Shown here: one piece after another, positions 1 through 64,000 of the stretch | Layout of the letters: the number at the start of each line of letters is the position of its first letter | Position numbering within the stretch: the first letter of the stretch is position 1 | Notes under the pieces: model-generated | The model's database searches: none | What the model was told of the DNA's origin: nothing | What the model saw: only the letters and a program-made list of their open reading frames with translations | Program-made: the position numbers and the translations under genes | Origin: Frigoribacterium sp. PvP032 | Lineage (GTDB): Bacteria > Actinomycetota > Actinomycetes > Actinomycetales > Microbacteriaceae | Assembly: GCF_017833035.1 (NCBI RefSeq) | Contig: NZ_JAFIBM010000001.1 | Location: forward strand, 248,001 to 312,000 | Length of the DNA: 64,000 bases | Direction of reading: 5' to 3'

Positions 1-81
1 GGGCTTTTCGGAAACGAAGAAAGCACCGCCGCGCATGGATTGAGCAAGAAACTCATTGGCGACGGCTACCCCTGCCCGTAG
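1..81 (+). CDS. Possible 3' end of a gene cut by the window edge
   Basis: Frame 1 is open from the first base to a TAG at 79-81 and would encode about 26 residues ending in DGYPCP. It could be the C-terminus of a gene that starts outside the window. I recognise no family, and the stretch is too short to separate from chance. The following 200 bases to the next gene show nothing I can support. Confidence 0.22.
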   Translation, partial: GLFGNEESTAAHGLSKKLIGDGYPCP

Positions 82-293
82 AAGCAAGTCGCGTACGCAC
101 CTAGTCGAGCTTTATAGGATCGCGAAGAACGCCACGCACGGCACGTTCAGCGGTTGCAGTACTGGTATGGCGGCCAGTCCTGCCCACGCCTTTGGGAGAA
201 CCATGCACACTGGGGCGCAAATCTTCTTCTGGTCGCCCTCTATGCGGAAGACTGGTTAGAAGCGGCCTCTCGATCTACGGTTCTGTCAGCAGA

Positions 294-1601
294 TCAAGCC
301 ACGACCCAGGGAGCAGCCTGAGGGTCTTCGCGCAAGCGTTCTCGAAGCACGGAGCTATCGACACCTAACTCCTGCGCACACCATGCACGCACTATCAGCG
401 TGCATTCGCGTTCCACGTTGAGGATTTGTAAGTCGTCGGGCAGCTGACGATTTGCATGCTTGATTCCGTTGTAGACGCTCGCGGCACGATCATCCCAACC
501 GGCGCTTTCGAACGGCAGCAAGTCTCCGATGTCGTCCAGTATCCGCCTGGCTCGTCCCGCAAAGGAAACGCCGCTGGCCTCCTTCGACCCCATGCCGTCT
601 CGTTGCAACAGCTCGTACCCAAGCGCTTCAAGCCCTGGTCCTACTTGAGCCAACACAGCGGCCGGACTTGCGGACCGCAAGGAAATGCTGCTGACGATCG
701 GGTCGATCGCCCGCTGGAAACGGTCCCGCAATTCAAACCATTGCCTCAGGCCGCGAATACCCAGCTCTTCGTAGGTCACTAGGTGCCGGCGCTCGGCGAA
801 GGGGGGATCGTCCCGCACTCGGCTCGATGCAACTAGACGCCACGTGGGGCGGGTTCCAAAAACCTTGTCCTCCGGGTGGAGGACTGAATAGGTGATTACG
901 TTCTCATCACTCCAGGCGGATATGACGAGCAAATCGCGCAGGGCTTTTGGGGCACGTAGGTGAGTAGCCCATTCAGCGGGCTCAGTAGTTGTTGTCTGCA
1001 CCCAGAGAGAGCTTCCCAGTGTGATCTCGTCGGGATCTATAGGCTCCTTGACTATTGCGACGGGCTGCAATGCCATCCGCATGCCGCCCCATACCCCGAG
1101 ATCGATGTCTTCGGACAGTTCCTTTCGATACGCGAGCGCCCCACTCGAATTTTCCTCATGAACCCATGAATGGGCTCGCACCCAAGATCGCAAATGCGAG
1201 ACAGTCGACCTCAAGCCAGCGACGGAGTCGAAATCAACCGGTGCCGGTGCGCCAAAGACAGCCTCTTGTACAAGAACTCGTCCCGTTCCGGGACCACCTA
1301 AGTTCGTTGTATAACCGCCTTTGTGGCACCCCAGAAGGCCGACCACTCCTCGAGCATCTCGGAAGGTAAGCCGTCGCGGAGGGACGGGCTCAGGCTCGTC
1401 GACGGAACTCGGAAAATCCCGTGATGAACGGAACCACCCTACAAATGAGCCTGAGTCGGACGAAGGCCACCAAACGGTCAAGACAATGCCTTCGCTGGTG
1501 CGCTCCAGGCTGACGCTAGATTCAGCCGAGTCCTCGCCTAAGAGCTGGCCAAAGCGACGATCACCGATGGCGAGCGTGTTTCGACTCATTAGCGGATTCA
1601 C
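294..1601 (-). CDS. ApeA-like protein with C-terminal HEPN domain (candidate phage defence)
   Basis: A 435-aa protein without signal peptide or membrane segment. The N-terminal half has the look of an ApeA N-terminal domain: a stretch LTFRDARGVVGLLG around residue 80, a glycine-rich turn, then a predicted helix of the form GLRSTVSHLRSWV near 135. The C-terminal 130 residues are helical and carry RAASVYNGIKHANR near 385, which resembles the Arg...His core of HEPN ribonucleases. ApeA proteins are known as single-gene, HEPN-dependent antiphage systems; that this one acts so is inference. It sits alone in a lower-GC segment with gene-poor flanks. The start is GTG at 1601, with AGG a few bases upstream; an in-frame ATG at 1589 is the alternative. 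Family assignment is from memory of the pattern, not from a search. Confidence 0.6.
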   Translation of the reverse strand: MNPLMSRNTLAIGDRRFGQLLGEDSAESSVSLERTSEGIVLTVWWPSSDSGSFVGWFRSSRDFPSSVDEPEPVPPRRLTFRDARGVVGLLGCHKGGYTTNLGGPGTGRVLVQEAVFGAPAPVDFDSVAGLRSTVSHLRSWVRAHSWVHEENSSGALAYRKELSEDIDLGVWGGMRMALQPVAIVKEPIDPDEITLGSSLWVQTTTTEPAEWATHLRAPKALRDLLVISAWSDENVITYSVLHPEDKVFGTRPTWRLVASSRVRDDPPFAERRHLVTYEELGIRGLRQWFELRDRFQRAIDPIVSSISLRSASPAAVLAQVGPGLEALGYELLQRDGMGSKEASGVSFAGRARRILDDIGDLLPFESAGWDDRAASVYNGIKHANRQLPDDLQILNVERECTLIVRAWCAQELGVDSSVLRERLREDPQAAPWVVA

Positions 1602-2382
1602 CGACCTTTACCTGGGTGGACAATTCGAAAGTCTAGAACGAGCGTTAAAGTGCTACGCGAAACGCACAAAATGCGTTGCGAGCGGCGGTGCTAAAGACCA
1701 CACGAGGTCAGCATATTCGCGGAGACGGCTGGCCTCATTTGACTCGTCCCGCTCATCTTGAGCTAACGCATCCTAGAAGTCCGGCGCGGGATACTTTGGC
1801 AGAATTTCAGCGAGAACGGGCTTGGCACGTCTGTTGAGAAATCCAGACCAGAACAGGGCTGGGTTGGCAGACTCCTTTGAGAAACCACATTGTGTCCTTC
1901 GCGAATCAGTTTGTCGCAAGTCAAGACCGCAGTTGTCGGGACTGGGTGTTGCGTCCCAAGTGAATTTTCCAGGCGGTGGACGCGCAAAGGGTTGGCACTT
2001 CGAAGAAGCCCACGCCCAGCGGGAGCCAGAATGCGGTACCAGCCGCCACCTAACGGGTTAGCGACCGCCCGACGGCTCTTGGCGAGCTCGATGGGAAGCT
2101 ACCCGAAGCCAGGCTACGCGCGGCCCCCGGACGGCCCCTCTCGCGAGCGGCCGAGGAAACGATGCGATCTTGGGGAAAGCGTGGCACGCACCGGGTCGAT
2201 CGCGTCGGCGATATCAAATGCGATGACTTAGCGGCCGCGGTGACGCGGCTCGTGTCGCCCTAGGCAGAACTCAAGTTGCGAGAGTCAAAGTCTGGACAAG
2301 GTCATAGCCACAGCCTGGGAGCCCGACCGGCACGTGCCACGCAGAAAGTGAGTGTTCGTTGAGATCAGCTCCTCGTAGAAGC
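1602..2382. other. Gene-poor stretch in the low-GC segment
   Basis: About 780 bases with no reading frame that has a convincing start, ribosome site or recognisable protein. Short open frames exist on both strands but overlap each other and have unlikely compositions. It may be decayed sequence or regulatory space upstream of the ApeA-like gene. Confidence 0.4.
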
Positions 2383-2550
2383 ATGACCACGAAGAGCCCG
2401 TACGATGACGTCGATGTCTACCGCCATGAAGAGCACGGCGAGGTGTGGTGGGGCGCGGAAGTCGGCCTTAAAGACGACCTCAGCATGGGCTTGGAACGCG
2501 AAGCAGACATAAAGCTGCCCTGCTGGGTTGACCTTCAAGGTCAGCAGTAG
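2383..2550 (+). CDS. Small hypothetical protein, 55 aa
   Basis: An acidic small protein starting MTTKSPYDDVDVYRHEEHG, with composition plausible for a real cytosolic protein (D, E, V, W, balanced K). A TTG 24 bases further upstream would add eight Arg/Ser-rich residues and looks less likely. There is no strong ribosome site, no homologue I recognise, and no obvious operon partner. It could be chance. Confidence 0.35.
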   Translation: MTTKSPYDDVDVYRHEEHGEVWWGAEVGLKDDLSMGLEREADIKLPCWVDLQGQQ

Positions 2551-2665
2551 CGGAACCGGTAGTGCTAGCGCGGTGAGCTCTTCGGCCTAAGGTCGCTCCG
2601 GTGCGCATGAATTCTGCGGACGAGGAGTCCTGAGGTGGGCAGCAAACGGAGCGCTCATCGCACAT

Positions 2666-3043
2666 TCACCATCGGCAACCTGCAGCGGACGCGTATCCCG
2701 TGGGCCCATTGTCCTTACAAAGTGCCGCCCAGGTCTTCGGTCCCGCGACCCCGTCGGGAACGAGGTTGTGCGGAGTGTACTTCTGGTAGTAGAGCACGGC
2801 GTCTTCCGTCTTGCGACCGTAGATGCCGTCGGGGGTCCCCGCCGGGTAGATCTTGGCCCCGTTGAGCATGTACTGCAGGTAGAGCACGCAGTTCCTGTCG
2901 TTGCCGGCCCAGCCGGGCCCGAAGTTGCGCGTAATGCAGGCCCCAGCTGCTTCCGCGGGTGCGGGCGAGGCGACAGATGGTGTAACTACGACGCCCAGTG
3001 CGACGGCCATCAGGACGACTCGCGACATCAAGTGCTTCTTCAT
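2666..3043 (-). CDS. Secreted peptidoglycan-binding (PG_binding_1-like) protein
   Basis: A 125-aa protein with a Lys-start, a hydrophobic signal (VVLMAVALGVVV) and Ala-rich cleavage region ending near AEAAG. The mature part is one peptidoglycan-binding domain: NCVLYLQYMLN, then DGIYGRKTEDAVLYYQK, then VPDGVAGPKTWAALC, the typical order of the PG_binding_1 fold. Three or four cysteines suggest disulfides outside the cell. I chose ATG 3043 because GGGGAAG lies just upstream; ATG 3058 would add five residues. It probably binds cell wall. There is no catalytic domain. It precedes, on the opposite strand, a cassette that also contains wall-binding modules, so a related role is possible but not shown. 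Confidence 0.78.
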   Translation of the reverse strand: MKKHLMSRVVLMAVALGVVVTPSVASPAPAEAAGACITRNFGPGWAGNDRNCVLYLQYMLNGAKIYPAGTPDGIYGRKTEDAVLYYQKYTPHNLVPDGVAGPKTWAALCKDNGPTGYASAAGCRW

Positions 3044-3673
3044 TCTCTTCTTCCCCATGTTGACTCATCTCGGATGTCGCTCCGTGCCCGCGATCGCGAC
3101 GGCACCGTCACGACCCCGAGGACTCATGCGGAGCGCTCACGGCACCAAGAGTGGCAGATCCCCGCCACGAAGTCGGTCGGCTCTTTTGGGGACCACACTT
3201 GCGCCACGAGATCGACGTCGCGTCAAACCTTGCTGTTGCTGCTGTGCCTGGGCTCCCCGAAAACCTGGGGGGCTTATGCGCCGTATTTGAGGAGCAGGCT
3301 CGCCAAGCCCGACACCACCGACCCCGACATGCCTTACGCCGCCCGAGACGACAAGCCCTGGGCCGCGCCCAGGTGGCCGAGGCTCCAACCCGACGGTCGC
3401 TACGCCATCGGCACGGGCCTCAACGCGCGGCTCGGATGGTGCACGATCAAGATCCAAGAGGGCAGCAGCAGCCCCAACGGTTACGAAGCCCTTCTGTCGG
3501 GGGACTCCGGCAGCCCCGGGCAGGCCTTCTGGGTCCCGTTCGTCCGCGGCACAGTACCTCGGCCTTCAGGCGAACAGAAGGTGTGACGTCGGCAAGAGGA
3601 ATTGGTCAGACTTGCATGCCAAACGGATCGCCCCTAGCTTCAGACGCAGCTGGGGCAGTCGCGCCCCGCACAT
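3044..3673. other. Stretch without a convincing gene
   Basis: About 630 bases between the peptidoglycan-binding gene and the Tat-protein gene. Several overlapping frames are open but none has a credible start plus protein-like composition. It must hold the divergent promoters of the two neighbours, but I could not pick out clear -35/-10 pairs. Confidence 0.4.
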
Positions 3674-4819
3674 TTGGGGGATGTTTTGGGGAAGAGCTCT
3701 GCTGAAGGCAATCAGCGCGCGAACGGCCGGCGTGCCGAAGGATGTGACCCTGCTGGTGCCCTCTCGCGGAGAAGTGTTCTCAGTGCTGGTGGCGTTCTAG
3801 CCGCCACTTATATGGTCACTGGCTCGCCTGTTCCCGCTTTCGCTTCACCGCCCGCCGGCGCGATAGCCGCCAACGATCCACAGCCCATTACGGTTGCCAT
3901 TCGTGCGATAGAACGCAAGGTATTCGGATCAGACTTCAGCACGGCCGTGTCGCACTCAGATGTCCTGGCCTTCTCGGTATCTGGTGACGCAACCTATCTC
4001 GATCGGGCCCAGGTGTCTATCCTTTTCGACCCTGCCGCATCGACCTGGAACGGAGCGCCAGCGACGCTTTACCTGCAGACGCGGATGCAAGTTGCCGACG
4101 TCGCCCTAGCGCAGGTGGGACCGCTCCAAGAGATAACCTTCTCCCTGCCGTCCTTCGAACATGACGCCGGCTTGGCCACCTTGGAAATTTCTATCCCGCT
4201 CCGTTTCATCGCTGAATATCCGAATGACGCCGTAGAAAATATTGCGCCTACTCAGGTGACCGTGAGCCCCAGGAATCTCCCTCTGAGCCCCGTGCGGGCA
4301 GCCGCCGCTTCGCCTCAAGTCCTCGGAAATGGCCTCGCGTGGGGCGTCTCAGTCGTTGCGGCCTGGACGACACTTGGTCAAGTCTCGTCCGCGCAGGGGT
4401 CCACTTACGCCTATCCGAGCTTCATCCGGCTAACTCCGAGCGGCCCGGGAGCCATCCCCACCGGTACGTCTCTGGGCCTTCGGTGGGACCCCTTCGTTTT
4501 GGATGACTTAGTGGTGGCAAGCGCCACCTTCGACGATGACGGAACAGCCTTGGCGGTCAGAACAGTCTTGACCGAGGCGGGGTCACTGGAGTGCCACCTC
4601 GATGGGGCTATCGCACCATCTCGTACGGCATCCCTCACTCTCCAAGCATCCCCGCGGTCTAGGCCGCGCATTGGGGATTCAGTGACTTACGCCCGCGTCG
4701 ACCTGGTCTCGCCCGCAGCTTTCGCTTCCATGCAGCGGCGAACCGGCCTGGAGGAAGCAGTCTCTGTGACCTCCTCTGGCACACCACGGTTCAGCAGCGC
4801 TGCATCAGGTAAGAACTAG
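3674..4819 (+). CDS. Tat-exported hypothetical protein, first gene of a three-gene cassette
   Basis: A 381-aa protein. About 31 residues in, the segment SRRSVLSAGGVLAATY is followed by a hydrophobic run and AFA, which fits a twin-arginine signal peptide; the preceding residues are an extended N-region, so the TTG start at 3674 is uncertain. The mature part is rich in beta-type sequence with no domain I recognise and no catalytic motif. Its stop overlaps the AGGAGG ribosome site of the next gene, 8 bases away, so the two are surely co-transcribed. Codon use is less GC-biased than downstream DNA. Tat export suggests it folds before secretion. Function unknown. Confidence 0.72.
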   Translation: MGDVLGKSSAEGNQRANGRRAEGCDPAGALSRRSVLSAGGVLAATYMVTGSPVPAFASPPAGAIAANDPQPITVAIRAIERKVFGSDFSTAVSHSDVLAFSVSGDATYLDRAQVSILFDPAASTWNGAPATLYLQTRMQVADVALAQVGPLQEITFSLPSFEHDAGLATLEISIPLRFIAEYPNDAVENIAPTQVTVSPRNLPLSPVRAAAASPQVLGNGLAWGVSVVAAWTTLGQVSSAQGSTYAYPSFIRLTPSGPGAIPTGTSLGLRWDPFVLDDLVVASATFDDDGTALAVRTVLTEAGSLECHLDGAIAPSRTASLTLQASPRSRPRIGDSVTYARVDLVSPAAFASMQRRTGLEEAVSVTSSGTPRFSSAASGKN

Positions 4820-4827
4820 GAGGACTC

Positions 4828-7179
4828 ATGGCTGACATCTGGGTAGCTAACGCACAAACGTGGATTAACAACACTTACGGAAATGTGTCGGGCATTGCCA
4901 CTGTGACGGTTGATGGGTCGTCGGGCTGGCAAACGATGTATGCCCTTACTAGGGCGCTGCAGTACGAGTTGGGCATCACTGCCCTCTCCGATAACTTTGG
5001 AGCCGGAACGACCTCAGCATTCCAGCAAAAGGTCCGCGTCATTTCTTCGACCACCACAAGCCGAATCGTAGGAATCCTGCAGTGCGCGCTTTGGTGCAAG
5101 GGCTACGCAGGGGGCACCTCGTTTGGTCAATGGAGCGAGACGGTTGGCGCTTCCGTCTCTACCGTCAGAAGCAACCTGGGCCTCTCCGCCGCTTCGACCG
5201 TCGACGCCAAGCTTATGAAGTCGCTTCTGACCATGGACGCCTATACGGTCGTCAACGGTGGCTCGGCGCGCGTCCGATCAGGGCAGCAGTGGCTCAACAG
5301 TATGTATTCGACCCGAGCCGATTTCTCGCTCATCCCGTGCGATGGCCTCTACACGAGAGACGTACAGCGCGGCATCGTCTACGCCATCCAGTACGAATCA
5401 GGCATGGTGGACGGTACGGCCAACGGCAACTTCGGGCCCGGCACGCAACAAGGCCTCAAGTCCTACGGCAATCTGACCTCCGGAGCAACCGACGGGACAC
5501 GCAAGTTTGTTTCGTTGTTCCAAATTGCTCTCGCAGTGAACGGCTACGACGTCGAACGAAGCGGAACCTTCGCCGCCGCAACAAGGACATCCACCCTGGA
5601 CTTTCAACGATTCATGGAGCTGTCCGCTTCAGGGGCGGCAAACTTCGACACCTGGGCGGCATTGCTTGTCAGCTCGGGCAACGTCGAGCGAAGCGTCACT
5701 GGTATGGACACCAGCACAGAGATAACCCAAGCTCGGGCCGACCAACTCTGGAACCTCGGCTACCGAGTAGTCGGGCGTTACTTGACGGTTACGGGTAAGG
5801 GGCTCTTTCTCGGAGAACTGGACCGCATCCTCAACAAGGGATTCAAATTCTTCCCCATTTTCCAGAACTTCAACAATGGCCCTCAGTACTTCTACTTTTC
5901 CGCCGGGCTCGACCACGGTACCCAGGCGGCTCGGCGCCTAAGGCAGTTCGCCTTTCCGGCGGGCACCACAGTCTTCTTCTCTGTCGACTACGACGCCATC
6001 GACGCCGAAATAGATTCCCTCATCAAGCCCTACTTCGAAGGAATCCGAGCTGGGCTCGCCACGTCAAGGCGGGTCAACTACAAGGTTGGCATTTACGCCA
6101 CTCGCAACGTCTCCGCTCGAATGTCCCAACTCGGCTTGGCAGATGAGATCTGGGTAAGCGGCATGTCCACCGGATTCAGCGGCAACCTCGGATTCCCGAT
6201 GCCAGCCAGTTGGAGCTACACCCAGGTCGTCGAACTTCACGACATCAACATCGACAAGAACGTTGTCTCGTCCCGCGCAAAGCCCCTATCCCGAAGTGAA
6301 GTCCCTTCGACTCCAGACGACACCAACCTGTCAAGGACTTTCTGGTGGAGCCTCGTCGCCCAGGAGCTGCTGGCCGAGCAAGCCATCGGCCTTCGTCCCG
6401 TTGTCCCGAGCGCTCTGGCCGGGGAATACGTTCTCTTCTTCCTCATGAGCCGCTCCTACACGGGAGCCATGTGGGAGAACTACCTCTGGTTCCCAGAGCG
6501 CCTAGCTACCTCTGCGACTCGCGACGCCGTCGCACTTACGCGGGGGTCCTACATGCAGACCGCCGGCAATGTAGTGGACCTCTCGGGAGCTTACGTGGGC
6601 GGTGTTCCCGCAGACGGGGGAGCCTCGAGCCTCGAGCACATGGCAGCCACAGCTCAAAGCGTCAACTACTACGGCGACCACGCTAATTCCGGAAAGGTCG
6701 ACATGGGCGACCTAGGCGGATGGGCTCTTGATTTTGTCCAGCTGTGGGCTAACGCCAGATACAGGGCTGCCGACGTCTCCTTGGCAAGCTACGTGACCAC
6801 CAACCTCGGGGGGAACACCGAAGCCACCGGATTCTCGCTAGGAGACGTCATCGCTGATGCCGATGGGTGGCTCCTTGGAAGCCGCCTCAGGAGCGGACTT
6901 CCGTTCGGCGAAGCGGTGCGGCAGACACTCGTCATCGGTAGCGATTGGCGCCTCCGGGTGCGAGCCTTCTTGCAAGGCCGGTTCGGCGCGACGGCGACCT
7001 CAACACAGCTATTGGAAACGAATATTAGGGACGTGTTTACGTCAAGTTGGCCGACCACGTTGGTACCCCGAGAGCTTTTCCTCAGGGGTGCTGATCTCCC
7101 GACCGCGTCTCAACTCAATGAGTTCGCCACAGCCGCCGTCAATCGCTACCTGGTCCTCGCTGGCCTAAAGGCCAGCTGA
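4828..7179 (+). CDS. DUF1906 (Rv2525c-like) glycoside-hydrolase-like protein with peptidoglycan-binding-like N-terminus
   Basis: A 783-aa protein starting MADIWVANAQTWINNTYG. Residues about 1-290 contain repeated peptidoglycan-binding-like units, each with a pattern such as DNFGAGTTSAFQQ, DGLYTRDVQRG or GNFGPGTQQGL. Residues about 290-490 are a DUF1906 TIM-barrel-like domain: GMDTSTEITQARADQLWNLGY, RYLTV, FSVDYDAIDAEID, KVGIYATRN and a WSYTQ strand. A C-terminal region of about 290 residues is unrecognised. There is no signal peptide, unusual for a wall-active protein; the partner before it is Tat-exported and the one after it is membrane-bound, so assisted export is conceivable. AGGAGG lies 5 bases before the ATG. 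Similar leaderless proteins occur in Firmicutes and Actinobacteria (from memory). Activity on peptidoglycan is inference. Confidence 0.8.
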   Translation: MADIWVANAQTWINNTYGNVSGIATVTVDGSSGWQTMYALTRALQYELGITALSDNFGAGTTSAFQQKVRVISSTTTSRIVGILQCALWCKGYAGGTSFGQWSETVGASVSTVRSNLGLSAASTVDAKLMKSLLTMDAYTVVNGGSARVRSGQQWLNSMYSTRADFSLIPCDGLYTRDVQRGIVYAIQYESGMVDGTANGNFGPGTQQGLKSYGNLTSGATDGTRKFVSLFQIALAVNGYDVERSGTFAAATRTSTLDFQRFMELSASGAANFDTWAALLVSSGNVERSVTGMDTSTEITQARADQLWNLGYRVVGRYLTVTGKGLFLGELDRILNKGFKFFPIFQNFNNGPQYFYFSAGLDHGTQAARRLRQFAFPAGTTVFFSVDYDAIDAEIDSLIKPYFEGIRAGLATSRRVNYKVGIYATRNVSARMSQLGLADEIWVSGMSTGFSGNLGFPMPASWSYTQVVELHDINIDKNVVSSRAKPLSRSEVPSTPDDTNLSRTFWWSLVAQELLAEQAIGLRPVVPSALAGEYVLFFLMSRSYTGAMWENYLWFPERLATSATRDAVALTRGSYMQTAGNVVDLSGAYVGGVPADGGASSLEHMAATAQSVNYYGDHANSGKVDMGDLGGWALDFVQLWANARYRAADVSLASYVTTNLGGNTEATGFSLGDVIADADGWLLGSRLRSGLPFGEAVRQTLVIGSDWRLRVRAFLQGRFGATATSTQLLETNIRDVFTSSWPTTLVPRELFLRGADLPTASQLNEFATAAVNRYLVLAGLKAS

Positions 7180-7183
7180 AGCT

Positions 7184-7744
7184 GTGACTTCTACTCGAAC
7201 CCAAGCAGTTCCGCCTCGAGCACTTGGCCATGTTCTCGGTGCCATTCTCGTGGTCGCCGCCGCACCGGCGCAGTATCTGCTTTTCACATTTACTTTCACT
7301 GCAGTAGCTCCGCTTTCTCGCGACAATGGGCCAGACTTCCTGACCGGGGAGCAGGTCTCTCAGTACGTCGTGATCGTCGCAGTTCTAGGAGTCGTGTATC
7401 TGGTTCCCTCATGGTTTACCAGGCGCGATGCCGCATATTTCCCGCTCTGGGCTCTCGTAGCGACCCTGTCGGTGTGGGTCGTCGGATTGCTCCTTCTGGC
7501 GTGGCTGCTGCTGGTGACATCGGGCTCGCCGGAACTCGTGGGCTTCCGAGCAATCGCATATTCCGTAGCCAGATACGGAGCTTCGATTCCTCTTCTCATT
7601 CTTCCCATCGCATTGTTGGTGCTTGCCACCAGATTGAAGGGGAGAACTATGCAGCTACCGAGTCTGATTTTGACCGTGATCGCTTTCGTTCTTGTCTCGA
7701 GTTCACCTATCGGAGCCCTGTTGCTGGCCAGGACATACAGCTAA
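7184..7744 (+). CDS. Polytopic membrane protein, third gene of the cassette
   Basis: A 186-aa hydrophobic protein beginning at GTG four bases after the stop of the preceding gene. I count four to five membrane segments, including LGAILVVAAAPAQYLLFTF, YVVIVAVLGVVYLVPSW, LWALVATLSVWVVGLLLLAW and two near the C-terminus. No transport or enzyme motif is visible. Tight spacing places it in one unit with the Tat protein and the DUF1906 protein. It could anchor, export or protect against them; this is only inference from position. Confidence 0.7.
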   Translation: MTSTRTQAVPPRALGHVLGAILVVAAAPAQYLLFTFTFTAVAPLSRDNGPDFLTGEQVSQYVVIVAVLGVVYLVPSWFTRRDAAYFPLWALVATLSVWVVGLLLLAWLLLVTSGSPELVGFRAIAYSVARYGASIPLLILPIALLVLATRLKGRTMQLPSLILTVIAFVLVSSSPIGALLLARTYS

Positions 7745-8760
7745 ACGAGGCTCACATGAGGGCTAGCGTCGTCTTGAAGGCCCAAATCCTCTTCACGCAT
7801 TTGCTATGCCTCGATGGCTAGGGACCATAGGGGTGCCCGCGCGAGAATCACTTGGGTTCTTATGAAGGGCGGCAGCGATACAGCGTGTTCCAGTGAGCTG
7901 GCGGCTTCCACGGACAACCTCCTCGACGCGGGAAGCTTGTTCAGCGATTTCTTCCTGCTGAGTCAAGGCGGCTGCCACAGCGTGAGGCGCAGCAACGTAG
8001 GCCTGGACCATCCGACGTCACAAAGGTCCGGCCTGTCGGTCGCTCGGGAACGGCGGCAGTGATCGGAACGGTGCCTTCGCGTCTCCAGAACAGCTCCCTG
8101 AGGCCACGCCGCCGTATTTCTTCTCAACTCAACTGTGTTTGCAAGCTTTTCTGGACCAGGCGTTTGCAAGCCTGGTCGGTAGGCGGGGTTTCTTAGACCA
8201 AGTAATTGCTCAGCGACACGTGTTGTCGTCTGCAACTCAGTTTTAGAGATGCTGCCCAGATCGTCATTGACCGGCTGCTGGCAACCGGGCGCAGACGGCG
8301 GACCTAGTTCGGGCACCGCCAGGCCCGCGACGATCGTGCGCCTACAGGCCGCGTGGATGTCCCCAAACGACGCCCCTGTGCCGAGATGAGCGTCGGGGTG
8401 CCCCTCGCTTCTCGTCGGATAGGCCACGGCCATGAGGACCGATGATGTGGGCCGTTGCTACAGGGCCGAGGGCGACGAATCAGAGTGTCACGGGACGCAG
8501 CTAACGTCAGGGGAGGTGGTGCGCCACCCGCCGAACCCAAGTTGGGCTTGGCGGTTGGTTCTATTGCTGTGATGATGAGGAGCCCAAACCTGAGAAAGGC
8601 GCGTTTTGTGACTGCTGGAGACCTAATTGCTGCTTACGCGTATGAAGTCACGCCTCAACAACAGGCCCCATTCGCTGGTGGATTGATTCCAGTCACCGAT
8701 GCGCTTCAGGATGCTGTTGAGTCGCTAAGAATGCCGTCAAGATCTCTGTTCTAGTTGGAC
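7745..8760. other. Decayed or intergenic stretch ending the low-GC segment
   Basis: About 1 kb with no supportable gene. A perfect 8-bp hairpin (GACCAGGC / GCCTGGTC, loop 8) lies at 8154-8177. A 99-codon frame at 8455-8754 (+) and a 72-codon frame at 7793-8011 (-) are open, but neither has a recognisable domain or good ribosome site. The stretch leads directly into a broken GntR gene, so relic sequence is likely. Confidence 0.4.
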
Positions 8761-8952
8761 CTACGTTGCCGCATTTCCGCGCTGAGAACGGGCAGTTGAA
8801 CCGCCGTAAGGAACTTGAGGCGTTCTCCTCAGTTGGGTGATAGCTTCACGCACACGGGTGCGTGGGCCGCCGAGCCACTTAACGAGTTCATGATCGTTCA
8901 GGCGCTCACCCGGCTCGGAGGTGCCGTCGACACGTCGTCCTGGCCGCGTCAA
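8761..8952 (-). pseudogene. Truncated GntR-type regulator remnant
   Basis: The reading frame contains a GntR winged-helix start: EPGERLNDHELVKWLGG, then RTRVREAITQLRR. This matches the usual pattern of a GntR DNA-binding helix pair, but the common 'GVSRTPVREA' appears as GGPRTRVREA and the protein stops about 20 residues later, with no ligand-binding domain. Its start region overlaps the stop of the ABC-F gene by a few bases. It is best read as a gene broken at the edge of the acquired segment. Codon use matches the low-GC side. Confidence 0.5.
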
Positions 8953-10592
8953 TCTAGGGCCACGCGGGCGTGCAGCCCCAGCCGGTCGAGGAACCTCTCG
9001 TCGTGGCTGACGACCACGAGGCCGCCGCGCCAGGCCGCGAGCACCTCGACGAGGTGGTCGGTCGTCGCCATGTCGAGGTCGTTCGTCGGCTCGTCGAGCA
9101 CGAGCAGCTGGGGGACCGGGTCGGCGAGCACCAGGCCCGCGAGGGCCACGCGGAAACGTTCTCCTCCGGAGAGTGTGGCCGTCGTCCGGTCGACGACCGA
9201 TCCACGGACGCGGAGACGCGCGAGGGCGTTGCGCAGCTCACGGTCGGGCACGGCGGGAGCGCGGGCGACGTGCTCGAGGACGGTGTCGTCGTCGTCGAGC
9301 AGCCCGTCGCGGCGCTGGGGCAGCCAGGCGACCCGTTCGGTGAACGACGTCGCCCCCGTGTCGGCCAGGGGGTGCGGCCTCGCGCCGGGAGCACCGACGA
9401 GCTGCTCGAGCAGCGTCGTCTTGCCCGTGCCGTTCGCGCCGACGACCGCGATCCGCTCCGGCCCCTGCAGCACGGTCGTCCTGCCCCGCACGGTCAGCTC
9501 CGCGAGGCGTCGCCCCGCCGGGATCGCCGGATCGGGCAGGTCGACCCGGACGGTGTCGTCGTCCCTCACCGCTCGTGAGGCGACGTCGACCTGGTCCCTG
9601 GCCCGCGCCTCCGCGTCCCCGTGCCCCGAGCGCAGCCGGCCCGCCGTCGCCTCCGCCTTGTTCCTCCGCGCGTGGGCGATGATCGCAGGCATCGACTCCG
9701 CCGATCGTCGCCCGGCGCGCGCCCGCCGGGCGATCGTCGTCTCGGCCTCAATGCGCTGGCGCCGTTCGGCGCGCAGCAGCTGATCGGCGTCGCGCAGGTC
9801 GCGCTCGGCCGCCGACCGCTCGACGGCCAGGCGCTGCTCGAAGTCGGACCAGGTCCCGCCCGAGGTGCGGATCGAGCCGTCGTGCAGCTCGGCGATCTCG
9901 TCGACGTGCTCGAGGAGCTCGCGGTCGTGGCTCACGACGACGAGCGTTCCGCGCCAATGATCGACCAGGTCGAGCAGCAGCCCGCGCGACCGCAGGTCGA
10001 GGTCGTTCGTCGGCTCGTCGAGCACGGCGACGGGCCGGTCGCGCAGCCGCACGCCGGTGACGGCGGTGAGGACAGCCTGCCCGCCCGACAGGGTCGCGAC
10101 CGGACGGAGCAGGTCTCCGGTGTCGAGGTCGAGCCCGACCTCGCTGAGGGCGGCGACGGCCCGGCCCTCGAGGTCCCAGTCGTCGCCGAGGGCGTCGAAG
10201 TGCCGCGGGTCGGGGTCGCCGCCGAGGATCGCGTGCAGGGCGTCGAGCCTCGGTCGGATGCCGAGCAGGTCGGCGACGGTGTCGTCCGGACCGCACCGGA
10301 GGCGCTGCGGCAGCACGTCGACCGGTCCGGTCGTCGAGACCCTCCCGCCGGTGGGGGCGAGATCGCCCGTGACGAGGCGGACGAGCGTCGACTTGCCGGC
10401 GCCGTTGGCCCCGACGAGGCCGGTACGTCCCCGCCCGAAGGCCGTGGTGACCCGGTCGAGGACGACGGCCCCGTCGGGCCAGGCGAACGAGCAGTCCGTG
10501 AGGACGACGGACGGTGAGGGCGTGGTGGTGCTGAGGGTGGAGGGCACGGTGCTCCCGGGGGTGATGTCGGCGCACGACACCACCGCGCTCAC
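8949..10592 (-). CDS. ABC-F family ATPase (ribosome-associated, possible antibiotic protection)
   Basis: A 547-aa cytosolic protein with two ABC nucleotide-binding domains and no membrane domain. Domain 1 has Walker A GANGAGKST (about 61-69), signature LSGGQ and Walker B AVLDEPTNDLD; domain 2 has GANGTGKT, LSGGE and LLVLDEPTNDLD. The linker between them is Arg/Glu/Ala-rich and helical, as in ABC-F proteins. ABC-F proteins bind the ribosome; some protect from antibiotics, others are housekeeping. The sequence alone does not decide which. The GTG start at 10592 has no clear ribosome site, so a later start near residue 16 is possible. The stop lies exactly where the GC content changes. Confidence 0.9.
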   Translation of the reverse strand: MSAVVSCADITPGSTVPSTLSTTTPSPSVVLTDCSFAWPDGAVVLDRVTTAFGRGRTGLVGANGAGKSTLVRLVTGDLAPTGGRVSTTGPVDVLPQRLRCGPDDTVADLLGIRPRLDALHAILGGDPDPRHFDALGDDWDLEGRAVAALSEVGLDLDTGDLLRPVATLSGGQAVLTAVTGVRLRDRPVAVLDEPTNDLDLRSRGLLLDLVDHWRGTLVVVSHDRELLEHVDEIAELHDGSIRTSGGTWSDFEQRLAVERSAAERDLRDADQLLRAERRQRIEAETTIARRARAGRRSAESMPAIIAHARRNKAEATAGRLRSGHGDAEARARDQVDVASRAVRDDDTVRVDLPDPAIPAGRRLAELTVRGRTTVLQGPERIAVVGANGTGKTTLLEQLVGAPGARPHPLADTGATSFTERVAWLPQRRDGLLDDDDTVLEHVARAPAVPDRELRNALARLRVRGSVVDRTTATLSGGERFRVALAGLVLADPVPQLLVLDEPTNDLDMATTDHLVEVLAAWRGGLVVVSHDERFLDRLGLHARVALD

Positions 10593-10850
10593 GGCCGGAG
10601 GCGGGGGAGCGTCGGCCTCGCCCGGGTCAGCGGGCGGGCACGGGCGGAGTCAGTGCGAGGGCAGCTGCTGCGTCGTGGACGCAGTACCGGTGCTGGTGCG
10701 CAATGGGCCGTCTTCCGTGCGGGGAGCCCCCGTGTCCGCGAGCCGTCCGGTCGGCCGGTGAGGTGGCCGCACCGACGTCGCGGCTCGCGACGAGGTACGC
10801 GCCGATGCTAGGCGCAGGGTGCGGAGCGGCGCAAGGGCGTGGTTCCTGGC
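10593..10850. other. Intergenic leader of the ABC-F gene
   Basis: High-GC spacer with no gene. It should contain the ABC-F promoter (reading leftwards). ABC-F genes in other bacteria often have attenuating leaders, but I could not identify a leader peptide or a clean terminator/antiterminator pair here. Confidence 0.3.
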
Positions 10851-10996
10851 GCGAGGGCGACGAAGCGAGTGCCCAGCTCGGCCGCGACGGCGCCGTCGTC
10901 GATCCTCATCAGGTCGGCGGAGACGGGGTCCGCCGCCGCCCGCGCGAGCAGCCCCGACCGCAGCGAGAACCACTCCCTGTCGTCGGGCAGCGAGTC
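10851..10996 (-). pseudogene. Fragment of a TetR gene, duplicate of 14425-14570
   Basis: These 146 bases align without gaps to 14425-14570 with about eight mismatches by eye. In the minus-strand frame they encode DSLPDDREWFSLRS followed by a stretch through DLMRIDDGAVAAELG, the same piece of the ligand-binding domain as in the intact TetR gene. No DNA-binding domain or start is attached, so it is a relic. Together with the intact copy it brackets the large secreted repeat protein gene as a direct repeat. Confidence 0.85.
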
Positions 10997-11114
10997 TCGG
11001 GAGGACGTCCCGGGACGCGCGCGGACGCGCGTTCTACCCGTGCTACCTTCACTGGACCTGGGAGCACGACCGACGCACGGACGCGACGGCAGAGGATCCC
11101 GCCGGAGGATCCGC

Positions 11115-14100
11115 ATGAACACGTCGTCACCCCGTCCTGCGCGCCTTCGCGCCCTCGTCGCGGTCCTCGCCGCCGCCTCCGTCGTCGGCAGCGTCCTCGT
11201 CGGCGCTCCGGATCCCGCCCGCGCCGCGGACACCACCGGCACGATCCACGGCAGCATCAGCTTCGACGGCGCCCCCGCCCCGGCGGCGGGGTCGATCGTG
11301 GTGACCCTCACCGAGGTGAACCGCGGCTGGACCACGACCGTCCGGGCCGACGCCGCGGGGGAGTGGACCGCGCGCGGTCTGCAGATGACCTCGGCGAGCG
11401 GCCTGTACAAGGTCGGGTACGAGGACACCTCGCGTGTCTTCGCCCCGGTCTGGTGGAACGGCGCGGGGGCGGTCGACCCGTGGGCGCTCTCGTACGGCGC
11501 CGCCTGGCCTGTCCGCGTGACGCCCGAGGACCCGGACGCCACGGCCGACGTGGACCTCCCCGCCGGGGCGTTCCTCTCCGGACGGGTGGTGCGGGCGACT
11601 CCTGCTGCCCCGCCGGCGCCGGGGACCGTCCCTCCGTTGCGTGTCCGAGAGTTCACGGTGTCGTACGACACCTACTTCCGCGCCTACCCCGAGGGTCCGG
11701 ACAGCCCTTACTACAGCTTCCAGCGCGACACGGCTGACGACGGCACCTTCACCCTGGGGCCCCTCCCGCCCGTCGGCTACCGCATCGCCGCCCAGGGCGG
11801 GTTCGTCGGGGGCGACCGGAGCGACCCCAACCGCCCGGTCGTCCTGCACCTCGCCCCCGGTGAACACCGGGACACGGGCACGACGACGACGTGGGCGCGC
11901 GCCGCGATCACAGCGAAGACAGCGTGCGCCTCCTGCGACGACGTCGAGTTCGACCTTGTCTCGGCGGCAGGGACCAGGATCCCGCCGTCCAGCTTCCAGG
12001 CCGCCTCGGGCGCCATCTGGTCGGTGCTCCCCGACACGGTGCACCTCGAGGCGAACCGACGAGGTGCCGACGGCAGGACCACCCGGTTCTGGTCGGGTCC
12101 CGGGGTCACGGTCGTGGAGGGACAGGCCGTCGCCATCCCCGCCGAGTACGGGGGCACCAAGGCCGGCGACCTCGTGAGGACCCCTGGCTCGCCGGTGGTG
12201 CGCGTGGTGGTGGGCGACGAGCGCTTCGTGCCCCTCGCCTCCTTCGGCCCTGCCGTCGACGTGGGCCTCGGGCGGTCGGTGCGGACCGTGAGCTCGGAGG
12301 CGTTCTTCGAGACGCGGTCCGGCGAGGAGCCGACGCCTCCGCTCACGCAGCGCATCGACTGCGGCGACGAGACCTTCTTCGCCGGCTCGGGAGCGGCCTG
12401 GCCCGTCGCCCGGTCGCTGGTCGCCGGCCTGCCCGCCACGGTGCTCCGGGCCGACGACGCTCTCTGCTCGGCTCTTCCCCGCGGCACGGGGACCACGACC
12501 CGGGCGCTCTTCGTCAAGTCCGCGTCGGACCCGACGATCTGGCAGCTCGACGCCGCCGGGGCCAAGCACGCCGTCAAGGCGCTGTCCACCGTGACGCAGC
12601 TCAGCGCACCGGGGGAGGCGCGCTGGCTCGTCGTCGACCCGGGCTTCCTCGCGTCGCGACCGACCGGGTCGGACGTCCTGCCCGCCGGGTCGCTCGTCAA
12701 GACGGCCTCCTCGCCCCGGGTCTACTTCTCCGACGGCCAGGGCGGACTCGTGCCCCTCGTCTCCTTCGGCCAGATCTCGGCCATGGGCCTCCCCACGACC
12801 TTCACCACCGTCCCCGACTCGGTGGTGGCCGCCTCCACCGTCGCGAGCGCTCCGCTGACGGCCGTCGTCCGGTGCGGATCGCGCAGCTACGTCGCCGGGT
12901 CGCAGACGCTCACCCCGGTCGCCGCGGAGCTGGTCGCCGGGCTGACGGCCACCGTCCTGCCGGAGCCCACGTGCGCGGCCCTGCCGCGCGCCGCCTCGGG
13001 CCTCGACACGGCGCTGTTCGTGAAGACCGCCGGGTCGCCGGCCCTGTGGCTGGTCGACTCGACGGGCGCCAAGCGGGCGGTGTCCGCCATGAGCACGGTC
13101 ACCCAGCGGAGCGCCCCGGCGGCGGCGCGGTGGCTCGTCGTCGAGGACGGCTTCGTGGCGGGCCTGCGCGTCGGTGCCGAGGTGCTGCCGGCCGGCGCCC
13201 TCGTCAAGGGCGCGTCGTCCCCGGTCGTGTACTGGGCGGACGGCGCGGACGGTCTCGTCCCCCTGCCGTCGTTCGCGGTCGCGGCCGACTGGGGCTCCAC
13301 CTCCTGGCGGGTCGTTCCCGACGCCGTGGTCGCCGGCTCGACGATCGCTGCGGGACCCTTGGCCAACGTGGTGCGCTGCGGGACGGCGGCCGATGCCCCG
13401 GCCCTGCTCGCGGGCAGCGGGGCCTTCTGGCCGGTGAGCCCCCGCGTCGTCGCGGGACTGCCGTCGACGACGGTCCCGTCGTCGACGTGTGCCGTGCTGC
13501 CCCGGGCGGCCGGCAGCTTCGACGCGGGCGTCGTCGTCGGGACGCGCACGAGCCCCGTCCTGTGGTCGATCGACGCCCGGGGCACGAAGCACGCCCTGCT
13601 CGACATGCGCTCGGTCGCGCAGCTCGGAGGGGGCAGGTGGGCCGTCGTCGACGCCGGCTTCGTCTCGTCGCTCCCCACGGGAGCGGACGTGCTGCCGCCC
13701 GCGTCGCTGGTCAAGACCGCCTCGGGGCCCGCCGTCTTCGTGAGCGACGGGCTCGGCGGCCTCGTGCCCCTCGCCTCCTTCGACACGGCCTCCGACCTGG
13801 GGATCCCCCTCGCCCTCCGGACGGTGGCGGACGAGGTCGTCTCGGGATCGACGATCGCCGCCGCCCCTCTCGCCCAGGTGGTGCGGTGCGGGGCAGGCGG
13901 CGAGCTGGCCCTCGGCGGCTCGGGCGGTCTGTCCCGGGTGCCTGCCGCGCTCGTCGCCGGGCTGCCCGTCACCGAGCTCCCGGCGTCGACCTGCGCCGTG
14001 CTGCCGCGCACGACGCCCATGAACAGGGCGCTGCTCGTGAAGAGCCGGGTCGACCCCGTCATCTGGTCGGTGGACGCAGGAGGCGTCAAGCACGCCGTGA

Positions 14101-14207
14101 AGGACGGCGCGGCCCTGGCCCGGACGACCAGCCCGGACGCCCCGGTCTGGGTCGCCGTCTCGACCGGTTTCCTGCAGTCGCGGCCGACGGGGGCGCCCGT
14201 CGTCTGA
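11115..14207 (+). CDS. Large secreted repeat protein with N-terminal Cna-B-like modules
   Basis: A 1030-aa protein. A Sec signal (LVAVLAAASVVGSVLVG, cleavage near ARA|AD) follows ATG 11115, which has GGAGGA just upstream. Residues about 40-260 contain two carboxypeptidase-regulatory/Cna-B-like beta modules (IHGSISFDG..., FLSGRVV...). From about 350 onward there are repeats of about 170 residues; their start motif recurs near 12506, 13011, 13527 and 14030 (forms like ALFVK.ASDP.IW..D..G.KHAV). Each unit also has a VVRCG...TCAVLPR pair, suggesting one disulfide per unit. The repeat order is compatible with a propeller-like fold. There is no LPXTG, membrane anchor or enzyme motif, so it is likely secreted or loosely wall-associated. 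Function unknown. It is flanked by direct repeats of TetR sequence. Confidence 0.82.
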   Translation: MNTSSPRPARLRALVAVLAAASVVGSVLVGAPDPARAADTTGTIHGSISFDGAPAPAAGSIVVTLTEVNRGWTTTVRADAAGEWTARGLQMTSASGLYKVGYEDTSRVFAPVWWNGAGAVDPWALSYGAAWPVRVTPEDPDATADVDLPAGAFLSGRVVRATPAAPPAPGTVPPLRVREFTVSYDTYFRAYPEGPDSPYYSFQRDTADDGTFTLGPLPPVGYRIAAQGGFVGGDRSDPNRPVVLHLAPGEHRDTGTTTTWARAAITAKTACASCDDVEFDLVSAAGTRIPPSSFQAASGAIWSVLPDTVHLEANRRGADGRTTRFWSGPGVTVVEGQAVAIPAEYGGTKAGDLVRTPGSPVVRVVVGDERFVPLASFGPAVDVGLGRSVRTVSSEAFFETRSGEEPTPPLTQRIDCGDETFFAGSGAAWPVARSLVAGLPATVLRADDALCSALPRGTGTTTRALFVKSASDPTIWQLDAAGAKHAVKALSTVTQLSAPGEARWLVVDPGFLASRPTGSDVLPAGSLVKTASSPRVYFSDGQGGLVPLVSFGQISAMGLPTTFTTVPDSVVAASTVASAPLTAVVRCGSRSYVAGSQTLTPVAAELVAGLTATVLPEPTCAALPRAASGLDTALFVKTAGSPALWLVDSTGAKRAVSAMSTVTQRSAPAAARWLVVEDGFVAGLRVGAEVLPAGALVKGASSPVVYWADGADGLVPLPSFAVAADWGSTSWRVVPDAVVAGSTIAAGPLANVVRCGTAADAPALLAGSGAFWPVSPRVVAGLPSTTVPSSTCAVLPRAAGSFDAGVVVGTRTSPVLWSIDARGTKHALLDMRSVAQLGGGRWAVVDAGFVSSLPTGADVLPPASLVKTASGPAVFVSDGLGGLVPLASFDTASDLGIPLALRTVADEVVSGSTIAAAPLAQVVRCGAGGELALGGSGGLSRVPAALVAGLPVTELPASTCAVLPRTTPMNRALLVKSRVDPVIWSVDAGGVKHAVKDGAALARTTSPDAPVWVAVSTGFLQSRPTGAPVV

Positions 14208-14249
14208 CCGTCTCGGGCAGCTCGTGGCCCGCGGGGGCCGCGGTGAGCC

Positions 14250-14876
14250 CTAGTGCGCGGCCGACTCGACCGTCAGCCCGCGGATTACCGCCGTCACGGC
14301 GACGACCTGCGTCCGCACGCCGTCGGGATCGACGGCCGCCTGGCCGACCGCGCCCACGTGGGCGGCGACCACGGCCTTCGCCAGGAGGGCCGGCTCGACG
14401 ACGGGCTCGCGTCCGTGGACGGCGGCGAGGGCGACGAAGCGAGCGCCCAGCTCGGCCGCGACGGCGCCGTCGTCGATCCTCATCAGGTCGGCGAAGACGG
14501 GGTCCGCCGCTGCGCGCGCGAGCAGCACCGACCGCAACGAGAACCACTCCCTGCTGTCGGGCAGCGAGTCCAGGAGGTGGCCCACCGCCTCCTCGAGGGA
14601 GCCCTGCCGCCCCTCACCTGACGTCTGTGCCTCGAGAGCGGCCCAGAGGCGGTGCCAAACGCGGCCCGCCTGCTCCTCGTGCAGCGCGAGGTAGAGCTGG
14701 TCGACGCCGGTGAAGTTCGAGTAGAAGGCCCCGCGGGTGAAGCCCGCCCGCGCACAGAGGGACTCGACGCTCTGGCTGATCGTGCCGCTCTCCTCGAACA
14801 GGCCGGCCGCGGCCGCCAGGAGGCGACGCCGGGTGTCGGTCCGTCGCCGCACCGAGGGGGTTTCTGCGTCGCTCAC
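14250..14876 (-). CDS. TetR-family regulator
   Basis: A 208-aa protein with an N-terminal TetR helix-turn-helix (RRRLLAAAAGLFEESG... SVESLCARAGFTRGAFYSNF) and a helical ligand-binding domain. The gene diverges from the carboxylesterase gene across about 100 bases that contain two exact 16-bp repeats, a likely operator for autoregulation and control of the esterase. It converges with the large repeat protein. Part of its ligand-binding domain (14425-14570) is duplicated at 10851-10996. Confidence 0.9.
   Translation of the reverse strand: MSDAETPSVRRRTDTRRRLLAAAAGLFEESGTISQSVESLCARAGFTRGAFYSNFTGVDQLYLALHEEQAGRVWHRLWAALEAQTSGEGRQGSLEEAVGHLLDSLPDSREWFSLRSVLLARAAADPVFADLMRIDDGAVAAELGARFVALAAVHGREPVVEPALLAKAVVAAHVGAVGQAAVDPDGVRTQVVAVTAVIRGLTVESAAH
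14425..14570. repeat. Intact-gene copy of the 146-bp direct repeat
   Basis: Partner of 10851-10996, same orientation, about 95% identical by eye. The two copies lie 3574 bases apart (start to start) and enclose the 1030-aa protein gene and the 3' half of the TetR gene. Confidence 0.85.
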
Positions 14877-14924
14877 GGGACGAGCCTATGCGCCCCGGCC
14901 CGCACCTCCTGCAGGTTGGATGCA

Positions 14925-14956
14925 GTTCGTATCGAGTACGGTTCGTATCGAGTACG
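14925..14956. promoter_or_regulatory. Two tandem 16-bp repeats, likely TetR operator
   Basis: GTTCGTATCGAGTACG occurs twice head-to-tail in the divergent TetR/esterase spacer. Within each copy CGTA and TACG are inverted around TCGAG, giving two short dyads on the same helical side class. A third degraded half (GACCGCATCGA) follows. TetR proteins commonly bind such sites between divergent genes; binding here is inference. Confidence 0.6.
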
Positions 14957-14977
14957 GACCGCATCGAAGGGATCAGG

Positions 14978-16843
14978 GTGACGAAGAGGACGCAGGACGG
15001 ATCGCGAGACGGATCGCAGGACAGGACGCGTGGCAGATCGGCGGGCAGGAGGTGGTGGCTGCCGACCGCAGCCGTGGCGCTGGTCGGCGCGGCGGTCGCC
15101 TGGCTGAACCAGGCTCCGTGGTGGGGGTGGCTGCTCGTGGCCGTGACCGTGGCGGCGGCCGCGCTGCTCTCGCGGACGTGGCGGCGTCGACGGTGGTTCG
15201 TCCGCGGCGCGGCTTGGGTCGGGGTGGCTGCCCTCACCGGCGGCGTGGCCCTGGCGGCAGGGCCGATCGTCGGCACCCGCACTCTCGACGGCCCCCACAC
15301 GGACCCTGTGACGACCGCCCAGGGCGACGTCGTCGGCGTGCACGACGCGAGCGCCAGGGTGGACGCCTTCGCGGGCATCCCCTACGCCGCCCCGCCGGTC
15401 GGCGACCTGAGGTGGGAGGCGCCGCGACCGGCCCCTGCACGATCCGAGACCCTCGTCGCCGACGACTTCGGCACCTCCGTCGTCCAGGCCGAGCCCAGCT
15501 TCGTGACACGGGCCGCGACCCGCGTGCTCGACCTGCCGCTCGAGCAGACCCTGCTGGGCGGGTACGCGACCGACGAGGACAGCCTGCGGCTGAACGTCTG
15601 GAGACCGTCGGAGGCGCCTCCTGCGCCCCTGCCCGTGCTCGTCTACCTGCACGGCGGCGGGTTCGTCGCGGGCTCGGGCGCACTGCCTGCCTACGACGGG
15701 GCGGCCCTGGCCTCCACCGGCCGGGCCGTCGTCGTCACCATCAACTACCGGCTCGGGGTGTTCGGGTTCTTGGACAGCACAGCGTTGGCCGGCGACGAAC
15801 TCGGCGGCAGCACCCCCGGCAACCAGGGGCTGCTCGACCAGCTCGCCGCCCTGGAGTGGGTGCACGACAACATCGGCGAGTTCGGCGGGGACCCTGGTCA
15901 GGTCACGGTCGCGGGGGAGTCGGCGGGCTCGGGGGCCGCGTGCATCCTGGGCGTCTCGCCTCTGGCCACCGGCCTCGTCCACGGGCTGATCGGCGAGAGC
16001 GGGGGGTGCCTCGGCTCTGCGGGCGACCGCGACGAGGGCGACCTCTACGACGACGCCGAGCACGCGCGCGACGCCGCTCGCGGCCTGAGCGACGCACTCG
16101 GCGGCGCGACCCTGGCGGAGATGCGGGCGATGCCGGCGGAGCGCGTCGCGAAGGCGGCAGCCGCCGCGGACCTCACGACGCACTGGTGGCCCGTCGTCGG
16201 CGACGCCGTGCTGCCCGACACCCCGTCGGCGATCTACGAGGCCGGGCAGCAGAACGACGTGCCGCTGTTGCTCGGCAGCAACGCCGACGAGACGTCCCTC
16301 GACCTGATCGGCGGGGTCGACTCGGACCCCGCGACCTGGGCTCGCGAGGCCCGCGACGAGTACGGGGACGACGCCGACGAGTTCCTCGCGCTGTACCCGG
16401 GAGGCGACGAGAAGGAGGTGGTCGCGTCACGGATCCGGTCCGGCACCGACCAGTCGATGACCGCGCCGATGCGGAAGTGGGGCCTGACGGCTGCCGCCTC
16501 GGGGACGTCGCCGGTGTATCCCTACTACTTCACGCGCGTTCCCCCGGACCCGGACCTCGAGCGCTTCGGCGCCTATCACGGGTCGGAGGTGATGTACGCG
16601 TACGGCAACCTCGGCGCCGACGGGGACATCGACTACACGACCGTCGACCGTCGCCTCGAGTCGGAGATGACGGGGTACTGGCTCGACTTCGTGACCCGGG
16701 GCGACCCGAACGGGTCGGACCGTGAGCGGTGGCCGACCCTGCAGGAGGCGCCCGACAGCGTCCTGGAACTCGGCGACGCCACCTCCGTCACGTCACGCCC
16801 GTCCGCGGAGGCGGTCGACTTCTGGCTGCGCCGGGAGGGCTGA
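14978..16843 (+). CDS. Membrane-anchored carboxylesterase type B
   Basis: A 621-aa alpha/beta hydrolase of the COesterase family. Three membrane segments occupy residues about 20-95 (LPTAAVALVGAAVAWL, GWLLVAVTVAAAALL, GVAALTGGVALAAG), which would put the catalytic domain outside. The nucleophile motif GESAG has Ser at about 315; the acid lies in LLGSNADETSLD and the histidine in AYHGSEVMY. An oxyanion HGGG motif is also present (YLHGGGFV). I chose GTG 14978 because GAAGGGA lies 5-6 bases upstream and it falls after the presumed operator; an upstream ATG at 14888 would run through that operator. Substrate unknown. Likely repressed by the divergent TetR. Confidence 0.88.
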   Translation: MTKRTQDGSRDGSQDRTRGRSAGRRWWLPTAAVALVGAAVAWLNQAPWWGWLLVAVTVAAAALLSRTWRRRRWFVRGAAWVGVAALTGGVALAAGPIVGTRTLDGPHTDPVTTAQGDVVGVHDASARVDAFAGIPYAAPPVGDLRWEAPRPAPARSETLVADDFGTSVVQAEPSFVTRAATRVLDLPLEQTLLGGYATDEDSLRLNVWRPSEAPPAPLPVLVYLHGGGFVAGSGALPAYDGAALASTGRAVVVTINYRLGVFGFLDSTALAGDELGGSTPGNQGLLDQLAALEWVHDNIGEFGGDPGQVTVAGESAGSGAACILGVSPLATGLVHGLIGESGGCLGSAGDRDEGDLYDDAEHARDAARGLSDALGGATLAEMRAMPAERVAKAAAAADLTTHWWPVVGDAVLPDTPSAIYEAGQQNDVPLLLGSNADETSLDLIGGVDSDPATWAREARDEYGDDADEFLALYPGGDEKEVVASRIRSGTDQSMTAPMRKWGLTAAASGTSPVYPYYFTRVPPDPDLERFGAYHGSEVMYAYGNLGADGDIDYTTVDRRLESEMTGYWLDFVTRGDPNGSDRERWPTLQEAPDSVLELGDATSVTSRPSAEAVDFWLRREG

Positions 16844-16845
16844 GG

Positions 16846-16883
16846 CCGCAGGGCCGCCACCGGTCTCGGTGACGGCCCTGCGG
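16846..16883. terminator. Hairpin between convergent genes
   Basis: CCGCAGGGCCG pairs with CGGCCCTGCGG and the stem continues inward with one mismatch to a 4-base loop. It lies directly after the esterase stop and before the end of the opposing gene, so it can serve both. There is no long U tract. Confidence 0.7.
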
Positions 16884-16906
16884 GGGTGCGGCGGAGGAGC
16901 CGGGAC

Positions 16907-17581
16907 TCAGCCCCGGGCGACCTCGAGCGCGATCGAGGGCAGGAGCTCCATGCCCTTCGAGATCGAGGAGGCGTCGTTGGCGGCGCCGCCGAACTCGATG
17001 CCCACGCGGTCACCGCCGTCGTCAGGAGCGACTGCCACCTCGGTGACGCCCGCGGCCTCCAGACGGTCCACGACGTCGGCGGCGAAGGTGGCCGCCTCGG
17101 GGTTGCTGCGGTCGAGCTCCCAGGGCGGTGCCGGCTCGAGCGGGGCGCAGAACGCCTCGGCCTGCTCGCCGACGGCCGTCTCGGCCGCGGTCGCGGGCCG
17201 CGTCAGCGACGACGAGTCCGTGGTCTCCGTGGTCGCGGTGCCCGTCGAGGTCGTGGCCGCCGGCCCCGTGCGGTCGGCGATGCAGCGGAGGTACAGGTCG
17301 TTGGCCGGGTCGGCCGCGGCGAGGTAGGCGAGCGACTCCCTGGCGGGGGTGCCGTACTCCTGGACGGCCGCGGCGTCGAGGGCCGTGGTGACCTCGTTCG
17401 CCGCCGTGCCGGCCGACGTCGTCGACGAGACCTGAGCCTGGGTGCTCGCCGCGCTGGTTGCACTGGTCGCGCTGGTCGCAGGAGCCTCGGCGGCCTGGGC
17501 GGACATCGAGAGGCCCGCGACGGCGGCGCCTCCGAGGACGAGGGCGCCGCCGACGACGGTGCTGATCTTGGTGAGGGACAT
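16907..17581 (-). CDS. Secreted hypothetical protein, Ala/Thr/Ser-rich
   Basis: A 224-aa protein with a Sec signal (VVGGALVLGGAAVAGL, cleavage near AQA|AE). A low-complexity ATSATSATSAAS stretch follows, then a compact C-terminal half with two cysteines (LRCIAD, EAFCAPL) and a beta-rich end. ATG 17581 is preceded by AAAGGA. It diverges from a two-component system 130 bases away, so it could be sensed or controlled by it. No family recognised. Confidence 0.72.
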   Translation of the reverse strand: MSLTKISTVVGGALVLGGAAVAGLSMSAQAAEAPATSATSATSAASTQAQVSSTTSAGTAANEVTTALDAAAVQEYGTPARESLAYLAAADPANDLYLRCIADRTGPAATTSTGTATTETTDSSSLTRPATAAETAVGEQAEAFCAPLEPAPPWELDRSNPEAATFAADVVDRLEAAGVTEVAVAPDDGGDRVGIEFGGAANDASSISKGMELLPSIALEVARG

Positions 17582-17713
17582 TGCGGTCCTTTCGGTTGGG
17601 GAGATCCCAGCGTCGAGCAGGAGTGTGAAGGACCTGTGCGCTCGCCGTGCCGGTTCGATGAGAAGAGCCGCCGCGGTGAGATGCCGGGCCACACGGCCCC
17701 CTAGCGTTGCCTC

Positions 17714-18418
17714 GTGGCGAAGATCGTGGTGGCAGAGGACGACGAACTGCAGGGGGAGCTGCTCCGGCGCTACCTCGAACGTGAGGGGCACGAGGTCGAG
17801 GTGGTGTCTGACGGCGTTCGCGCGATCGAGCGCGTGAAGGACGGTCGCGCCTCCTTGTTGGTGCTCGACGTGATGCTGCCGGGCCTCGACGGCCTGCAGG
17901 TCAGCACCCGCCTCCGTGAGGAGGGGGCGGAGCTGCCGATCCTGATGGTCACCGCCCGCGTGGCCGAGAACGACCTGCTGCTGGGCCTCGACCACGGCGC
18001 GGACGACTACCTCACGAAGCCGTACAGCCCGCGCGAGCTGCTCGCCCGGGTCCGGGCCCTGCTGCGGCGGAGCGCTCCCCAGCGTGTGGACGGCGTGCTC
18101 CGCGCCGGGGCGATCGCCCTCGACCCGGCACGGCGCGAGACACGGACCTCCGGCCGGCTCGTGGACCTCACGCGTGCCGAGTTCGACCTGCTGAGGGCGC
18201 TGATGTCCGCCGCGGGCAGCGTGCTCAGCCGGGGGCAGCTGCTCGTCGCCCTGCACGGGGACGGCCGCTACATCACGGAGCGGACCATCGACGCGCACGT
18301 GAAGAACATCAGGGCGAAGCTCGAGCTCGACCCGGAGGCGCCCTGCGGCATCGAGACCGTCTACGGCGTCGGGTACCGCTTCTCCGCGACCGGGGAGACG
18401 GGCCCCCGTGCGTCGTAG
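17714..18418 (+). CDS. OmpR/PhoB-type response regulator
   Basis: A 234-aa regulator. The receiver has the acidic pair EDD (8-10), phospho-acceptor Asp52 in LVLDVMLPG, and Lys in TKPYSP near 102. The C-terminus is a winged helix (LTRAEFDLLRAL, ERTIDAHVKNIRAKL, ETVYGVGYRF). GTG start at 17714. The gene overlaps the histidine kinase by 11 bases, so the two are translated together. Confidence 0.93.
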   Translation: MAKIVVAEDDELQGELLRRYLEREGHEVEVVSDGVRAIERVKDGRASLLVLDVMLPGLDGLQVSTRLREEGAELPILMVTARVAENDLLLGLDHGADDYLTKPYSPRELLARVRALLRRSAPQRVDGVLRAGAIALDPARRETRTSGRLVDLTRAEFDLLRALMSAAGSVLSRGQLLVALHGDGRYITERTIDAHVKNIRAKLELDPEAPCGIETVYGVGYRFSATGETGPRAS

Positions 18419-20186
18419 CCTGCTCGCCCGCTTCCTCGCGATCGGCATCGTCATCGTCACCCTCTCGATCGCGGGCACGACGTGGATCGTCTCGACGGCG
18501 GTCACCCGCAGGGACGCCGTCCAGATCGACCAGGACGCCCGCATCGACCAGGACATCGTGGCCGAGGTGCGGAGCTGGGCAGGCCGGGAGCAGAGCTGGC
18601 AGGACGTCGGGACCGAGCTCGACCGGCTCGGCGACCGGTTCGATCGGCGCCTCGTCCTCCTCGACGTCGACGGGCGGACCATCGCCGACACCGACCCGAC
18701 GCGGGCCGTGCCCGAGCTGCCCGGCGCGCCCGTCGATCCGCTCTCGGAGACCTTCGCCGACACGCTGAGCCCGATCAGCACGACGGTCGCGGGCGCGCTG
18801 GTGCTCGACGAGTCGCAGGCACGGTCGTCCCGCGTCGCGGCGGAGGCCGTGGCCGCCTGCGCAGGGCTGCCGTCGTCGTCGGTCTCGCTCTGGCCGAGCG
18901 GCCGGGCTGTCGTCTCGGGCGCGTTCCCGCCCGGCTGCGAGACCGCGGCCTACACGGCGCCGCTCGGCCCGGAGCAGGCGGCCCTCGACCTGCTCACCGC
19001 GCAGACCAACGAGTGCCTCGCCGTCCAGTCGATCACGCCCGTCAGCGCGGTCCAGCTCGACCTGGTGTCGCCCGGTGCCGCGGAGGGGATCTCGCTGCGC
19101 GTCGTGGGAGGCGACGAGGCGATCCCGCTGGAGACGCTGCAGCGGACGAGGAGCTGCGTCACGCGGGCCTGGACGACGATCAACGAGGACCTCGTCCCGC
19201 CCCGCGCCTACCTGGTCAGCTCGCCGGTCGACGGCGCCCGGCCGTCGCTGGACTCGCTGACCACCGACTCGCTCGCGCGGATCGCGGCGGTCGTCATCGG
19301 GCTCGTCGCTCTCAGCGGCGCCCTGGTGCTCGTCGCGAGCGGCCAGGCGGTCCGTCGCATCCGTCGCCTGCAGCTGGTCACCGAACGACTCACGGCAGGG
19401 CAGCACGCTGCCCGCGCGACGGAGTCGGGGCAGGACGAGATCTCCCGACTCGGGAGCGCGGTCAACCAGCTCGCCGACGGTCTCGAGCAGGCGCGGCAGC
19501 AGCGCGACCAGCTGACGGCCGACATCGCCCACGACCTCAGGACCCCCCTGACGAACATCCGAGGCTGGGCCGAGGCCTGGGACGACGGGGTGGTCTCGGA
19601 CAAGGACGAGGTCGTCAGGGTGATCGGGCGCGAGGCCCTGCACCTCGAGCGCCTCGTCGAGGACCTGCGGACGGTCGCGTCGAGCGACGCGGGCGAGCTG
19701 AGGCTGCAGCCGCAGGAGGTCGACCTCGCGGCGTTGCTGCGCGAGGCCGTCGACGCGCGGCGGCTGCAGCGGCCGGTGGTCGACTACCGGGGGCCGCTCC
19801 GCGCGGTCGTCGTCGCGGATCCCGTGCTCATGCGACAGGTCGTAGGCAACCTGCTCGACAACGCCCTCGTGCACGGTCGCCCGAGCACGGTGGTCGTCAG
19901 CCTCCTGCTCGGGGACGGCGCCGTGCAGGTCGACGTCGAGGACGACGGGGTCGGCATCCGAGAGGAGGACCTCGCCTCTGTGTTCGACCGCCTCTGGCGG
20001 GCGGACCGGTCACGCAGGCGCGACGGGCCAGGCCACGGCCTCGGCCTGACCATCACCCGACGGATCGTCGAGCTGCACGGGGGCAGCATCGACGTCGCGA
20101 ATGTGCGGCCGCACGGAGCGCGCTTCACTTTCCGCATCCCGGCGGGCGCCGGTGAACGCGTCGACCGCGTCGACCGTGACCGCTGA
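18408..20186 (+). CDS. Sensor histidine kinase with extracytoplasmic Cys-containing domain
   Basis: A 592-aa kinase. Membrane segments lie at about 8-30 and 292-312, enclosing a 250-residue external sensor with four cysteines (about 151, 177, 203, 250) that could form two disulfides. A HAMP linker follows, then the HisKA motif DIAHDLRTPL with His375, and an HATPase domain with N box NLLDNAL, DDGVGI and GHGLGL. Partner of the overlapping OmpR-type regulator. The signal is unknown; the divergent secreted protein next door is a candidate target. Confidence 0.93.
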   Translation: MRRSLLARFLAIGIVIVTLSIAGTTWIVSTAVTRRDAVQIDQDARIDQDIVAEVRSWAGREQSWQDVGTELDRLGDRFDRRLVLLDVDGRTIADTDPTRAVPELPGAPVDPLSETFADTLSPISTTVAGALVLDESQARSSRVAAEAVAACAGLPSSSVSLWPSGRAVVSGAFPPGCETAAYTAPLGPEQAALDLLTAQTNECLAVQSITPVSAVQLDLVSPGAAEGISLRVVGGDEAIPLETLQRTRSCVTRAWTTINEDLVPPRAYLVSSPVDGARPSLDSLTTDSLARIAAVVIGLVALSGALVLVASGQAVRRIRRLQLVTERLTAGQHAARATESGQDEISRLGSAVNQLADGLEQARQQRDQLTADIAHDLRTPLTNIRGWAEAWDDGVVSDKDEVVRVIGREALHLERLVEDLRTVASSDAGELRLQPQEVDLAALLREAVDARRLQRPVVDYRGPLRAVVVADPVLMRQVVGNLLDNALVHGRPSTVVVSLLLGDGAVQVDVEDDGVGIREEDLASVFDRLWRADRSRRRDGPGHGLGLTITRRIVELHGGSIDVANVRPHGARFTFRIPAGAGERVDRVDRDR

Positions 20187-20217
20187 CCGCTGACCGCTGA
20201 CCCGTGACCCATGACGG

Positions 20218-20838
20218 TCAGACCGGCTTCAGAGCCGAGATGATGACGACGACGTCGGAGCCGTAGCGCTCGTCGGCTTGCCGCTGCAGCGTTCCGTCGT
20301 CGAACGCGACCGTGACGTGGAGTCGTCCGGCTTGCTCGCCGGCGGTGAGGGTCCCCGCATCTGACGTGGTTCCCTCGACGTAGTCCGTCAGGGCCTGATC
20401 GACCTGCGGCGCCTTGGCCGGGTCGGCCGGTGGGAGAGGGGGAACGGGATCGACCGCCTCCGCGGAGTCCACTGCGAGCGTCGGCGGTCGGGTCAGGGTC
20501 AGAGCCCTGCCGTCCCACGTGCCGACGACGTCGAAGTCGCCCCAGGTGACACCGGAGACCGCTCGTTCCCCGTCGACGGTCGCCCAGTCCCAGCCGACCA
20601 CCTGAGGCCCGGAGCACGTCGGGGGATACGACTCTCCGACCAGGCCGAGGCAAAGCATCGGCCCGTCTTCATCGCCCCGGTCGAGAACCGTGCTGGTGGC
20701 CGTGAGTTCGTCGGCTGCGGTGGCTGCGGTGGGTGCGGCCACGCTCGTCGACGTGGGCGTCGGCGCAGGTGCGGCGCAGCCGGCCAGTGGCAGCAGGAGG
20801 ACGACCGCGGTCGCCGGGCACATGTCCTTCGTCCTCAT
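20218..20838 (-). CDS. Lipoprotein of unknown function
   Basis: A 206-aa lipoprotein with a signal ending in lipobox LAGC near residue 21 (start ATG 20838; a second ATG at 20823 would shorten the n-region). A Thr/Ala/Pro linker precedes a domain with two cysteines (LCLGL, PTCSGP) and a C-terminal half ending in VVIISALKPV. It converges with the histidine kinase gene; the 30-base gap contains repeats of GACCGCT. No family recognised. Confidence 0.75.
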   Translation of the reverse strand: MRTKDMCPATAVVLLLPLAGCAAPAPTPTSTSVAAPTAATAADELTATSTVLDRGDEDGPMLCLGLVGESYPPTCSGPQVVGWDWATVDGERAVSGVTWGDFDVVGTWDGRALTLTRPPTLAVDSAEAVDPVPPLPPADPAKAPQVDQALTDYVEGTTSDAGTLTAGEQAGRLHVTVAFDDGTLQRQADERYGSDVVVIISALKPV

Positions 20839-20951
20839 GACCCGATCATGGTGCCTCGGACCGCCGGCCCGCAGATCGAGTTTCCTCGTGGACGTGATGA
20901 CCGCCTCCTCGGATCCGACCGATGTGTCGAGACGTCTGCCATCCTCAGACC

Positions 20952-21221
20952 ATGAGCGACGAGGAAGACCTGCCGAGACCTCGCCCCGTCGAGGTCCGTG
21001 AGGTCGTCGAGCCCCCGTCGCCGTGGCCGTCCGTGAAGGAGGTCGTGACCAACCTGCTGCTGGTCTTCGGCGGCGGCGCCCTGATCTGGCTCGTCGTCGA
21101 CCGTCTCGGCGCGCCGACATGGGTCGCCTTCGTCGCCCTCATGGGCATCTGGGTGGCGGGCACGGTGGCCGTGCGCCTCCTCCGACGACGCCGTTCGGCG
21201 GCGGCGGCGCCCAACGCGTGA
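20952..21221 (+). CDS. Small membrane protein
   Basis: An 89-aa protein: an acidic, proline-rich cytosolic start, then two membrane segments (VVTNLLLVFGGGALIWLVV and WVAFVALMGIWVAGTVAV) and an Arg-rich tail. ATG at 20952. It converges with the zinc-ribbon gene, whose stop is one base away. Function unknown. Confidence 0.6.
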   Translation: MSDEEDLPRPRPVEVREVVEPPSPWPSVKEVVTNLLLVFGGGALIWLVVDRLGAPTWVAFVALMGIWVAGTVAVRLLRRRRSAAAAPNA

Positions 21222-21222
21222 C

Positions 21223-21465
21223 CTACGGCTGATCGTCCCCGAGGGGAGGAGGCGCCACCACGGCCGCGGGGACGGTGTTGCGGCACAGCGGCCGACCGTC
21301 GACGACCTGGTCGTGGTCGGCTTCGTACCGGCACTCGCTGCAGGTCGCCGGTGCGTCGTCCGCCGACCCGGCATGCTCCTCCCAAGGGTGGTCGCAGTCG
21401 GGACACGACGTCGTCCGCAGGTGCCGACGCAGGGCGCGGCCGGGATGACCCGCCGTCTCGCTCAT
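21223..21465 (-). CDS. Small zinc-ribbon-like protein
   Basis: An 80-aa protein with two CxxC knuckles, CPDC near residue 22 and CSEC near 41, plus further Cys and His residues (HPWEEH, CRYEADHD). This fits a small zinc-binding fold. The start ATG 21465 removes a long unlikely extension that would run through a palindrome. Function unknown. Confidence 0.62.
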   Translation of the reverse strand: MSETAGHPGRALRRHLRTTSCPDCDHPWEEHAGSADDAPATCSECRYEADHDQVVDGRPLCRNTVPAAVVAPPPLGDDQP

Positions 21466-21502
21466 GGAACCAGTATCGAGCCTTGAGGTCGCCGGACGGT
21501 GA

Positions 21503-21588
21503 GTGCCCGAGAAACACCCTTCAGGGGACGAAACACCCGTGGGCCCGGGGGTGTTTCGTCCCGGGGAGGGTGTTTCTCCGGCGGGCAC
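21503..21588. repeat. Nested four-arm palindrome with core GAAACACCC
   Basis: Outer arms GAGAAACACCCT (21509-21520) and AGGGTGTTTCTC (21567-21578) enclose inner arms GGGACGAAACACCC (21525-21538) and GGGTGTTTCGTCCC (21549-21562). The outer stem extends through GTGCCC / GGGCAC after a small bulge. The core GAAACACCC thus occurs twice on the left and twice inverted on the right. It lies between two minus-strand genes and next to a separate terminator. Confidence 0.85.
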
Positions 21589-21593
21589 GGAAA

Positions 21594-21626
21594 AACCCCA
21601 TCCCGCTCACGTAGCGGGATGGGGTT
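21594..21626 (-). terminator. Rho-independent terminator of the downstream lipoprotein gene
   Basis: A perfect 14-bp stem (AACCCCATCCCGCT / AGCGGGATGGGGTT) with a 5-base loop. Read on the minus strand it ends in GGGGTTTTT, giving a U tract. It stands about 70 bases after the stop of the gene at 21694-22395. Confidence 0.88.
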
Positions 21627-21693
21627 CCACCGGGATGCCGGCCCTACGAGGTACGGCGCAGCACCGGCGCGGTCGACACCGTGCGGGAGAGAG

Positions 21694-22395
21694 TTACTCG
21701 GTGGCGACGGTGATCTTCGCGACGCCGACGAGCATCTCGTCCTGGACGGCGTCGGTGTTGAAGGTCTGGTTCAGCAGTGCGGCGGCGTCGGGGCTGATGT
21801 GCACGGTGGTGCCCTCGAGGACGGCGTTGGTGCCTTCCATCTGGAGGGGCTTCAGGGTGCCGCCGTAGAGGTTGAAGAGGTAGGCGTCTTCTGCTGCGAC
21901 GGTGCCGTTGGCGGTGACGGTGCCGTAGAGCTTGCTCTCGCCCGGGTCGATGCGGAAGTCGGTGAGCTCGACGACGGTGCCGTCGGCCGCGGTCAGCGAC
22001 AGGCCGGAGCCGTCGTGGTCGATCTCGCCCTGGACGTAGGGGCGGACGTCGCTGGCGGGGTCGTAGTAGTCGACGTTGCCGCCGGTGATGGGGAAGGAGA
22101 AGGTGCCGTCGGTGAAGCCGGCGGTGCCGACGACTCCGGGGGTGAGGCCGAGGGTGCCGAGGGCGTCGACGAAGGACGCGTCGACGGCGACCTGGGTGTC
22201 GACTCCCTTGCTGAGGTCGGGGAGCGAGGCCAGGGGCTCGGTGGACGCGGCCGACGAGGAGGACGACGGGGCAGCGGACGACGACGAGGTCGAGCCGGCG
22301 TCGCCGGAGGAGCACGCGGCGAGGCTGAAGATGAGGGCGCCGGAGGCGACGATGCCGAAGGCGGACTTGGTGATGGTCTTGCGTGAGATGTTCAC
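21694..22395 (-). CDS. Conserved-looking lipoprotein
   Basis: A 233-aa lipoprotein with lipobox LAAC near 27, then a Ser/Ala linker and a beta-rich domain: GGNVDYYDP, GEIDHDGSGLSL, VELTDFRIDP, LFNLYGGTL, and an end DEMLVGVAKITV. Such GG-N-Y..HxGSGL..DF patterns recur in secreted actinobacterial proteins, but I cannot name the family. Start ATG 22395 with AAGGAGAA upstream. It ends in a strong terminator. Probably displayed on the outer face of the membrane. Confidence 0.75.
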   Translation of the reverse strand: MNISRKTITKSAFGIVASGALIFSLAACSSGDAGSTSSSSAAPSSSSSAASTEPLASLPDLSKGVDTQVAVDASFVDALGTLGLTPGVVGTAGFTDGTFSFPITGGNVDYYDPASDVRPYVQGEIDHDGSGLSLTAADGTVVELTDFRIDPGESKLYGTVTANGTVAAEDAYLFNLYGGTLKPLQMEGTNAVLEGTTVHISPDAAALLNQTFNTDAVQDEMLVGVAKITVATE

Positions 22396-22509
22396 GATGG
22401 TTCTCCTTGTCTGTGGTTCCCGGTGGGGAGTTGACAGGGGTTCGCCACGGTCGCTGGATGGGTTTGGTGCGTTACCTGACCGTTACCTCAAGCTGACCAG
22501 CCGCGGCAG

Positions 22510-22604
22510 CATTCAGGAATCGGCAGCGCACGGGTCCTGAGTCGTGCACAGATCAGGACGCACGGGACCTGAGTTGCGCGACTCAGGACCCATGTTCCTG
22601 AATG
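22510..22604. repeat. Nested palindrome with core TCAGGA
   Basis: Outer arms CATTCAGGAA (22510-22519) and TTCCTGAATG (22595-22604), inner arms GGGTCCTGAGTCG (22532-22544) and CGACTCAGGACCC (22579-22591), with a further TCAGGAC and ACCTGAG between them. The same core occurs at 46595-46687. It lies between the lipoprotein promoter and the end of the OrfA-like gene. Confidence 0.85.
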
Positions 22605-22622
22605 AGGAGAGAGGGCAGGGCG

Positions 22623-23129
22623 TCAAGGGTCGAGCAGGACGCGCATGGCCTCCGTGAGCACGCGGTTGCCGGCTCGCAGCGCCGCGACCTCCGCCTCGAG
22701 GGCGGCGATCTCGTCAGTGTGCGGCACCGGAGCGCGGGCAGCGACGGGGGGCGGGGCAGGAGATGCGGGCTGGGTCTCGACGTCCGGTCCGGCTTCGTGG
22801 TCCGGCTCGGCGTCCGCCTCCGGCTCCGGCTTCGGCTTCGACTGGTGTTCTTCGTCAGGCTCGACGTCCCCGTCCGGCATGACCTCGGGTGCCGGCTCGA
22901 TGCGCGTCGTCACGACCTGCGAGAACTTGGGGCGCGGCTTCCGGGCCGGCTTCTCGGGCTCGGGCGCCGCCTCCTCGACCCAGGCGCGCAGCGTCTGCTG
23001 CGGGATGCCGAACTCGTCGGCGACCACCGTGAGCACGTTGCGGTCGCCCGGCTTCGTCGCCCTCCGCTCGAGGACCCGCGCCGTCGCCGCCGCGCGGGTG
23101 TCGTCGTCGTACCACTCGTCGAAAGGCAT
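22623..23129 (-). CDS. IS3 OrfA-like protein with long Pro/Glu linker, probably domesticated
   Basis: A 168-aa protein. Residues 1-55 resemble the transposase-8 helix-turn-helix (RAAATARVLE..., VADEFGIPQQTLRAWVEEA). Residues 58-130 are an acidic, proline-rich linker. The last 35 residues (EIAALEAEVAALRAGNRVLTEAMRVL) match the leucine-zipper-like C-terminus of IS3 OrfA proteins (E..L..E...LR..N..L..A). There is no orfB, no inverted repeats and full host codon bias, so this is not an active insertion sequence. It may be a DNA-binding protein derived from OrfA. Function unknown. Confidence 0.6.
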   Translation of the reverse strand: MPFDEWYDDDTRAAATARVLERRATKPGDRNVLTVVADEFGIPQQTLRAWVEEAAPEPEKPARKPRPKFSQVVTTRIEPAPEVMPDGDVEPDEEHQSKPKPEPEADAEPDHEAGPDVETQPASPAPPPVAARAPVPHTDEIAALEAEVAALRAGNRVLTEAMRVLLDP

Positions 23130-23189
23130 GCGCCGAGTCTAGGGACGGCGACGCGCCCGGGGCGGCGGCGCCCCCGGGCCGTCTGCGCC

Positions 23190-23495
23190 CTACGCCGCGA
23201 TGTCGAAGACGACGACCCGCGCGGCCGAGTCGCGCAGGAACCCCGCGACCGGCAGGTGCTCGGGGTGCGGAAGGTACGCGTCGAGGGCGGCACGGTCGCG
23301 GAAGCGGACCACGAGCATCCAGTGGAAGCCTCCCTCGAGGCCCTCGCCGCTGACCGTGGGGCCGCTCGAGACGGACAGGACGCCGTCGATCGTCGTCAGG
23401 TGCTCGTCCGACAGCGTCGAGGCCTGCTCGGTCGCGTCGACCCCGTCGTTCCACTCCGCCAGCACCACGTGCAGCAGCTCAGCCGTCTCGGCCAT
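23190..23495 (-). CDS. Dabb (stress-responsive A/B-barrel) protein
   Basis: A 101-aa ferredoxin-like barrel protein: HVVLAEWNDG, LSVSSGPTVS, GGFHWMLVVRFRDRAALDAYLPHPEH, VVVFDI. This is the Dabb pattern, including the conserved HPEH segment. Members are dimeric; roles are diverse and often unknown. Start ATG 23495 has GAGAGGAA upstream. Confidence 0.82.
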   Translation of the reverse strand: MAETAELLHVVLAEWNDGVDATEQASTLSDEHLTTIDGVLSVSSGPTVSGEGLEGGFHWMLVVRFRDRAALDAYLPHPEHLPVAGFLRDSAARVVVFDIAA

Positions 23496-23774
23496 GTCCT
23501 GTTCCTCTCGTCGGCGGCCGGGTCCCGGCCGCGTCCCAGCCTGGACCCCGAGGAGGTGCGGCGCCGGTCCCGTAGGAAGAGGGAGTCTCGGGCGTACGAC
23601 GAGCGAGCACCGACGGGCGCGCTGGCCGGGGGACGAGTGCCGGGCCGAGCGAAGCTGGGAGCCAGCCGGAGGTGCGTGACGGGAGGGGAGCGGGACACGA
23701 CTTGATGGGGAGTCCTGCACCGCGCCTCCCCCGGGGAGATCGCGGAGGAGCGGGGCCGAGACCAGGAGGAACCC

Positions 23775-24254
23775 GTGAGCGACAAGGGCAGCGCCGACAA
23801 GGGCAGCACCGAGAAGGACACCGCCGACGAGCGCGTCGACGAGGGCCGCACCGGACCGCGCCTGCGCGACCAGCTGAGCAGCCGGGCAGACCAGCTGGGC
23901 AGCCGCGCGATCGAGCCGATCGTCAAGGCCGTGCGCGGCGAGATCGGCAAGGCCAAGGCCGAGGTCGCCGACCGTGCCAGGAGCGCGCGGGCGGGACTCG
24001 TCCTCGTGGGGGTCGGCGCCGTGCTCGCCCTCGTCACCGTCGGGCTTCTCGCGGCTGTCGCCGTGGCCGCCCTCGCCGTGGCGCTGCCGCTCTGGGCCGC
24101 GACGCTGATCGCCTTCGGCGTCTTCGCGATCGCCTCGGCCGTCGTCCTCAAGGTCGGCATCTCGGCGCTGGGACGCGGCGTCCCGCCCGTCCCGAAGGAC
24201 ACGATCGCCGAGCTCGGGTCACGGCGCAGCGAGGCTCAGCCCGCGCGCGACTGA
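23775..24254 (+). CDS. Actinobacterial Holin-X-like membrane protein
   Basis: A 159-aa protein. The charged N-terminus (DKGSADKGST) leads into an amphipathic helix (LVKAVRGEIGKAKAEVADRA), then two membrane segments (LVLVGVGAVLALVTVGLLAA and AATLIAFGVFAIASAVVLKVG) joined by a short loop. This is the pattern of the 'putative actinobacterial Holin-X' family, common on chromosomes and not evidence of a prophage. GTG start with AGGAGG 5 bases upstream. It heads a group with aquaporin and a DUF883-like protein. Confidence 0.8.
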   Translation: MSDKGSADKGSTEKDTADERVDEGRTGPRLRDQLSSRADQLGSRAIEPIVKAVRGEIGKAKAEVADRARSARAGLVLVGVGAVLALVTVGLLAAVAVAALAVALPLWAATLIAFGVFAIASAVVLKVGISALGRGVPPVPKDTIAELGSRRSEAQPARD

Positions 24255-24309
24255 GCTCACGCCCACGAGAACACCCGACAGCATCACCACACCTGAGAGA
24301 ACCGGACCC

Positions 24310-25101
24310 ATGGCACGTCAGACCCCCGTCAGCCGCTCGACCTCCGAGCAGCGCACCCAGCACGCCGAGACCTGGTCGAGCGGCGCCCGCTACGCCTCCG
24401 AGGCCCTCGGCGCGTTCCTCCTCGTGCTCGGCGGCGTCGGCACCGCCGTGCTCGCCTCGTCGTTCCCCGACGACGGCAACGCGGTCGGCGTCGGGTTCCT
24501 CGGCGTCGCGCTCGCCTTCGGCCTGAGCGTGATGGGCGGCATCTACGCCGTCTGCCACATCTCGGGCGGGCACTTCAACCCCGCCGTCACGGTCGGCTTC
24601 GCCATCGCCGGACGCACCGAGTGGCGCCACGTGCCCGGCTACGTCGTCGCCCAGGTCGTCGGCGGCCTCGCCGGCGCGGGAGTCGTCGCTGCGGTCGTGG
24701 CCGACGGACCCTCCGGTGCCTTCGCCGCCGCTCGCGAGTCGGGCTTCGCCTCCAACGGGTTCGGCGCGCTCTCGCCCGGCGGCTACGGCCTCGGCGCGGT
24801 GCTGCTGATCGAGGTCGTGCTCACCGCGGTCTTCGTCGGCGTCATCCTCTCCGTGACCGCGAAGAAGGAGTACGCCGCCCTCGCGCCCGTCGCGATCGGC
24901 CTCACGCTGACCCTGATCCACCTGGTCAGCATCCCGGTGAGCAACACCTCGGTGAACCCCGCCCGCTCGATCGCCGCGGCCGTCGTCGCCGGGCCCGACG
25001 CGCTCGGCCAGGTGTGGGCGTTCATCGTCGCGCCCCTGGTGGGCGCCGTCGTCGCGGGGGTGGCCCACCGCCTCCTCCGCCGGCCTGCCCGCAAGGGCTG
25101 A
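24310..25101 (+). CDS. aqpZ: Aquaporin (MIP family)
   Basis: A 263-aa channel with six membrane segments and both NPA boxes: GGHFNPAVT and SVNPARS. The residue pattern around the second NPA (Arg after NPA, narrow-filter His/Cys context) suits a water channel of the AqpZ type rather than a glycerol facilitator, but this is judged by eye. A long Ser/Thr/Gln-rich N-terminal tail of about 28 residues precedes the first helix. Start ATG 24310 lies 55 bases after the Holin-X-like gene, so co-transcription is possible. Confidence 0.88.
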   Translation: MARQTPVSRSTSEQRTQHAETWSSGARYASEALGAFLLVLGGVGTAVLASSFPDDGNAVGVGFLGVALAFGLSVMGGIYAVCHISGGHFNPAVTVGFAIAGRTEWRHVPGYVVAQVVGGLAGAGVVAAVVADGPSGAFAAARESGFASNGFGALSPGGYGLGAVLLIEVVLTAVFVGVILSVTAKKEYAALAPVAIGLTLTLIHLVSIPVSNTSVNPARSIAAAVVAGPDALGQVWAFIVAPLVGAVVAGVAHRLLRRPARKG

Positions 25102-25241
25102 CACGTCGGCGCTGACCCGCGCCTACGATCTCGGCGACACGCACGGCACCCGCCGCGACGTCCCCCGCACACACCGTGACACCCCCGCACAGACACCCCA
25201 GCACAGACGCCCGCGAAGAGCAGGCAGACGAGGAGACACCC

Positions 25242-25646
25242 ATGAGCGAGTCCTTCAGCGACAAGGCCAAGCGCGCCGCCAGCCGCGCCCTCGACGAGGC
25301 CGAGCGCCGCTATGCCGCCTCCGGCGACCGTGACGGCGACGGCAGCACGGACGGCGGCAGCGGCAGCACCGACCGGCCGAGCGGCACCGACCGGCTGGTG
25401 CAGAAGGCGAAGGAGGCGGCGTCCGAGGTGCTGGACCGCGCCCAGGACCGGGGTGAGCGGTTCGCCGACAAGGCCGGCCGCGCCACCTCGGACGTCGTCG
25501 ACCGCACGGTCGGCTCGCTCGACACGGACGACGAGGGCGCAGGCGTCGCGGCCTTCGTCCGACGGAACGCACGGCGTCGGCCCGTCGTCACGGTCGTGGC
25601 CGCGGTGCTCGTCGGCGTCGCCGTCGGCAAGACGATCAGCCGCTAG
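25242..25646 (+). CDS. DUF883/ElaB-like membrane-anchored helical protein
   Basis: A 134-aa protein: long charged helices (KAKRAASRALDEAERRYA, VQKAKEAASEVLDRAQDRGERFADKAG) and a single C-terminal membrane segment preceded by Arg residues (RRNARRRPVVTVVAAVLVGVAVGK). This layout resembles ElaB/YqjD and other stress-linked tail-anchored proteins. ATG 25242 has GAGGAG upstream. Function unknown; neighbours suggest an envelope or osmotic stress role. Confidence 0.65.
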   Translation: MSESFSDKAKRAASRALDEAERRYAASGDRDGDGSTDGGSGSTDRPSGTDRLVQKAKEAASEVLDRAQDRGERFADKAGRATSDVVDRTVGSLDTDDEGAGVAAFVRRNARRRPVVTVVAAVLVGVAVGKTISR

Positions 25647-25686
25647 TCGCGGGGGCCGGTGCCGGGGCCCGGGGATCCGGGGGCCT

Positions 25687-25719
25687 GGGGGCTCGGCTGG
25701 TCCAGGGCGCCGAGCCCCC
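25687..25719. terminator. Hairpin between convergent transcription units
   Basis: GGGGGCTCGG pairs with CCGAGCCCCC across a 13-base loop. It lies between the DUF883-like gene and the end of the iron-uptake operon coming from the other side. Confidence 0.65.
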
Positions 25720-25883
25720 GTGCGTCTCGACGTCGGGTCGGGTCCGACAGACGAGCTGGAGCAGGCGGGGTCCGGGCCTGACGGGGATGATTTTTCCGCA
25801 TCCTCCGGCTTCTGACAAGACCCAGGATCGACGGATGCGCGTTCCCGACCCCGGCCGGCATGTGCGGGACTTGCCCGCGCCTC

Positions 25884-26735
25884 CTAGGGCTTGGGCTCGG
25901 GCGCGGACGCGGACGAGCGACGGACCGGGTCCTCGTCGACGACGTGGTGCCGGCCGAGCGGCAGCATCATCGGCGCGCCCGTGGTCGGGTCGGCGACGAC
26001 CCGGCTGTCGAGGCCGAAGACGGCGCGGACGCAGTCCTCGGTGAGCACCTCGTGCGGGGTGCCCGCGGCGTGCACCCGGCCGCCGGCCAGCGCGACGAGG
26101 TGGTCGGCGTAGCGCGCGGCCAGGTTGAGGTCGTGCAGCACCATCACGACGGTCGTCCCGCGCGACCGGTTCAGGTCCGTCAGCAGGTCGAGCACCTCCA
26201 CCTGGTGGCTCACGTCGAGGAACGTCGTCGGCTCGTCGAGCAGCAGCACGTCGGTCTGCTGTGCGAGCGCCATCGCGATCCAGACCCGCTGGCGCTGGCC
26301 GCCCGAGAGCTCGTCGACCGAGCGGTCGGCGAGCCCGGTGGTCTCGGTCGCCTCGAGCGCCTCGGCGACGGCGAGGTCGTCGGCGGAGCTCCAGCGCGAG
26401 AGCAGGCCCTGGTGCGGGTGCCGCCCCCGGCCGACCAGGTCCGCGACCGTGATCCCCTCGGGCGCGACGGGCGACTGGGGCAGCAGGCCGAGTGTGCGGG
26501 CCAGCTGCCGCGCGGGCGTCCGGTGCACCTCGGCCCCGTCGAGCACGACCTGCCCCGCGCGCGGCTTCAGCAGCCGTGACATCGAGCGCAGCAGCGTCGA
26601 CTTGCCGCAGGCGTTCGCCCCGACGATCGCGGTGATGCGCCCGGGCGGCACGACGAGGTCGAGGTCGTCGACGACGACGCGGTCGCCGTAGCCGAGCGTG
26701 AGTCGTCGGGCGACGAGCGAGTGGTCGGTTGTCAC
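25884..26735 (-). CDS. Iron-siderophore ABC transporter ATPase (FecE/FepC type)
   Basis: A 283-aa ATPase with Walker A GANACGKST (near 38-46), signature LSGGQRQR, Walker B VLLLDEPTTFLD and switch His in VLHDLNLAARYAD, typical of siderophore/heme/B12 importers. GTG 26735 overlaps the upstream permease stop by 4 bases (GTGA). The C-terminus has a variable, Pro-rich tail. Last gene of a four-gene operon under a probable iron box. Confidence 0.93.
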   Translation of the reverse strand: MTTDHSLVARRLTLGYGDRVVVDDLDLVVPPGRITAIVGANACGKSTLLRSMSRLLKPRAGQVVLDGAEVHRTPARQLARTLGLLPQSPVAPEGITVADLVGRGRHPHQGLLSRWSSADDLAVAEALEATETTGLADRSVDELSGGQRQRVWIAMALAQQTDVLLLDEPTTFLDVSHQVEVLDLLTDLNRSRGTTVVMVLHDLNLAARYADHLVALAGGRVHAAGTPHEVLTEDCVRAVFGLDSRVVADPTTGAPMMLPLGRHHVVDEDPVRRSSASAPEPKP

Positions 26736-27856
26736 AACGAGCCTCCGGCACGGTTGGTGCGGACGATGAGATGGATCAGGTAGGGGGCGCCGAGCACCCC
26801 GGTGACGACCCCGACGGGGAACCGCGTGCCGAGCGCGAACTGCCCCACGACGTCGGCCACGAGCACGAGCAGCGCCCCGACGAGTGCCGACGGCACGAGC
26901 AGCGAGCCGTGCGGACCGACGATCCGCGCCGCGATCGGCCCCGCCAGGAAGGCGACGAACGCGATCGGCCCGCAGGCCGCGGTCGCGAACGAGATGAGCC
27001 CGACCGCCGCGAGGATGACGACCAGCCGCGTGCGGTCGACCCGCACCCCGAGCGCCGCGGCCGTGTCGTCGCCGAGCTGCGTGACCGAGAGGTCGCGCGA
27101 CCGCGAGAGCAGCACGGGCGTCAGCACGACGAGCGCGACCAGCACCGGGACGACCTGCGGCCAGCTCGTGCCGTTGAGGCTCCCCGTCAACCAGCGCAGC
27201 GCCTCCTGCAGGTCCCACTGCGCCGCGCCCGACAGCACGTACGCCGTGAGGCTGTCGAGCATCGCGGCGACGCCGATCCCGACGAGCACGAGCCGCGTGC
27301 CCGCGACGCCGCCCTTCTTCGACAACAGGTACACGAGCACCGCGACGGCGAGCCCGGCGGCGATCGCGAAGGCCGAGACCTGCGCGTCGTCGAGCGACAG
27401 GGTCACGATGGCGAACGCGGCGGCGGCGCTGGCGCCCGAGCTGATGCCGATGATGTCGGGGCTCGCGAGCGGGTTGCGCAGCATCGTCTGGAACGTCACG
27501 CCGCCCAGGCCGAAGCAGAGCCCGGCGGCGATCGCGAGCACGGCCCGCGGCAGGCGCAGACGGCCGACGGTGAAGGAGGCGCCCGGCACGTCCTGACCGA
27601 GGACCACGCCGAGCACGTCGCCGGGCCCGTAGAAGGTGCGCCCGACCATCAGGGTGAGCACGAAGACGAGCAGCACGGCGGCGGCCAGCAGGCCGATCAC
27701 GGCGCGGCGGCGGCGACCGCGACGGGCGCGGCCGCGGGCGACGTCGGAGGCGACGCTCGCGATGCGCGCCGTGCGGGCCGTGCTCGCCTCGCGGGCTGCG
27801 TCGACCCCGGCAGGCGAGGAGGCGCCCCTCGCGGAGCGCACGTCCGCGCCGCTCAC
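26732..27856 (-). CDS. FecCD-family iron-siderophore permease (second subunit)
   Basis: A 374-aa permease with about nine membrane segments and the family motifs RLPRAVLAIAAGLCFGLGG, RNPLASPDIIGISSGAS and GARIVGPHG-like AARIVGPHG. The first 50 residues are an unusual Ala/Arg-rich cytosolic tail. GTG 27856 overlaps the stop of the preceding permease by 4 bases. Likely pairs with the adjacent permease as a heterodimer. Confidence 0.92.
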   Translation of the reverse strand: MSGADVRSARGASSPAGVDAAREASTARTARIASVASDVARGRARRGRRRRAVIGLLAAAVLLVFVLTLMVGRTFYGPGDVLGVVLGQDVPGASFTVGRLRLPRAVLAIAAGLCFGLGGVTFQTMLRNPLASPDIIGISSGASAAAAFAIVTLSLDDAQVSAFAIAAGLAVAVLVYLLSKKGGVAGTRLVLVGIGVAAMLDSLTAYVLSGAAQWDLQEALRWLTGSLNGTSWPQVVPVLVALVVLTPVLLSRSRDLSVTQLGDDTAAALGVRVDRTRLVVILAAVGLISFATAACGPIAFVAFLAGPIAARIVGPHGSLLVPSALVGALLVLVADVVGQFALGTRFPVGVVTGVLGAPYLIHLIVRTNRAGGSL

Positions 27857-28899
27857 AGCGCCCTCAGCTTCGCGCGCCGGACGATCCAGATGAAGAAGGG
27901 AGCCCCGATCAGGGCCGTGACGATCCCCACGTCGATCTCGGCGGGCCGGGCGACGACGCGTCCCACGACGTCGGCGGCGGTGAGCAGCACCGCGCCCCCG
28001 ACGGCCGAGAACGGCAGCAGCCAGCGGTGGTCGACGCCGGTCAGCAGGCGGCAGGCGTGCGGCACGACGAGGCCCACGAAGCCGATCGGGCCGGTGACGG
28101 CGGTCGCCGCCCCGCAGAGCACCACGGCGCCGAGGGCCGAGAGGCCGCGGACGACGGCGACGCGCTCGCCGAGACCGGCCGCGAGCTCGTCGCCGAGGGC
28201 CAGCGAGTTGAGCGCCTTGGCCGAGAGCAGGCAGACGACGAGCCCGACAGCGAGGAAGGGCAGCACCTGGCCGAGGCTCGAGAACGTGCCGCCGCCCACG
28301 CCGCCGATCTGCCACGAGCGGATGTTCGCCGAGATGTCGCCGCGGGGCAGCGCGACGGCGGTGATGAACGAGGCGAGTGCGGCCGAGGTCGCGGCTCCGG
28401 CCAGCGCCAGCTTGAGGGGAGTGGCGCCTCCTCGTCCGAGCGACCCGACCGTGTAGACGAACAGGGCCGTCGCGGCGGCGCCGACGATGGCGACCCAGAC
28501 GATGCTGGTCGCAGCGCTCAGGCCGAAGAACGCGAGGCCGGTGACGACCGCCAAGGAGGCGCCCGTCGTGACCCCGAGGATGCCAGGGTCGGCCAGCGGG
28601 TTGCGCGTCACCCCCTGCATCACGGCCCCGGCGACGGCGAGGGCGGCTCCGGCGGCGACCGCGAGCAGGGTGCGAGGGATCCGCTTCGCGACGGAGGCGC
28701 GGTCGAATCCGTCCGTCGCGCCTCCCAGTGCTGCCAGCACGTCGTCGAGCGACACCGAGCGCGAGCCGATCGTCAGCGACAGCACCATGACGACGACGAG
28801 CACGCCCAGCAGCGCGAGCAGCCACGCGGCACGGAGACGCCTCGGACGGCGCACGGCGGCGACGTCCGAGGCGGTCCCGGAGGTGGTGGTGAGGCTCAC
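27853..28899 (-). CDS. FecCD-family iron-siderophore permease (first subunit)
   Basis: A 348-aa permease with the motifs RIPRTLLAVAAGAALAVAG, RNPLADPGILGVTTGASL and a C-terminal GVPFFIWIVRR-like loop (GAPFFIWIVRRAK). It begins 18 bases after the binding-protein gene and overlaps the second permease by 4 bases. Transport of a ferric siderophore is inferred from the family and from the iron box upstream. Confidence 0.93.
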   Translation of the reverse strand: MSLTTTSGTASDVAAVRRPRRLRAAWLLALLGVLVVVMVLSLTIGSRSVSLDDVLAALGGATDGFDRASVAKRIPRTLLAVAAGAALAVAGAVMQGVTRNPLADPGILGVTTGASLAVVTGLAFFGLSAATSIVWVAIVGAAATALFVYTVGSLGRGGATPLKLALAGAATSAALASFITAVALPRGDISANIRSWQIGGVGGGTFSSLGQVLPFLAVGLVVCLLSAKALNSLALGDELAAGLGERVAVVRGLSALGAVVLCGAATAVTGPIGFVGLVVPHACRLLTGVDHRWLLPFSAVGGAVLLTAADVVGRVVARPAEIDVGIVTALIGAPFFIWIVRRAKLRAL

Positions 28900-28917
28900 G
28901 CTGGTGCTGGCTGCCCG

Positions 28918-29961
28918 TTACTTCTGCGACGCCTCGGCGAGGAGGTCGGCGTACTCGGCGAGGATCCACGAGATCGACAGGGGCGTCGGGTTCGCGGCGG
29001 TGCCCAGCGGGCCGGTGCTCGGCAGGGCGACGATGGCCTTGTTGGCGACGGCCGGCATCTGCGACAGGACGGGGTCGCCCTCGAGGGTCTGGACGAGCTC
29101 GTCGTCGCCGTACGTGACGATCACGTCGACGTCGTCGAACGTGTCGGCCGTCTCGGCGCTCTGCGTGAGCGAGAACAGGTCGGTCGAGTCGGACGCCTCC
29201 TGGATGCTCGCGGGCTGCTGCAGGCCGAGGTCGTCGAAGAACTGCACGCGGGTGTCGTGCGTCGTGTAGAAGCTGACCTCGCTGAGGTCGGTCGTGTCGA
29301 CGTGCGTGAGGAACATCGCGGTGGAGTCGGTCAGCTCGGGGTGCACGTCGGCGACCTCCGCGATCTCGCCCTCGAGGTCCGCGACGAGCTGCTCGCCCTC
29401 GGCCGCCATGCCCATGCCCTGGCTGTTGAACGCGATCATGTCGCGCCAGGAGGTGCCCCACGCGGTCTCGGGGTAGGCGACGACGGGAGCGATCTCGCTC
29501 AGCGTGTCGTAGTCCTCCTGCGTCAAGCCGGAGTACGCGGCCAGGATCACGTCGGGCTCGGTGTCGGCCACGGCCTCGAAGTCGACCCCGTCGGTCTCGT
29601 CGAACAGCACGGGGGCCTCGCCGCCGAGCTCGTCGAGCTTCTCGCTGACCCACGGCAGGATGCCGTCGCCGTCGTCGTCGCCGAAGTCAGCACGCGCCAT
29701 GCCGACCGGGACGACGCCCAGCGCGAGGGGCACCTCCTGGTTGGCCCAGTTCACCGTGGCGATCCGCTCGGGCTTCTCGTCGATGGTCGTCGTGCCGAGC
29801 GCGTGCTCGATCGTGACGGGCGTGAAGTCGCCGCCGCCTGCGGCGCCGTCGGTGCTGCTGCCGCCGTCGGTGCCGGTGCCGGCTCCGGTCGAGCAGGCGG
29901 TCAGGCCGAGTGCGAGGACGGAGGCGGCGCTCAGGGCGAGGAGGCGCGAGGTGCGGGACAT
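28918..29961 (-). CDS. Iron-siderophore substrate-binding lipoprotein
   Basis: A 347-aa lipoprotein with lipobox LTAC near 23 and a Gly/Ser/Thr linker. The mature protein has the helical-backbone binding fold: ITIEHALGTTTIDEKPERIATVNW, ALGVVPVGMA, EPDVILAAYSGL, and VIVTYGDD. A Tat-like signal is not evident. First gene of the operon; GGAAGG lies upstream of ATG 29961. Ligand identity is not readable from sequence. Confidence 0.93.
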   Translation of the reverse strand: MSRTSRLLALSAASVLALGLTACSTGAGTGTDGGSSTDGAAGGGDFTPVTIEHALGTTTIDEKPERIATVNWANQEVPLALGVVPVGMARADFGDDDGDGILPWVSEKLDELGGEAPVLFDETDGVDFEAVADTEPDVILAAYSGLTQEDYDTLSEIAPVVAYPETAWGTSWRDMIAFNSQGMGMAAEGEQLVADLEGEIAEVADVHPELTDSTAMFLTHVDTTDLSEVSFYTTHDTRVQFFDDLGLQQPASIQEASDSTDLFSLTQSAETADTFDDVDVIVTYGDDELVQTLEGDPVLSQMPAVANKAIVALPSTGPLGTAANPTPLSISWILAEYADLLAEASQK

Positions 29962-30174
29962 GGGGGCCTTCCGGAGGTGGGGCAGAGGGAGGTGGGGCGA
30001 GGCGGTGCGGACCTGCCGCGGCGCGTGCCACGGCTGCGGGAGGCGTGACGGATGTGCTGCGGGCACGACGGATCGCCCGGTGTCGGGAGGGCACGCCGAG
30101 CGCGTGCCGCGTCGACGGACAGCCCCTCTTGCCGGTGCTGTGCGGCTCGGGGGCTCTCACGGGTGATCGCCGTG

Positions 30175-30193
30175 TTAGGTGTGCCTTACCTTA
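30175..30193 (-). promoter_or_regulatory. DtxR/IdeR-type iron box upstream of the siderophore operon
   Basis: TTAGGTGTGCCTTACCTTA matches the actinobacterial iron-regulator consensus (TWAGGTWAGSCTWACCTWA) at 17 of 19 positions by eye. It lies about 215 bases before the binding-protein start, implying a long leader or a more distal start of transcription. Repression by an iron-loaded DtxR/IdeR protein would fit the genes' role. Confidence 0.8.
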
Positions 30194-30227
30194 TCTGCGA
30201 CGACGGGTGTCGGCAACCCGTCCTGTT

Positions 30228-30303
30228 CCGCAAATGCCGACTGATCGCCGCCGACACGCCGCGTGGGGAGGTGCATCCCGGGCGTGTCAGTCGGAATTTG
30301 CGG
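30228..30303. repeat. Nested palindrome
   Basis: CCGCAAATGCCGACTGA (30228-30244) pairs with TCAGTCGGAATTTGCGG (30287-30303) with one mismatch. Inside, GACACGCC (30253-30260) pairs with GGCGTGTC (30281-30288). It lies just beyond the iron box, on the side away from the operon. Confidence 0.8.
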
Positions 30304-30583
30304 GCGTTCGGCCTCCGGCGAGCCCAAACCGAGACAGATCCTGCTCGGCGCGGCGGCGCGACCGGGCAGCTGCGGATCGCGCGGCACGGATCACTCTCCA
30401 ATGACGGGCACGGCCAGCGGGGGTAGGGGCGGGGTGGGGAGGCCGCGGAACGCACTTCTTCGCGATGCCAGCCGCGCGCTCTCGACGTGAGGCGACTCAA
30501 AAGCGACGAACCTCCGCGGAACATCGCGTCGCCTTGTCGCTGTCGCGGAGGTGTGCCTGCTTCGCGCGTGGATGACAGCTGAA

Positions 30584-30675
30584 GGAGGCGGCGGCCCGGA
30601 CACAGCAGAGCGCCGCATCCCCGAGACGAGGAGGCGGCGGCCCGGACACGGCAGAGCGCCGTGTCCCCGAGACGG
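30584..30675. repeat. Tandem 46-bp duplication
   Basis: Two adjacent 46-base units share GGAGGCGGCGGCCCGGACAC and GCAGAGCGCCG and differ at about four positions. Only the second unit is followed by the complementary arm that makes a terminator, so the first is an orphan half. Confidence 0.85.
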
Positions 30676-30691
30676 GGACGCGGCGCTCTGC
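30651..30691 (-). terminator. terC terminator
   Basis: GCAGAGCGCCGTGTCCCC pairs with GGGGACGCGGCGCTCTGC (18 bp, one G-U type mismatch) around a 5-base loop, about 30 bases after the terC stop. There is no strong U tract, as is common in this genome. Confidence 0.8.
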
Positions 30692-30721
30692 GGCGGTGCG
30701 GGGGAGGCCGAGCGGTGCGGG

Positions 30722-31777
30722 CTAGTGCGCCGCGCTGTCGTCCTTCTTCGAGGCGGAGGAGTCGTGCGCGTGCGTGATCGGCTCGCCCTCGACGGTCTCG
30801 CGCTTCTTCTTCTCGGCGTCGCCGCGGGTCTTGGCGAGGCTAGCCACGGTCGCGACCGTGATCGTCGCGCCGATGAAGAGCAGCGACAGCCAGATCGGGA
30901 TCTCGGGCACCCAGAGCAGCGGCTCGCCGCCGTTGATGAAGGGCACCTCGTTGACGTGCAGGGCGTGGAAGACGAGCTTGACGCCGATGAAGGCCAGGAT
31001 GACCGCGAGGCCCTGCGACAGGTAGACGAGGCGCTCGAGCAGCCCGCCGATCAGGAAGTACAGCTGACGCAGGCCCATCAGCGCGAACGCGTTGGCCGTG
31101 AAGACGATGTACGCCTCGTTGGTGAGGCCGTAGATCGCGGGGATCGAGTCGAGCGCGAAGACGAGGTCGACGAAGCCGATCGCGATGACGCAGAGCAGCA
31201 GCGGCGTGACGAAGCGCTTGCCCGAGATCTTGACGGTGAACTTGTCGCCGTTGAAGTCGTCGTGCACCGGCAGCACGCGCCGCGCGACGCGCACGAACAT
31301 GTTGTCGGCCGCGTTGCCGCCGTGGTCGCCCTTGAGCTGCTGGTAGGCCAGCACGAAGAGCAGCGCGCCGAAGATGTAGAAGACCCACGAGAAGTTCTCG
31401 ATCAGCGCGGCACCGGCGGCGATGAAGCCGGCGCGCATGATGAGGGCGATGACGATGCCGATCATCAGCACCTTCTGCTGGTACATCCGCGGGATGGCGA
31501 ACCCGGTCATGATCAGCAGGAACACGAAGAGGTTGTCGATCGACAGCGCCTTCTCGGTCAGGTAGCCGGCGAAGTACTCGCCGCCGAAGCCCCAGCCGCT
31601 CGTGAAGCCGATGCCGACGCCGAACAGCAGCGCGAGGCCGATGTAGAAGGCCGACCAGCGGGCCGACTCGCCGATCGTGGGCTCATGCGGCTTCCGCACG
31701 TGCGTGAAGAACTCGTAGACGAAGAAGGCGATCGTCACGCCGATGGTGACGAGCCAGGTGGTCGTGGTGATGTTCAC
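30722..31777 (-). CDS. terC: TerC/Alx-type membrane protein
   Basis: A 351-aa protein with about nine membrane segments. It has both acidic family motifs: LSIDNLFVFLLI and LVFALDSIPAI. The C-terminal tail is charged and His/Asp/Ser-rich. Members are linked to tellurite resistance and to manganese efflux or metalation of exported proteins. GTG 31777 is followed by a clear first helix (WLVTIGVTIAFFVYEFF); longer frames upstream lack membrane character. I looked for a manganese riboswitch in the leader and did not find one. Confidence 0.9.
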   Translation of the reverse strand: MNITTTTWLVTIGVTIAFFVYEFFTHVRKPHEPTIGESARWSAFYIGLALLFGVGIGFTSGWGFGGEYFAGYLTEKALSIDNLFVFLLIMTGFAIPRMYQQKVLMIGIVIALIMRAGFIAAGAALIENFSWVFYIFGALLFVLAYQQLKGDHGGNAADNMFVRVARRVLPVHDDFNGDKFTVKISGKRFVTPLLLCVIAIGFVDLVFALDSIPAIYGLTNEAYIVFTANAFALMGLRQLYFLIGGLLERLVYLSQGLAVILAFIGVKLVFHALHVNEVPFINGGEPLLWVPEIPIWLSLLFIGATITVATVASLAKTRGDAEKKKRETVEGEPITHAHDSSASKKDDSAAH

Positions 31778-31927
31778 GGGAGGTCTCTCCGCAGAGGTCG
31801 GGCTGTGAGGCAGCGGGCCCTGCGCACGAGTGGCGAGGGGGTACTGATCGACAGTAAGGTCGCCAGCGCTGTCAGCGTGCCCCCAAGCAGCCCCGACAGT
31901 GCTGTGAAGCTGCGGTCCCTGCAAGCT

Positions 31928-32464
31928 TCAGGCGGTAGGGCTCTCGACCCCCGGGGCCTGACCCGAGGAGGCGGCGACCCGGTCGATCTCGGCGGTCACG
32001 CCCCCGAGGACCTTCGTCATGTACGGCCCCCACAGCAGCCGGACCACGGCACGCACCAGCAGCCCGCGGCCGGGCTTCGCGTCGAACGAGTACTGCCAGC
32101 AGACGCGGGTGCCGGAGCCCTCCTCGTCGTGCCGGTCGAGGGGCTCGTACCACCACTCGGCGCGGCCGCGCTCGACGAGCGAACGGAGCGGGCCGCGGAA
32201 GTCGGTCAGCTCGTAGACGAACAACGCCGGACGTGCCACGGTCACGAGCGTCTCGACGAGCTGGCCGCCGCCCGAGAGCTCGAGTCGGCGGGTCTGGCCC
32301 GGGGCGTCCCAGGGGCCCGTCTGTCCGTGGACGGCGACGACGGCGGGCAGGGGGCCGGAGCGCGGGTAGAACCCGACCGGCGTCATCGGGGTCCCGATCT
32401 CCCACGCCCGCTCGAGGGACGCCGTCGTCACTCCCTCGCGGATCGCGCTCGCTGTGGTGGTCAT
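31928..32464 (-). CDS. SRPBCC-family protein
   Basis: A 178-aa START-like domain: ASLERAWEIGTPMTPVGFYP, a polar mid-section with ALFVYELTDFRGPL, then GTRVCWQYSFDAKPGRG and a C-terminal helix MTKVLGGVTAEIDRVA. This layout is typical of polyketide-cyclase/dehydrase-like lipid-binding proteins. ATG 32464. Ligand unknown. An AGGAGGCG octamer sits inside its 3' end. Confidence 0.8.
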   Translation of the reverse strand: MTTTASAIREGVTTASLERAWEIGTPMTPVGFYPRSGPLPAVVAVHGQTGPWDAPGQTRRLELSGGGQLVETLVTVARPALFVYELTDFRGPLRSLVERGRAEWWYEPLDRHDEEGSGTRVCWQYSFDAKPGRGLLVRAVVRLLWGPYMTKVLGGVTAEIDRVAASSGQAPGVESPTA

Positions 32465-32684
32465 GAGGATGGTTCGGAGTCACCCGCTCGGGGGACTGGT
32501 CGGTCTGCGGGGGCCGGCAGCCCGCCTCCTCGACTCGGCCTGCGGGGCTGCCGCGCGCCTCCTCGGCCGGGGTCTCCGCCATCACAGAGCCGCCCGGGAG
32601 AGTGCTGGGAGCCGCGCACCGCACCACGTGGTTCGTTCTGCCTGTCAGCCGTCGCACCCGCGGGGCCCCACAGAACGGACCACC

Positions 32685-33608
32685 ATGACAGGCCGAGTCG
32701 CCGTCTTCGCCCCTTCCCCCGTGCTCACGGTCACCGTCGAGGACCACGGCGCCGGTGCCGACGTGCACGTCCACGCGGGCGGTCAGGGGCTCTGGCAGGC
32801 CCGCATGCTGCAGACGCTCGGGGCCGAGGTCGTCGTGGTCGCCGCGCTCGTCGGCGAGACGGGCGCGATCGTGGGGCACCTCTGCGACGACGAGGGCGTG
32901 CCGCTGCTCTCGGTGCGCCGGGACGGCCGCGGCGCTGCCTACGTGCACGACCGACGCGACGGCGAACGGGACGAGCTCGTCGAGACCGCCGGCGACGAGC
33001 TCACGCGACACGACGTCGACGAGCTGTACGGGCTGGCCCTGCGGGCAGGTCTCGAGTCGGACGTCACGCTGCTCAGCGGACCGGTCGGCGACGACACCCT
33101 TCCCGCCGACGTCTACCGACGCCTCGCCGCGGACCTGGGCGCGGTCGACCGGGTCGTCGTCGCCGACCTGTCCGGCGAGCGGCTGGAGGCAGTGCTCGAG
33201 GGAGGCGTGGACGTGCTCAAGGTCAGCGACCAAGAGCTCCTCGCCGACGGGCTGATCACCGGGAGCACCCCCGAGCAGATCGTCGAGGCGATGCGCGACC
33301 TGCGGCTGCGCGGCGCGTCGTCGGTGGTCGTCACCTGCTCGGACCTGCCCACCTTCGTGCTCGACGGGCCGGGTGCGCGGGTGTTCGAGGTGAGCGTCCC
33401 GTCGATGCAGGTCGTCGACACCCGCGGCGCCGGCGACTCGCTCACCGCTGGCGTCGCGGCCGTGCTCGCCGCGGGCGGCGGACTCGAGGAGGCGGTGGTC
33501 ACGGGGACGGCGGCCGGCGCGCTGAACGTCACCCGGCACGGGCTGGGCTCGGGCGACCCGGACGCGATCGCGGCGCTGCGCACGGTCGTGACCGTGCGCG
33601 ACCTCTAG
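32685..33608 (+). CDS. PfkB-family sugar kinase (1-phosphofructokinase-like)
   Basis: A 307-aa kinase. It opens like 1-phosphofructokinases (FAPSPVLTVTV... HVHAGGQGLWQARMLQTLG), and the C-terminal PfkB signature DTRGAGDSLTAG provides the catalytic Asp. A lid-like GLWQA replaces the usual GKGxN loop, so substrate could differ from fructose-1-phosphate. ATG 32685 follows a weak ribosome site. It stands alone, with no PTS genes nearby. Confidence 0.85.
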   Translation: MTGRVAVFAPSPVLTVTVEDHGAGADVHVHAGGQGLWQARMLQTLGAEVVVVAALVGETGAIVGHLCDDEGVPLLSVRRDGRGAAYVHDRRDGERDELVETAGDELTRHDVDELYGLALRAGLESDVTLLSGPVGDDTLPADVYRRLAADLGAVDRVVVADLSGERLEAVLEGGVDVLKVSDQELLADGLITGSTPEQIVEAMRDLRLRGASSVVVTCSDLPTFVLDGPGARVFEVSVPSMQVVDTRGAGDSLTAGVAAVLAAGGGLEEAVVTGTAAGALNVTRHGLGSGDPDAIAALRTVVTVRDL

Positions 33609-33646
33609 CCCGTCCGGCTCGGCGGGCGCGGCGTACCCTCGACGGC

Positions 33647-34276
33647 ATGTCTGGAGAGGAGGGCGCCCCGGCGGCCCGGGGCGACTCGGCACGCAGCGAC
33701 CAGCCGCGGAGCGACCCGCGCGTCGCCGCCGCGCGCTACCGGGCCGAGGGAGAGCGGCCGCCCGACGACGCCCCGCGCGACACCCGCACCGCCGCCGAGA
33801 TGCGCGCCTGGGCCCGCACCGCGATCGACCTCGCGGTGCAGCGCGGCGAGTTCGACGACCTGCCCCTGGCAGGCAAGCCGCTGCCCGGCCTCGCCGGCGG
33901 CACGGTGGACCCCGACTGGTGGATCCGCGGCCTGATCGAGAGGGAGGGGCTCACCGGCCTGGCGCCTCCTGCGCTCTCGCTCCGCACCGAGCACCAGCAG
34001 CTCGACGACGTCCTCGACGGTCTCGGCACCGAGGCCGCCGTGCGCTCCCACCTCGACGACTTCAACGCCCGGATCGTGGAGGCGCGGCGCCAGCTGACCG
34101 GCGGACCTCCCGTCGTGACCCCCACCCGCGACGTCGACGACGAGCTCAGGAGGTGGCGCGAGCGTCGCGAGGAGCGCCGTGCGGCCCGCGCCGCAGCAGT
34201 CCCGCCAGCCCCGCCGACCTGGCGCGAACGGCGCGCGCTGCGCCGCGAGCTGAGGAGGCGGCGGGGCGACGGGTGA
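33647..34276 (+). CDS. DUF1992 (DnaJ homologue subfamily C member 28-like) protein
   Basis: A 209-aa protein. The conserved core is AIDLAVQRGEFDDLPLAGKPLPGL followed by DPDWWIRGLIEREGL, the DUF1992 signature. The C-terminus is Arg-rich and helical (RWRERREERRAARA). The N-terminus is a disordered, charged stretch. Function of the family is unknown. ATG 33647 lies 38 bases after the kinase stop. Confidence 0.85.
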   Translation: MSGEEGAPAARGDSARSDQPRSDPRVAAARYRAEGERPPDDAPRDTRTAAEMRAWARTAIDLAVQRGEFDDLPLAGKPLPGLAGGTVDPDWWIRGLIEREGLTGLAPPALSLRTEHQQLDDVLDGLGTEAAVRSHLDDFNARIVEARRQLTGGPPVVTPTRDVDDELRRWRERREERRAARAAAVPPAPPTWRERRALRRELRRRRGDG

Positions 34277-34393
34277 GACGTCTCACCCGCCGCCGCTGAC
34301 CCGGATGAACCTGGGAGCGGACTCGGCTCGGGGGACGAAGCGCGATACAGTCGAACGTTCCCTCCTGACCGACCTACCGTGAGGACCGCCCGC

Positions 34394-35401
34394 GTGACGA
34401 CCACCGCCTCCCCGAGCCCGTCAGGTCACGACGCGCACGGACGAGGCGGAGACGCCGCCCCGCTGCTGCGTCCCCGAGGTCGTCGTCGGGCCGAGGCCGC
34501 CGTGCTGCCGCAGAGCTGCCGGGCCTCGTTCGTGCAGCCCGAGGCGCTGGTGGACGCGTCCGTCGCCGCAGCCGAGGCCGCCGTCGTGACGGTGCCGGGG
34601 CTGAGCGGCCGTCGAGCTGCTCGAGCCGCGCTGTCGGCCCGTGTCGAGCGCCGAGGGGTCCTCGCGCTGGCACGTCGTGAAGCGCGTTCCGACCGGCCGT
34701 CGGCCCCTGCCCCCGTCTCGCGCCGCCTCGTCGGGATCGTCAAGAAGGTCTCCGTCGTCGCCGCCCTCGCGGGCTTCGCCGCCAGCGGCACGCTGCCGCT
34801 CATCGCCGGGTCCGACCAGCAGGCGCAGGCCGCCGCGGGCGGCTCGGGCTACTCGGCCGCCGCCTCCGCGAGCGGCCAGCAGCACCTCTCCGTCGACGCG
34901 ACGGTCGTCTCGGACGACGTCGAGCGCGACCAGTACTCGGCGACGTCGATGATCGACGCCCAGACCCAGCTGCTGCAGAACCACACGGCGGCCAGCTCGA
35001 GCGAGTGGGACGGCCGGACGACCGCCTCCTACCTGGCCGACCCGCTCTACGACACCCTCGACCGCAGCCAGGTGCTCGCCGTCGCGATGCAGTACATCGG
35101 CACGCCCTACGTGCACGGCGGCGAGGACCCGACCAAGTTCGACTGCTCGGGCCTGATCACCTTCGTCTACGCGCAGTTCGGCGTGAAGTTGACGCACTAC
35201 GTGCCCACCCAGGACACCGAGGGCACGCGCGTCTCGGCCGCCGAGGCGGTGCCCGGCGACCTCGTCGTCTTCGACAACCTCGCCCACGACGGCATCTACG
35301 CGGGCAACGGGATGATCCTCGACGCGCCGAAGCCCGGCGGGTTCGTCAGCGTGCGGCCGATCTGGGACTCCCCGCACCACTTCGTGCGCATCGGCGCCTA
35401 G
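34394..35401 (+). CDS. NlpC/P60 cell-wall hydrolase
   Basis: A 335-aa protein. A long N-terminal region precedes a membrane/signal segment near 110-135 (KKVSVVAALAGFAASGTLPL). The C-terminal 115 residues form an NlpC/P60 domain: YIGTPYVHGG, nucleophile Cys in KFDCSGLITFVY, catalytic His in LAHDGIYAGN, and a final PHHFVRIG. It likely cleaves the peptidoglycan stem peptide outside the cell. I chose GTG 34394 because GAGGA lies 8 bases upstream; GTG 34379 would add five residues. Confidence 0.88.
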   Translation: MTTTASPSPSGHDAHGRGGDAAPLLRPRGRRRAEAAVLPQSCRASFVQPEALVDASVAAAEAAVVTVPGLSGRRAARAALSARVERRGVLALARREARSDRPSAPAPVSRRLVGIVKKVSVVAALAGFAASGTLPLIAGSDQQAQAAAGGSGYSAAASASGQQHLSVDATVVSDDVERDQYSATSMIDAQTQLLQNHTAASSSEWDGRTTASYLADPLYDTLDRSQVLAVAMQYIGTPYVHGGEDPTKFDCSGLITFVYAQFGVKLTHYVPTQDTEGTRVSAAEAVPGDLVVFDNLAHDGIYAGNGMILDAPKPGGFVSVRPIWDSPHHFVRIGA

Positions 35402-35440
35402 CGCGCGGCTCGCCGCTCGCCGCTCGCCCGGACCCGCTGG

Positions 35441-35482
35441 ACCCGCGCGCACCCTCGTGCGCGCCGCGGGGTGCGCGCGGGT
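35441..35482. terminator. Bidirectional hairpin between NlpC and SulP genes
   Basis: ACCCGCGCGCACCC pairs perfectly with GGGTGCGCGCGGGT (14 bp, loop 14), midway between convergent genes. Confidence 0.78.
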
Positions 35483-35521
35483 TCGACGGGTGCGGGCAGC
35501 ACGCGGCAGCACGCGGCAGCC

Positions 35522-37081
35522 TCAGCCGCCGAGCTGGCCCGTGAGGCGACCGTGGAACGAGCCGCTGCGCTCGTCGAGGCCGACGAACTCGACGTCCAGG
35601 CCGTGTGCGGCGAACTTGGCCTCGACCGAGTCGAGCGCCGCGACGCTCGAGGCGTCCCACACGGAGGCGCGGCTCAGGTCGACGAGGACGGTCGCGCCGT
35701 GCGCCGCGTCGTCGGCGTCGTCGGCGTAGGAGAAGTGCTCGACGAGGTCGTTGCTGCTGCCGAAGAACAGCGGGCCGACGACGTCGTAGCGGACTCGCCC
35801 GGCAGCGGCCGCCGAGCTCTCGCTGTCCGCAGGCACCTCGACGGTCCGCTCGACCCGGATGACGTGCGCGATGCGCCGGGCGAAAAGCACCATGGCGAGC
35901 AGCACGCCGACGGCGACCCCGATCGCGAGGTTGTTCGTCGCGACGACGACCCCCACCGTGACCACCATGACCAGTGTCTCCGGCACGGGCATGCGCCTCA
36001 GCGTCGACGGCCGGACGCTGTGCCAGTCGACGGTCGTGATCGCGACCACCATCATCACGGCGGCGAGGGCGACCATCGGGATCCGCGCCATCACCGAGCT
36101 GAGCCCGGTGACCAGCAGCAGCAGGAACAGGCCGGCGGCGAGGGTCGAGACCCGGGTCCGCGCGCGGCCGATCTTCACGTTGACGACGGTCTGGCCGATC
36201 ATGGCGCAGCCCGCGATGCCACCGTAGGCGCCCGCGGCGATGTTCGCGACGCCGAGGGCCCACGACTCCTTGCCCTTGTGCGAGGGCGTCTCCGTGATGT
36301 CGTCGACGAGCTTCGCGGTGAGCAGCGTCTCCATCAGGCCGACGAACGCGACGCTGAGCGCCGTGGGCAGGATGATGCCGAGGGTCTCCGGGCTGAAGGG
36401 CACCAGCCACGGGGTGAGTCCCGGCAGGCCGCCTCCCATCGGTCCCTCGTCGCCGACGGTGTGCACGTCGGTCAGGCCCGCGGCCACGACGATCACGGTC
36501 ACGACCACGATCGCCACGAGCGGTGCCGGGACGACGGTCGTGAACCGCGGCAGCAGCACGACGATCGCGATCGTCAGCGCGAAGAGCGGGTAGACGATCC
36601 ACGGCACGTCGATCAGGTGCGGCACCTGCGCGACGAAGATCAGGATGCCGAGCGCGTTGACGAAGCCGATCATCACCGAGCGCGGGATGAACCGCATGAG
36701 GCGGGCGAGGCCGGCGGTGCCGAAGACGATCTGGATGACGCCGGCCAGCAGCACGGTCGGCAGCACGTACTCGACGCCGTGGGTGCGCACGAGCGGCGCG
36801 ATCACGAGGGCGACCGAGCCCGCTGCGGCGGTCACCATCGCGGGTCGGCCGCCGAGCAGCGACATCACCACGGCGAGCACGACCGACGCGACCAGGCTGA
36901 CCATCGGGTCGACGCCGGCGATGACCGAGAACGAGATCACCTCGGGCACGAGGGCGAGGGTGGTGACGATGCCGGCCAGCGCCTCCCTGGTGAGGAGGCG
37001 TGGCGAGAGGAGCACCGCACGCACGCTGTCGTCGGGACGAGCGGGCGCGACGGCGCGGGGCTGGGGGGTATCGGCGGTCAC
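35522..37081 (-). CDS. SulP-family anion transporter with STAS domain
   Basis: A 519-aa transporter. About 11-12 membrane segments (for example VASVVLAVVMSLLGGRPAMV, and a conserved GGAMIG-like GIAGCAMIGQ) precede a cytosolic STAS domain of about 110 residues (VRYDVVGPLFFGSSNDLVEHF, VLVDLSRASVWDASSVAALD). Sulfate or bicarbonate are the usual family substrates. The GTG 37081 start trims an extension that would cross the divergent promoter. A perfect 20-bp dyad and a divergent MerR gene suggest MerR control. Confidence 0.9.
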   Translation of the reverse strand: MTADTPQPRAVAPARPDDSVRAVLLSPRLLTREALAGIVTTLALVPEVISFSVIAGVDPMVSLVASVVLAVVMSLLGGRPAMVTAAAGSVALVIAPLVRTHGVEYVLPTVLLAGVIQIVFGTAGLARLMRFIPRSVMIGFVNALGILIFVAQVPHLIDVPWIVYPLFALTIAIVVLLPRFTTVVPAPLVAIVVVTVIVVAAGLTDVHTVGDEGPMGGGLPGLTPWLVPFSPETLGIILPTALSVAFVGLMETLLTAKLVDDITETPSHKGKESWALGVANIAAGAYGGIAGCAMIGQTVVNVKIGRARTRVSTLAAGLFLLLLVTGLSSVMARIPMVALAAVMMVVAITTVDWHSVRPSTLRRMPVPETLVMVVTVGVVVATNNLAIGVAVGVLLAMVLFARRIAHVIRVERTVEVPADSESSAAAAGRVRYDVVGPLFFGSSNDLVEHFSYADDADDAAHGATVLVDLSRASVWDASSVAALDSVEAKFAAHGLDVEFVGLDERSGSFHGRLTGQLGG

Positions 37082-37145
37082 GGCGTGCTCCGGGTGGGGG
37101 TGGTGGGAAGATCGGGGGACCGGCGACACTGCCGTGTGATCGACC

Positions 37146-37165
37146 CTACCCTCACGTGAGGGTAG
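37146..37165. promoter_or_regulatory. Perfect 20-bp palindrome, likely MerR operator
   Basis: CTACCCTCACGTGAGGGTAG lies between the divergent sulP and merR genes, ten bases before the MerR start. MerR proteins bind dyads of about this length placed inside the promoter spacer; the site could serve autoregulation and sulP. Binding is inference. Confidence 0.75.
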
Positions 37166-37175
37166 AGATGGGCCA

Positions 37176-37577
37176 GTGACGATGACGGACGTCGACGCAC
37201 CGATGATGCAGATCGGCGAGCTCGCCGACCGTGCCGAGATGTCGCTGCGCACGATCCGGCACTACGACGAGGTCGGGCTGCTCACCCCCTCGGGCCGCAG
37301 CGACGGCGGGTTCCGCCTCTACACGGACGCCGACTTCTCGCGGCTGATGGTCATCCGACGCATGAAGCCGCTGGGCTTCTCCCTCGACGAGATGGCCGAG
37401 CTGCTGCGGGTCGTCGATGCGCTGACTGCTGCCGGTGCCGACGGTGAAGGAGGCGGGGCGCCCGACACCCGCGCCCGTCTCGACGCCTTCATCGCGGACG
37501 CCGTCGAGCGCCGGGCCCGACTCGAGCGGCAGCTGGCCATGGCCGACGAGTTCCTGGAGCTGCTGCGCAGCCGCTGA
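37176..37577 (+). CDS. MerR-family regulator (divergent from sulP)
   Basis: A 133-aa protein with the MerR helix-turn-helix (MQIGELADRAEMSLRTIRHYDEVGLL... DGGFRLYTDADFSRLMVIRRMKPLGFSL) and a short C-terminal coiled coil (RLDAFIADAVERRARLERQLAMADEFL). No cysteines for metal sensing are present, so an organic or redox-independent ligand is likely. GTG 37176. Confidence 0.9.
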   Translation: MTMTDVDAPMMQIGELADRAEMSLRTIRHYDEVGLLTPSGRSDGGFRLYTDADFSRLMVIRRMKPLGFSLDEMAELLRVVDALTAAGADGEGGGAPDTRARLDAFIADAVERRARLERQLAMADEFLELLRSR

Positions 37578-37625
37578 CGCGCCTCCCGCGGTCCCGGCCC
37601 GCGCCTCCTGGGGCTGCATCTCGGG

Positions 37626-38744
37626 CTACTCGCTGCGGCGCTCGACCAGACCCTCGGCGAACGACGCCCACCACTCGCCCGCGGGCGGCCCGCCGTTGCA
37701 GGTGCCGTCGCTGATGCCGGGCGTCTTCACCCACAGGAACGCGTCGAGGCCCTTGCTGCCGCCGGTGACGTGCGGGTCCTGGCCGAGGCCGGCTCCCTCG
37801 GGGTTGCACCAGGTGCCGCGCCAGCCCTGGCCGTTGCGCGAGACGTCGATGACGTACCGGCTGTCACCGGTGAGCTCGCTGACCCGCTCGGCGTAGGCGC
37901 GCTCGTCGTCGACCGGGTAGAAGCTCGCGACGTTCGTGTAGAAGCCGCGGGCGCGCTCGACGCCGGCCTGCTCGAGGCGCTCGGCCATCTCGCGTGCGGG
38001 CACCCAGTTCGAGTTGCCGCCGTCGAGGTAGGCGGGCACCCCGGCGTCGGCGAACGCTGCGACCGACTCGCGGATGAGGGGGAGGCGCTCCTCGGCGAGG
38101 TCGGGGCAGCGCGTCAGCATGCCGAGCGAGTCGGGCTCGACGATCACGACCGCGCGGTGGCCGCGGAGGGTGTCGGCGACGAGCTGGTTCCAGGCGGGGT
38201 AGTCGTCGGCCGCGAGTCCTCCGGCGGAGTAGTTGCCACAGTCCCGGTCGGGGATGGCGTAGGTGACGAAGACGGGGGTCGCGTCCTGCAGCTCGGCGGC
38301 GACGAGGTAGTCGGTGATCTCGTCGACGAGGGCGGCGTCGTCGTGCCCGTCGCCGAGCCAGAGCGCGACGGGGCGCTCGGCGATCAGCTCGGCGGCACGG
38401 GCGGCGTCGTCGTCGCCGCGGGCGGTGAGGCGCTCGGCGGCGCGGGCGGCGAGGGAGTTCGGCTCGGTGGCCAGCCCGCCGTCGAAGACGAGGGTGTTGG
38501 GGGCGGAGCGGATCGAGTCGGGGGTGATCGCGCCGAAGGGCCGGGGGGCGGCGTCGGCGGTCGAGGTGGGGGCAGGGGACGGCTCGGGCGACGTCGTGCC
38601 GTTCGCGTCGTCGGTCGGGCTGGTCGTCGGGCTCGGGCCTGCGTCGTCGCGGTCGGCGGACGTGCAGCCGGCCAGGCCGAGGGCGGCGGCGACGACGGTC
38701 AGGCCGAGGGCGGTGCGCAGGAGGTGCGGCGTCAGGTGCGGCAT
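37626..38744 (-). CDS. GH6-family glycoside hydrolase lipoprotein
   Basis: A 372-aa lipoprotein with lipobox LAGC (Cys27) and a Pro/Ser/Thr linker. The catalytic domain has the GH6 signatures: TYAIPDRDCGNYSAGG with the conserved Asp, and VVIVEPDSLGML containing the acid; ending motifs NGQGWRGTWCNPEGAG and KGLDAFLWVKTPGISDG are typical of GH6 cellulases. It lacks a carbohydrate-binding module, so a role other than crystalline cellulose degradation is possible. It diverges from an M23 peptidase gene. Confidence 0.9.
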   Translation of the reverse strand: MPHLTPHLLRTALGLTVVAAALGLAGCTSADRDDAGPSPTTSPTDDANGTTSPEPSPAPTSTADAAPRPFGAITPDSIRSAPNTLVFDGGLATEPNSLAARAAERLTARGDDDAARAAELIAERPVALWLGDGHDDAALVDEITDYLVAAELQDATPVFVTYAIPDRDCGNYSAGGLAADDYPAWNQLVADTLRGHRAVVIVEPDSLGMLTRCPDLAEERLPLIRESVAAFADAGVPAYLDGGNSNWVPAREMAERLEQAGVERARGFYTNVASFYPVDDERAYAERVSELTGDSRYVIDVSRNGQGWRGTWCNPEGAGLGQDPHVTGGSKGLDAFLWVKTPGISDGTCNGGPPAGEWWASFAEGLVERRSE

Positions 38745-39034
38745 CGATCCCGTTCCCGGGCGCCGTGGGGAGGGCCCCGACGATGGTGGACCTCCATGAC
38801 AGCACGCCGCGCGGCTGCGCGCAGGGGGCGCTTCGGGGGACACGGCCTGTCCCCGGAGCCTTTCGCGAGCCTCCTCCACAGGCGCTCGATAGTCCACAGG
38901 TGTCGTGTGCCACGCACTGGGGGAGGTGCGCCGAGGAGGTGGTCGCTAGGGTGGACCGACCGCCGCGCCCGAGCAGCGTGACCACGACCGGCCCGCCTCC
39001 GGTCGTGCCGCCGCCACACGACGAACCGAGAACC

Positions 39035-40399
39035 ATGCTCCGCCGCCCTGCCCCCCTGTCCGTCCCGCTGCCCGCTGTTCCCCCCTCGTTCCGGGCCGCC
39101 GCCTCCCGCACCGCGTCCCGAGCGGCCTCGCGTGCCGCGGTCGCCGCCCTGCTCGTCGTGGGCCTCGCGGCCGTCCCGGTGCTGGCAGCCCCGGCCCCGG
39201 CGCAGGCGGCCGGCCCGAGCTGGCAGCAGGTGCTCGACGCGCGTGGCTCAGAGCAGGCGAAGGAGGCGGCGCTCGCCGACATCCAGGTCGCGCTCGAGGC
39301 GGCCTCGTCCAGGGCCGCCGACGCCCAGGCGGCCGCGGACGAGGCGGGCGCCGCCCTGACGACGGCGCAGCTCGCCGTCGACGAGGCCACCGGCGAGTAC
39401 GAGACGGTGAAGCAGAAGGCCGAGGCCGCGCGGGCCGACGCCGATGCGGCGCAGGTCGTGGTCGGCCAGGCCGCGGCGCTGCTCGCCCGCCCGGGCAGCG
39501 GCGGGCTCACGGGCGACCTGATGTCGTCCGGTGCGGGTGCCGAGGAGGTGCTGCGCGACCTGAGCATGTCGACGAAGATCGGCGAGAACCTCAGCGCGCT
39601 CCGCGACCGGGCAGTCTCGGCCGAGAACCTGGCGACCTCGCTGGCCGACCAGGCCGCGGTCGCCCTGGCCGAGCGCGACAAGCTGGCTGACGAGGCCTCC
39701 GACGCCCTCGACGCCGCCGTGGCCGCGAGCGACACCGCCCAGCGCGACGTCGCCGCCGTCGACGAGGAGAAGGCGACCCTGGCCGCACAGGCCGCTGCCC
39801 TGCAGGACGACCGGCTCAGCCTCGAGCAGGCCTACGCGTCCGCCCAGGCCAAGGCAGCCGCGGACGCCGCCGCCGCAGCTGCGGCCGCCCGTGCAGCCGC
39901 AGCTGCAGCTGCACCCGCACCTCCCCGAGGCGGTGGCGGGTCACGACCGGCCGGTCCCGGCTCGCCCGGCACCTCCGTGCCCGATCCCGGCACCGGCTGG
40001 GTCGCGGGCATCCGCTCGTACTCGTCGTACCAGGCCTACGGCTACCGGGTGCACCCGATCACGGGCGACTACAAGCTGCACGCCGGCGCCGACTTCGGCG
40101 CGAGCTGCGGCACTGCGATCTACTCGGTCGCCGCGGGCACCGTGACCTACGCCGGTGCGGCCGGCGGCTACGGCAACCTGATCATCATCGACCACGGCAA
40201 CGGCATCAGCAGCGCCTACGGCCACATGGAGCGCTCGGGCATCTACGTCGCCAACGGCCAGTCCGTCTCGGCCGGCCAGAACATCGCGGGCGTCGGCACC
40301 GCCGGCGGCTCGACGGGCTGCCACCTGCACCTCGAGATCCGCCGCGGCGGCATCGCGACCGACCCGGTCGCCTTCCTCGCCACCAAGGGCGTCCGCTAG
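39035..40399 (+). CDS. Secreted M23 peptidase with N-terminal coiled coil
   Basis: A 454-aa protein. A signal (VAALLVVGLAAVPVLA...AQA) is followed by an Ala-rich coiled coil of about 230 residues, a Pro/Gly linker and an M23 domain: AYGYRVHPITG, KLHAGADFGA (metal His), YGHM and HLHLEIR (metal and catalytic His). This is the layout of EnvC/RipC-like wall hydrolases, whose coiled coil often mediates control by FtsEX. ATG 39035. The poly-Ala runs in the linker are notable. Confidence 0.9.
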   Translation: MLRRPAPLSVPLPAVPPSFRAAASRTASRAASRAAVAALLVVGLAAVPVLAAPAPAQAAGPSWQQVLDARGSEQAKEAALADIQVALEAASSRAADAQAAADEAGAALTTAQLAVDEATGEYETVKQKAEAARADADAAQVVVGQAAALLARPGSGGLTGDLMSSGAGAEEVLRDLSMSTKIGENLSALRDRAVSAENLATSLADQAAVALAERDKLADEASDALDAAVAASDTAQRDVAAVDEEKATLAAQAAALQDDRLSLEQAYASAQAKAAADAAAAAAAARAAAAAAAPAPPRGGGGSRPAGPGSPGTSVPDPGTGWVAGIRSYSSYQAYGYRVHPITGDYKLHAGADFGASCGTAIYSVAAGTVTYAGAAGGYGNLIIIDHGNGISSAYGHMERSGIYVANGQSVSAGQNIAGVGTAGGSTGCHLHLEIRRGGIATDPVAFLATKGVR

Positions 40400-40544
40400 G
40401 CCCCTTCCGCAGGGTCGATCGGCGACGTAGCCTCAGGGCAGCGAGCCCCGGCTCGTCGCGCCGGTCCCCGTCCGGCGGCACGGCTCCCGACTCGTTTCCC
40501 GTGAGCCGGGGGCCATCCCTCTTCCTCGGCGACGCGACCGGGCC

Positions 40545-41477
40545 TCAGGAGGTGCGACGCGCCTCCTCGGAGGCGGCCTCGGTCGCCCGCGCCTCGGCCG
40601 CGATCTCCGCGACGACCGTCTGCACGACGGGCCGTGCCGCCCGCTCCGGCCGCATCAGCGCCTCGACGTGCCGTCCGGCCCGCACGCTGTCGAGCGTCGC
40701 GAGGCGGAACCGCCCCGGCGCCCGCCCGGCCGACGTGTGCCGGGGCACCAGAGCCACGCCGAGCCCGGCGGCCACCATCGCCTCGATCACGGGCAGGTGC
40801 ACCGTGCGGTGCACGACCTGCGGCACGACCCCCGACTGCAGCGCCATCGACACGAGCACGCGGTCGATCGGGTAGCCCTCCGGCACGCAGACCCAGGGCT
40901 CGCCGATCACGTCGGCCACGGAGACCCGCTCGCGTCCGGCCAGCGGGTGGTCGAGGGGCAGGGCGACCTCGAGGGGCTCGCGGAGCAACGGCACGACGGT
41001 GAGCCCCGGGTGCTCGGCCGGCACGACGCCGTCGGACCGGTGCCCGATCACCACGTCGACGTCGGCCGTGAGCTGTGCGAACTCGTCCTCCGAGACGTCG
41101 CGGTCGCTGATCTCGAGCTCGATCCCCTCGTGCTCCCGCATCCGGACCAGCAGGCCGGGCAGCAGCAGCTCCGACGCCGACGGGAACAGCGCCAGCCGCA
41201 CCACGCCGAGCAGGCCGCCACGGTGCGCCTCGAGCGCGGCCTCCGCCTCGGCGACCGCCGTCGACACCGCCACGGAGGCGCGGGCCAGCGCCTGCCCCGC
41301 GTCCGTCAGCTGCACCCCGCGTCCCGCCCGCCGCACGAGCTCGACGCCGAGCTGACGCTGCAGCGTCCTCAGCTGCTGCGAGACCGCGCTGGGCGAGCGG
41401 TGCACCGCTGCGGCGACCGCGGTGACGCTCCCGCGGTCGGCGAGCTCGCGCAGCAGGTCGAGGTGCTGGATCTCCAT
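40545..41477 (-). CDS. LysR-family regulator
   Basis: A 310-aa LysR regulator: HTH MEIQHLDLLRELADRGSVTAVAAAV... SPSAVSQQLRTLQRQLG, then a substrate-binding domain (LRLALFPSASELLLPGLL-type strand, VVIGHRSDGVVPAEHP). It diverges from an EamA exporter gene with a 71-base spacer, the usual arrangement for a LysR and its target. Confidence 0.92.
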   Translation of the reverse strand: MEIQHLDLLRELADRGSVTAVAAAVHRSPSAVSQQLRTLQRQLGVELVRRAGRGVQLTDAGQALARASVAVSTAVAEAEAALEAHRGGLLGVVRLALFPSASELLLPGLLVRMREHEGIELEISDRDVSEDEFAQLTADVDVVIGHRSDGVVPAEHPGLTVVPLLREPLEVALPLDHPLAGRERVSVADVIGEPWVCVPEGYPIDRVLVSMALQSGVVPQVVHRTVHLPVIEAMVAAGLGVALVPRHTSAGRAPGRFRLATLDSVRAGRHVEALMRPERAARPVVQTVVAEIAAEARATEAASEEARRTS

Positions 41478-41548
41478 GAAGGGACGCTACATCGTCGATG
41501 ACGAGACCTGCGCTGGTCCTGCATCCGCACCTCCGGCAGGGTGGTCCC

Positions 41549-42517
41549 ATGAGCCCCCGCGACCGCCTCCTCGCCCTAGTCGTCGTGGTCTGCTGGGGCG
41601 TCAACTTCCCGATGACGGCGCTCGCGCTCGACCACTTCCCGCCGATCTTCCTGGTGGCGCTGCGCTTCGCCCTGCTCGCGGTGCCGACCCTGCTGTTCGT
41701 GCCGCGGCCGGCGATCCCCTGGTCGCGGCTGCTGATGGTGGGCGTCGGCCTCGGGATCCTCCAGTTCGGGTTCCTGTACCTCGGCATGGCCGCGGGCATG
41801 CCGTCGGGGCTCGCCTCGCTCGTGCTGCAGGCGTCGGCGCCCGCGACCGTGGTGATCGCGGCGATCTGGCTGCGCGAGCGCATCACGCGGCGCCAGGCGA
41901 TCGGCATCGGCGTGGCCGTGCTGGCGCTCGCGGTGATCGCGGCGCACCGGTCGCAGGTCGCGGCCCTGCTGCCCGTCGTCCTCACGCTGTGCGCGGCGAT
42001 CGGCTGGGGACTCGGCAACGTCGCCGTCCGTCGCGCCGCCGCCCCCGACCCGCTGCGCCTCACCCTCTGGATGTCGGTCGTGCCGCCCGTGCCGATGCTC
42101 GCCCTGTCGCTGGCCGTCGAGGGCCCCGAGCGCATCGGGGACAGCCTGGCCGGGGCGTTCACGGTCGCGGCGCTGCCGTCGGTGATCGGCCTGCTCTACG
42201 TGGTGCTCGTCGCGACGGTGCTCGGCTACGGCCTGTGGACGCGCCTGCTCGCGGCGTACCCGTCGAGCACCGTCGCGCCGTTCTCGATGCTCGTGCCCGT
42301 GGTCGGCGTGTTCGCGTCGTGGGTGGCGTTCGCCGAGGTGCCCGACCTCGTGGAGGTCTGCGCCGGGGTCGTCGTCGTCGCCGGGGTGCTGTTCGCGAGC
42401 CGCCCGCCACGCGGTGCGCGTGCCGTTGCCGCAGCAGCCGCCGCCGGCAGCGGTGCTGTCACATCAGGTTCCGAGCACGACGTCCCGGCACGACGGGACG
42501 CGACGCTCGGAACGTGA
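41549..42517 (+). CDS. EamA/DMT-family transporter
   Basis: A 322-aa protein with ten predicted membrane segments in two EamA repeats (LLALVVVVCWGVNFPMTALAL ... ; LLPVVLTLCAAIGWGLGNV ...). Likely exports small metabolites. Start ATG 41549 has no strong ribosome site. The 3' end (from 42456) forms the left arm of a long dyad. Likely controlled by the divergent LysR. Confidence 0.9.
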   Translation: MSPRDRLLALVVVVCWGVNFPMTALALDHFPPIFLVALRFALLAVPTLLFVPRPAIPWSRLLMVGVGLGILQFGFLYLGMAAGMPSGLASLVLQASAPATVVIAAIWLRERITRRQAIGIGVAVLALAVIAAHRSQVAALLPVVLTLCAAIGWGLGNVAVRRAAAPDPLRLTLWMSVVPPVPMLALSLAVEGPERIGDSLAGAFTVAALPSVIGLLYVVLVATVLGYGLWTRLLAAYPSSTVAPFSMLVPVVGVFASWVAFAEVPDLVEVCAGVVVVAGVLFASRPPRGARAVAAAAAAGSGAVTSGSEHDVPARRDATLGT

Positions 42518-42525
42518 TGCGACAG
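42456..42525. repeat. Nested palindrome across the end of the EamA gene
   Basis: Outer arms of 21 bases (42456-42476 and 42505-42525) differ at two positions; inner arms CGTCCCG (42481-42487) and CGGGACG (42494-42500) are perfect. The stop codon lies inside. It may terminate the exporter gene or act as an operator for the TetR gene that starts at 42641. Confidence 0.8.
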
Positions 42526-42640
42526 CCCGTCACGGTGCCGTACCGCCCGTGGCCCTACCCTGGGGTCATCCTCGTCACGGCTGCCGACGCCGACTCCCGC
42601 CGACCACGGGAGAGCGACGAGCAGAGGGCAGGAGGCGACC

Positions 42641-43294
42641 GTGGCGCAGCAGCGCAGGGCCCGCGAGACGCGGGCGGCCATCTTGCAGGGCGCCTCCTCG
42701 GTGTTCCTCGCCCGCGGCTACGCCGAGACGTCGCTCGACCAGGTGACGGACGCGGCGGGCGTCACGAAGGGCGCCCTCTACTTCCACTTCCGGTCGAAGG
42801 CCGACCTGGCCGGGGCGGTCGTCGCCGAGCAGCAGCGGCTGTCGAGGGCCTGGACCGAGCTGGCGATCGCGAGCGCCCCGTCCGCGGCCGGTGCGCTGAT
42901 GCTGGCGTGCGCCTCCTTCGCGACACAGCTCTCGACCGAGCCGATGGTCGCCGCCGGCCTGCGGCTCTCGACCGAGTCCATCGGCGAGGTGCCGACCAGG
43001 GCGCCCTCCGCGCTCGCCTGGGTCGGCGAGACCGCGGGGCACGTGGGCCGCGCGGTCGAGGAGGGGACGTTCCGCGACGACCTCGACGTCGACCGGGCGG
43101 CGCGCTTCGTCGTCGGCGCCTTCAGCGGCGTGCAGACCTTCTCGGCCCTGAGCACCGGGCACGCGGACGTCTTCGAGCGGCTGCAGGACATGATGCGGTT
43201 CGTGCTGCCGTCGTTCCTGTCGCCGCGGTCCGCCGGCCTCGTCGGCGAGCTCGCCGCACTGATCAGGCCGACGGACCGTCCCCCGATCGGCTGA
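42641..43294 (+). CDS. TetR-family regulator of the gamma-butyrolactone-receptor type
   Basis: A 217-aa protein. Its start (MAQQRRARETRAAILQGASSVFLARGY, then GVTKGALYFHFRSKADLA) closely follows the ArpA/ScbR-type pattern, including GALYFHF. The C-terminal helices end in a ligand pocket pattern. Whether it binds a butyrolactone is unknown. GTG start 42641. No AfsA-type synthase gene is in the window. Confidence 0.8.
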   Translation: MAQQRRARETRAAILQGASSVFLARGYAETSLDQVTDAAGVTKGALYFHFRSKADLAGAVVAEQQRLSRAWTELAIASAPSAAGALMLACASFATQLSTEPMVAAGLRLSTESIGEVPTRAPSALAWVGETAGHVGRAVEEGTFRDDLDVDRAARFVVGAFSGVQTFSALSTGHADVFERLQDMMRFVLPSFLSPRSAGLVGELAALIRPTDRPPIG

Positions 43295-43436
43295 CCTGCG
43301 TCAGCCGACCGGCAGGAGCCCCCGCCCCGTCAGTGTCCTCTGTACCCCATCATGCATACTCCGCGACCTGTTTCGGAACCCCCCGTCGGAGGGTCGAGGC
43401 ATCCTCGCTTCACGAGGTGCGCCGTCTGAGGTGCGC

Positions 43437-44405
43437 CTACAGCCCCTTCGGCCTCTCCGGTCCGAGCTGCTCGATCGTCCGGTCGACGAGCTGCTGGGCC
43501 GCGACGAGGGGTCCGGTGTCGATCTGGGCCAGGCGCTCGCCGTAGTCGTGCGGCACGGTCAGCTGCTGCTGCCACTCGGCCTCGTAGAGCGCGTCGAGGT
43601 ACCCGGAGGCGGCGCGGCAGGCAGCGTCGGTCTCGGCCAGGTCGCGTTCCTCGTCGCTGACGGCCGTCGCCGGGTCGTACGAGGTGAAGGTCTCGGCCAT
43701 CCGCGTGGTCGGCATGTCCGCCGGGTCGTCCGGCAGGTCGTCGGCCCAGGGCCCGGCCCCGACGCCCTGGTCGAGCATGCAGGCGTGCCACGCGTCGGCC
43801 GCCCGGCGCACGGACGAGTCCTGTCGCGCCTCGAGGAACGCCGCGTTGCTGAGCCGGATGGCGATGTCGCCCACCGACCCGGTGCTCGACGACGCGGAGG
43901 CGCCCGTCAGCAGCTCGGGATGCTGCCGGTAGGCGCGGTCGAGGCAGGTACTGCGGTCGGCCGCCTCGTCCGGCGAGGTCTCGCGGTACTCGAAGGCCCG
44001 CCAGGCGTCGGCGCCCGCGTCGACGGTGGGAGGCACGTGGTACCCGCGGGCACGGGCCGCGGCCAGGTCGAAGGCGCGGAGCGGCTGCCGCTCGGTGGCG
44101 TTCGTGGCCGCGTCGACGTCGCGCCAGGGCACGATCGCGTCGTCGTGGCCAGCGTCGACCATGCAGTCCTGGATGAGCAGCTCGGTCGCGTAGTTGAGGC
44201 GCACGACACCGACGCCGACGTACTGGTCGAGGGGCATCGTCCACGACGCCTGGTCCTTCTCCGGCAGGTCGGGCAGGGTCCAGGCCGCGTTGGCGGGGAT
44301 GCCGACGGCCACGACCCCGGCGACGAGCGCGGCCACCGCGACGACGGTGACCCGCTTCGCGACGCGTTCCCGGCCGCCGGCCCTCACCGACCGGCCCCTC
44401 GGCAC
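43437..44405 (-). CDS. Secreted hypothetical protein linked to a two-component system
   Basis: A 322-aa protein with a signal/anchor (VTVVAVAALVAGVVAVGIPANA). The mature part is helical with paired cysteines (LIQDCMVDAGH, STCLDRAYR, WHACMLDQG, DAACRAASG), suggesting disulfides. No family recognised. GTG 44405 lies 7 bases after the response-regulator stop with GAGGG upstream, so it is the third gene of that operon. It could be an accessory sensor or an output. Confidence 0.7.
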   Translation of the reverse strand: MPRGRSVRAGGRERVAKRVTVVAVAALVAGVVAVGIPANAAWTLPDLPEKDQASWTMPLDQYVGVGVVRLNYATELLIQDCMVDAGHDDAIVPWRDVDAATNATERQPLRAFDLAAARARGYHVPPTVDAGADAWRAFEYRETSPDEAADRSTCLDRAYRQHPELLTGASASSSTGSVGDIAIRLSNAAFLEARQDSSVRRAADAWHACMLDQGVGAGPWADDLPDDPADMPTTRMAETFTSYDPATAVSDEERDLAETDAACRAASGYLDALYEAEWQQQLTVPHDYGERLAQIDTGPLVAAQQLVDRTIEQLGPERPKGL

Positions 44406-44412
44406 GCGGCCC

Positions 44413-45162
44413 TCACCGGCGGGGCCTCTGCCCGCCGTCGGACGCGGGCACGAGCCCGTTCTCGTAGGCGAACACGACGATCTGCACGCGGTTGCGCATG
44501 CCGAGCTTCTGCAGCACCGAACGGACGTGGCTCTTCACCGTCGCCTCGCTGAGGTACGCCTCGCCCGCGATCTCGATGTTGCTGAGCCCCTTCGCGACGA
44601 GCAGGAACATCTCGCGCTCGCGCGGGGAGAGCGGCTCGAGCGGGTCGACCCGTGGGGCAGGGGTCGTCGGGACGGCGAACTCGTGCACGACGTCGAGCGC
44701 GGCCGCCGCGGTCGGCACGGGGTCGCCCGCCCACGCCGCCCGGATCGTCGTGAGCACCTCGTCGGGCGTCGCGTCCTTCGTGAGGAACGCGTAGGCGCCG
44801 GCCTTGAGGGCCCCGAACACGGCCTCGTCACGTTGGATCGTCGTGAGCGCGACCACCCGCGGGAGGTCGTCGGGCGACACGCCCTCGAGGATGCGTGCCG
44901 TCGCCTCGAGCCCGTTCATCACGGGCATCCGCAGGTCCATCAGCACGACGTCGGGGTGCTCGCGCTCGACCAGCGCCAGCGCCTCGCGCCCGTCGACGGC
45001 GGTGCCGACGCATCGCAGGTCCGGCTGCGCCTCGATCAGCATGCGCAGGCCGGAGGCGAACAGCGGCTGGTCGTCGACGACCGCGACGGTGATGACGGCG
45101 GTGGCGGCGGCGCCGGGGGCGACTGCGGGGCGCGAGTCGGCGGCGGGGCGCGAGTCGGTCAT
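44413..45162 (-). CDS. NarL/LuxR-type response regulator
   Basis: A 249-aa regulator. A 22-residue Ala/Ser/Pro N-tail precedes the receiver (acidic VVDDQP, phospho-Asp76 in VLMDLRMP, Lys in LTKDA). The C-terminal LuxR HTH has LSPREREMFLLVAKGLSNIEIAG and SEATVKSHVRSVLQKLG. It overlaps the kinase by 4 bases (ATGA). Confidence 0.93.
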   Translation of the reverse strand: MTDSRPAADSRPAVAPGAAATAVITVAVVDDQPLFASGLRMLIEAQPDLRCVGTAVDGREALALVEREHPDVVLMDLRMPVMNGLEATARILEGVSPDDLPRVVALTTIQRDEAVFGALKAGAYAFLTKDATPDEVLTTIRAAWAGDPVPTAAAALDVVHEFAVPTTPAPRVDPLEPLSPREREMFLLVAKGLSNIEIAGEAYLSEATVKSHVRSVLQKLGMRNRVQIVVFAYENGLVPASDGGQRPRR

Positions 45163-46505
45163 GAGGAGCTTCTCTCGGTCGGCACGGAGGCAGAGGCAGG
45201 TGCAGGTGCAGAGGCAGGGGCAGGGGCAGGGGCAGCAGACGAGGAGGTGCCGGTCGCGACCGCCGAGGAGGCGCCGGTCGTCGGCACGAACGCGGTCACC
45301 TCGAAGGCGGTCCCGTCCGCCGACGGCTGTGCGGTCAGCCAGCCCCCCGCGAGGCGGGCGCGCTCGGTCATGCCGCGGACGCCGGCGCCGCGGTCGGCAC
45401 CGGTGCGGGCCGCCACGAGCGGGGCGCCGCGGCCCCGCGAGGTGACCTGCAGCGTGAGGCCCCGTCCGCGCCAGTCGAGCTGCACGGCGACGCGGCTCGA
45501 GGTGCCCGCGTGCTTCAGGGCGTTCGTCAGGCTCTCCTGGACGATGCGGTAGACGGCGAGCTCCTGCGAGGGGGCGAGGGCGCCGGCCGGGCCCTGGGGG
45601 CCCGGGGCTCCCTCGACCGTGACGTCCACCTCCATCCCGACCTCGCGCATCGCGACGACCAGGGCGTCGATGTCGGCCAGCGTCTCGCGGGGGGCCGTGA
45701 CGTCGTCGTCCTGGGTGATCCGCTCGACGAGTCGCCGGACGTCGAGCAGCGCCGTGCGGCCCACCTCGGCGATGGTGCGGAGCGACTCCGCCGCGACCTC
45801 GGGCCGCGTCGCCTGCAGCGCGAGCCCGCCCTGCGCCTGCGACACCACGACCGCGAGCGAGTGCGCGAGCGCGTCGTGCACGTCGCGGGAGATCCGCGCC
45901 CTGTCCTGGGCGAGGCGCAGCTCGAGGTCGGTCGCCTCGAACCGCGTCTCGGTCGCCTCGAGGGCCTGCCGGATCACGAGAACCCGCCGGATGCTGGCGA
46001 ACGCGACGCCGATGGCCCACGCGCCCGCGAAGACCCCGAACAGCGCGGCGGTGAGCAGCGAGAACTCGATGCGGAGCCCGGTCGTGCCCGCGCCGACCCA
46101 GGTGCTCCAGCTCTGCGGCCGCGTCAGGGTCGGGACGGCGAGCAGCCACGCGGCGAGGCCGGCGGCGACGGCGGCGACGAGCAGCGCGGCCAGGCGGAGC
46201 CAGGGCGACGGCTTCACCGCCACGAAGGCCATCACCAGGGCGATGGCGACGTACGCCGTCCAGGTGTCCTGCGACGGGGCCTCCGCGAGGCCGAGCAGCT
46301 GCAGCAGCGGCACGACCACGACGAGCGCGAGCGAGGTCGTCGGGATCCACCAGGCGAGGGCGATCGCGACGGCGAAGAGGCCGAACACCACGGTGTTGTC
46401 GGCGACGCCGCCGCGGCCCCACGAGCTGGCGACCCAGAAGACGAAGTAGACGAGGGCCGCGGCCGGCGCGACGACGTGTCGCCCCCACCGCCTCGCGTCC
46501 GCCAT
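45159..46505 (-). CDS. NarL-type sensor histidine kinase
   Basis: A 448-aa kinase with five to six membrane segments in the first 190 residues and little external domain. The HisKA_3 motif RISRDVHDALAHSL has the phospho-His near 215; an HATPase domain follows (TNALKHAG, GRGL, DRGAGVRGMTERARLAGG). The C-terminus ends in a low-complexity Ala/Pro/Ser tail encoded by a hexamer-like repeat near 45190-45235. Forms an operon with the NarL regulator and a secreted protein. Confidence 0.92.
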   Translation of the reverse strand: MADARRWGRHVVAPAAALVYFVFWVASSWGRGGVADNTVVFGLFAVAIALAWWIPTTSLALVVVVPLLQLLGLAEAPSQDTWTAYVAIALVMAFVAVKPSPWLRLAALLVAAVAAGLAAWLLAVPTLTRPQSWSTWVGAGTTGLRIEFSLLTAALFGVFAGAWAIGVAFASIRRVLVIRQALEATETRFEATDLELRLAQDRARISRDVHDALAHSLAVVVSQAQGGLALQATRPEVAAESLRTIAEVGRTALLDVRRLVERITQDDDVTAPRETLADIDALVVAMREVGMEVDVTVEGAPGPQGPAGALAPSQELAVYRIVQESLTNALKHAGTSSRVAVQLDWRGRGLTLQVTSRGRGAPLVAARTGADRGAGVRGMTERARLAGGWLTAQPSADGTAFEVTAFVPTTGASSAVATGTSSSAAPAPAPASAPAPASASVPTERSSS

Positions 46506-46594
46506 GTGCGCCAGGTTAGGTGCAGGGGCGACTCTGGCGCGCCTCCTGCCCGCCGTTTTCATCCCGAGGACGCACGCCGCCGCCGCAACTCCTC

Positions 46595-46687
46595 ATTCAG
46601 GAAGATCGGTCCTGATCTTCGCGAGGAGAGGACCCGCGTTCCTGATCCGTGCACGAATCAGGAACCCGAGGCGGCCAGATCCTGAAT
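46595..46687. repeat. Second TCAGGA-core nested palindrome
   Basis: ATTCAGGA (46595-46602) pairs with TCCTGAAT (46680-46687). Inside are GAAGATC/GATCTTC (46601-46607, 46614-46620) around TCCT and GTTCCTGAT/ATCAGGAAC (46638-46646, 46657-46665). The same TCAGGA core defines the element at 22510-22604. Confidence 0.8.
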
Positions 46688-46759
46688 CACGAGAGACGCG
46701 CGCGCGGGCGCGGGCGCAGGAGGCGCGGGGACGCGCCCGAGACGGGGCAGGACGCACGA

Positions 46760-46797
46760 AGGAGGCGCGGTGCAGGCTGACCTGCACCGCGCCTCCT
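46760..46797 (-). terminator. sodA terminator made of inverted AGGAGGCG octamers
   Basis: A perfect 17-bp stem (AGGAGGCGCGGTGCAGG / CCTGCACCGCGCCTCCT) with a 4-base loop stands 18 bases after the sodA stop. Each arm ends in the octamer AGGAGGCG. No U tract follows. Confidence 0.88.
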
Positions 46798-46814
46798 GCG
46801 AGGACTGCCTGCTG

Positions 46815-47435
46815 CTAGAAGGTCAGCAGTCCCTGGGTCTTGGTCGTGGCGGCGGCGTAGCGCTGGCCGACGTTGTCCCAGTTGACGATGTTCCAGAAGG
46901 CCTTGACGTAGTCGGCGCGCACGTTCTGGTAGTCGAGGTAGTAGGCGTGCTCCCAGACGTCGAGCATGAGCAGTGGGACGAGGCCGAACGGCACGTTGCC
47001 CTGCTGGTCGAAGAGCTGGAAGACGCTGAGGCGCTGACCGATCACGTCGTACGCGAGCACCGACCAGCCGGAGCCCTGCACGCCGAGCGCGGTGGCGGTG
47101 AAGTGGGCCTTGAACTTCTCGAGGTCGCCGAAGTCACGGCCGATGGCCTCGAGCAGGTCGCCGGTGGGCTCGCCGGTCTCGGGGGTGAGGTTCGTCCAGA
47201 AGATCGAGTGGTTGACGTGGCCGCCGAGGTTGAACGCCAGGTCCTTCTCGAGCTTGTTCACGTTCGCCAGGTTGCCGGTCTCGCGGGCCTCGGCGAGGGC
47301 GGCGTTGGCCGTGTTCGCGCCGGTGACGTAGGTGTTGTGGTGCTTGGAGTGGTGCAGCTCCATGATCTTCGCGCTGATGTGCGGCGCGAGGGCGCTGTAG
47401 TCGTAGGGGAGATCGGGGAGGGTGTACTCAGCCAT
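46815..47435 (-). CDS. sodA: Fe/Mn superoxide dismutase
   Basis: A 206-aa enzyme with all metal ligands visible: His in LHHSKHHNTYV, His in GGHVNHSIFW, and the DVWEHAYY motif supplying Asp and His. No signal peptide, so cytosolic as read. ATG 47435 has AAAGGA upstream. Fe versus Mn specificity cannot be settled by eye. Confidence 0.95.
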   Translation of the reverse strand: MAEYTLPDLPYDYSALAPHISAKIMELHHSKHHNTYVTGANTANAALAEARETGNLANVNKLEKDLAFNLGGHVNHSIFWTNLTPETGEPTGDLLEAIGRDFGDLEKFKAHFTATALGVQGSGWSVLAYDVIGQRLSVFQLFDQQGNVPFGLVPLLMLDVWEHAYYLDYQNVRADYVKAFWNIVNWDNVGQRYAAATTKTQGLLTF

Positions 47436-47548
47436 GTGGGAGTCCTTTCGCAGTTGACCTCCGTCCACCGTACGACCACCACCCACGCCCAGGTCAACGA
47501 TCTCCCAGGAGGCGCGCAGGAGCGAGAGCCCGACGTGCAGGGTCTGCA

Positions 47549-48556
47549 ATGATCTGGACCGTGCAGATGCCGATCACCCGAGTCGAGGTCTTCGAGGCCG
47601 CTCGTCGACGGCAGCTCCCGGTCAACGTGCCCCTCGACCCGTGGCGTCAGGCCCTGCGACGTGAGCTCGGCACGCAGCGCTTCGCCCGGTGGTTCACCCT
47701 CGCGATGTTCGGCGTGCTGCCCGCCGTGCTGGCCGTGGGGATCCTCGTGACGACGCCCTCGCTGTCGCGTGCGCTGGGGGACCTCGTCCCGCTCGTGCTG
47801 TTCTGGTCGATCTCCGTCGTCGTGGTCCGCCTGACGGGTCGGCGCCGCCGGGGCATGCGGGCCCTGCTCACCGTGCTCGACCACCCGCCCGTCGAGAGGC
47901 CACGCGTCGAGGGCAGCCTCTCCGACCAGGAGCGGCACCTGATCCGCAGCCTGCCAGAGCCGATCTCCGCCGCCGACTTCCTCTACTGGTTCGGCGCCCC
48001 TGACGGGCGGGATCTCGGCCTCGAGCTGCTGGGCGAGGTCGTGCGGTCGCGGGTCGCCGACGACCTGTGGGCTGCGCTGCGGGTCTGCTTCGTCTTCGGG
48101 CTCGACGGCGACCACGTGCCGCTGCTCGCCCGCCTCTGGGACGCCGACTGGCACGAGGAGCACCTCGACGTCGTGGCCGCGCTGGGCGCGACGGGCGCGG
48201 CCTCGGCGGTGCCCTTGCTGCTCGGCGTCGTCGACGACGTCCCGCTGCACCTCGAGGGGCCGGACGCCTGGCGCGTGCCCGTCGCCGTGGTCGACGCGCT
48301 GCTCACGCTCGACGTCGAGGGCGACGGCGACCTCGACAGGGACCTCGACGGCGGTGGCGACGGTGCCGACGGTGCCGGCGGTGGCGGCGGTGCCGACGTC
48401 GGCGACCTGCGCGAGCTGGCACTCGCCGAGCTGACGGGGCACGTCGACCGCGTCGTGGCAGGGTACGCGTGGGTCCGCCTCGTCGACCTCCACCCCGACT
48501 GGTGGCAGCAGATGGTGGACGAGGGCTCCGAGGCCGACTTGCCGGCCGCCTCCTGA
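47549..48556 (+). CDS. Membrane-anchored protein with HEAT-like region
   Basis: A 335-aa protein. Two membrane segments lie at about 46-95 (LAMFGVLPAVLAVGILV, LVPLVLFWSISVVVV). The rest is helical and repeat-like (DLWAALRVCFVFGLDGDHVPLLARLWDADW, VVAALGATGAASAVPLLLGVVDDVPLHLEG), as in HEAT-type proteins, with an Asp/Gly-rich insert near 265-290. ATG 47549; a GTG 12 bases later is an alternative. The last codons and stop coincide with the octamer CGCCTCCT. Function unknown. Confidence 0.72.
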   Translation: MIWTVQMPITRVEVFEAARRRQLPVNVPLDPWRQALRRELGTQRFARWFTLAMFGVLPAVLAVGILVTTPSLSRALGDLVPLVLFWSISVVVVRLTGRRRRGMRALLTVLDHPPVERPRVEGSLSDQERHLIRSLPEPISAADFLYWFGAPDGRDLGLELLGEVVRSRVADDLWAALRVCFVFGLDGDHVPLLARLWDADWHEEHLDVVAALGATGAASAVPLLLGVVDDVPLHLEGPDAWRVPVAVVDALLTLDVEGDGDLDRDLDGGGDGADGAGGGGGADVGDLRELALAELTGHVDRVVAGYAWVRLVDLHPDWWQQMVDEGSEADLPAAS

Positions 48557-48590
48557 CCCTCGTCCCCACCGGGGCAGGCACGAAGGAGGC
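48548..48590. terminator. Weak inverted octamer pair after the HEAT-like gene
   Basis: GCCTCCT, overlapping the stop codon, can pair with AGGAGGC at 48584-48590 across a long loop that contains a small GGGG/CCCC stem. It may terminate the gene; the fold is weak. Confidence 0.4.
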
Positions 48591-48625
48591 AGCAGGCCGT
48601 CGACGGACCCTGGCACCCTGGGTGC

Positions 48626-49117
48626 ATGGCCGAGACGACGCACCACCGACGACCTGCCACCGCCTCCCGCGCCGCCCTCGTGGCGGTCGCGGCGACCTTC
48701 CTCCTGGGCGCGTGCGCGCAGACGGGGCCGGGCGACGCGCCTGGTGCGGGGGCGGCGCCGACGGGGTCGTCCAGCGCGTCCGCGCCGGCCAGCCCTGACG
48801 GCGACGGCGACGGCTCGGACGACGGCACCGCCGACGGCGGCCCCTCCGTGGCGTGGCTCGACGAGGGCCGGTCCTTCTCCCTCACCCTCTACGGCAGCTC
48901 GACCTGTCCGCCCGCGGTCGAGTCGGTCGAGGCAGCCGGTGCCGACGCGGTGACCGTGCGGCTCGCGCCTGCCGACCAGGGGATGTGCACGATGGACTAC
49001 GTGCCGACCGTGTCCGAGCACGACCTGCCCGACGGCGTCGACGGTCGCCCCGTCGCTATCGACGTCGTCGTCGCCGCGGGCGAGGGTGCGGAGCCCGTCT
49101 CCCTCGAGCTGCCGTAG
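48626..49117 (+). CDS. Small lipoprotein
   Basis: A 163-aa lipoprotein with lipobox LGAC near 29 and a long Gly/Ala/Ser/Asp linker. The mature domain has two cysteines (SSTCPPAVESV and GMCTMDYVPT) and a beta-rich end (GRPVAIDVVVAAGEGAEPVSLEL). No family named. Confidence 0.72.
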   Translation: MAETTHHRRPATASRAALVAVAATFLLGACAQTGPGDAPGAGAAPTGSSSASAPASPDGDGDGSDDGTADGGPSVAWLDEGRSFSLTLYGSSTCPPAVESVEAAGADAVTVRLAPADQGMCTMDYVPTVSEHDLPDGVDGRPVAIDVVVAAGEGAEPVSLELP

Positions 49118-49189
49118 GGAGTCCGGGTCCGGGGGTGTCCGGCGTCGGTCGTGCTGGGTAGCCTGACGTCGACCACGAGGAGGCGCACC

Positions 49190-49768
49190 ATGGCAGGTTT
49201 CACGGGCTTCGGCCGACGTCGCGAGGCCGACCCGCGACTCCCGCCGGGGCAGCACCTCGAGAAGGGGTTCCCGGTCCTGTCGGCGGGCCCGACCCCGAAC
49301 ATCAAGAGGTGGGAACTCCAGCTCGGCACCGAGCAGGGCAGCCGCTCGCTCAGCTGGGCCGACTTCCAGGCGCTGCCGCACGAGCAGATCGAGACCGACA
49401 TCCACTGCGTCACGAGCTGGTCGAAGCTCGGCACGCACTGGTCGGGCGTCTCGCTCGACACCCTCTTCGACGGCCTCGAGACCACGCACGAGTTCGCGAT
49501 GACGACGAGCTACGGCGGCTACACGACGAACCTGCCCCTGAGCGAGCTGCTGGGCGGAAAGGCCTGGGTGGTCGACACCTACGAGGGCGAGCCGTTGGGC
49601 TCGGAGCACGGCGGCCCGGCGCGCCTGTTCGTGCCCGGCCTGTACTTCTGGAAGAGCGCGAAGTGGGTGCAGGGCATCCAGACGATGGCGTCCGACCGCC
49701 GCGGCTTCTGGGAGAGCATGGGCTACCACCAGCTCGGCGACCCCTGGCGCGAACAGCGCTACGCGTGA
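49190..49768 (+). CDS. Sulfite-oxidase-like molybdopterin oxidoreductase
   Basis: A 192-aa protein of the sulfite oxidase/YedY superfamily, shorter than usual. The probable molybdenum-ligating Cys lies in TDIHCVTSWSKLGTHW; GGYTTNLPL and PARLFVPGLYFWKSAKWVQGI are further family marks. No Tat signal, so cytosolic. ATG 49190. The stop overlaps the GTG of the next gene by 4 bases, coupling it to a flavin reductase. Confidence 0.88.
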   Translation: MAGFTGFGRRREADPRLPPGQHLEKGFPVLSAGPTPNIKRWELQLGTEQGSRSLSWADFQALPHEQIETDIHCVTSWSKLGTHWSGVSLDTLFDGLETTHEFAMTTSYGGYTTNLPLSELLGGKAWVVDTYEGEPLGSEHGGPARLFVPGLYFWKSAKWVQGIQTMASDRRGFWESMGYHQLGDPWREQRYA

Positions 49769-50739
49769 GCTCGCCGGACGGCGGTGCGTCCGCCTCGCCG
49801 CCTGCGTCCCTGGCCGGTGACCCGTTCAGGTGGTTGCCGGCGACGATCGTCGGCGCCGCGCCGCAGACCCCGACCGGGCGCTCGATCGTGCTCGAGGTCC
49901 CAGGGCTGCGACCCGCGCGCGCCGGGCAGCACGTCGACGTGCGGCTCACCGCGGACGACGGGTACCAGGCCGTCCGCTCGTATTCGCTGTCGGACGTCTC
50001 GTTGTCAGGCGTCTCGTTGTCGGACGTGCGCGCGAGCGCAGGAGGCGCGGGCCGGGCACCGCAGGTCGAGCTGACGGTGGAGGAGCTCCCCGACGGCGAG
50101 GTCTCGCCCTACCTCGTCTCCGCGGCAGAGGTCGGCGACCCTGTCGAGGTGCGCGGGCCGATCGGCGGCTGGTTCGTCTGGCCGCCGACCGAGTTCGACC
50201 CGGAGTCGGCCGTGCACGCCGTGCTGCCGGAGCCGGACGGGGCGCCGGCGCCGGGTCGGTCGCCCGTGCAGCTGATCGGGGGAGGCTCGGGCATCGCCCC
50301 GCTCGTCGCGATGGTGCGGGCCCGGGCCGCTGGGGCTGCCGCTGCTGATGACGCAGTCCTCGGCGACGCGGCTGCCGACAGCGCGGCCGCAGCCGGCGCG
50401 GCCGGCCCCGCCGGGGCGCCGCCGCCGATGCGGTTGCTCTGCTCCGTCCGGACGCCGGCCGACCGCTGGTTCGAGACCGAGCTGACGGCGCTCGCCGAGG
50501 AGTCGGCGGGCGAGGTGCAGGTCGACTGGGTCTTCACGCGGGAGGCTCCCGCAGGGGCGACCCGCGCCTCCGGCAGGATCACCCGTGACGAGCTGGTCGA
50601 CCTCGTGCTGCCGGCGTCCGAGCACCCGCTCGTCTACGTCTGCGGCACGAACTCGTTCGTCGAGACCGTCGCCGGCTGGCTGGTCGACGCCGGCCACGAC
50701 CCGACCCGCGTCCGCACGGAGCGCTTCGGCGGCGTCTAG
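49765..50739 (+). CDS. FAD/NAD(P)-binding oxidoreductase, partner of the molybdoenzyme
   Basis: A 324-aa ferredoxin-reductase-type protein: FAD motif VRSYSLSD, NAD(P) motif LIGGGSGIAPLVAMVRA, a cysteine-glycine CGTNSFVE near the end, and no 2Fe-2S domain. Two low-complexity inserts stand out, a SLSDVSLSGVSLSDV repeat and an Ala-rich stretch near 215-240. It is translationally coupled (GTGA overlap) to the sulfite-oxidase-like gene and may supply or accept its electrons. Confidence 0.87.
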   Translation: MSSPDGGASASPPASLAGDPFRWLPATIVGAAPQTPTGRSIVLEVPGLRPARAGQHVDVRLTADDGYQAVRSYSLSDVSLSGVSLSDVRASAGGAGRAPQVELTVEELPDGEVSPYLVSAAEVGDPVEVRGPIGGWFVWPPTEFDPESAVHAVLPEPDGAPAPGRSPVQLIGGGSGIAPLVAMVRARAAGAAAADDAVLGDAAADSAAAAGAAGPAGAPPPMRLLCSVRTPADRWFETELTALAEESAGEVQVDWVFTREAPAGATRASGRITRDELVDLVLPASEHPLVYVCGTNSFVETVAGWLVDAGHDPTRVRTERFGGV

Positions 50740-51461
50740 CCGAGCAGCTCGCGCATCTTCGCGTAGAACACGGCGGGGTCGCCGGCGAGCGACGCCTTCA
50801 CCATCGCGCTCCAGTCGTCGACGACGACCTCGATCGCGCCGGCGGCGAGGCCGTCGAACGAGCTGCGGGGCACGTCGCGCGGGTCGATCTTGGGCCCGTC
50901 GTAGTTCGCGGTGATGTCGGTGTCGGCGGCGCCGAGCATCACGCCCTGCACGAGCGTCCCCTGGGCGGCGAGCTCGAGCCGGACGGCGTTGGTCATGTTC
51001 CACTCGGCGGCCTTGGCGGCGGCGTAGGCCCCGCTGCCGGTCGCCGCGAACCACGAGAGGGCGGAGAGGACGTTGACGATCGCGCCGCCTCCGTTGGCCG
51101 CGAGCACGGGGGCGAACTCGCGGATCACGTCGAGGGTGCCCCAGTAGTGCGTGTCCATCTCGCGGCGGGCGTCCACGAGGTCGCCGGTGATCAGCGACGC
51201 ACCGGTCGCGATGCCGGCGTTGTCGACGAGCACGGTCACGTCGTGGGCCGCAGCGGCGGCGGCCACCACGGAGTCGTGGTCGGTGAGGTCGAGCTGCAGC
51301 GGCACGACCCGGGCGTCGTCGAAGTCGAGGGTCTCGGGTCGACGAGCCGTCGCCCAGACCTTGGCGGCGCCGCGCTCGAGCGCCTCGAGGACGAACTGGC
51401 GGCCGATGCCGCGGTTGGCTCCCGTCACGAGGACGGTCTGGCCGGTGATGTCGATGTTCAT
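50736..51461 (-). CDS. Short-chain dehydrogenase/reductase
   Basis: A 241-aa SDR: TGANRGIG cofactor motif, LVDNAGIA, catalytic Ser in VLSALSWF, and YAAAKAA with Tyr and Lys. The stop codon overlaps the end of the convergent FAD-reductase gene by 4 bases. The promoter carries a MerR-type dyad and faces a divergent MerR gene, so it is a probable MerR target. Confidence 0.9.
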   Translation of the reverse strand: MNIDITGQTVLVTGANRGIGRQFVLEALERGAAKVWATARRPETLDFDDARVVPLQLDLTDHDSVVAAAAAAHDVTVLVDNAGIATGASLITGDLVDARREMDTHYWGTLDVIREFAPVLAANGGGAIVNVLSALSWFAATGSGAYAAAKAAEWNMTNAVRLELAAQGTLVQGVMLGAADTDITANYDGPKIDPRDVPRSSFDGLAAGAIEVVVDDWSAMVKASLAGDPAVFYAKMRELLG

Positions 51462-51532
51462 GCGTGGTGTCTTCCTGGTCGTGGACGGTCGGCCGGGCAG
51501 TCTCGGCTGGCCCGGCGTCGGCTACGCTAGGA

Positions 51533-51550
51533 CTTCACGTTGACGTCAAG
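51533..51550 (-). promoter_or_regulatory. MerR-type operator in the SDR promoter
   Basis: CTTCACGTTGACGTCAAG is an imperfect dyad (14 of 18 symmetric). Read on the minus strand, TTGACG can serve as -35 and TAGCCG as -10 with a 19-base spacer spanning the dyad, the lengthened spacing typical of MerR-activated promoters. Confidence 0.6.
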
Positions 51551-51624
51551 GGCAAGTCCGACACGCGGACCGGGTCCGGGAATCGCGTCCACGAAGCTCC
51601 AGGGGCATCCACGAAGGGGACGAC

Positions 51625-52032
51625 ATGCGCATCGGCGAGGTGGCAGAGCGGGTCGGCGTCAGCACGCGGGCCCTCCGGTACTACGAAGAACAGGGCCTGC
51701 TGGAGTCGGAGCGCTCGAGCAGCGGCCAGCGCAGCTACGCGGAGGCGGCGGTCGAGCGGGTGCAGCTGATCCAGCAGTTCTTCACGGCGGGGCTCCCGAG
51801 CCGCACCATCCTCCAGCTGCTGCCCTGCGTCGACTCCGGCACGAGCTCGCCAGAGGTCTTCGCCCTGCTCGAGGGGGAGCGTCGGCGCATCACCGCGGCG
51901 ATGGCCGACCTCGCGGCCGCACGCGATGCGCTCGACCGCATGGTCGAGATCGCGCGGCACCCGACCCCCGAGCACTGCCCGGCGCTGCGCGAGTCCGCCG
52001 AGCTTGCCGAGCCGACCCGCGACGCGGCCTGA
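51625..52032 (+). CDS. MerR-family regulator (divergent from the SDR)
   Basis: A 135-aa protein: MRIGEVAERVGVSTRALRYYEEQGLL HTH, RLIQQFFTAGLPSRTIL-type second helix region, and a C-terminal coiled coil. A Cys in LLPCVDSG and one in PEHCPAL are the only cysteines and could be sensing, but the pattern of metal-sensing MerR proteins is absent. ATG 51625. Likely regulates the divergent SDR gene. Confidence 0.9.
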   Translation: MRIGEVAERVGVSTRALRYYEEQGLLESERSSSGQRSYAEAAVERVQLIQQFFTAGLPSRTILQLLPCVDSGTSSPEVFALLEGERRRITAAMADLAAARDALDRMVEIARHPTPEHCPALRESAELAEPTRDAA

Positions 52033-52065
52033 CCCCGTCCGGCCGTTCCCGCCCGGTCCGCGCGC

Positions 52066-52121
52066 CGAGTGGTCAGCTCCTGTCCTTCCAGGCATCGTCT
52101 ACGACCGTTCCTGACCACTCG
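52066..52121. terminator. Long-loop dyad between convergent genes
   Basis: CGAGTGGTCAG (52066-52076) pairs perfectly with CTGACCACTCG (52111-52121). A small CCTG/CAGG stem lies inside. Placed between the MerR gene and the end of the opposing membrane-protein gene. Confidence 0.6.
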
Positions 52122-52173
52122 ACCCCACGAGGTCGCCGGCGTCGACGTCACGACGTAGGAGGTGCGGGCCGGG

Positions 52174-52485
52174 TCAGGCGCGCGGGTCGCCCTCGTCGAG
52201 CCACGACGGCCGTGACGGGCGCGGGTGGCGGAGGGTCTGCACGACGCCGACCAGGCAGACGACGAACACGACCGCGACCAGCACCAGGAAGACGATGCCG
52301 AACGGCGTGGGCGCCTCGCCGCGGCCGAGCGAGACGGCGGCCGTGACCAGGTGCAGGAACAGCGGGAACGCGAGCACGCCCCAGAGGAACGGCGACCCGC
52401 GGAAGGTCGGCCACTGCAGCCGCAGCCTGCCTCGCGGGCGCTGATCGGCGTGCTGGCGGTGCTGCTCGGCGTCGTGGTCGCTCAT
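52174..52485 (-). CDS. Small membrane protein
   Basis: A 103-aa protein with a charged His/Gln/Arg N-terminus and two membrane segments (LWGVLAFPLFLHLVTAAVSLG, GIVFLVLVAVVFVVCLVGVV). ATG 52485. No family recognised. Confidence 0.65.
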   Translation of the reverse strand: MSDHDAEQHRQHADQRPRGRLRLQWPTFRGSPFLWGVLAFPLFLHLVTAAVSLGRGEAPTPFGIVFLVLVAVVFVVCLVGVVQTLRHPRPSRPSWLDEGDPRA

Positions 52486-52655
52486 GGAGTCCCCCTCGTG
52501 GTCGTCGTCGATCCGTCCACCGTACGCCGCGCCTCCTTCCTCCCCAGAGGGGGGGGAGGTGGCCCGACCTCGTGCAGGGGCTGCACCGGGGGAGGCGGCG
52601 TCCAGGGCGGGACTGCGACCATGGAGTCCCACCGACCCCCTCACCAGGAGCCACC

Positions 52656-53114
52656 GTGTCGCCTCGCGCCCTCTTCCGTTCGTTCGCCGTCGCCGAGGTC
52701 GTGACCTGGGCCCTGCTGATCGGCGGGATGCTGCTCAAGTACGTCGCGAAGGTGGGCGACTGGCCGGTCAACGTCGCGGGGCCGATCCACGGGTTCGTGT
52801 TCCTCGCCTACCTCGTCGCCGGGGTCGTCGTCGCCGTGAACCAGCGCTGGTCGCCTGGCGTGACCGTGCTCGCCCTGGCCAGCGCGGTCGTGCCGTTCGC
52901 GTCGCTTCCCGTCGAGCGCTGGATCGACCGGCGCGGCGGCCTCGACGGCGACTGGCGTCGCGAGGCGACCGGCGACCCGCGCGACCGTCGTCCGCTCGAC
53001 CGCCTCCTGCGCTGGGTGCTCGGGCACCTGGCGCTCGCGGTCGTCCTGCTGCTCGCAGCCGTCGTGGTCGTCTTCGTGCTGCTGCTGATCGTCGGTCCGC
53101 CCGTCGGCGGCTGA
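52656..53114 (+). CDS. DUF3817 membrane protein
   Basis: A 152-aa protein that matches the DUF3817 pattern: SFAVAEVVTWALLIGGMLLKYV, a conserved GPIHGFVFLAYLV, RWSPGVTVLALASAVVPFASLPVERW. Three to four membrane segments. GTG 52656 has CAGGAG upstream. Function of the family is unknown. It ends 65 bases before the copper ATPase. Confidence 0.85.
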   Translation: MSPRALFRSFAVAEVVTWALLIGGMLLKYVAKVGDWPVNVAGPIHGFVFLAYLVAGVVVAVNQRWSPGVTVLALASAVVPFASLPVERWIDRRGGLDGDWRREATGDPRDRRPLDRLLRWVLGHLALAVVLLLAAVVVVFVLLLIVGPPVGG

Positions 53115-53143
53115 CCGGCCGAGGAGGCGGTGGTCGCGAGACC

Positions 53144-53175
53144 TGGACGCCTCGCGGGATACCCCCCTAGGGTAT
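53144..53175 (+). promoter_or_regulatory. Copper (CsoR-type) operator and promoter
   Basis: ATACCCCCCTAGGGTAT (53159-53175) matches the actinobacterial CsoR-box type: inverted ATACCC / GGGTAT around CCCTA. TGGACG (53144-53149) and TAGGGT (53168-53173) form a -35/-10 pair with an 18-base spacer, so the operator covers the -10 element. The predicted start of transcription falls on or next to ATG 53180. Confidence 0.7.
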
Positions 53176-53179
53176 GAGC

Positions 53180-55363
53180 ATGAGCAATCTGCACGATCAG
53201 CACGCAGGGCACGATCAGCACGCGGGTCACGACACGCACGCCGATCACGACGCGCACGCCGCGCACGCGGGTCACGACGCGCACGCCGGCCACCACGGGC
53301 ACGGGGGCCACGGCGACCATGCCGCGCAGTTCCGGGACAAGTTCTGGGTCAGCCTCGTCGTCGCGATCCCGGTGGTCGTCTTCAGCTCGATGTTCGCCGG
53401 GCTGCTCGGCTACGACGTCCCGTCGTTCCCCGGCTCGGAGTGGATCTCGCCGGTGCTCGGCACGTTCCTGTTCGCGTGGGGCGGCTGGCCTTTCCTCAGC
53501 GGGGGCGTCGCCGAGGCGCGGGCGAAGCAGCCGGGCATGATGCTCCTCATCGCGATGGCGATCACCGTGGCGTTCGTCGCGAGCTGGGCGACGACGCTCG
53601 GCATCGGCGGCCTCGACCTCGACTTCTGGTGGGAGCTCGCGCTCCTCGTCGTGATCATGCTGCTCGGGCACTGGATCGAGATGCGGGCGCTGGGTGCCGC
53701 CTCCGGGGCCCTCGACGCGCTCGCCGCGTTGCTGCCCGACACGGCCGACCGGGTCGACGGCGACGGCGACGGCACCGGCGCCGGCACGACGACCGAGGTC
53801 GCACTCGCCGACCTCGTCGCCGGCGACGTCGTGCTCGTGCGCTCTGGCGCCCGGGTCCCCGCCGACGGCGTCGTGGTGGACGGCTCCGCCGAGATGGACG
53901 AGTCGATGGTCACGGGGGAGTCGCGCACCGTCGCCCGGGGCCAGGGCGACCGCGTCGTCGCCGGCACGGTCGCGACCGACGGCACCCTGCGGGTCCAGGT
54001 CACCGCGGTCGGCGACGACACGGCCCTCGCCGGCATCCGACGGCTCGTCGCGGAGGCCCAGGCGTCGTCGTCGCGCGCCCAGGCCCTGGCTGACCGGGCC
54101 GCCGCCCTGCTCTTCTGGTTCGCCTCGGGTGCCGGGGTCGTCACCTTCGTCGTGTGGCTCCTCCTCGGCGACCTCGACCAGGCGATCACGCGCACGGTGA
54201 CCGTGCTCGTCATCGCCTGCCCGCACGCCCTGGGCCTCGCCATCCCGCTCGTCATCGCCATCTCGACCGAGCGCGCTGCCCGGGCCGGCGTCCTCGTCAA
54301 GGACAGGCTCGCACTCGAGCGCATGCGCACCGTCGACACCGTGCTGTTCGACAAGACCGGCACCCTCACGAAGGGCGAGCCCGGTGTGACGGACGTGGCC
54401 ACCGCCTCCTCGTCCTCCTCGTCCTCCTCGTCCTCCTCGTCCGCCTCGGCCGCCTCGTCCGAGGGGCTGACGCACGACGAGGCGCTGCGCCTCGCCGCGG
54501 CCGCCGAGCGCGACAGCGAGCACCCGGTCGCCCGAGCGCTGGTCCGTGCCGCGACGGCGGGCTCGGTGCCGGCGGCTGCCCCGCAGGAGGCGCGGGTCGA
54601 GTCGTTCCGCTCGCTGACGGGCAGCGGCGTCTCGGCTCGGGTCGACGGGGTCGAGGTCAGCGTCGGGGGACCCGGGCTGCTCCGCGACCAGGGCCTCGAG
54701 GCGCCTGCCGACCTCGCCGCGGCGACCGAGCCGTGGCGGGCCGACGGTGCGGCGGTGCTGTGGCTCGTTCGCTCGGGGAGCGTCGTGGCGGCGTTCGCGC
54801 TGCGAGACGAGGTGCGGCCCGAGTCGGCCGAGGCCGTGCGCCGGCTGCACGATGCCGGGGTGCGGGTCGCGATGGTGACGGGCGACGCGCAGCAGGTGGC
54901 GGACTCCGTCGCGCGCGAGCTCGGCATCGACGAGGTCTTCGCCGAGGTCCGCCCCGACGAGAAGGACGCGCGCGTCGCCGAGCTGCAGCAGCGCGGCCAG
55001 CGCGTGGCGATGGTGGGCGACGGAGTCAACGACGCGCCTGCCCTCGCACGGGCCGACGTGGGCATCGCTATCGGCGCGGGCACCGACGTCGCGGTCGAGT
55101 CGGCGGGCGTCGTGCTCGCCTCGAGCGACCCGCGTGCCGTGCTGTCGGTCATCTCGCTGTCCAGGGTCGGCTACCGCAAGATGATCCAGAACCTCGTGTG
55201 GGGAGCGGGCTACAACGTGCTCTCGGTGCCGCTCGCCGCGGGGGTGCTCGCGCCGGTCGGGTTCGTCCTGTCGCCGGCCGCCGGGGCGGTGCTCATGAGC
55301 CTGTCGACGGTGATCGTCGCGCTGAACGCGCAGCTCCTCCGCCGCTGGCGCCCCGCCGCCTGA
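53180..55363 (+). CDS. copB: CopB-type copper-transporting P1B-ATPase
   Basis: A 727-aa pump. A His-rich N-terminus (repeats of HAGHD, HDAHA) likely binds copper. The membrane motif IACPHALGL (CPH) marks the CopB/P1B-3 type rather than CPC pumps. The TGES-type MVTGES, DKTGTLTKGE phosphorylation loop, SEHPVA and GDGVNDAPAL are all present. A poly-Ser insert follows DKTGT (near 408-425), encoded by a 9-bp repeat. ATG 53174 lies inside the operator; ATG 53180 probably begins a leaderless message. Confidence 0.9.
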   Translation: MSNLHDQHAGHDQHAGHDTHADHDAHAAHAGHDAHAGHHGHGGHGDHAAQFRDKFWVSLVVAIPVVVFSSMFAGLLGYDVPSFPGSEWISPVLGTFLFAWGGWPFLSGGVAEARAKQPGMMLLIAMAITVAFVASWATTLGIGGLDLDFWWELALLVVIMLLGHWIEMRALGAASGALDALAALLPDTADRVDGDGDGTGAGTTTEVALADLVAGDVVLVRSGARVPADGVVVDGSAEMDESMVTGESRTVARGQGDRVVAGTVATDGTLRVQVTAVGDDTALAGIRRLVAEAQASSSRAQALADRAAALLFWFASGAGVVTFVVWLLLGDLDQAITRTVTVLVIACPHALGLAIPLVIAISTERAARAGVLVKDRLALERMRTVDTVLFDKTGTLTKGEPGVTDVATASSSSSSSSSSSSASAASSEGLTHDEALRLAAAAERDSEHPVARALVRAATAGSVPAAAPQEARVESFRSLTGSGVSARVDGVEVSVGGPGLLRDQGLEAPADLAAATEPWRADGAAVLWLVRSGSVVAAFALRDEVRPESAEAVRRLHDAGVRVAMVTGDAQQVADSVARELGIDEVFAEVRPDEKDARVAELQQRGQRVAMVGDGVNDAPALARADVGIAIGAGTDVAVESAGVVLASSDPRAVLSVISLSRVGYRKMIQNLVWGAGYNVLSVPLAAGVLAPVGFVLSPAAGAVLMSLSTVIVALNAQLLRRWRPAA
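54405..54450 (+). repeat. In-frame 9-bp minisatellite inside copB
   Basis: The unit TCCTCCTCG recurs about four times and encodes consecutive serines in the ATP-binding domain, about 15 residues after DKTGT. Changes in copy number would keep the frame and alter only the Ser-run length. Confidence 0.75.
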
Positions 55364-55437
55364 GCTGAGGAGGCGCGGGCTGGGAGATCGCTGATGATTC
55401 AGTTGCTAAGAGATCGGGCGGGGATAGCGTCGGCGGC

Positions 55438-56301
55438 ATGAGCACAGCAGCGACCCGTCCCGCCTCCGCCACCGCACCTCCTGCGTCCGCCGACGTCGTC
55501 CGCCAGGTCGTCGTCGTGGTGGGCGCCGTACTCGCGATCGTCCTCGCGGCGTTCGGCTCGGGCGCCTTCGGCGGCACCTCCGTGTCGGGAGCCTCGGGCG
55601 GTGCACTCAGCGCCGACGCGACGCCGATCGCCCCGGCGACGACCGCCTTCTCGATCTGGTCGGTCATCTACGCCGGCCTCGTCGCCTACGCCGTCTACCA
55701 GGCGCTGCCCGGCCAGCGCGCGGTCGACCGGCACCGTCGCCTCGGGTACTGGGTGGCCGCCTCCATGCTGCTGAACGCGGCCTGGTTGTTCGCCGCCGTG
55801 CAGCTCGGCCAGGTCTGGCTGAGCGTGGTCGTGATCGTCGCGTTGCTGGCCGTGCTGGTCCGGATCTTCCTGCTCGTCGTGCACACCCCCACCCGCAGCT
55901 GGGTCGACGCCGTCGTCACCGACGGCACCATGGGGCTCTACCTCGGCTGGGTGTCGGTCGCGACCGCCGCGAACATCGCCGCGGCCCTCGTCGAGTCGGG
56001 CTTCGGCGGCTTCGGGCTGCCGGGCGGCGTCTGGTCGACGGTGGTCCTCGCGGTCGCCGGGCTCTCGGGCGTCGCGGTCGCCGTGGCCGGGCGGGGTCGC
56101 GTCGCGCCGATGCTCTCGCTCGTGTGGGGCCTGGCGTGGGTCGCCGTGGGTCGTTTCTCGGGTCAGCCGCTCGACGTCGCCGCAGGGGTCACCGCGCTGG
56201 TCGCCGCCGCCGTCGTGCTGGTCGCCGTCGTGGTGCTGCGGGTGCGTGCCGAGCGGAGCGGCTCGGCCCGCGCATCCGGGGAGCCGCTGCGCGCCTCCTG
56301 A
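55438..56301 (+). CDS. tspO: TspO/MBR-family protein
   Basis: A 287-aa membrane protein longer than classic TspO. The core matches TspO: FSIWSVIYAGLVAYAVYQALPGQ, LGYWVAASMLLNAAWLFAAVQLGQVWLSV, LYLGWVSVATAANIAAAL. The N- and C-terminal extensions are Ala/Ser-rich. TspO proteins bind porphyrins and modulate stress responses. The last four codons and stop (LRAS, TGA) coincide with the octamer CGCCTCCT. Confidence 0.82.
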   Translation: MSTAATRPASATAPPASADVVRQVVVVVGAVLAIVLAAFGSGAFGGTSVSGASGGALSADATPIAPATTAFSIWSVIYAGLVAYAVYQALPGQRAVDRHRRLGYWVAASMLLNAAWLFAAVQLGQVWLSVVVIVALLAVLVRIFLLVVHTPTRSWVDAVVTDGTMGLYLGWVSVATAANIAAALVESGFGGFGLPGGVWSTVVLAVAGLSGVAVAVAGRGRVAPMLSLVWGLAWVAVGRFSGQPLDVAAGVTALVAAAVVLVAVVVLRVRAERSGSARASGEPLRAS

Positions 56302-56325
56302 CGGCCGCGTCCCCACCCGATAGCA

Positions 56326-56357
56326 ACGAACCGACGTGATCTTCCACGTCGGTTCGT
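56326..56357. terminator. Hairpin between tspO and the aldo-keto reductase gene
   Basis: ACGAACCGACGTG pairs perfectly with CACGTCGGTTCGT (13 bp, loop 6) in the spacer of convergent genes. It is followed by repeats of TTTCGTGTCGC-like sequence with short T runs. Confidence 0.8.
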
Positions 56358-56434
56358 CGCTTTCGTGTCGCTTTCGCGTCGCTTCGCTTCGCCGACGGCG
56401 CCACACCTCCACGCCTGCGGGGCTCGAACCGAGT

Positions 56435-56504
56435 CGAGGGCGGGTGTCCTGGGCCGAGGGCGGGTCGCGAGGAACCCGCCCTCGAGCCAGAACACCCGCC
56501 CTCG
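56435..56504. repeat. Nested four-arm palindrome with core CGAGGGCGGGT
   Basis: Outer arms CGAGGGCGGGTGT (56435-56447) and ACACCCGCCCTCG (56492-56504), inner arms CGAGGGCGGGT (56455-56465) and ACCCGCCCTCG (56474-56484). The same core therefore appears twice on each side. It lies just past the end of the aldo-keto reductase gene. Confidence 0.85.
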
Positions 56505-56533
56505 GCGAGCGGCCGCGGGCGAGGGGGCGGGGG

Positions 56534-57571
56534 TCAGCGGCCGCCGGTCAGCTTGCGGTCGCGCTGCGCGACGCCCGCGGTCCCGTACGGGTAGTCGTCG
56601 ACGCGCGGGCTGCTCGACGCGTCGAGGCGGGCCAGCTCGTCGTCGCTGAGCTGCTTCGCGAGGTCGGACGCGCCGAGGTTGTCGTCGAGCTGCGCGACCG
56701 TGCGCGCGCCCAGGATCACCGACGTCACCGCGGGCTGCCGCAGCAGCCACGCGAGCGCGACCTGCGACGAGGAGGCGCCGTGCGCGTCCGCGACGGAGGC
56801 GACGGCCTCGATGGCGGACCAGGTGCGCTCGTCCCCGTTGCGCGCCTCCCACGCCTCCATGCCCCGCTTCGGGTCCTCGCCCAGGCGGGTCGCGCCGGTG
56901 GGGGCCTCGTCGCGGCGGTACTTGCCGCTCAGCCAGCCGCCGGCGAGCGGCGACCACGGCAGCAGGCCGATGCCGGCGTCGAGCGACGCGGGCACGATCT
57001 CGTGCTCGATGTCGCGGACGAGCAGGTTGTACTGCGGCTGCAGCGTGACGGGCGGTGCGTAGCCGAGGGCCTGGGCCCGGGCGACGGCCTTCGTCAGCTG
57101 CCAGCCGAGGTAGTTCGAGAAGCCGTAGTAGCCGATCTTGCCGGCCGTGATCGCGTCGTCGAGGAACCTCAGGGTCTCGTCGATCGGGGTGAAGGCGTCC
57201 CAGGCGTGCATCTGGTAGAGGTCGACGTGCTCCACGCCGAGCCTGCTGAGCGACGCGTCGAGCGCCGTGGCGAGGTGCCGCCGCGAGAGGCCGACGTCGT
57301 TCGGGCCTTCCCCCATCGGGAACCGGCCCTTCGTGGCGAGCACGACCTGGGCCGCCTCCGTGGGGTGCGAGGCGAGCCAGCGCCCGATGATCTCTTCCGA
57401 GACGCCGGCGCTGTACACGTCGGCGGTGTCGACGAGCGTGCCGCCGGCCGCGACGAACGCGTCGAGCATCTGGTGAGAAGTGGTCTCGTCGGCTTCTGCG
57501 CCGAACGTCATGGTGCCCAGTGTCAGCTCCGACACGGAGGCACCGCTGTTCCCGAGGGTCCTGTAGTCCAT
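56534..57571 (-). CDS. Aldo/keto reductase
   Basis: A 345-aa AKR: catalytic Asp and Tyr in LVDTADVYSAG, Lys in LATKGRF, His in YQMHAWDAF; cofactor elements near SVILGARTVAQLDDNL. Close in layout to the YajO/AKR11-like group. Cytosolic NADPH-dependent carbonyl reduction is expected. ATG 57571. Confidence 0.92.
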   Translation of the reverse strand: MDYRTLGNSGASVSELTLGTMTFGAEADETTSHQMLDAFVAAGGTLVDTADVYSAGVSEEIIGRWLASHPTEAAQVVLATKGRFPMGEGPNDVGLSRRHLATALDASLSRLGVEHVDLYQMHAWDAFTPIDETLRFLDDAITAGKIGYYGFSNYLGWQLTKAVARAQALGYAPPVTLQPQYNLLVRDIEHEIVPASLDAGIGLLPWSPLAGGWLSGKYRRDEAPTGATRLGEDPKRGMEAWEARNGDERTWSAIEAVASVADAHGASSSQVALAWLLRQPAVTSVILGARTVAQLDDNLGASDLAKQLSDDELARLDASSSPRVDDYPYGTAGVAQRDRKLTGGR

Positions 57572-57817
57572 GCCCCGACGCTACGCCGCGAGCTCGCCAC
57601 CGTGCCCGAGGAGGCGCGGGCGGGTGCCCGAGGAGGCAGCGGCAGGCAGCAGGGGCGCGCTCGATACCAGGCGGTCGCGTGAGAGTCGCTCGGGTCCGGT
57701 CTGAGAGGTAGCATCGCGAGATCGGTGGATCAGGCCGATGCGTCCGAGGTGCGTCGACCACCGGCCTCGTCGCCCACGGGAGCACCTCGTGCTCCGCTGC
57801 ACCGCATGGAGGGGCGC

Positions 57818-58837
57818 ATGGCGAGTCCCCCGACGCCGACGGCGTGGACCCGCGCGGGCGCACGCCGAGCCGACTTCGACGATCCTCGCGTGCGTGGCGT
57901 CGAGACGAGCGACCCTGCGGTCGCGCACTCGATCATCAGCCGCATCTACCGCCTCCGTGACCTCACGCCCGCGGCCGGCCCCGACTTCAGCTTCGGCCGG
58001 GTCGTCTCGGGCGACGACCGGTTCGCCATGGGCCAGATCCACTACCAGGGGCAGCTGCACGCCATCAGCGAGCCGCTGCCCGAGTTCTTCTGCATCAGCC
58101 GCGTCATGGCGGGCCGGTACGGCCTGGCCGACGGCAGGTCCGAGCTGCGTGCGCAGGCCGGCGACCGCTTCGTGTTCCCCAGCGACCGGGTCAAGGAGCA
58201 CCGCTGGGACGACATGCACCTCGGCCAGGTGATGCTCGACCGGGCGGCCGTCGAGCGCGAGCTCACGGCGCTGTCGCTCGCGACGCCGCCGGGAGGGCTG
58301 CAGACCCTCTCCATGGAGCCCGTCTCGGAGGCCCTCGGAGAGCACTGGGGCAGCACGACGCGGCACGTGCTCGACGGCGTCCTCTCGAACGACGCCGCGA
58401 TGGCGAGCCCGCTGGTGCGCGCGGCCGCGTTCCGTTCGCTCGTGACGGCGTTCGTCGAGGCCTTCGACACGAACGTGGTGGGGACGGGCAGGTCGACCGA
58501 CGCCCGCGCCCTGCCGTCGACGGTGCGGCGGGCGCTCGCCTTCGTCGAGGAGCACGCCCACGACGACATCGGCGTCGTCGAGATCGCGGAGGCGGCCCGC
58601 CTGACCCCGAGGGGGCTGCAGCTGGCGTTCCGTCGCCACCTCGACACCACGCCGATGGCCGCTCTCCGCGCTGCCCGCCTGCGCGGCGCCCATGCCGACC
58701 TCGTGCTCGGCGACCCGACGCTCGGGCACACCGTGGCCGGCATCGCGCTGAGCTGGGGCTTCGCCAACCCCGGGCGCTTCGCCGCGCTGTACTCGACGCA
58801 GTTCGGCCGGACGCCCCGCGAGACGCTCGAGTCGTGA
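57818..58837 (+). CDS. AraC-family regulator
   Basis: A 339-aa regulator with an N-terminal AraC-binding-like region (FGRVVSGDDRFAMGQIHYQGQL, RAQAGDRFVFPSD) and a C-terminal double HTH (VVEIAEAARLTPRGLQLAFRRHLDTTPMAALRAARL... GFANPGRFAALYSTQFGRTPRETL). I chose ATG 57818 because GGAGGGG lies just upstream; ATG 57806 and GTG 57725 would lengthen a poorly conserved start. It is divergent from the aldo-keto reductase gene and may control it. Confidence 0.88.
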   Translation: MASPPTPTAWTRAGARRADFDDPRVRGVETSDPAVAHSIISRIYRLRDLTPAAGPDFSFGRVVSGDDRFAMGQIHYQGQLHAISEPLPEFFCISRVMAGRYGLADGRSELRAQAGDRFVFPSDRVKEHRWDDMHLGQVMLDRAAVERELTALSLATPPGGLQTLSMEPVSEALGEHWGSTTRHVLDGVLSNDAAMASPLVRAAAFRSLVTAFVEAFDTNVVGTGRSTDARALPSTVRRALAFVEEHAHDDIGVVEIAEAARLTPRGLQLAFRRHLDTTPMAALRAARLRGAHADLVLGDPTLGHTVAGIALSWGFANPGRFAALYSTQFGRTPRETLES

Positions 58838-58847
58838 CCGGCCCTGC

Positions 58848-58884
58848 AGGAGGCGGTGGTCGGGAACCCGATCCCGCGCCTCCT
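58848..58884. terminator. Inverted octamer hairpin after the AraC gene
   Basis: AGGAGGCG (58848-58855) pairs with CGCCTCCT (58877-58884); an inner CGGGA/TCCCG adds to the stem. It begins 11 bases after the AraC stop. Confidence 0.72.
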
Positions 58885-59036
58885 TCGCTCGGTGTCCTGT
58901 GGATTCGTTTCGTGACCACCTGGTGGCACGGACGGCCAGATCCGTCGCAGAATGAGAGTGCCTCGCGATTTGGGTTCAGGATCGCGAGTCGTCACGCGGC
59001 AAGCGCAGGGACGTCGGGTCCCGGTCGCGGCTGCGA

Positions 59037-59075
59037 GGGGTGCGGGTGAGGGCGTCGGGTCCCCACCCGCACCCC
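59037..59075 (+). promoter_or_regulatory. Strong hairpin in the aroC leader
   Basis: GGGGTGCGGGTG pairs perfectly with CACCCGCACCCC (12 bp, loop 15), followed by CTTCCCTTT. It ends 42 bases before the aroC start. It could be an attenuator for aroC or a terminator for upstream transcription; an upstream 8-bp dyad (CTCGCGAT / ATCGCGAG, 58962-58988) lies in the same spacer. Confidence 0.5.
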
Positions 59076-59117
59076 CTTCCCTTTCTCGCTGGGGACACGG
59101 GGCCGTAAGGTCGTCCC

Positions 59118-60194
59118 ATGTCTGGCAGCACCTTCGGTGAACTCTTCCGCGTCACGAACTTCGGCGAGTCGCACGGCGTCGCCATCGGCTGCGTCATCGA
59201 CGGGTGCCCTCCCGGCCTCGCCCTGACCGAGGCCGACATCCAGGCCGACCTCGACCGGCGTCGCCCCGGCACATCGCGACACGTGACGCAGCGCAAGGAG
59301 CCCGACGCCGTCGAGATCCTGTCCGGCGTGTACGAGGGCGTGACCACGGGCACGCCGATCGCCCTGCTGATCCGGAACGTCGACCAGCGCAGCAAGGACT
59401 ACGGCAACATCCTCGACACGTTCCGCCCCGGGCACGCCGACTACACGTACTGGCGCAAGTACGGGGTGCGCGATCCTCGTGGCGGGGGCCGTTCCTCCGC
59501 CAGGCTCACCGCGCCGATGGTCGCCGCGGGCGCCGTCGCGCGCAAGTGGCTGCAGGAGCAGGGCGGCATCTCGTTCGTCGGCTGGATGAGCCAGCTCGAC
59601 GACATCGCCGTCCCGTTCACCGACGAGTCGCAGATCTCGCAGAACCCGTTCTTCGCCCCCGACGCGTCGATCGTGCCCCGGCTCGAGGAGCGGATGGACG
59701 AGCTGCGCAGGGCCGGCGACTCGTGCGGCGCGCGCATCGACGTGGTCGCCCGCAACGTGCCCGCGGGCCTCGGCGAGCCCCTGTTCTCCAAGCTCGACGC
59801 GGACATCGCCGCCGCGATGATGGGCATCAACGCCGTCAAGGGCGTCGAGATCGGCGCGGGCTTCGACAGCGTCTCGCAGCGCGGCAGCGAGCACGGCGAC
59901 GCGCTGACCGCCGACGGCTTCGAGAGCAACGACGCGGGCGGCGTGCTCGGCGGGATCTCGACCGGTCAGGACCTCAGGGTCTCCGTCGCGATCAAGCCGA
60001 CGAGCTCGATCCGGACGCCGCAGCGGTCGATCGACCGACAGGGCAACGAGACGAGCGTCGAGACCTTCGGACGCCACGACCCCTGCGTGGGCATCCGCGC
60101 GACGCCGATCGTGGAGGCGATGCTCGCCCTGGTCGTGATGGACCACGTGCTCGCGTTCCGCGCCCAGATCGGGCCGGTGGAGTTCACGCCGTAG
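59118..60194 (+). CDS. aroC: Chorismate synthase of the short, proteobacterial type
   Basis: A 358-aa enzyme with the chorismate synthase marks: [49 protein letters not shown] and a C-terminal [14 protein letters not shown]. It makes chorismate from EPSP using reduced FMN. Actinobacteria usually carry a longer form starting like MLRWLTAGESHG next to aroK-aroB; this short form, alone beside dcd, is atypical and suggests transfer or a second copy. ATG 59118. Confidence 0.93.
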
Positions 60195-60215
60195 GGCGTC
60201 TGCCCGTGCCGCGGG

Positions 60216-60803
60216 TCAGTCGCGGGCGGAGACGTCCGTGTGGACGAAGTTCGTCGCCGAGCGGCTCGCGGTCGGCCCGCGCTGGCCCTGGTACCGCGAG
60301 CCGTACTCGCCCGAGCCGTACGGGTGGTCGGCCGGCGAGCTGAGGCGGAAGAAGCAGAGCTGCCCGATCTTCATGCCCGGCCAGAGCTTGATCGGCAACG
60401 TCGCCACGTTCGACAGCTCGAGGGTGACATGCCCGGTGAAGCCGGGGTCGATGAAGCCGGCGGTCGAGTGCGTCAGCAGGCCGAGGCGGCCGAGCGAGCT
60501 CTTGCCCTCGAGGCGCGCGGCGACGTCGTCGGGCAGCGTGACTCGCTCGTAGGTGCTGCCGAGGACGAACTCGCCCGGGTGCAGGATGAACGGCTCGTCC
60601 GCGGGGGTCTCGACCAGGCGCGTCAGCTCCGGCTGCTCGGCGGCAGGGTCGATGAACGGGTACTTGTGGTTGTCGAACAGCCGGAACAGGCGGTCGAGCC
60701 GCACGTCGATGCTCGACGGCTGGATCAGCGAGGCGTCGTACGGGTCGAGGCCGATGCGCCCGGCGTCGAGCTCGAGCTTGATGTCGTGGTCGGAGAGCAG
60801 CAC
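60216..60803 (-). CDS. dcd: dCTP deaminase
   Basis: A 195-aa enzyme: [40 protein letters not shown], catalytic Glu in [12 protein letters not shown], and [15 protein letters not shown]. It converts dCTP to dUTP (or dUMP in the bifunctional type) for thymidylate supply. GTG 60803. It converges with aroC and lies close to a GntR gene in the same direction. Confidence 0.94.
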
Positions 60804-60812
60804 GCGGTCAGC

Positions 60813-61550
60813 CTAGTCAGCCGCCCGGTCCACCTCGCTGCCCGGCGCCTCCTGCACCTCGTGGCTGACGATGGCGATGTGGGTGCGCACCTGGTGCTCG
60901 GCCGCGTCGCCGTCGCCGTCCGCCACGGCGCGCGCGGCCGCGACGTGGGCGTCGAGGGTGCCCGGCCAGGGGACGCCGGGCGTGAGGCCGAGGTCGGCGC
61001 GCCCCTCCAGGATCTCGCGGACCGGGGCGGCGAGCTCGGCGTAGAGGGGGTTGCCGCTGGCCGTGAGCAGCAGCGAGTGGAACGCGACGTCGACCGCGAG
61101 GTACTCGGACGAGTCGCCCCGCCCGGCCCGGCCGAGGTCGTCGAGCTCGGCAGCGAGGCGCACGAGGCCCGCCCGCTGGTCGTCGGTGGCGTTCCGTGCT
61201 GCGAGGCGCGCGGCAGCCGGCTCGAGCGCGGCGCGCAGCTCCATCAGCTCGACGAGGTGCCGCTGCCGCAGCGGGCCGGCCAGGGTCCAGCGGATGAGCT
61301 GCGCGTCGAGCACCCGCCACGACGCCCGCGGCTGCACGGTCATCCCCACCCGTCGGCGCGACCGGATCAGGTCGAGCGACTCGAGGACGCGCACCGCCTC
61401 GCGCACGGCGGTCCGGGAGGCCCCGAACTCGAGCTCGAGGGCGGCGAGGGTGAGCACGGTGCCCGCGGGGAGGTCGCCCGAGGCGATGCGGCCGCCGAGG
61501 GCGTGCACGAGCCGTGCGTGCGTTCCCTCGGGCCCGGGGCGAGATGTCAT
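60813..61550 (-). CDS. GntR/FadR-type regulator of the gluconate locus
   Basis: A 245-aa FadR-type regulator: winged helix (GDLPAGTVLTLAALELEFGASRTAVREAVRVLESL) and FCD ligand domain (LRAALEPAAARLAA, VDVAFHSLLLTASGNPL). It diverges from gntP with a dyad between them. ATG 61550 is preferred over 61559 on ribosome-site spacing. Confidence 0.9.
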   Translation of the reverse strand: MTSRPGPEGTHARLVHALGGRIASGDLPAGTVLTLAALELEFGASRTAVREAVRVLESLDLIRSRRRVGMTVQPRASWRVLDAQLIRWTLAGPLRQRHLVELMELRAALEPAAARLAARNATDDQRAGLVRLAAELDDLGRAGRGDSSEYLAVDVAFHSLLLTASGNPLYAELAAPVREILEGRADLGLTPGVPWPGTLDAHVAAARAVADGDGDAAEHQVRTHIAIVSHEVQEAPGSEVDRAAD

Positions 61551-61591
61551 GAGGGTCATCCTGTCGTAGGCCGCTGGCTCGGCACGACTTG

Positions 61592-61606
61592 AAAAGTACT
61601 ACCTTT
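61592..61606. promoter_or_regulatory. Likely GntR operator between gntR and gntP
   Basis: AAAAGTACTACCTTT contains GTA-C-TAC flanked by A and T runs, a dyad resembling FCD-type GntR sites. It lies in the divergent spacer. This AT-rich patch is unusual for the region, as expected of an operator/promoter. Confidence 0.55.
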
Positions 61607-61704
61607 GATGGCACCCTGGGCGTCACCGCTGTCGCGCACCTCCCGTGCGCCTCGACCGCGGACTCGACGGGCGCAGCCCACGGTATTCAACGGAGAAGAT
61701 CGAC

Positions 61705-63096
61705 ATGGACGACTGGACACAGACCCTGGGGGCGGCTCCGCTCCTCGCGATCGCCGCGGGGGCGATCGCCTTGATCCTGGTGCTCGTCATCAAGTTCAAG
61801 CTGCACGCGTTCCTCACCCTGGTCATCGTCGCGGCGCTCACGGCCCTCGCGACGGGCATCCCCACCGGCGCCATCGCCGACCTGCTCGTCACGAGCTTCG
61901 GCAGCACCCTCGGCTCCGTCGCGCTGCTCGTCGGGCTCGGGGCCATGCTCGGGCGGCTCGTCGAGTCGTCGGGCGGCGCCCGGGTGCTCGCCGACCGGAT
62001 GGTCGACGTCTTCGGGGAGAAGCGCGCCCCGTTCGCCCTCGGCCTCGCCTCGCTGATCATGGGCTTCCCGATCTTCTTCGACGCCGGCCTGATCGTCATG
62101 CTGCCGATCGTCTTCGCCGTGGCCCGCCGCATGGGCGGCAAGTCGCTGCTGCTCTACGGGATCAGCTCCGCCGCGGCCTTCTCGGTCATGCACGTGTTCC
62201 TGCCGCCGCACCCCGGCCCGGTCTCGGCGACCGAGCTGCTCGGCGCCGACCTCGGCATCGTGCTCGTCGCCGGCCTCGTCATCGTGTTCCCCGTCTGGTA
62301 CGTCTCGGGCTACCTGTGGGCGAAGTACGTCAACAAGCGGATCCCGCTGCCCGTGCTGTCGCTGTTCGGCACCCCTGAGGACGACGTCCAGGCCGTCAAC
62401 CCGCCCAAGGCCGGCACGGTCATGGCCGTCCTCGCCGTCCCGCTCGTCCTCATCCTCCTGAACACCGGGCTCAGCTCGCTCAGCTCGGTGGGCGTCGTCG
62501 ACGGCGACGCCGGCTGGGTCCAGGCGTTCGTCCTGGTCGGCACGAGCGGCATCGCCCTGCTCATCTCGGTGCTCGTCGCGGCCGTCGTCCTGGGTCGTGC
62601 CCGAGGCGTCGCCGGCAGCGCGCTCGAGAAGGTGCTCGAGAGCGCCCTCGGCCCCATCTGCTCCGTCGTGCTCATCACCGGCGCCGGCGGCATGTTCGGC
62701 GGCGTCCTCCGCGCCTCGGGCATCGGCGACGCGCTCGCCGACGTGCTGGGCGACCTCGGCCTGCCCGTCATCGTCGCCGCGTGGATCATCGCCGCGATCC
62801 TGCGCCTCGCCCAGGGGTCGGCGACCGTCGCCCTCGTGACCGCCGCGGGCCTCGTCGCCCCGGCCGTCGCGCTGGCCGACCTCAACGCCGTCCAGCTCGC
62901 CGCCGTCGTGCTCGCCACGGCCGCGGGCTCGGTCTTCGCCGGCCACGTCAACGACTCGGGCTTCTGGCTCGTCGGCCGGCTGATGGGCATGGACGTCAAG
63001 ACCACCCTGCGCGTGTGGACCGTGCAGCAGGGCGTCGAGTCCGTGCTCGGCTTCGCCGCGGCGCTGCTCGTCTTCACCGTCGGCTCGCTGGTCTGA
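61705..63096 (+). CDS. gntP: GntP-family gluconate permease
   Basis: A 463-aa transporter with about 12-14 membrane segments and GntP marks: GMLGRLVESSGGA-like AMLGRLVESSGGA, GFPIFFDAGLIVMLPI, LPPHPGPVSA, GSATVALVTAAGL, GHVNDSGFWLVG. Takes up gluconate or related sugar acids. ATG 61705 after AGGAGA-like sequence. Followed by an SDR gene after tandem repeats. Confidence 0.94.
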   Translation: MDDWTQTLGAAPLLAIAAGAIALILVLVIKFKLHAFLTLVIVAALTALATGIPTGAIADLLVTSFGSTLGSVALLVGLGAMLGRLVESSGGARVLADRMVDVFGEKRAPFALGLASLIMGFPIFFDAGLIVMLPIVFAVARRMGGKSLLLYGISSAAAFSVMHVFLPPHPGPVSATELLGADLGIVLVAGLVIVFPVWYVSGYLWAKYVNKRIPLPVLSLFGTPEDDVQAVNPPKAGTVMAVLAVPLVLILLNTGLSSLSSVGVVDGDAGWVQAFVLVGTSGIALLISVLVAAVVLGRARGVAGSALEKVLESALGPICSVVLITGAGGMFGGVLRASGIGDALADVLGDLGLPVIVAAWIIAAILRLAQGSATVALVTAAGLVAPAVALADLNAVQLAAVVLATAAGSVFAGHVNDSGFWLVGRLMGMDVKTTLRVWTVQQGVESVLGFAAALLVFTVGSLV

Positions 63097-63150
63097 CCGA
63101 CCGACCGGGCGGTCCCGACCGACCGGGCCGTCCCGACCGCCCGGGCGGTC
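63097..63150. repeat. Three 18-bp tandem repeats between gntP and the SDR gene
   Basis: CCGACCGACCGGGCGGTC and two close variants follow directly on the gntP stop (63097-63114, 63115-63132, 63133-63150); a degenerate fourth copy follows. Each unit contains a GACCG...CGGTC dyad. Confidence 0.85.
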
Positions 63151-63205
63151 CCGACCCGACCGACCACGCCGACCGTCCGGGCCCCCGGAACCACCAAGGA
63201 GAACC

Positions 63206-63976
63206 ATGACCTCGTCCCTGTTCGACCTCACCGGCCGACTCGCCCTCGTGACCGGCTCCTCCAGGGGCCTCGGTCGTTCGTTCGCCCTGGCGCTGGCGGA
63301 GGCGGGGGCCCAGGTGATCGTGCACGGCCGAGACGCCGGGGCGCTGCGGGAGACCCAGGACGCCCTCGAGGCGGCCACGGGGACGCGGCCCGCGACGACG
63401 GTCTTCGACGTCACCGACGCCGCGTCGGTCGAGGGGGCCGTCGGCGACCTCGTGGCCGAGCACGGCGTGCCCGACGTCCTCGTGAACAACGCCGGCGTGC
63501 AGAAGCGGGCGCCGTTCACCGAGTTCCCGGTCGAGGACTGGGATGCCGTCGTCGCGACCAACCTGTCGAGCGTGTTCTACGTCTCGCGGTTCGTGGCGCC
63601 CGGCATGGTCGAGCGGGGCTCGGGCAAGATCGTCAACGTCGCGAGCGTCCAGTCGATGCTGGCACGCGAGACCATCGCGCCGTACTCGGCGAGCAAGGGC
63701 GGGGTCGCCCAGCTCAGCCGGGGCATGGCGGCCGACGTGGCCAGGCACGGGGTCCAGGTGAACACCCTGTCGCCCGGCTACTTCGCGACCGAGATGAACA
63801 CCGCCCTGTGGCAGGACGAGACCTTCGACGCCTGGCTGCGGCAGCGCACCCCCGCGCGCCGCTGGGGACGTGTCGAAGAGCTCACGGGCACGCTCATCTA
63901 CCTCGCGTCGAGCGCGAGCGACTTCGTCTCGGGGCAGAACATCTTCGTCGACGGCGGCATGACGAGCGTCGTCTGA
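63206..63976 (+). CDS. SDR, probable gluconate/ketogluconate dehydrogenase
   Basis: A 256-aa SDR: TGSSRGLG cofactor loop, NNAGVQ, catalytic Ser in NVASVQS, and YSASKGG with Tyr and Lys; QNIFVDGGM ending. It resembles gluconate 5-dehydrogenase (IdnO) enzymes. Position after gntP and under the divergent GntR supports a role in gluconate or 5-ketogluconate use. ATG 63206 has AAGGAG upstream. Confidence 0.88.
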   Translation: MTSSLFDLTGRLALVTGSSRGLGRSFALALAEAGAQVIVHGRDAGALRETQDALEAATGTRPATTVFDVTDAASVEGAVGDLVAEHGVPDVLVNNAGVQKRAPFTEFPVEDWDAVVATNLSSVFYVSRFVAPGMVERGSGKIVNVASVQSMLARETIAPYSASKGGVAQLSRGMAADVARHGVQVNTLSPGYFATEMNTALWQDETFDAWLRQRTPARRWGRVEELTGTLIYLASSASDFVSGQNIFVDGGMTSVV

Positions 63977-64000
63977 CGCACGCGGTCCCGACTCGCACGC

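What the first reader, a model, noticed from the sequence alone, without database searches (positions are those of the whole stretch)
8953..64000. Over-represented octamer AGGAGGCG, often as inverted pairs at gene ends, absent from the low-GC island
The octamer (either strand) is present at least forty times by eye across 8953-64000, far above a rough base-composition expectation of five or six. Examples are 14818, 46760, 46790, 49178, 54587, 55365, 57608, 58848 and 58877. Several copies face each other as stems (46760-46797 perfect over 17 bp, 58848-58884). I find none in 1-8952. Abundant, species-specific words that also form terminators are known for DNA-uptake sequences in other phyla; Chi-like or chromosome-organising signals are other possibilities. 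I know of no such word described for these bacteria.
Basis: partly seen in the sequence, partly recalled or inferred. Interest (0 to 1): 0.7.

Follow-up and report, generated by a model that had tools for sequence, protein, structure and literature searches.

The report
Genus-specific DNA self-recognition word
Bacteria of the plant-associated genus Frigoribacterium carry thousands of copies of one short DNA word, about one per kilobase and at background level in what looks like acquired DNA; it resembles the 'this is our own DNA' labels known from two Gram-negative families, but nobody has yet tested what reads it.

Summary
AGGAGGCG occurs 63 times in the window (none in 1-11926) and 2,982 times in the 3.33-Mb genome, 7.4 times its reversed control, evenly on both strands. 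In coding DNA it is the strongest strand-symmetric non-palindromic octamer after a codon-preserving shuffle; between genes it ranks second. It is the core of a ~24-bp asymmetric motif (enriched bases AGCSG-AGGAGGYG-CGGGTCGnGWC) seen in coding and intergenic copies and carried over between species. All 15 congeners (Frigoribacterium, Microbacteriaceae) are rich in it, other genera not. Facing pairs (73) exceed back-to-back pairs (19; 18 expected). It is no Shine-Dalgarno site (9 of 448 copies), not polarised like Chi, and no RecC was found. Seven of nine usable other Microbacteriaceae samples carry a symmetric word of their own (GGATGCCG, GCGGATCC, GCAGGATC); GGATGCCG has no clear excess in Frigoribacterium. 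Best explanation: a DNA-uptake-type self-recognition sequence read on duplex DNA; the genome encodes type IV pili, ComEA and ComEC. That step is inferred: no uptake assay exists, word density follows pilus type only weakly, and common descent of the genus words is not shown. Chi-like or architectural sites remain possible.

The parts
46760..46797 (.). facing pair of words, perfect 17-bp stem, 4-nt loop, 17 nt after the stop of the minus-strand gene 46815-47435
58848..58884 (.). facing pair of words, imperfect stem, 10 nt after the stop of the plus-strand gene 57818-58837
42630..42698 (.). facing pair of words with 53-nt spacer
1..8952 (.). low-GC (0.60) stretch without any copy
11927..11934 (-). 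word copy
12236..12243 (-). word copy
13772..13779 (-). word copy
14078..14085 (+). word copy
14586..14593 (-). word copy
14818..14825 (+). word copy
15615..15622 (-). word copy
16743..16750 (+). word copy
16966..16973 (+). word copy
17848..17855 (-). word copy
20902..20909 (-). word copy
21174..21181 (-). word copy
21247..21254 (+). word copy
22968..22975 (-). word copy
25069..25076 (-). word copy
25411..25418 (+). word copy
25878..25885 (-). word copy
27200..27207 (-). word copy
27574..27581 (+). word copy
27817..27824 (+). word copy
28425..28432 (-). word copy
28554..28561 (+). word copy
29194..29201 (-). word copy
29939..29946 (+). word copy
30583..30590 (+). word copy (start of a short direct repeat)
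30629..30636 (+). word copy (start of a short direct repeat)
31966..31973 (+). word copy
32523..32530 (-). word copy
32556..32563 (-). word copy
33487..33494 (+). word copy
33963..33970 (-). word copy
34253..34260 (+). word copy
35023..35030 (-). word copy
36993..37000 (+). word copy
37448..37455 (+). word copy
37602..37609 (-). word copy
39261..39268 (+). word copy
40560..40567 (-). word copy
41564..41571 (-). word copy
42630..42637 (+). word copy
42691..42698 (-). word copy
42910..42917 (-). word copy
45266..45273 (+). word copy
46540..46547 (-). word copy
46718..46725 (+). word copy
46760..46767 (+). word copy
46790..46797 (-). word copy
47507..47514 (+). word copy
48547..48554 (-). word copy
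49178..49185 (+). word copy (in Shine-Dalgarno-like position before the gene call at 49190)
50040..50047 (+). word copy
52530..52537 (-). word copy
53001..53008 (-). word copy
53122..53129 (+). word copy
54403..54410 (-). word copy
54585..54592 (+). word copy
55368..55375 (+). word copy
56292..56299 (-). word copy
56770..56777 (+). word copy
57609..57616 (+). word copy
58848..58855 (+). word copy
58877..58884 (-). word copy
60846..60853 (-). word copy

Best explanation
AGGAGGCG (better AGGAGGYG) is the core of a ~24-bp duplex-DNA motif that works like a DNA uptake sequence. A protein of the genus, most likely a pilus-tip or ComEA-type DNA receptor of the competence apparatus, prefers DNA that carries it. 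Kin DNA taken up and recombined therefore brings copies with it, the word accumulates about once per kilobase over the vertically inherited chromosome, and DNA acquired from strangers lacks it until it ages. Facing pairs are reused as hairpins. Shown here: a genus-wide, strand-symmetric, codon-independent extended motif; better conserved than control octamers; at background level in low-GC stretches; facing pairs in excess; T4P, ComEA and ComEC genes present.
For: Genome count 1490/1492 v control 200/202; mean spacing in the sample 953 bp, as for H. influenzae USS (~1,000 bp, PMC7811141, passages); no general orientation bias is reported for uptake sequences (PMC2346458, passages), and none is seen here. 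First of all non-palindromic octamers in coding DNA by the weaker of sense and antisense: 164 v 52.6 and 165 v 49.2. Intergenic density about twice coding: 109 in 61.7 kb v 339 in 402 kb. Flanks from -5 to +18 depart from codon expectation, in the same direction at most positions, in 440 coding and 237 intergenic copies; a flank profile trained on other Frigoribacterium puts 38% of own copies above the 95% control cut, 46% of the variant AGGAGGTG and 5% of AGGCGGCG. Genus: 15 of 15 congeners at about 400-820 copies per Mb, 44 of 44 others at 264 or fewer. Retained at 65 of 107 aligned sites in 8 relatives v 35.8 expected (summed by hand). Four low-GC stretches, 69 kb: 0, 0, 0 and 1 copies. Facing pairs 73 v back-to-back 19, p 1e-8. 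T4P locus, ComEA and ComEC.
Against: No uptake or transformation data. ComEC is in 195 of 199 family genomes, including some without a detected word such as G088. For the word GGATGCSG in other genera of 2 Mb or more, density differs little between genomes with a T4P-type PilC and those with weak T2SSF hits only (median 679 v 502 per Mb, 89 v 59 genomes, p 0.004 without correction for kinship); G143, with the highest GGATGCSG count, has only weak T2SSF hits, and G018 has the word but no T2SSF match. Known uptake sequences prefer one orientation inside genes (PMC2346458); this word does not (163 v 166). The three low-GC stretches of congeners were classed as islands by GC after their counts were seen; L116 (GC 0.673) was kept as normal and holds 10 copies. 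One relative (L108, G004) keeps only 2 of 12 words v 2.7 expected.
Confidence: 0.52

Rival explanations
1. Chi-like recombination signal: a break-processing helicase-nuclease (AdnAB or AddAB type) reads the word on one strand and switches to recombination; the word is kept in core DNA for repair.
For: Octamer, over-represented, rare in low-GC stretches, as Chi is described in PMC8022716 (passages).
Against: No polarity: 180 consecutive pairs on the same strand v 247 on opposite strands, p 0.0014 in the direction opposite to Chi; no strand bias per stretch, chi2 17.3 on 21 df. No RecC match in 16 of 16 Frigoribacterium and 21 of 21 other family genomes searched. Flanks extend over ~24 bp; facing pairs in excess. 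The same paper notes that some Chi motifs may work unpolarised. AdnAB and AddAB were not searched.
Confidence: 0.15
2. Binding site of a sequence-specific nucleoid or chromosome-organising protein spread over the chromosome.
For: A ~24-bp asymmetric duplex motif in coding and noncoding DNA; genus-wide; excess after stops (3.08 per kb within 80 nt after stops v 1.90 before starts); counts vary from 8 to 32 per 20-kb stretch.
Against: Near-random spacing (CV 1.04) and no strand bias, so KOPS- or AIMS-type guidance is unlikely; such proteins are not usually genus-private with ~3,000 sites (recalled).
Confidence: 0.15
3. A mutational or modification product (HIP1-like): a methyltransferase or repair process makes or spares the word.
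For: One neighbour is strongly depleted, AGGAGGCC 26 v 137, as a directed change could leave it; choosing the alanine codon GCG over GCC would leave the same trace. A frequent cyanobacterial palindrome of this sort is listed in PMC1939737 (passages).
Against: Non-palindromic, with degenerate flanks over two helix turns; excess of facing over back-to-back pairs needs another cause.
Confidence: 0.1
4. RNA-level or codon-level signal: Shine-Dalgarno sites, codon pairs or peptide motifs.
For: AGGAGG is the Shine-Dalgarno core (recalled).
Against: 9 of 448 copies in SD position; sense and antisense equally frequent, 163 v 166, each about three times the codon shuffle.
Confidence: 0.02

Closest known systems
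USS of Pasteurellaceae (H. influenzae AAGTGCGGT; PMC7811141, PMC2346458, PMC1852404, passages read)
   Same: about one per kb, both orientations, core plus flanking segments, facing pairs reused as hairpins, a share in genes below the coding fraction (here 76% v 87%; 47-70% v 84-89% in PMC2346458)
   Different: unrelated sequence; Gram-positive Actinomycetota; GC-rich, no AT tracts; no T-tails at the window's two hairpins; no intragenic orientation preference; uptake untested
DUS dialects of Neisseriaceae (PMC3630211, abstract and outline read)
   Same: word variants by genus or species across one family, thousands of copies
   Different: Frigoribacterium and other Microbacteriaceae words share at most GGA; their flanks do not correlate, so descent from one word is not shown
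Chi and Chi-like motifs (PMC8022716, passages read)
   Same: octamer, over-represented
   Different: not polarised; no RecC match; longer motif; facing pairs in excess
HIP1 of cyanobacteria (name recalled; the palindrome is listed in PMC1939737)
   Same: very frequent genome word
   Different: HIP1 is palindromic; this word is not and has extended flanks

Membership tests
DNA uptake sequence (USS/DUS) | Genome-wide over-representation, generally 1,000 copies or more (PMC1852404, passage) | tested here: met
   2,982 copies, 7.4 times control
DNA uptake sequence (USS/DUS) | No general orientation bias along the chromosome | tested here: met
   1490/1492; chi2 17.3 on 21 df
DNA uptake sequence (USS/DUS) | Facing pairs in excess, forming hairpins after genes | tested here: met
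   73 v 19, 18 expected; in the sample only 7 of 16 facing pairs are intergenic, 9 lie in genes
DNA uptake sequence (USS/DUS) | Extended motif beyond the core | tested here: met
   -5 to +18, cross-validated between species
DNA uptake sequence (USS/DUS) | At background level in foreign DNA | tested here: met
   1 copy in four low-GC stretches, 69 kb; foreign origin is judged from GC alone, partly after the counts were seen; L116 (GC 0.673) has 10
DNA uptake sequence (USS/DUS) | Natural competence machinery encoded | tested here: met
   T4P, ComEA, ComEC in G000; not specific, ComEC in 195 of 199 family genomes; DprA and ComF not searched
DNA uptake sequence (USS/DUS) | Intragenic orientation preference (PMC2346458) | tested here: not met
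   sense 163, antisense 166; a reported regularity, not a definition
DNA uptake sequence (USS/DUS) | Cells take up DNA with the word better than DNA without it (the definition proper) | not testable with these tools
   needs an uptake assay
Chi | Polarised on the chromosome (criterion of PMC8022716) | tested here: not met
   180 same v 247 opposite, p 0.0014 the other way
Chi | RecBCD present (RecC) | tested here: not met
   PF04257 in 0 of 16 Frigoribacterium and 0 of 21 other family genomes
Chi | AdnAB/AddAB-type reader responds to the word | not testable with these tools
   biochemistry
KOPS/AIMS-type strand-biased signal | Strand skew between replichores | tested here: not met
   no skew in 21 stretches; origin position not determined
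Shine-Dalgarno | Lies 3-14 nt before start codons | tested here: not met
   9 of 448 copies
Intrinsic terminator | GC-rich hairpin followed by T-run | tested here: not met
   for the two window hairpins only: no T-run after the stem on the strand of the preceding gene (flanks)

The most novel reading that the evidence does not exclude
A self-recognition system for DNA uptake in Gram-positive Actinomycetota, with different words in different lineages of the Microbacteriaceae (CGGATGCCG, GCGGATCC, GCAGGATC, CGGATGCG, AGGAGGYG), that makes genetic exchange mostly private to a lineage, with Frigoribacterium having swapped the common family word for its own.
Probability: 0.42. Interest if true: 0.87.

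Novelty: new variant of a known kind. Interest (0 to 1): 0.74.

Why it matters
DNA uptake words are described in Pasteurellaceae and Neisseriaceae (PMC7811141, PMC3630211). None of my literature searches listed a paper on such a word in Actinobacteria (open-licence PMC papers only, most seen as title and start of abstract). If this is one, it is a further independent origin, in a phylum with another cell envelope, and gives a family of candidate dialects with lineages that switched or lack the word, a natural experiment on why such words evolve. It would predict natural transformation in these plant-associated bacteria and which DNA can pass between species. If it is not uptake, a ~24-bp motif at about 3,000 sites with an unknown reader needs explanation all the same.

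Tried and rejected
Shine-Dalgarno, codon-pair and peptide explanations: rejected. Strand-biased Chi or KOPS: not supported. A first leading/lagging count assumed the origin at position 1; no dnaA showed among the first four gene calls there, so I did not use it and used the origin-free tests. A link of words to competence genes across the family: ComEC and T2SSF are nearly universal; PilM is in 98 of 199; word density follows T4P-type PilC only weakly. GTTGAGGA in L132 and GTTGGCGG in L036 first looked like further genus words; they sit mostly between genes (10 of 10 and 7 of 10) and were set aside as dispersed repeats. I first thought that the flanks of GGATGCCG matched those of Frigoribacterium; with codon correction they do not (correlation -0.09 at zero shift). 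Some one-mismatch variants score between exact words and control on flanks (for example TGGAGGCG 28% in both tests, AGGAGTCG 9% and 39%), so the limits of the core are not sharp.

Rows dropped: G062 (home-made gene caller failed at GC 0.55); L115, L118, L122 (low GC) left out of the pooled genus sample, L116 (GC 0.673) kept; L128 (1.2 kb) skipped; in the hand sum, 5 of 13 rows (L025-L029) dropped as second samples of the genomes in L105, L108, L107, L110, L111; 24 of 199 genomes left out of the hand-typed table, 16 of them below 90% complete, while four others below 90% were kept. One search crashed at L128; the remaining loci were done. All gene calls come from my own script, not from curated annotation. 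T-runs were looked at for the two window hairpins only.
Full report
Check of the observation. AGGAGGCG is present 63 times in the window, 31 and 32 on the two strands, first at 11927 and never in 1-8952. In 8953-64000 it has the highest z of octamers with 12 or more copies under Markov orders 1 to 5; under the maximal-order model it is not in the top 25, because 7-mers inside it are themselves enriched (GGAGGCG 124 v 90.2). The window is G000:C1:248001-312000 of a single-contig genome of 3,327,708 bases. Genome-wide there are 1490 and 1492 copies against 200 and 202 of the word read backwards.

Whose genome. The genus belongs to Microbacteriaceae (recalled).

Not a codon or RNA effect. In 397 gene calls from the window (8953 on) and 20 sampled stretches, shuffling synonymous codons within genes leaves 103 copies on average (86-123 in 20 shuffles) against 329 observed; sense 163 v 52, antisense 166 v 51. 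A word read on RNA or through the protein should not be equally enriched on both strands. Ranking all non-palindromic octamers in coding DNA by the weaker of their two strand scores puts AGGAGGCG first in the own sample and in a pool of 17 stretches from other Frigoribacterium (62 v 20.5, 78 v 30.4). Between genes it is second by z (105 v 12), after TCCTGAAT (27 v 0.6), which belongs to another repeat. In single stretches of other Frigoribacterium it is among the top four octamers in 12 of the 17; the misses are L106, L108, L113, L119, L120. Nine of 448 copies are in Shine-Dalgarno position.

The real motif is longer. Correcting for codon position, 440 coding and 237 intergenic copies mostly share their preferences from -5 to +18: A, G, C, S, G (not T) are enriched before the core and C, G, G, G, T, C, G (not T), -, G, W, C after it; these are enriched, not always majority, bases, and +9 and +15 differ somewhat between the two sets. 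A flank profile trained on other species and tested on own copies, and the reverse, puts 38% and 49% of exact words above the 95% control cut; the variant AGGAGGTG does as well (46% and 39%), and only 2 of its 94 copies are in Shine-Dalgarno position; AGGCGGCG and ACGAGGCG stay at 4-12%. So the core is AGGAGGYG, and the first base is loose: G007 and G004 have about as many CGGAGGCG and GGGAGGCG.

Where it lies. Coding DNA holds 339 of 448 copies (76%) and 87% of bases. Noncoding DNA within 80 nt after stops has 3.08 per kb, before starts 1.90. Tight facing pairs (spacer 4-30) number 73, back-to-back pairs 19, chance 18. In the sample, 7 of 16 facing pairs with spacers up to 60 are intergenic, 9 lie in genes. 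The two window hairpins follow stop codons at 10 and 17 nt and lack a T-run. Spacing is near-random (mean 953, CV 1.04), the 21 stretches show no strand bias, and consecutive copies lie on opposite strands more often than not (247 v 180; 221 v 160 without pairs closer than 100 bp). That alternation I cannot explain.

Own DNA only? Low-GC stretches of three other Frigoribacterium (L115, L122, L118; GC 0.64-0.66) hold 0, 0 and 1 copies per 20 kb, about what their composition predicts; the window island holds 0 (0.5 predicted). I classed these stretches by GC after seeing the counts; L116, at GC 0.673, has 10 copies. Across aligned DNA of eight relatives, 65 of 107 site comparisons keep the exact word against 35.8 expected from two-A/T octamers in the same relatives (my sum of 8 of 13 rows; all 13 rows: 92 of 154 v 50.6); G004 alone keeps 2 of 12 v 2.7. 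These comparisons re-use the same two dozen or so sites, so they are not independent.

Genus and family. The 15 congeners have about 400-820 copies per Mb, the own genome 896, and the 44 other genomes at most 264 (genome sizes rounded). By ratio to the reversed control the contrast is softer: 2.2 and 2.6 in G007 and G004, and up to about 2.8 in some of the 44. In 195 other family genomes the highest density is about 362 per Mb (G152, whose control is 1,220 v 1,449), below every congener. GGATGCSG behaves the other way: 5,236 copies v 272 in G143, 4,966 v 576 in G139, 4,298 v 284 in G100, but 744 v 533 in the own genome. That control contains TAG and is low for that reason, so I repeated the codon shuffle: GGATGCCG sense/antisense is 55/49 v 9.3/14.1 (G143), 25/23 v 3.7/9.9 (G100), 35/34 v 4.9/8.5 (G094), 23/36 v 2.9/13.0 (G016); in G036 it is 9/17 v 3.3/9.4, and CGGATGCG is stronger (14/12 v 3.4/2.8) without being first; in Frigoribacterium it is 12/63 v 9.3/49.4. 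Genomes low in it have others: GCGGATCC in G200 (22/19 v 5.0/4.6) although four congeners are rich in GGATGCCG, GCAGGATC in G084 (13/15 v 1.6/2.9, and 17 intergenic) and, more weakly, in G124; in G088 I found none in 80 kb, and G062 could not be analysed. Of nine usable samples, seven thus have a clear symmetric word. In the order, 9 of 10 non-Frigoribacterium Microbacteriaceae drawn (three genera only) have 407 or more GGATGCCG per Mb (the tenth is G200), against at most about 267 in 148 genomes of other families. These words also make facing more than back-to-back pairs (13 v 3 over seven samples). Whether all these words descend from one is open: they share GGA, but their flanks do not correlate with those of Frigoribacterium.

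Machinery. The own genome has a type IV pilus locus with PilM, prepilin peptidase, two N_methyl pilins, a PilC-type T2SSF protein and two T2SSE ATPases, one with an MshEN domain, and ComEA next to ComEC. M. luteus, another actinobacterium, has ComEA/ComEC homologues and needs Flp pili for transformation, and the same review says that type IV pili are known to mediate competence only in Gram-negatives (PMC6370729, passages). Over the family these genes do not separate genomes with and without words. No literature search of mine paired the genus name with transformation alone; one search had it as one of four terms.

Verdict. The pattern (about one per kb, both strands, duplex motif with flanks, facing pairs, background level in low-GC stretches, lineage-specific variants) is that of an uptake sequence, and each rival lacks some of it. 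The defining test, preferential uptake, cannot be done here. I rate uptake-type self-recognition at about one half.

Noticed in passing
L127, L145-L164, L166-L169, L174-L181 (other Microbacteriaceae): Strand-symmetric words GGATGCCG, GCGGATCC, GCAGGATC, CGGATGCG in excess of codon shuffles; G200 differs from its congeners (L127 tested for symmetry only).
   Followed up: partly
L186:1384-12886: Type IV pilus gene cluster in an actinobacterium (PilM, prepilin peptidase, two N_methyl pilins, T2SSF protein, two T2SSE ATPases).
   Followed up: partly
window and G000 sample stretches, intergenic: Second intergenic repeat, TTCCTGAATGAGGA / ATTCAGGAAC, about 9-27 copies of its parts in 55 kb of intergenic DNA v under 1 expected.
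   Followed up: no
G000 sample stretches: Neighbouring copies of the word alternate in orientation (247 v 180) even when pairs closer than 100 bp are left out (221 v 160).
   Followed up: partly
window 294-1601 and 4828-7179: The low-GC stretch encodes a protein with a weak ApeA N-terminal-domain match (an anti-phage family name, recalled) and a protein with Rv2525c-like glycoside-hydrolase-like and peptidoglycan-binding domains.
   Followed up: no
window 30583-30661: Two direct copies 46 bp apart, each beginning with the word and alike over at least 33 bp but for one base; another same-strand pair of words 33 bp apart at 32523/32556.
   Followed up: no
L132 (G023) and L036 (Curtobacterium): Repeats that lie mostly between genes, GGGTTGAGGAG and GTTGGCGG / CGCACCGTGCGC.
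   Followed up: no
G000 sample stretches: Word counts per 20 kb vary from 8 (at 1.485 Mb) to 32 (at 0 Mb), which looks wider than a Poisson spread; not tested.
   Followed up: no
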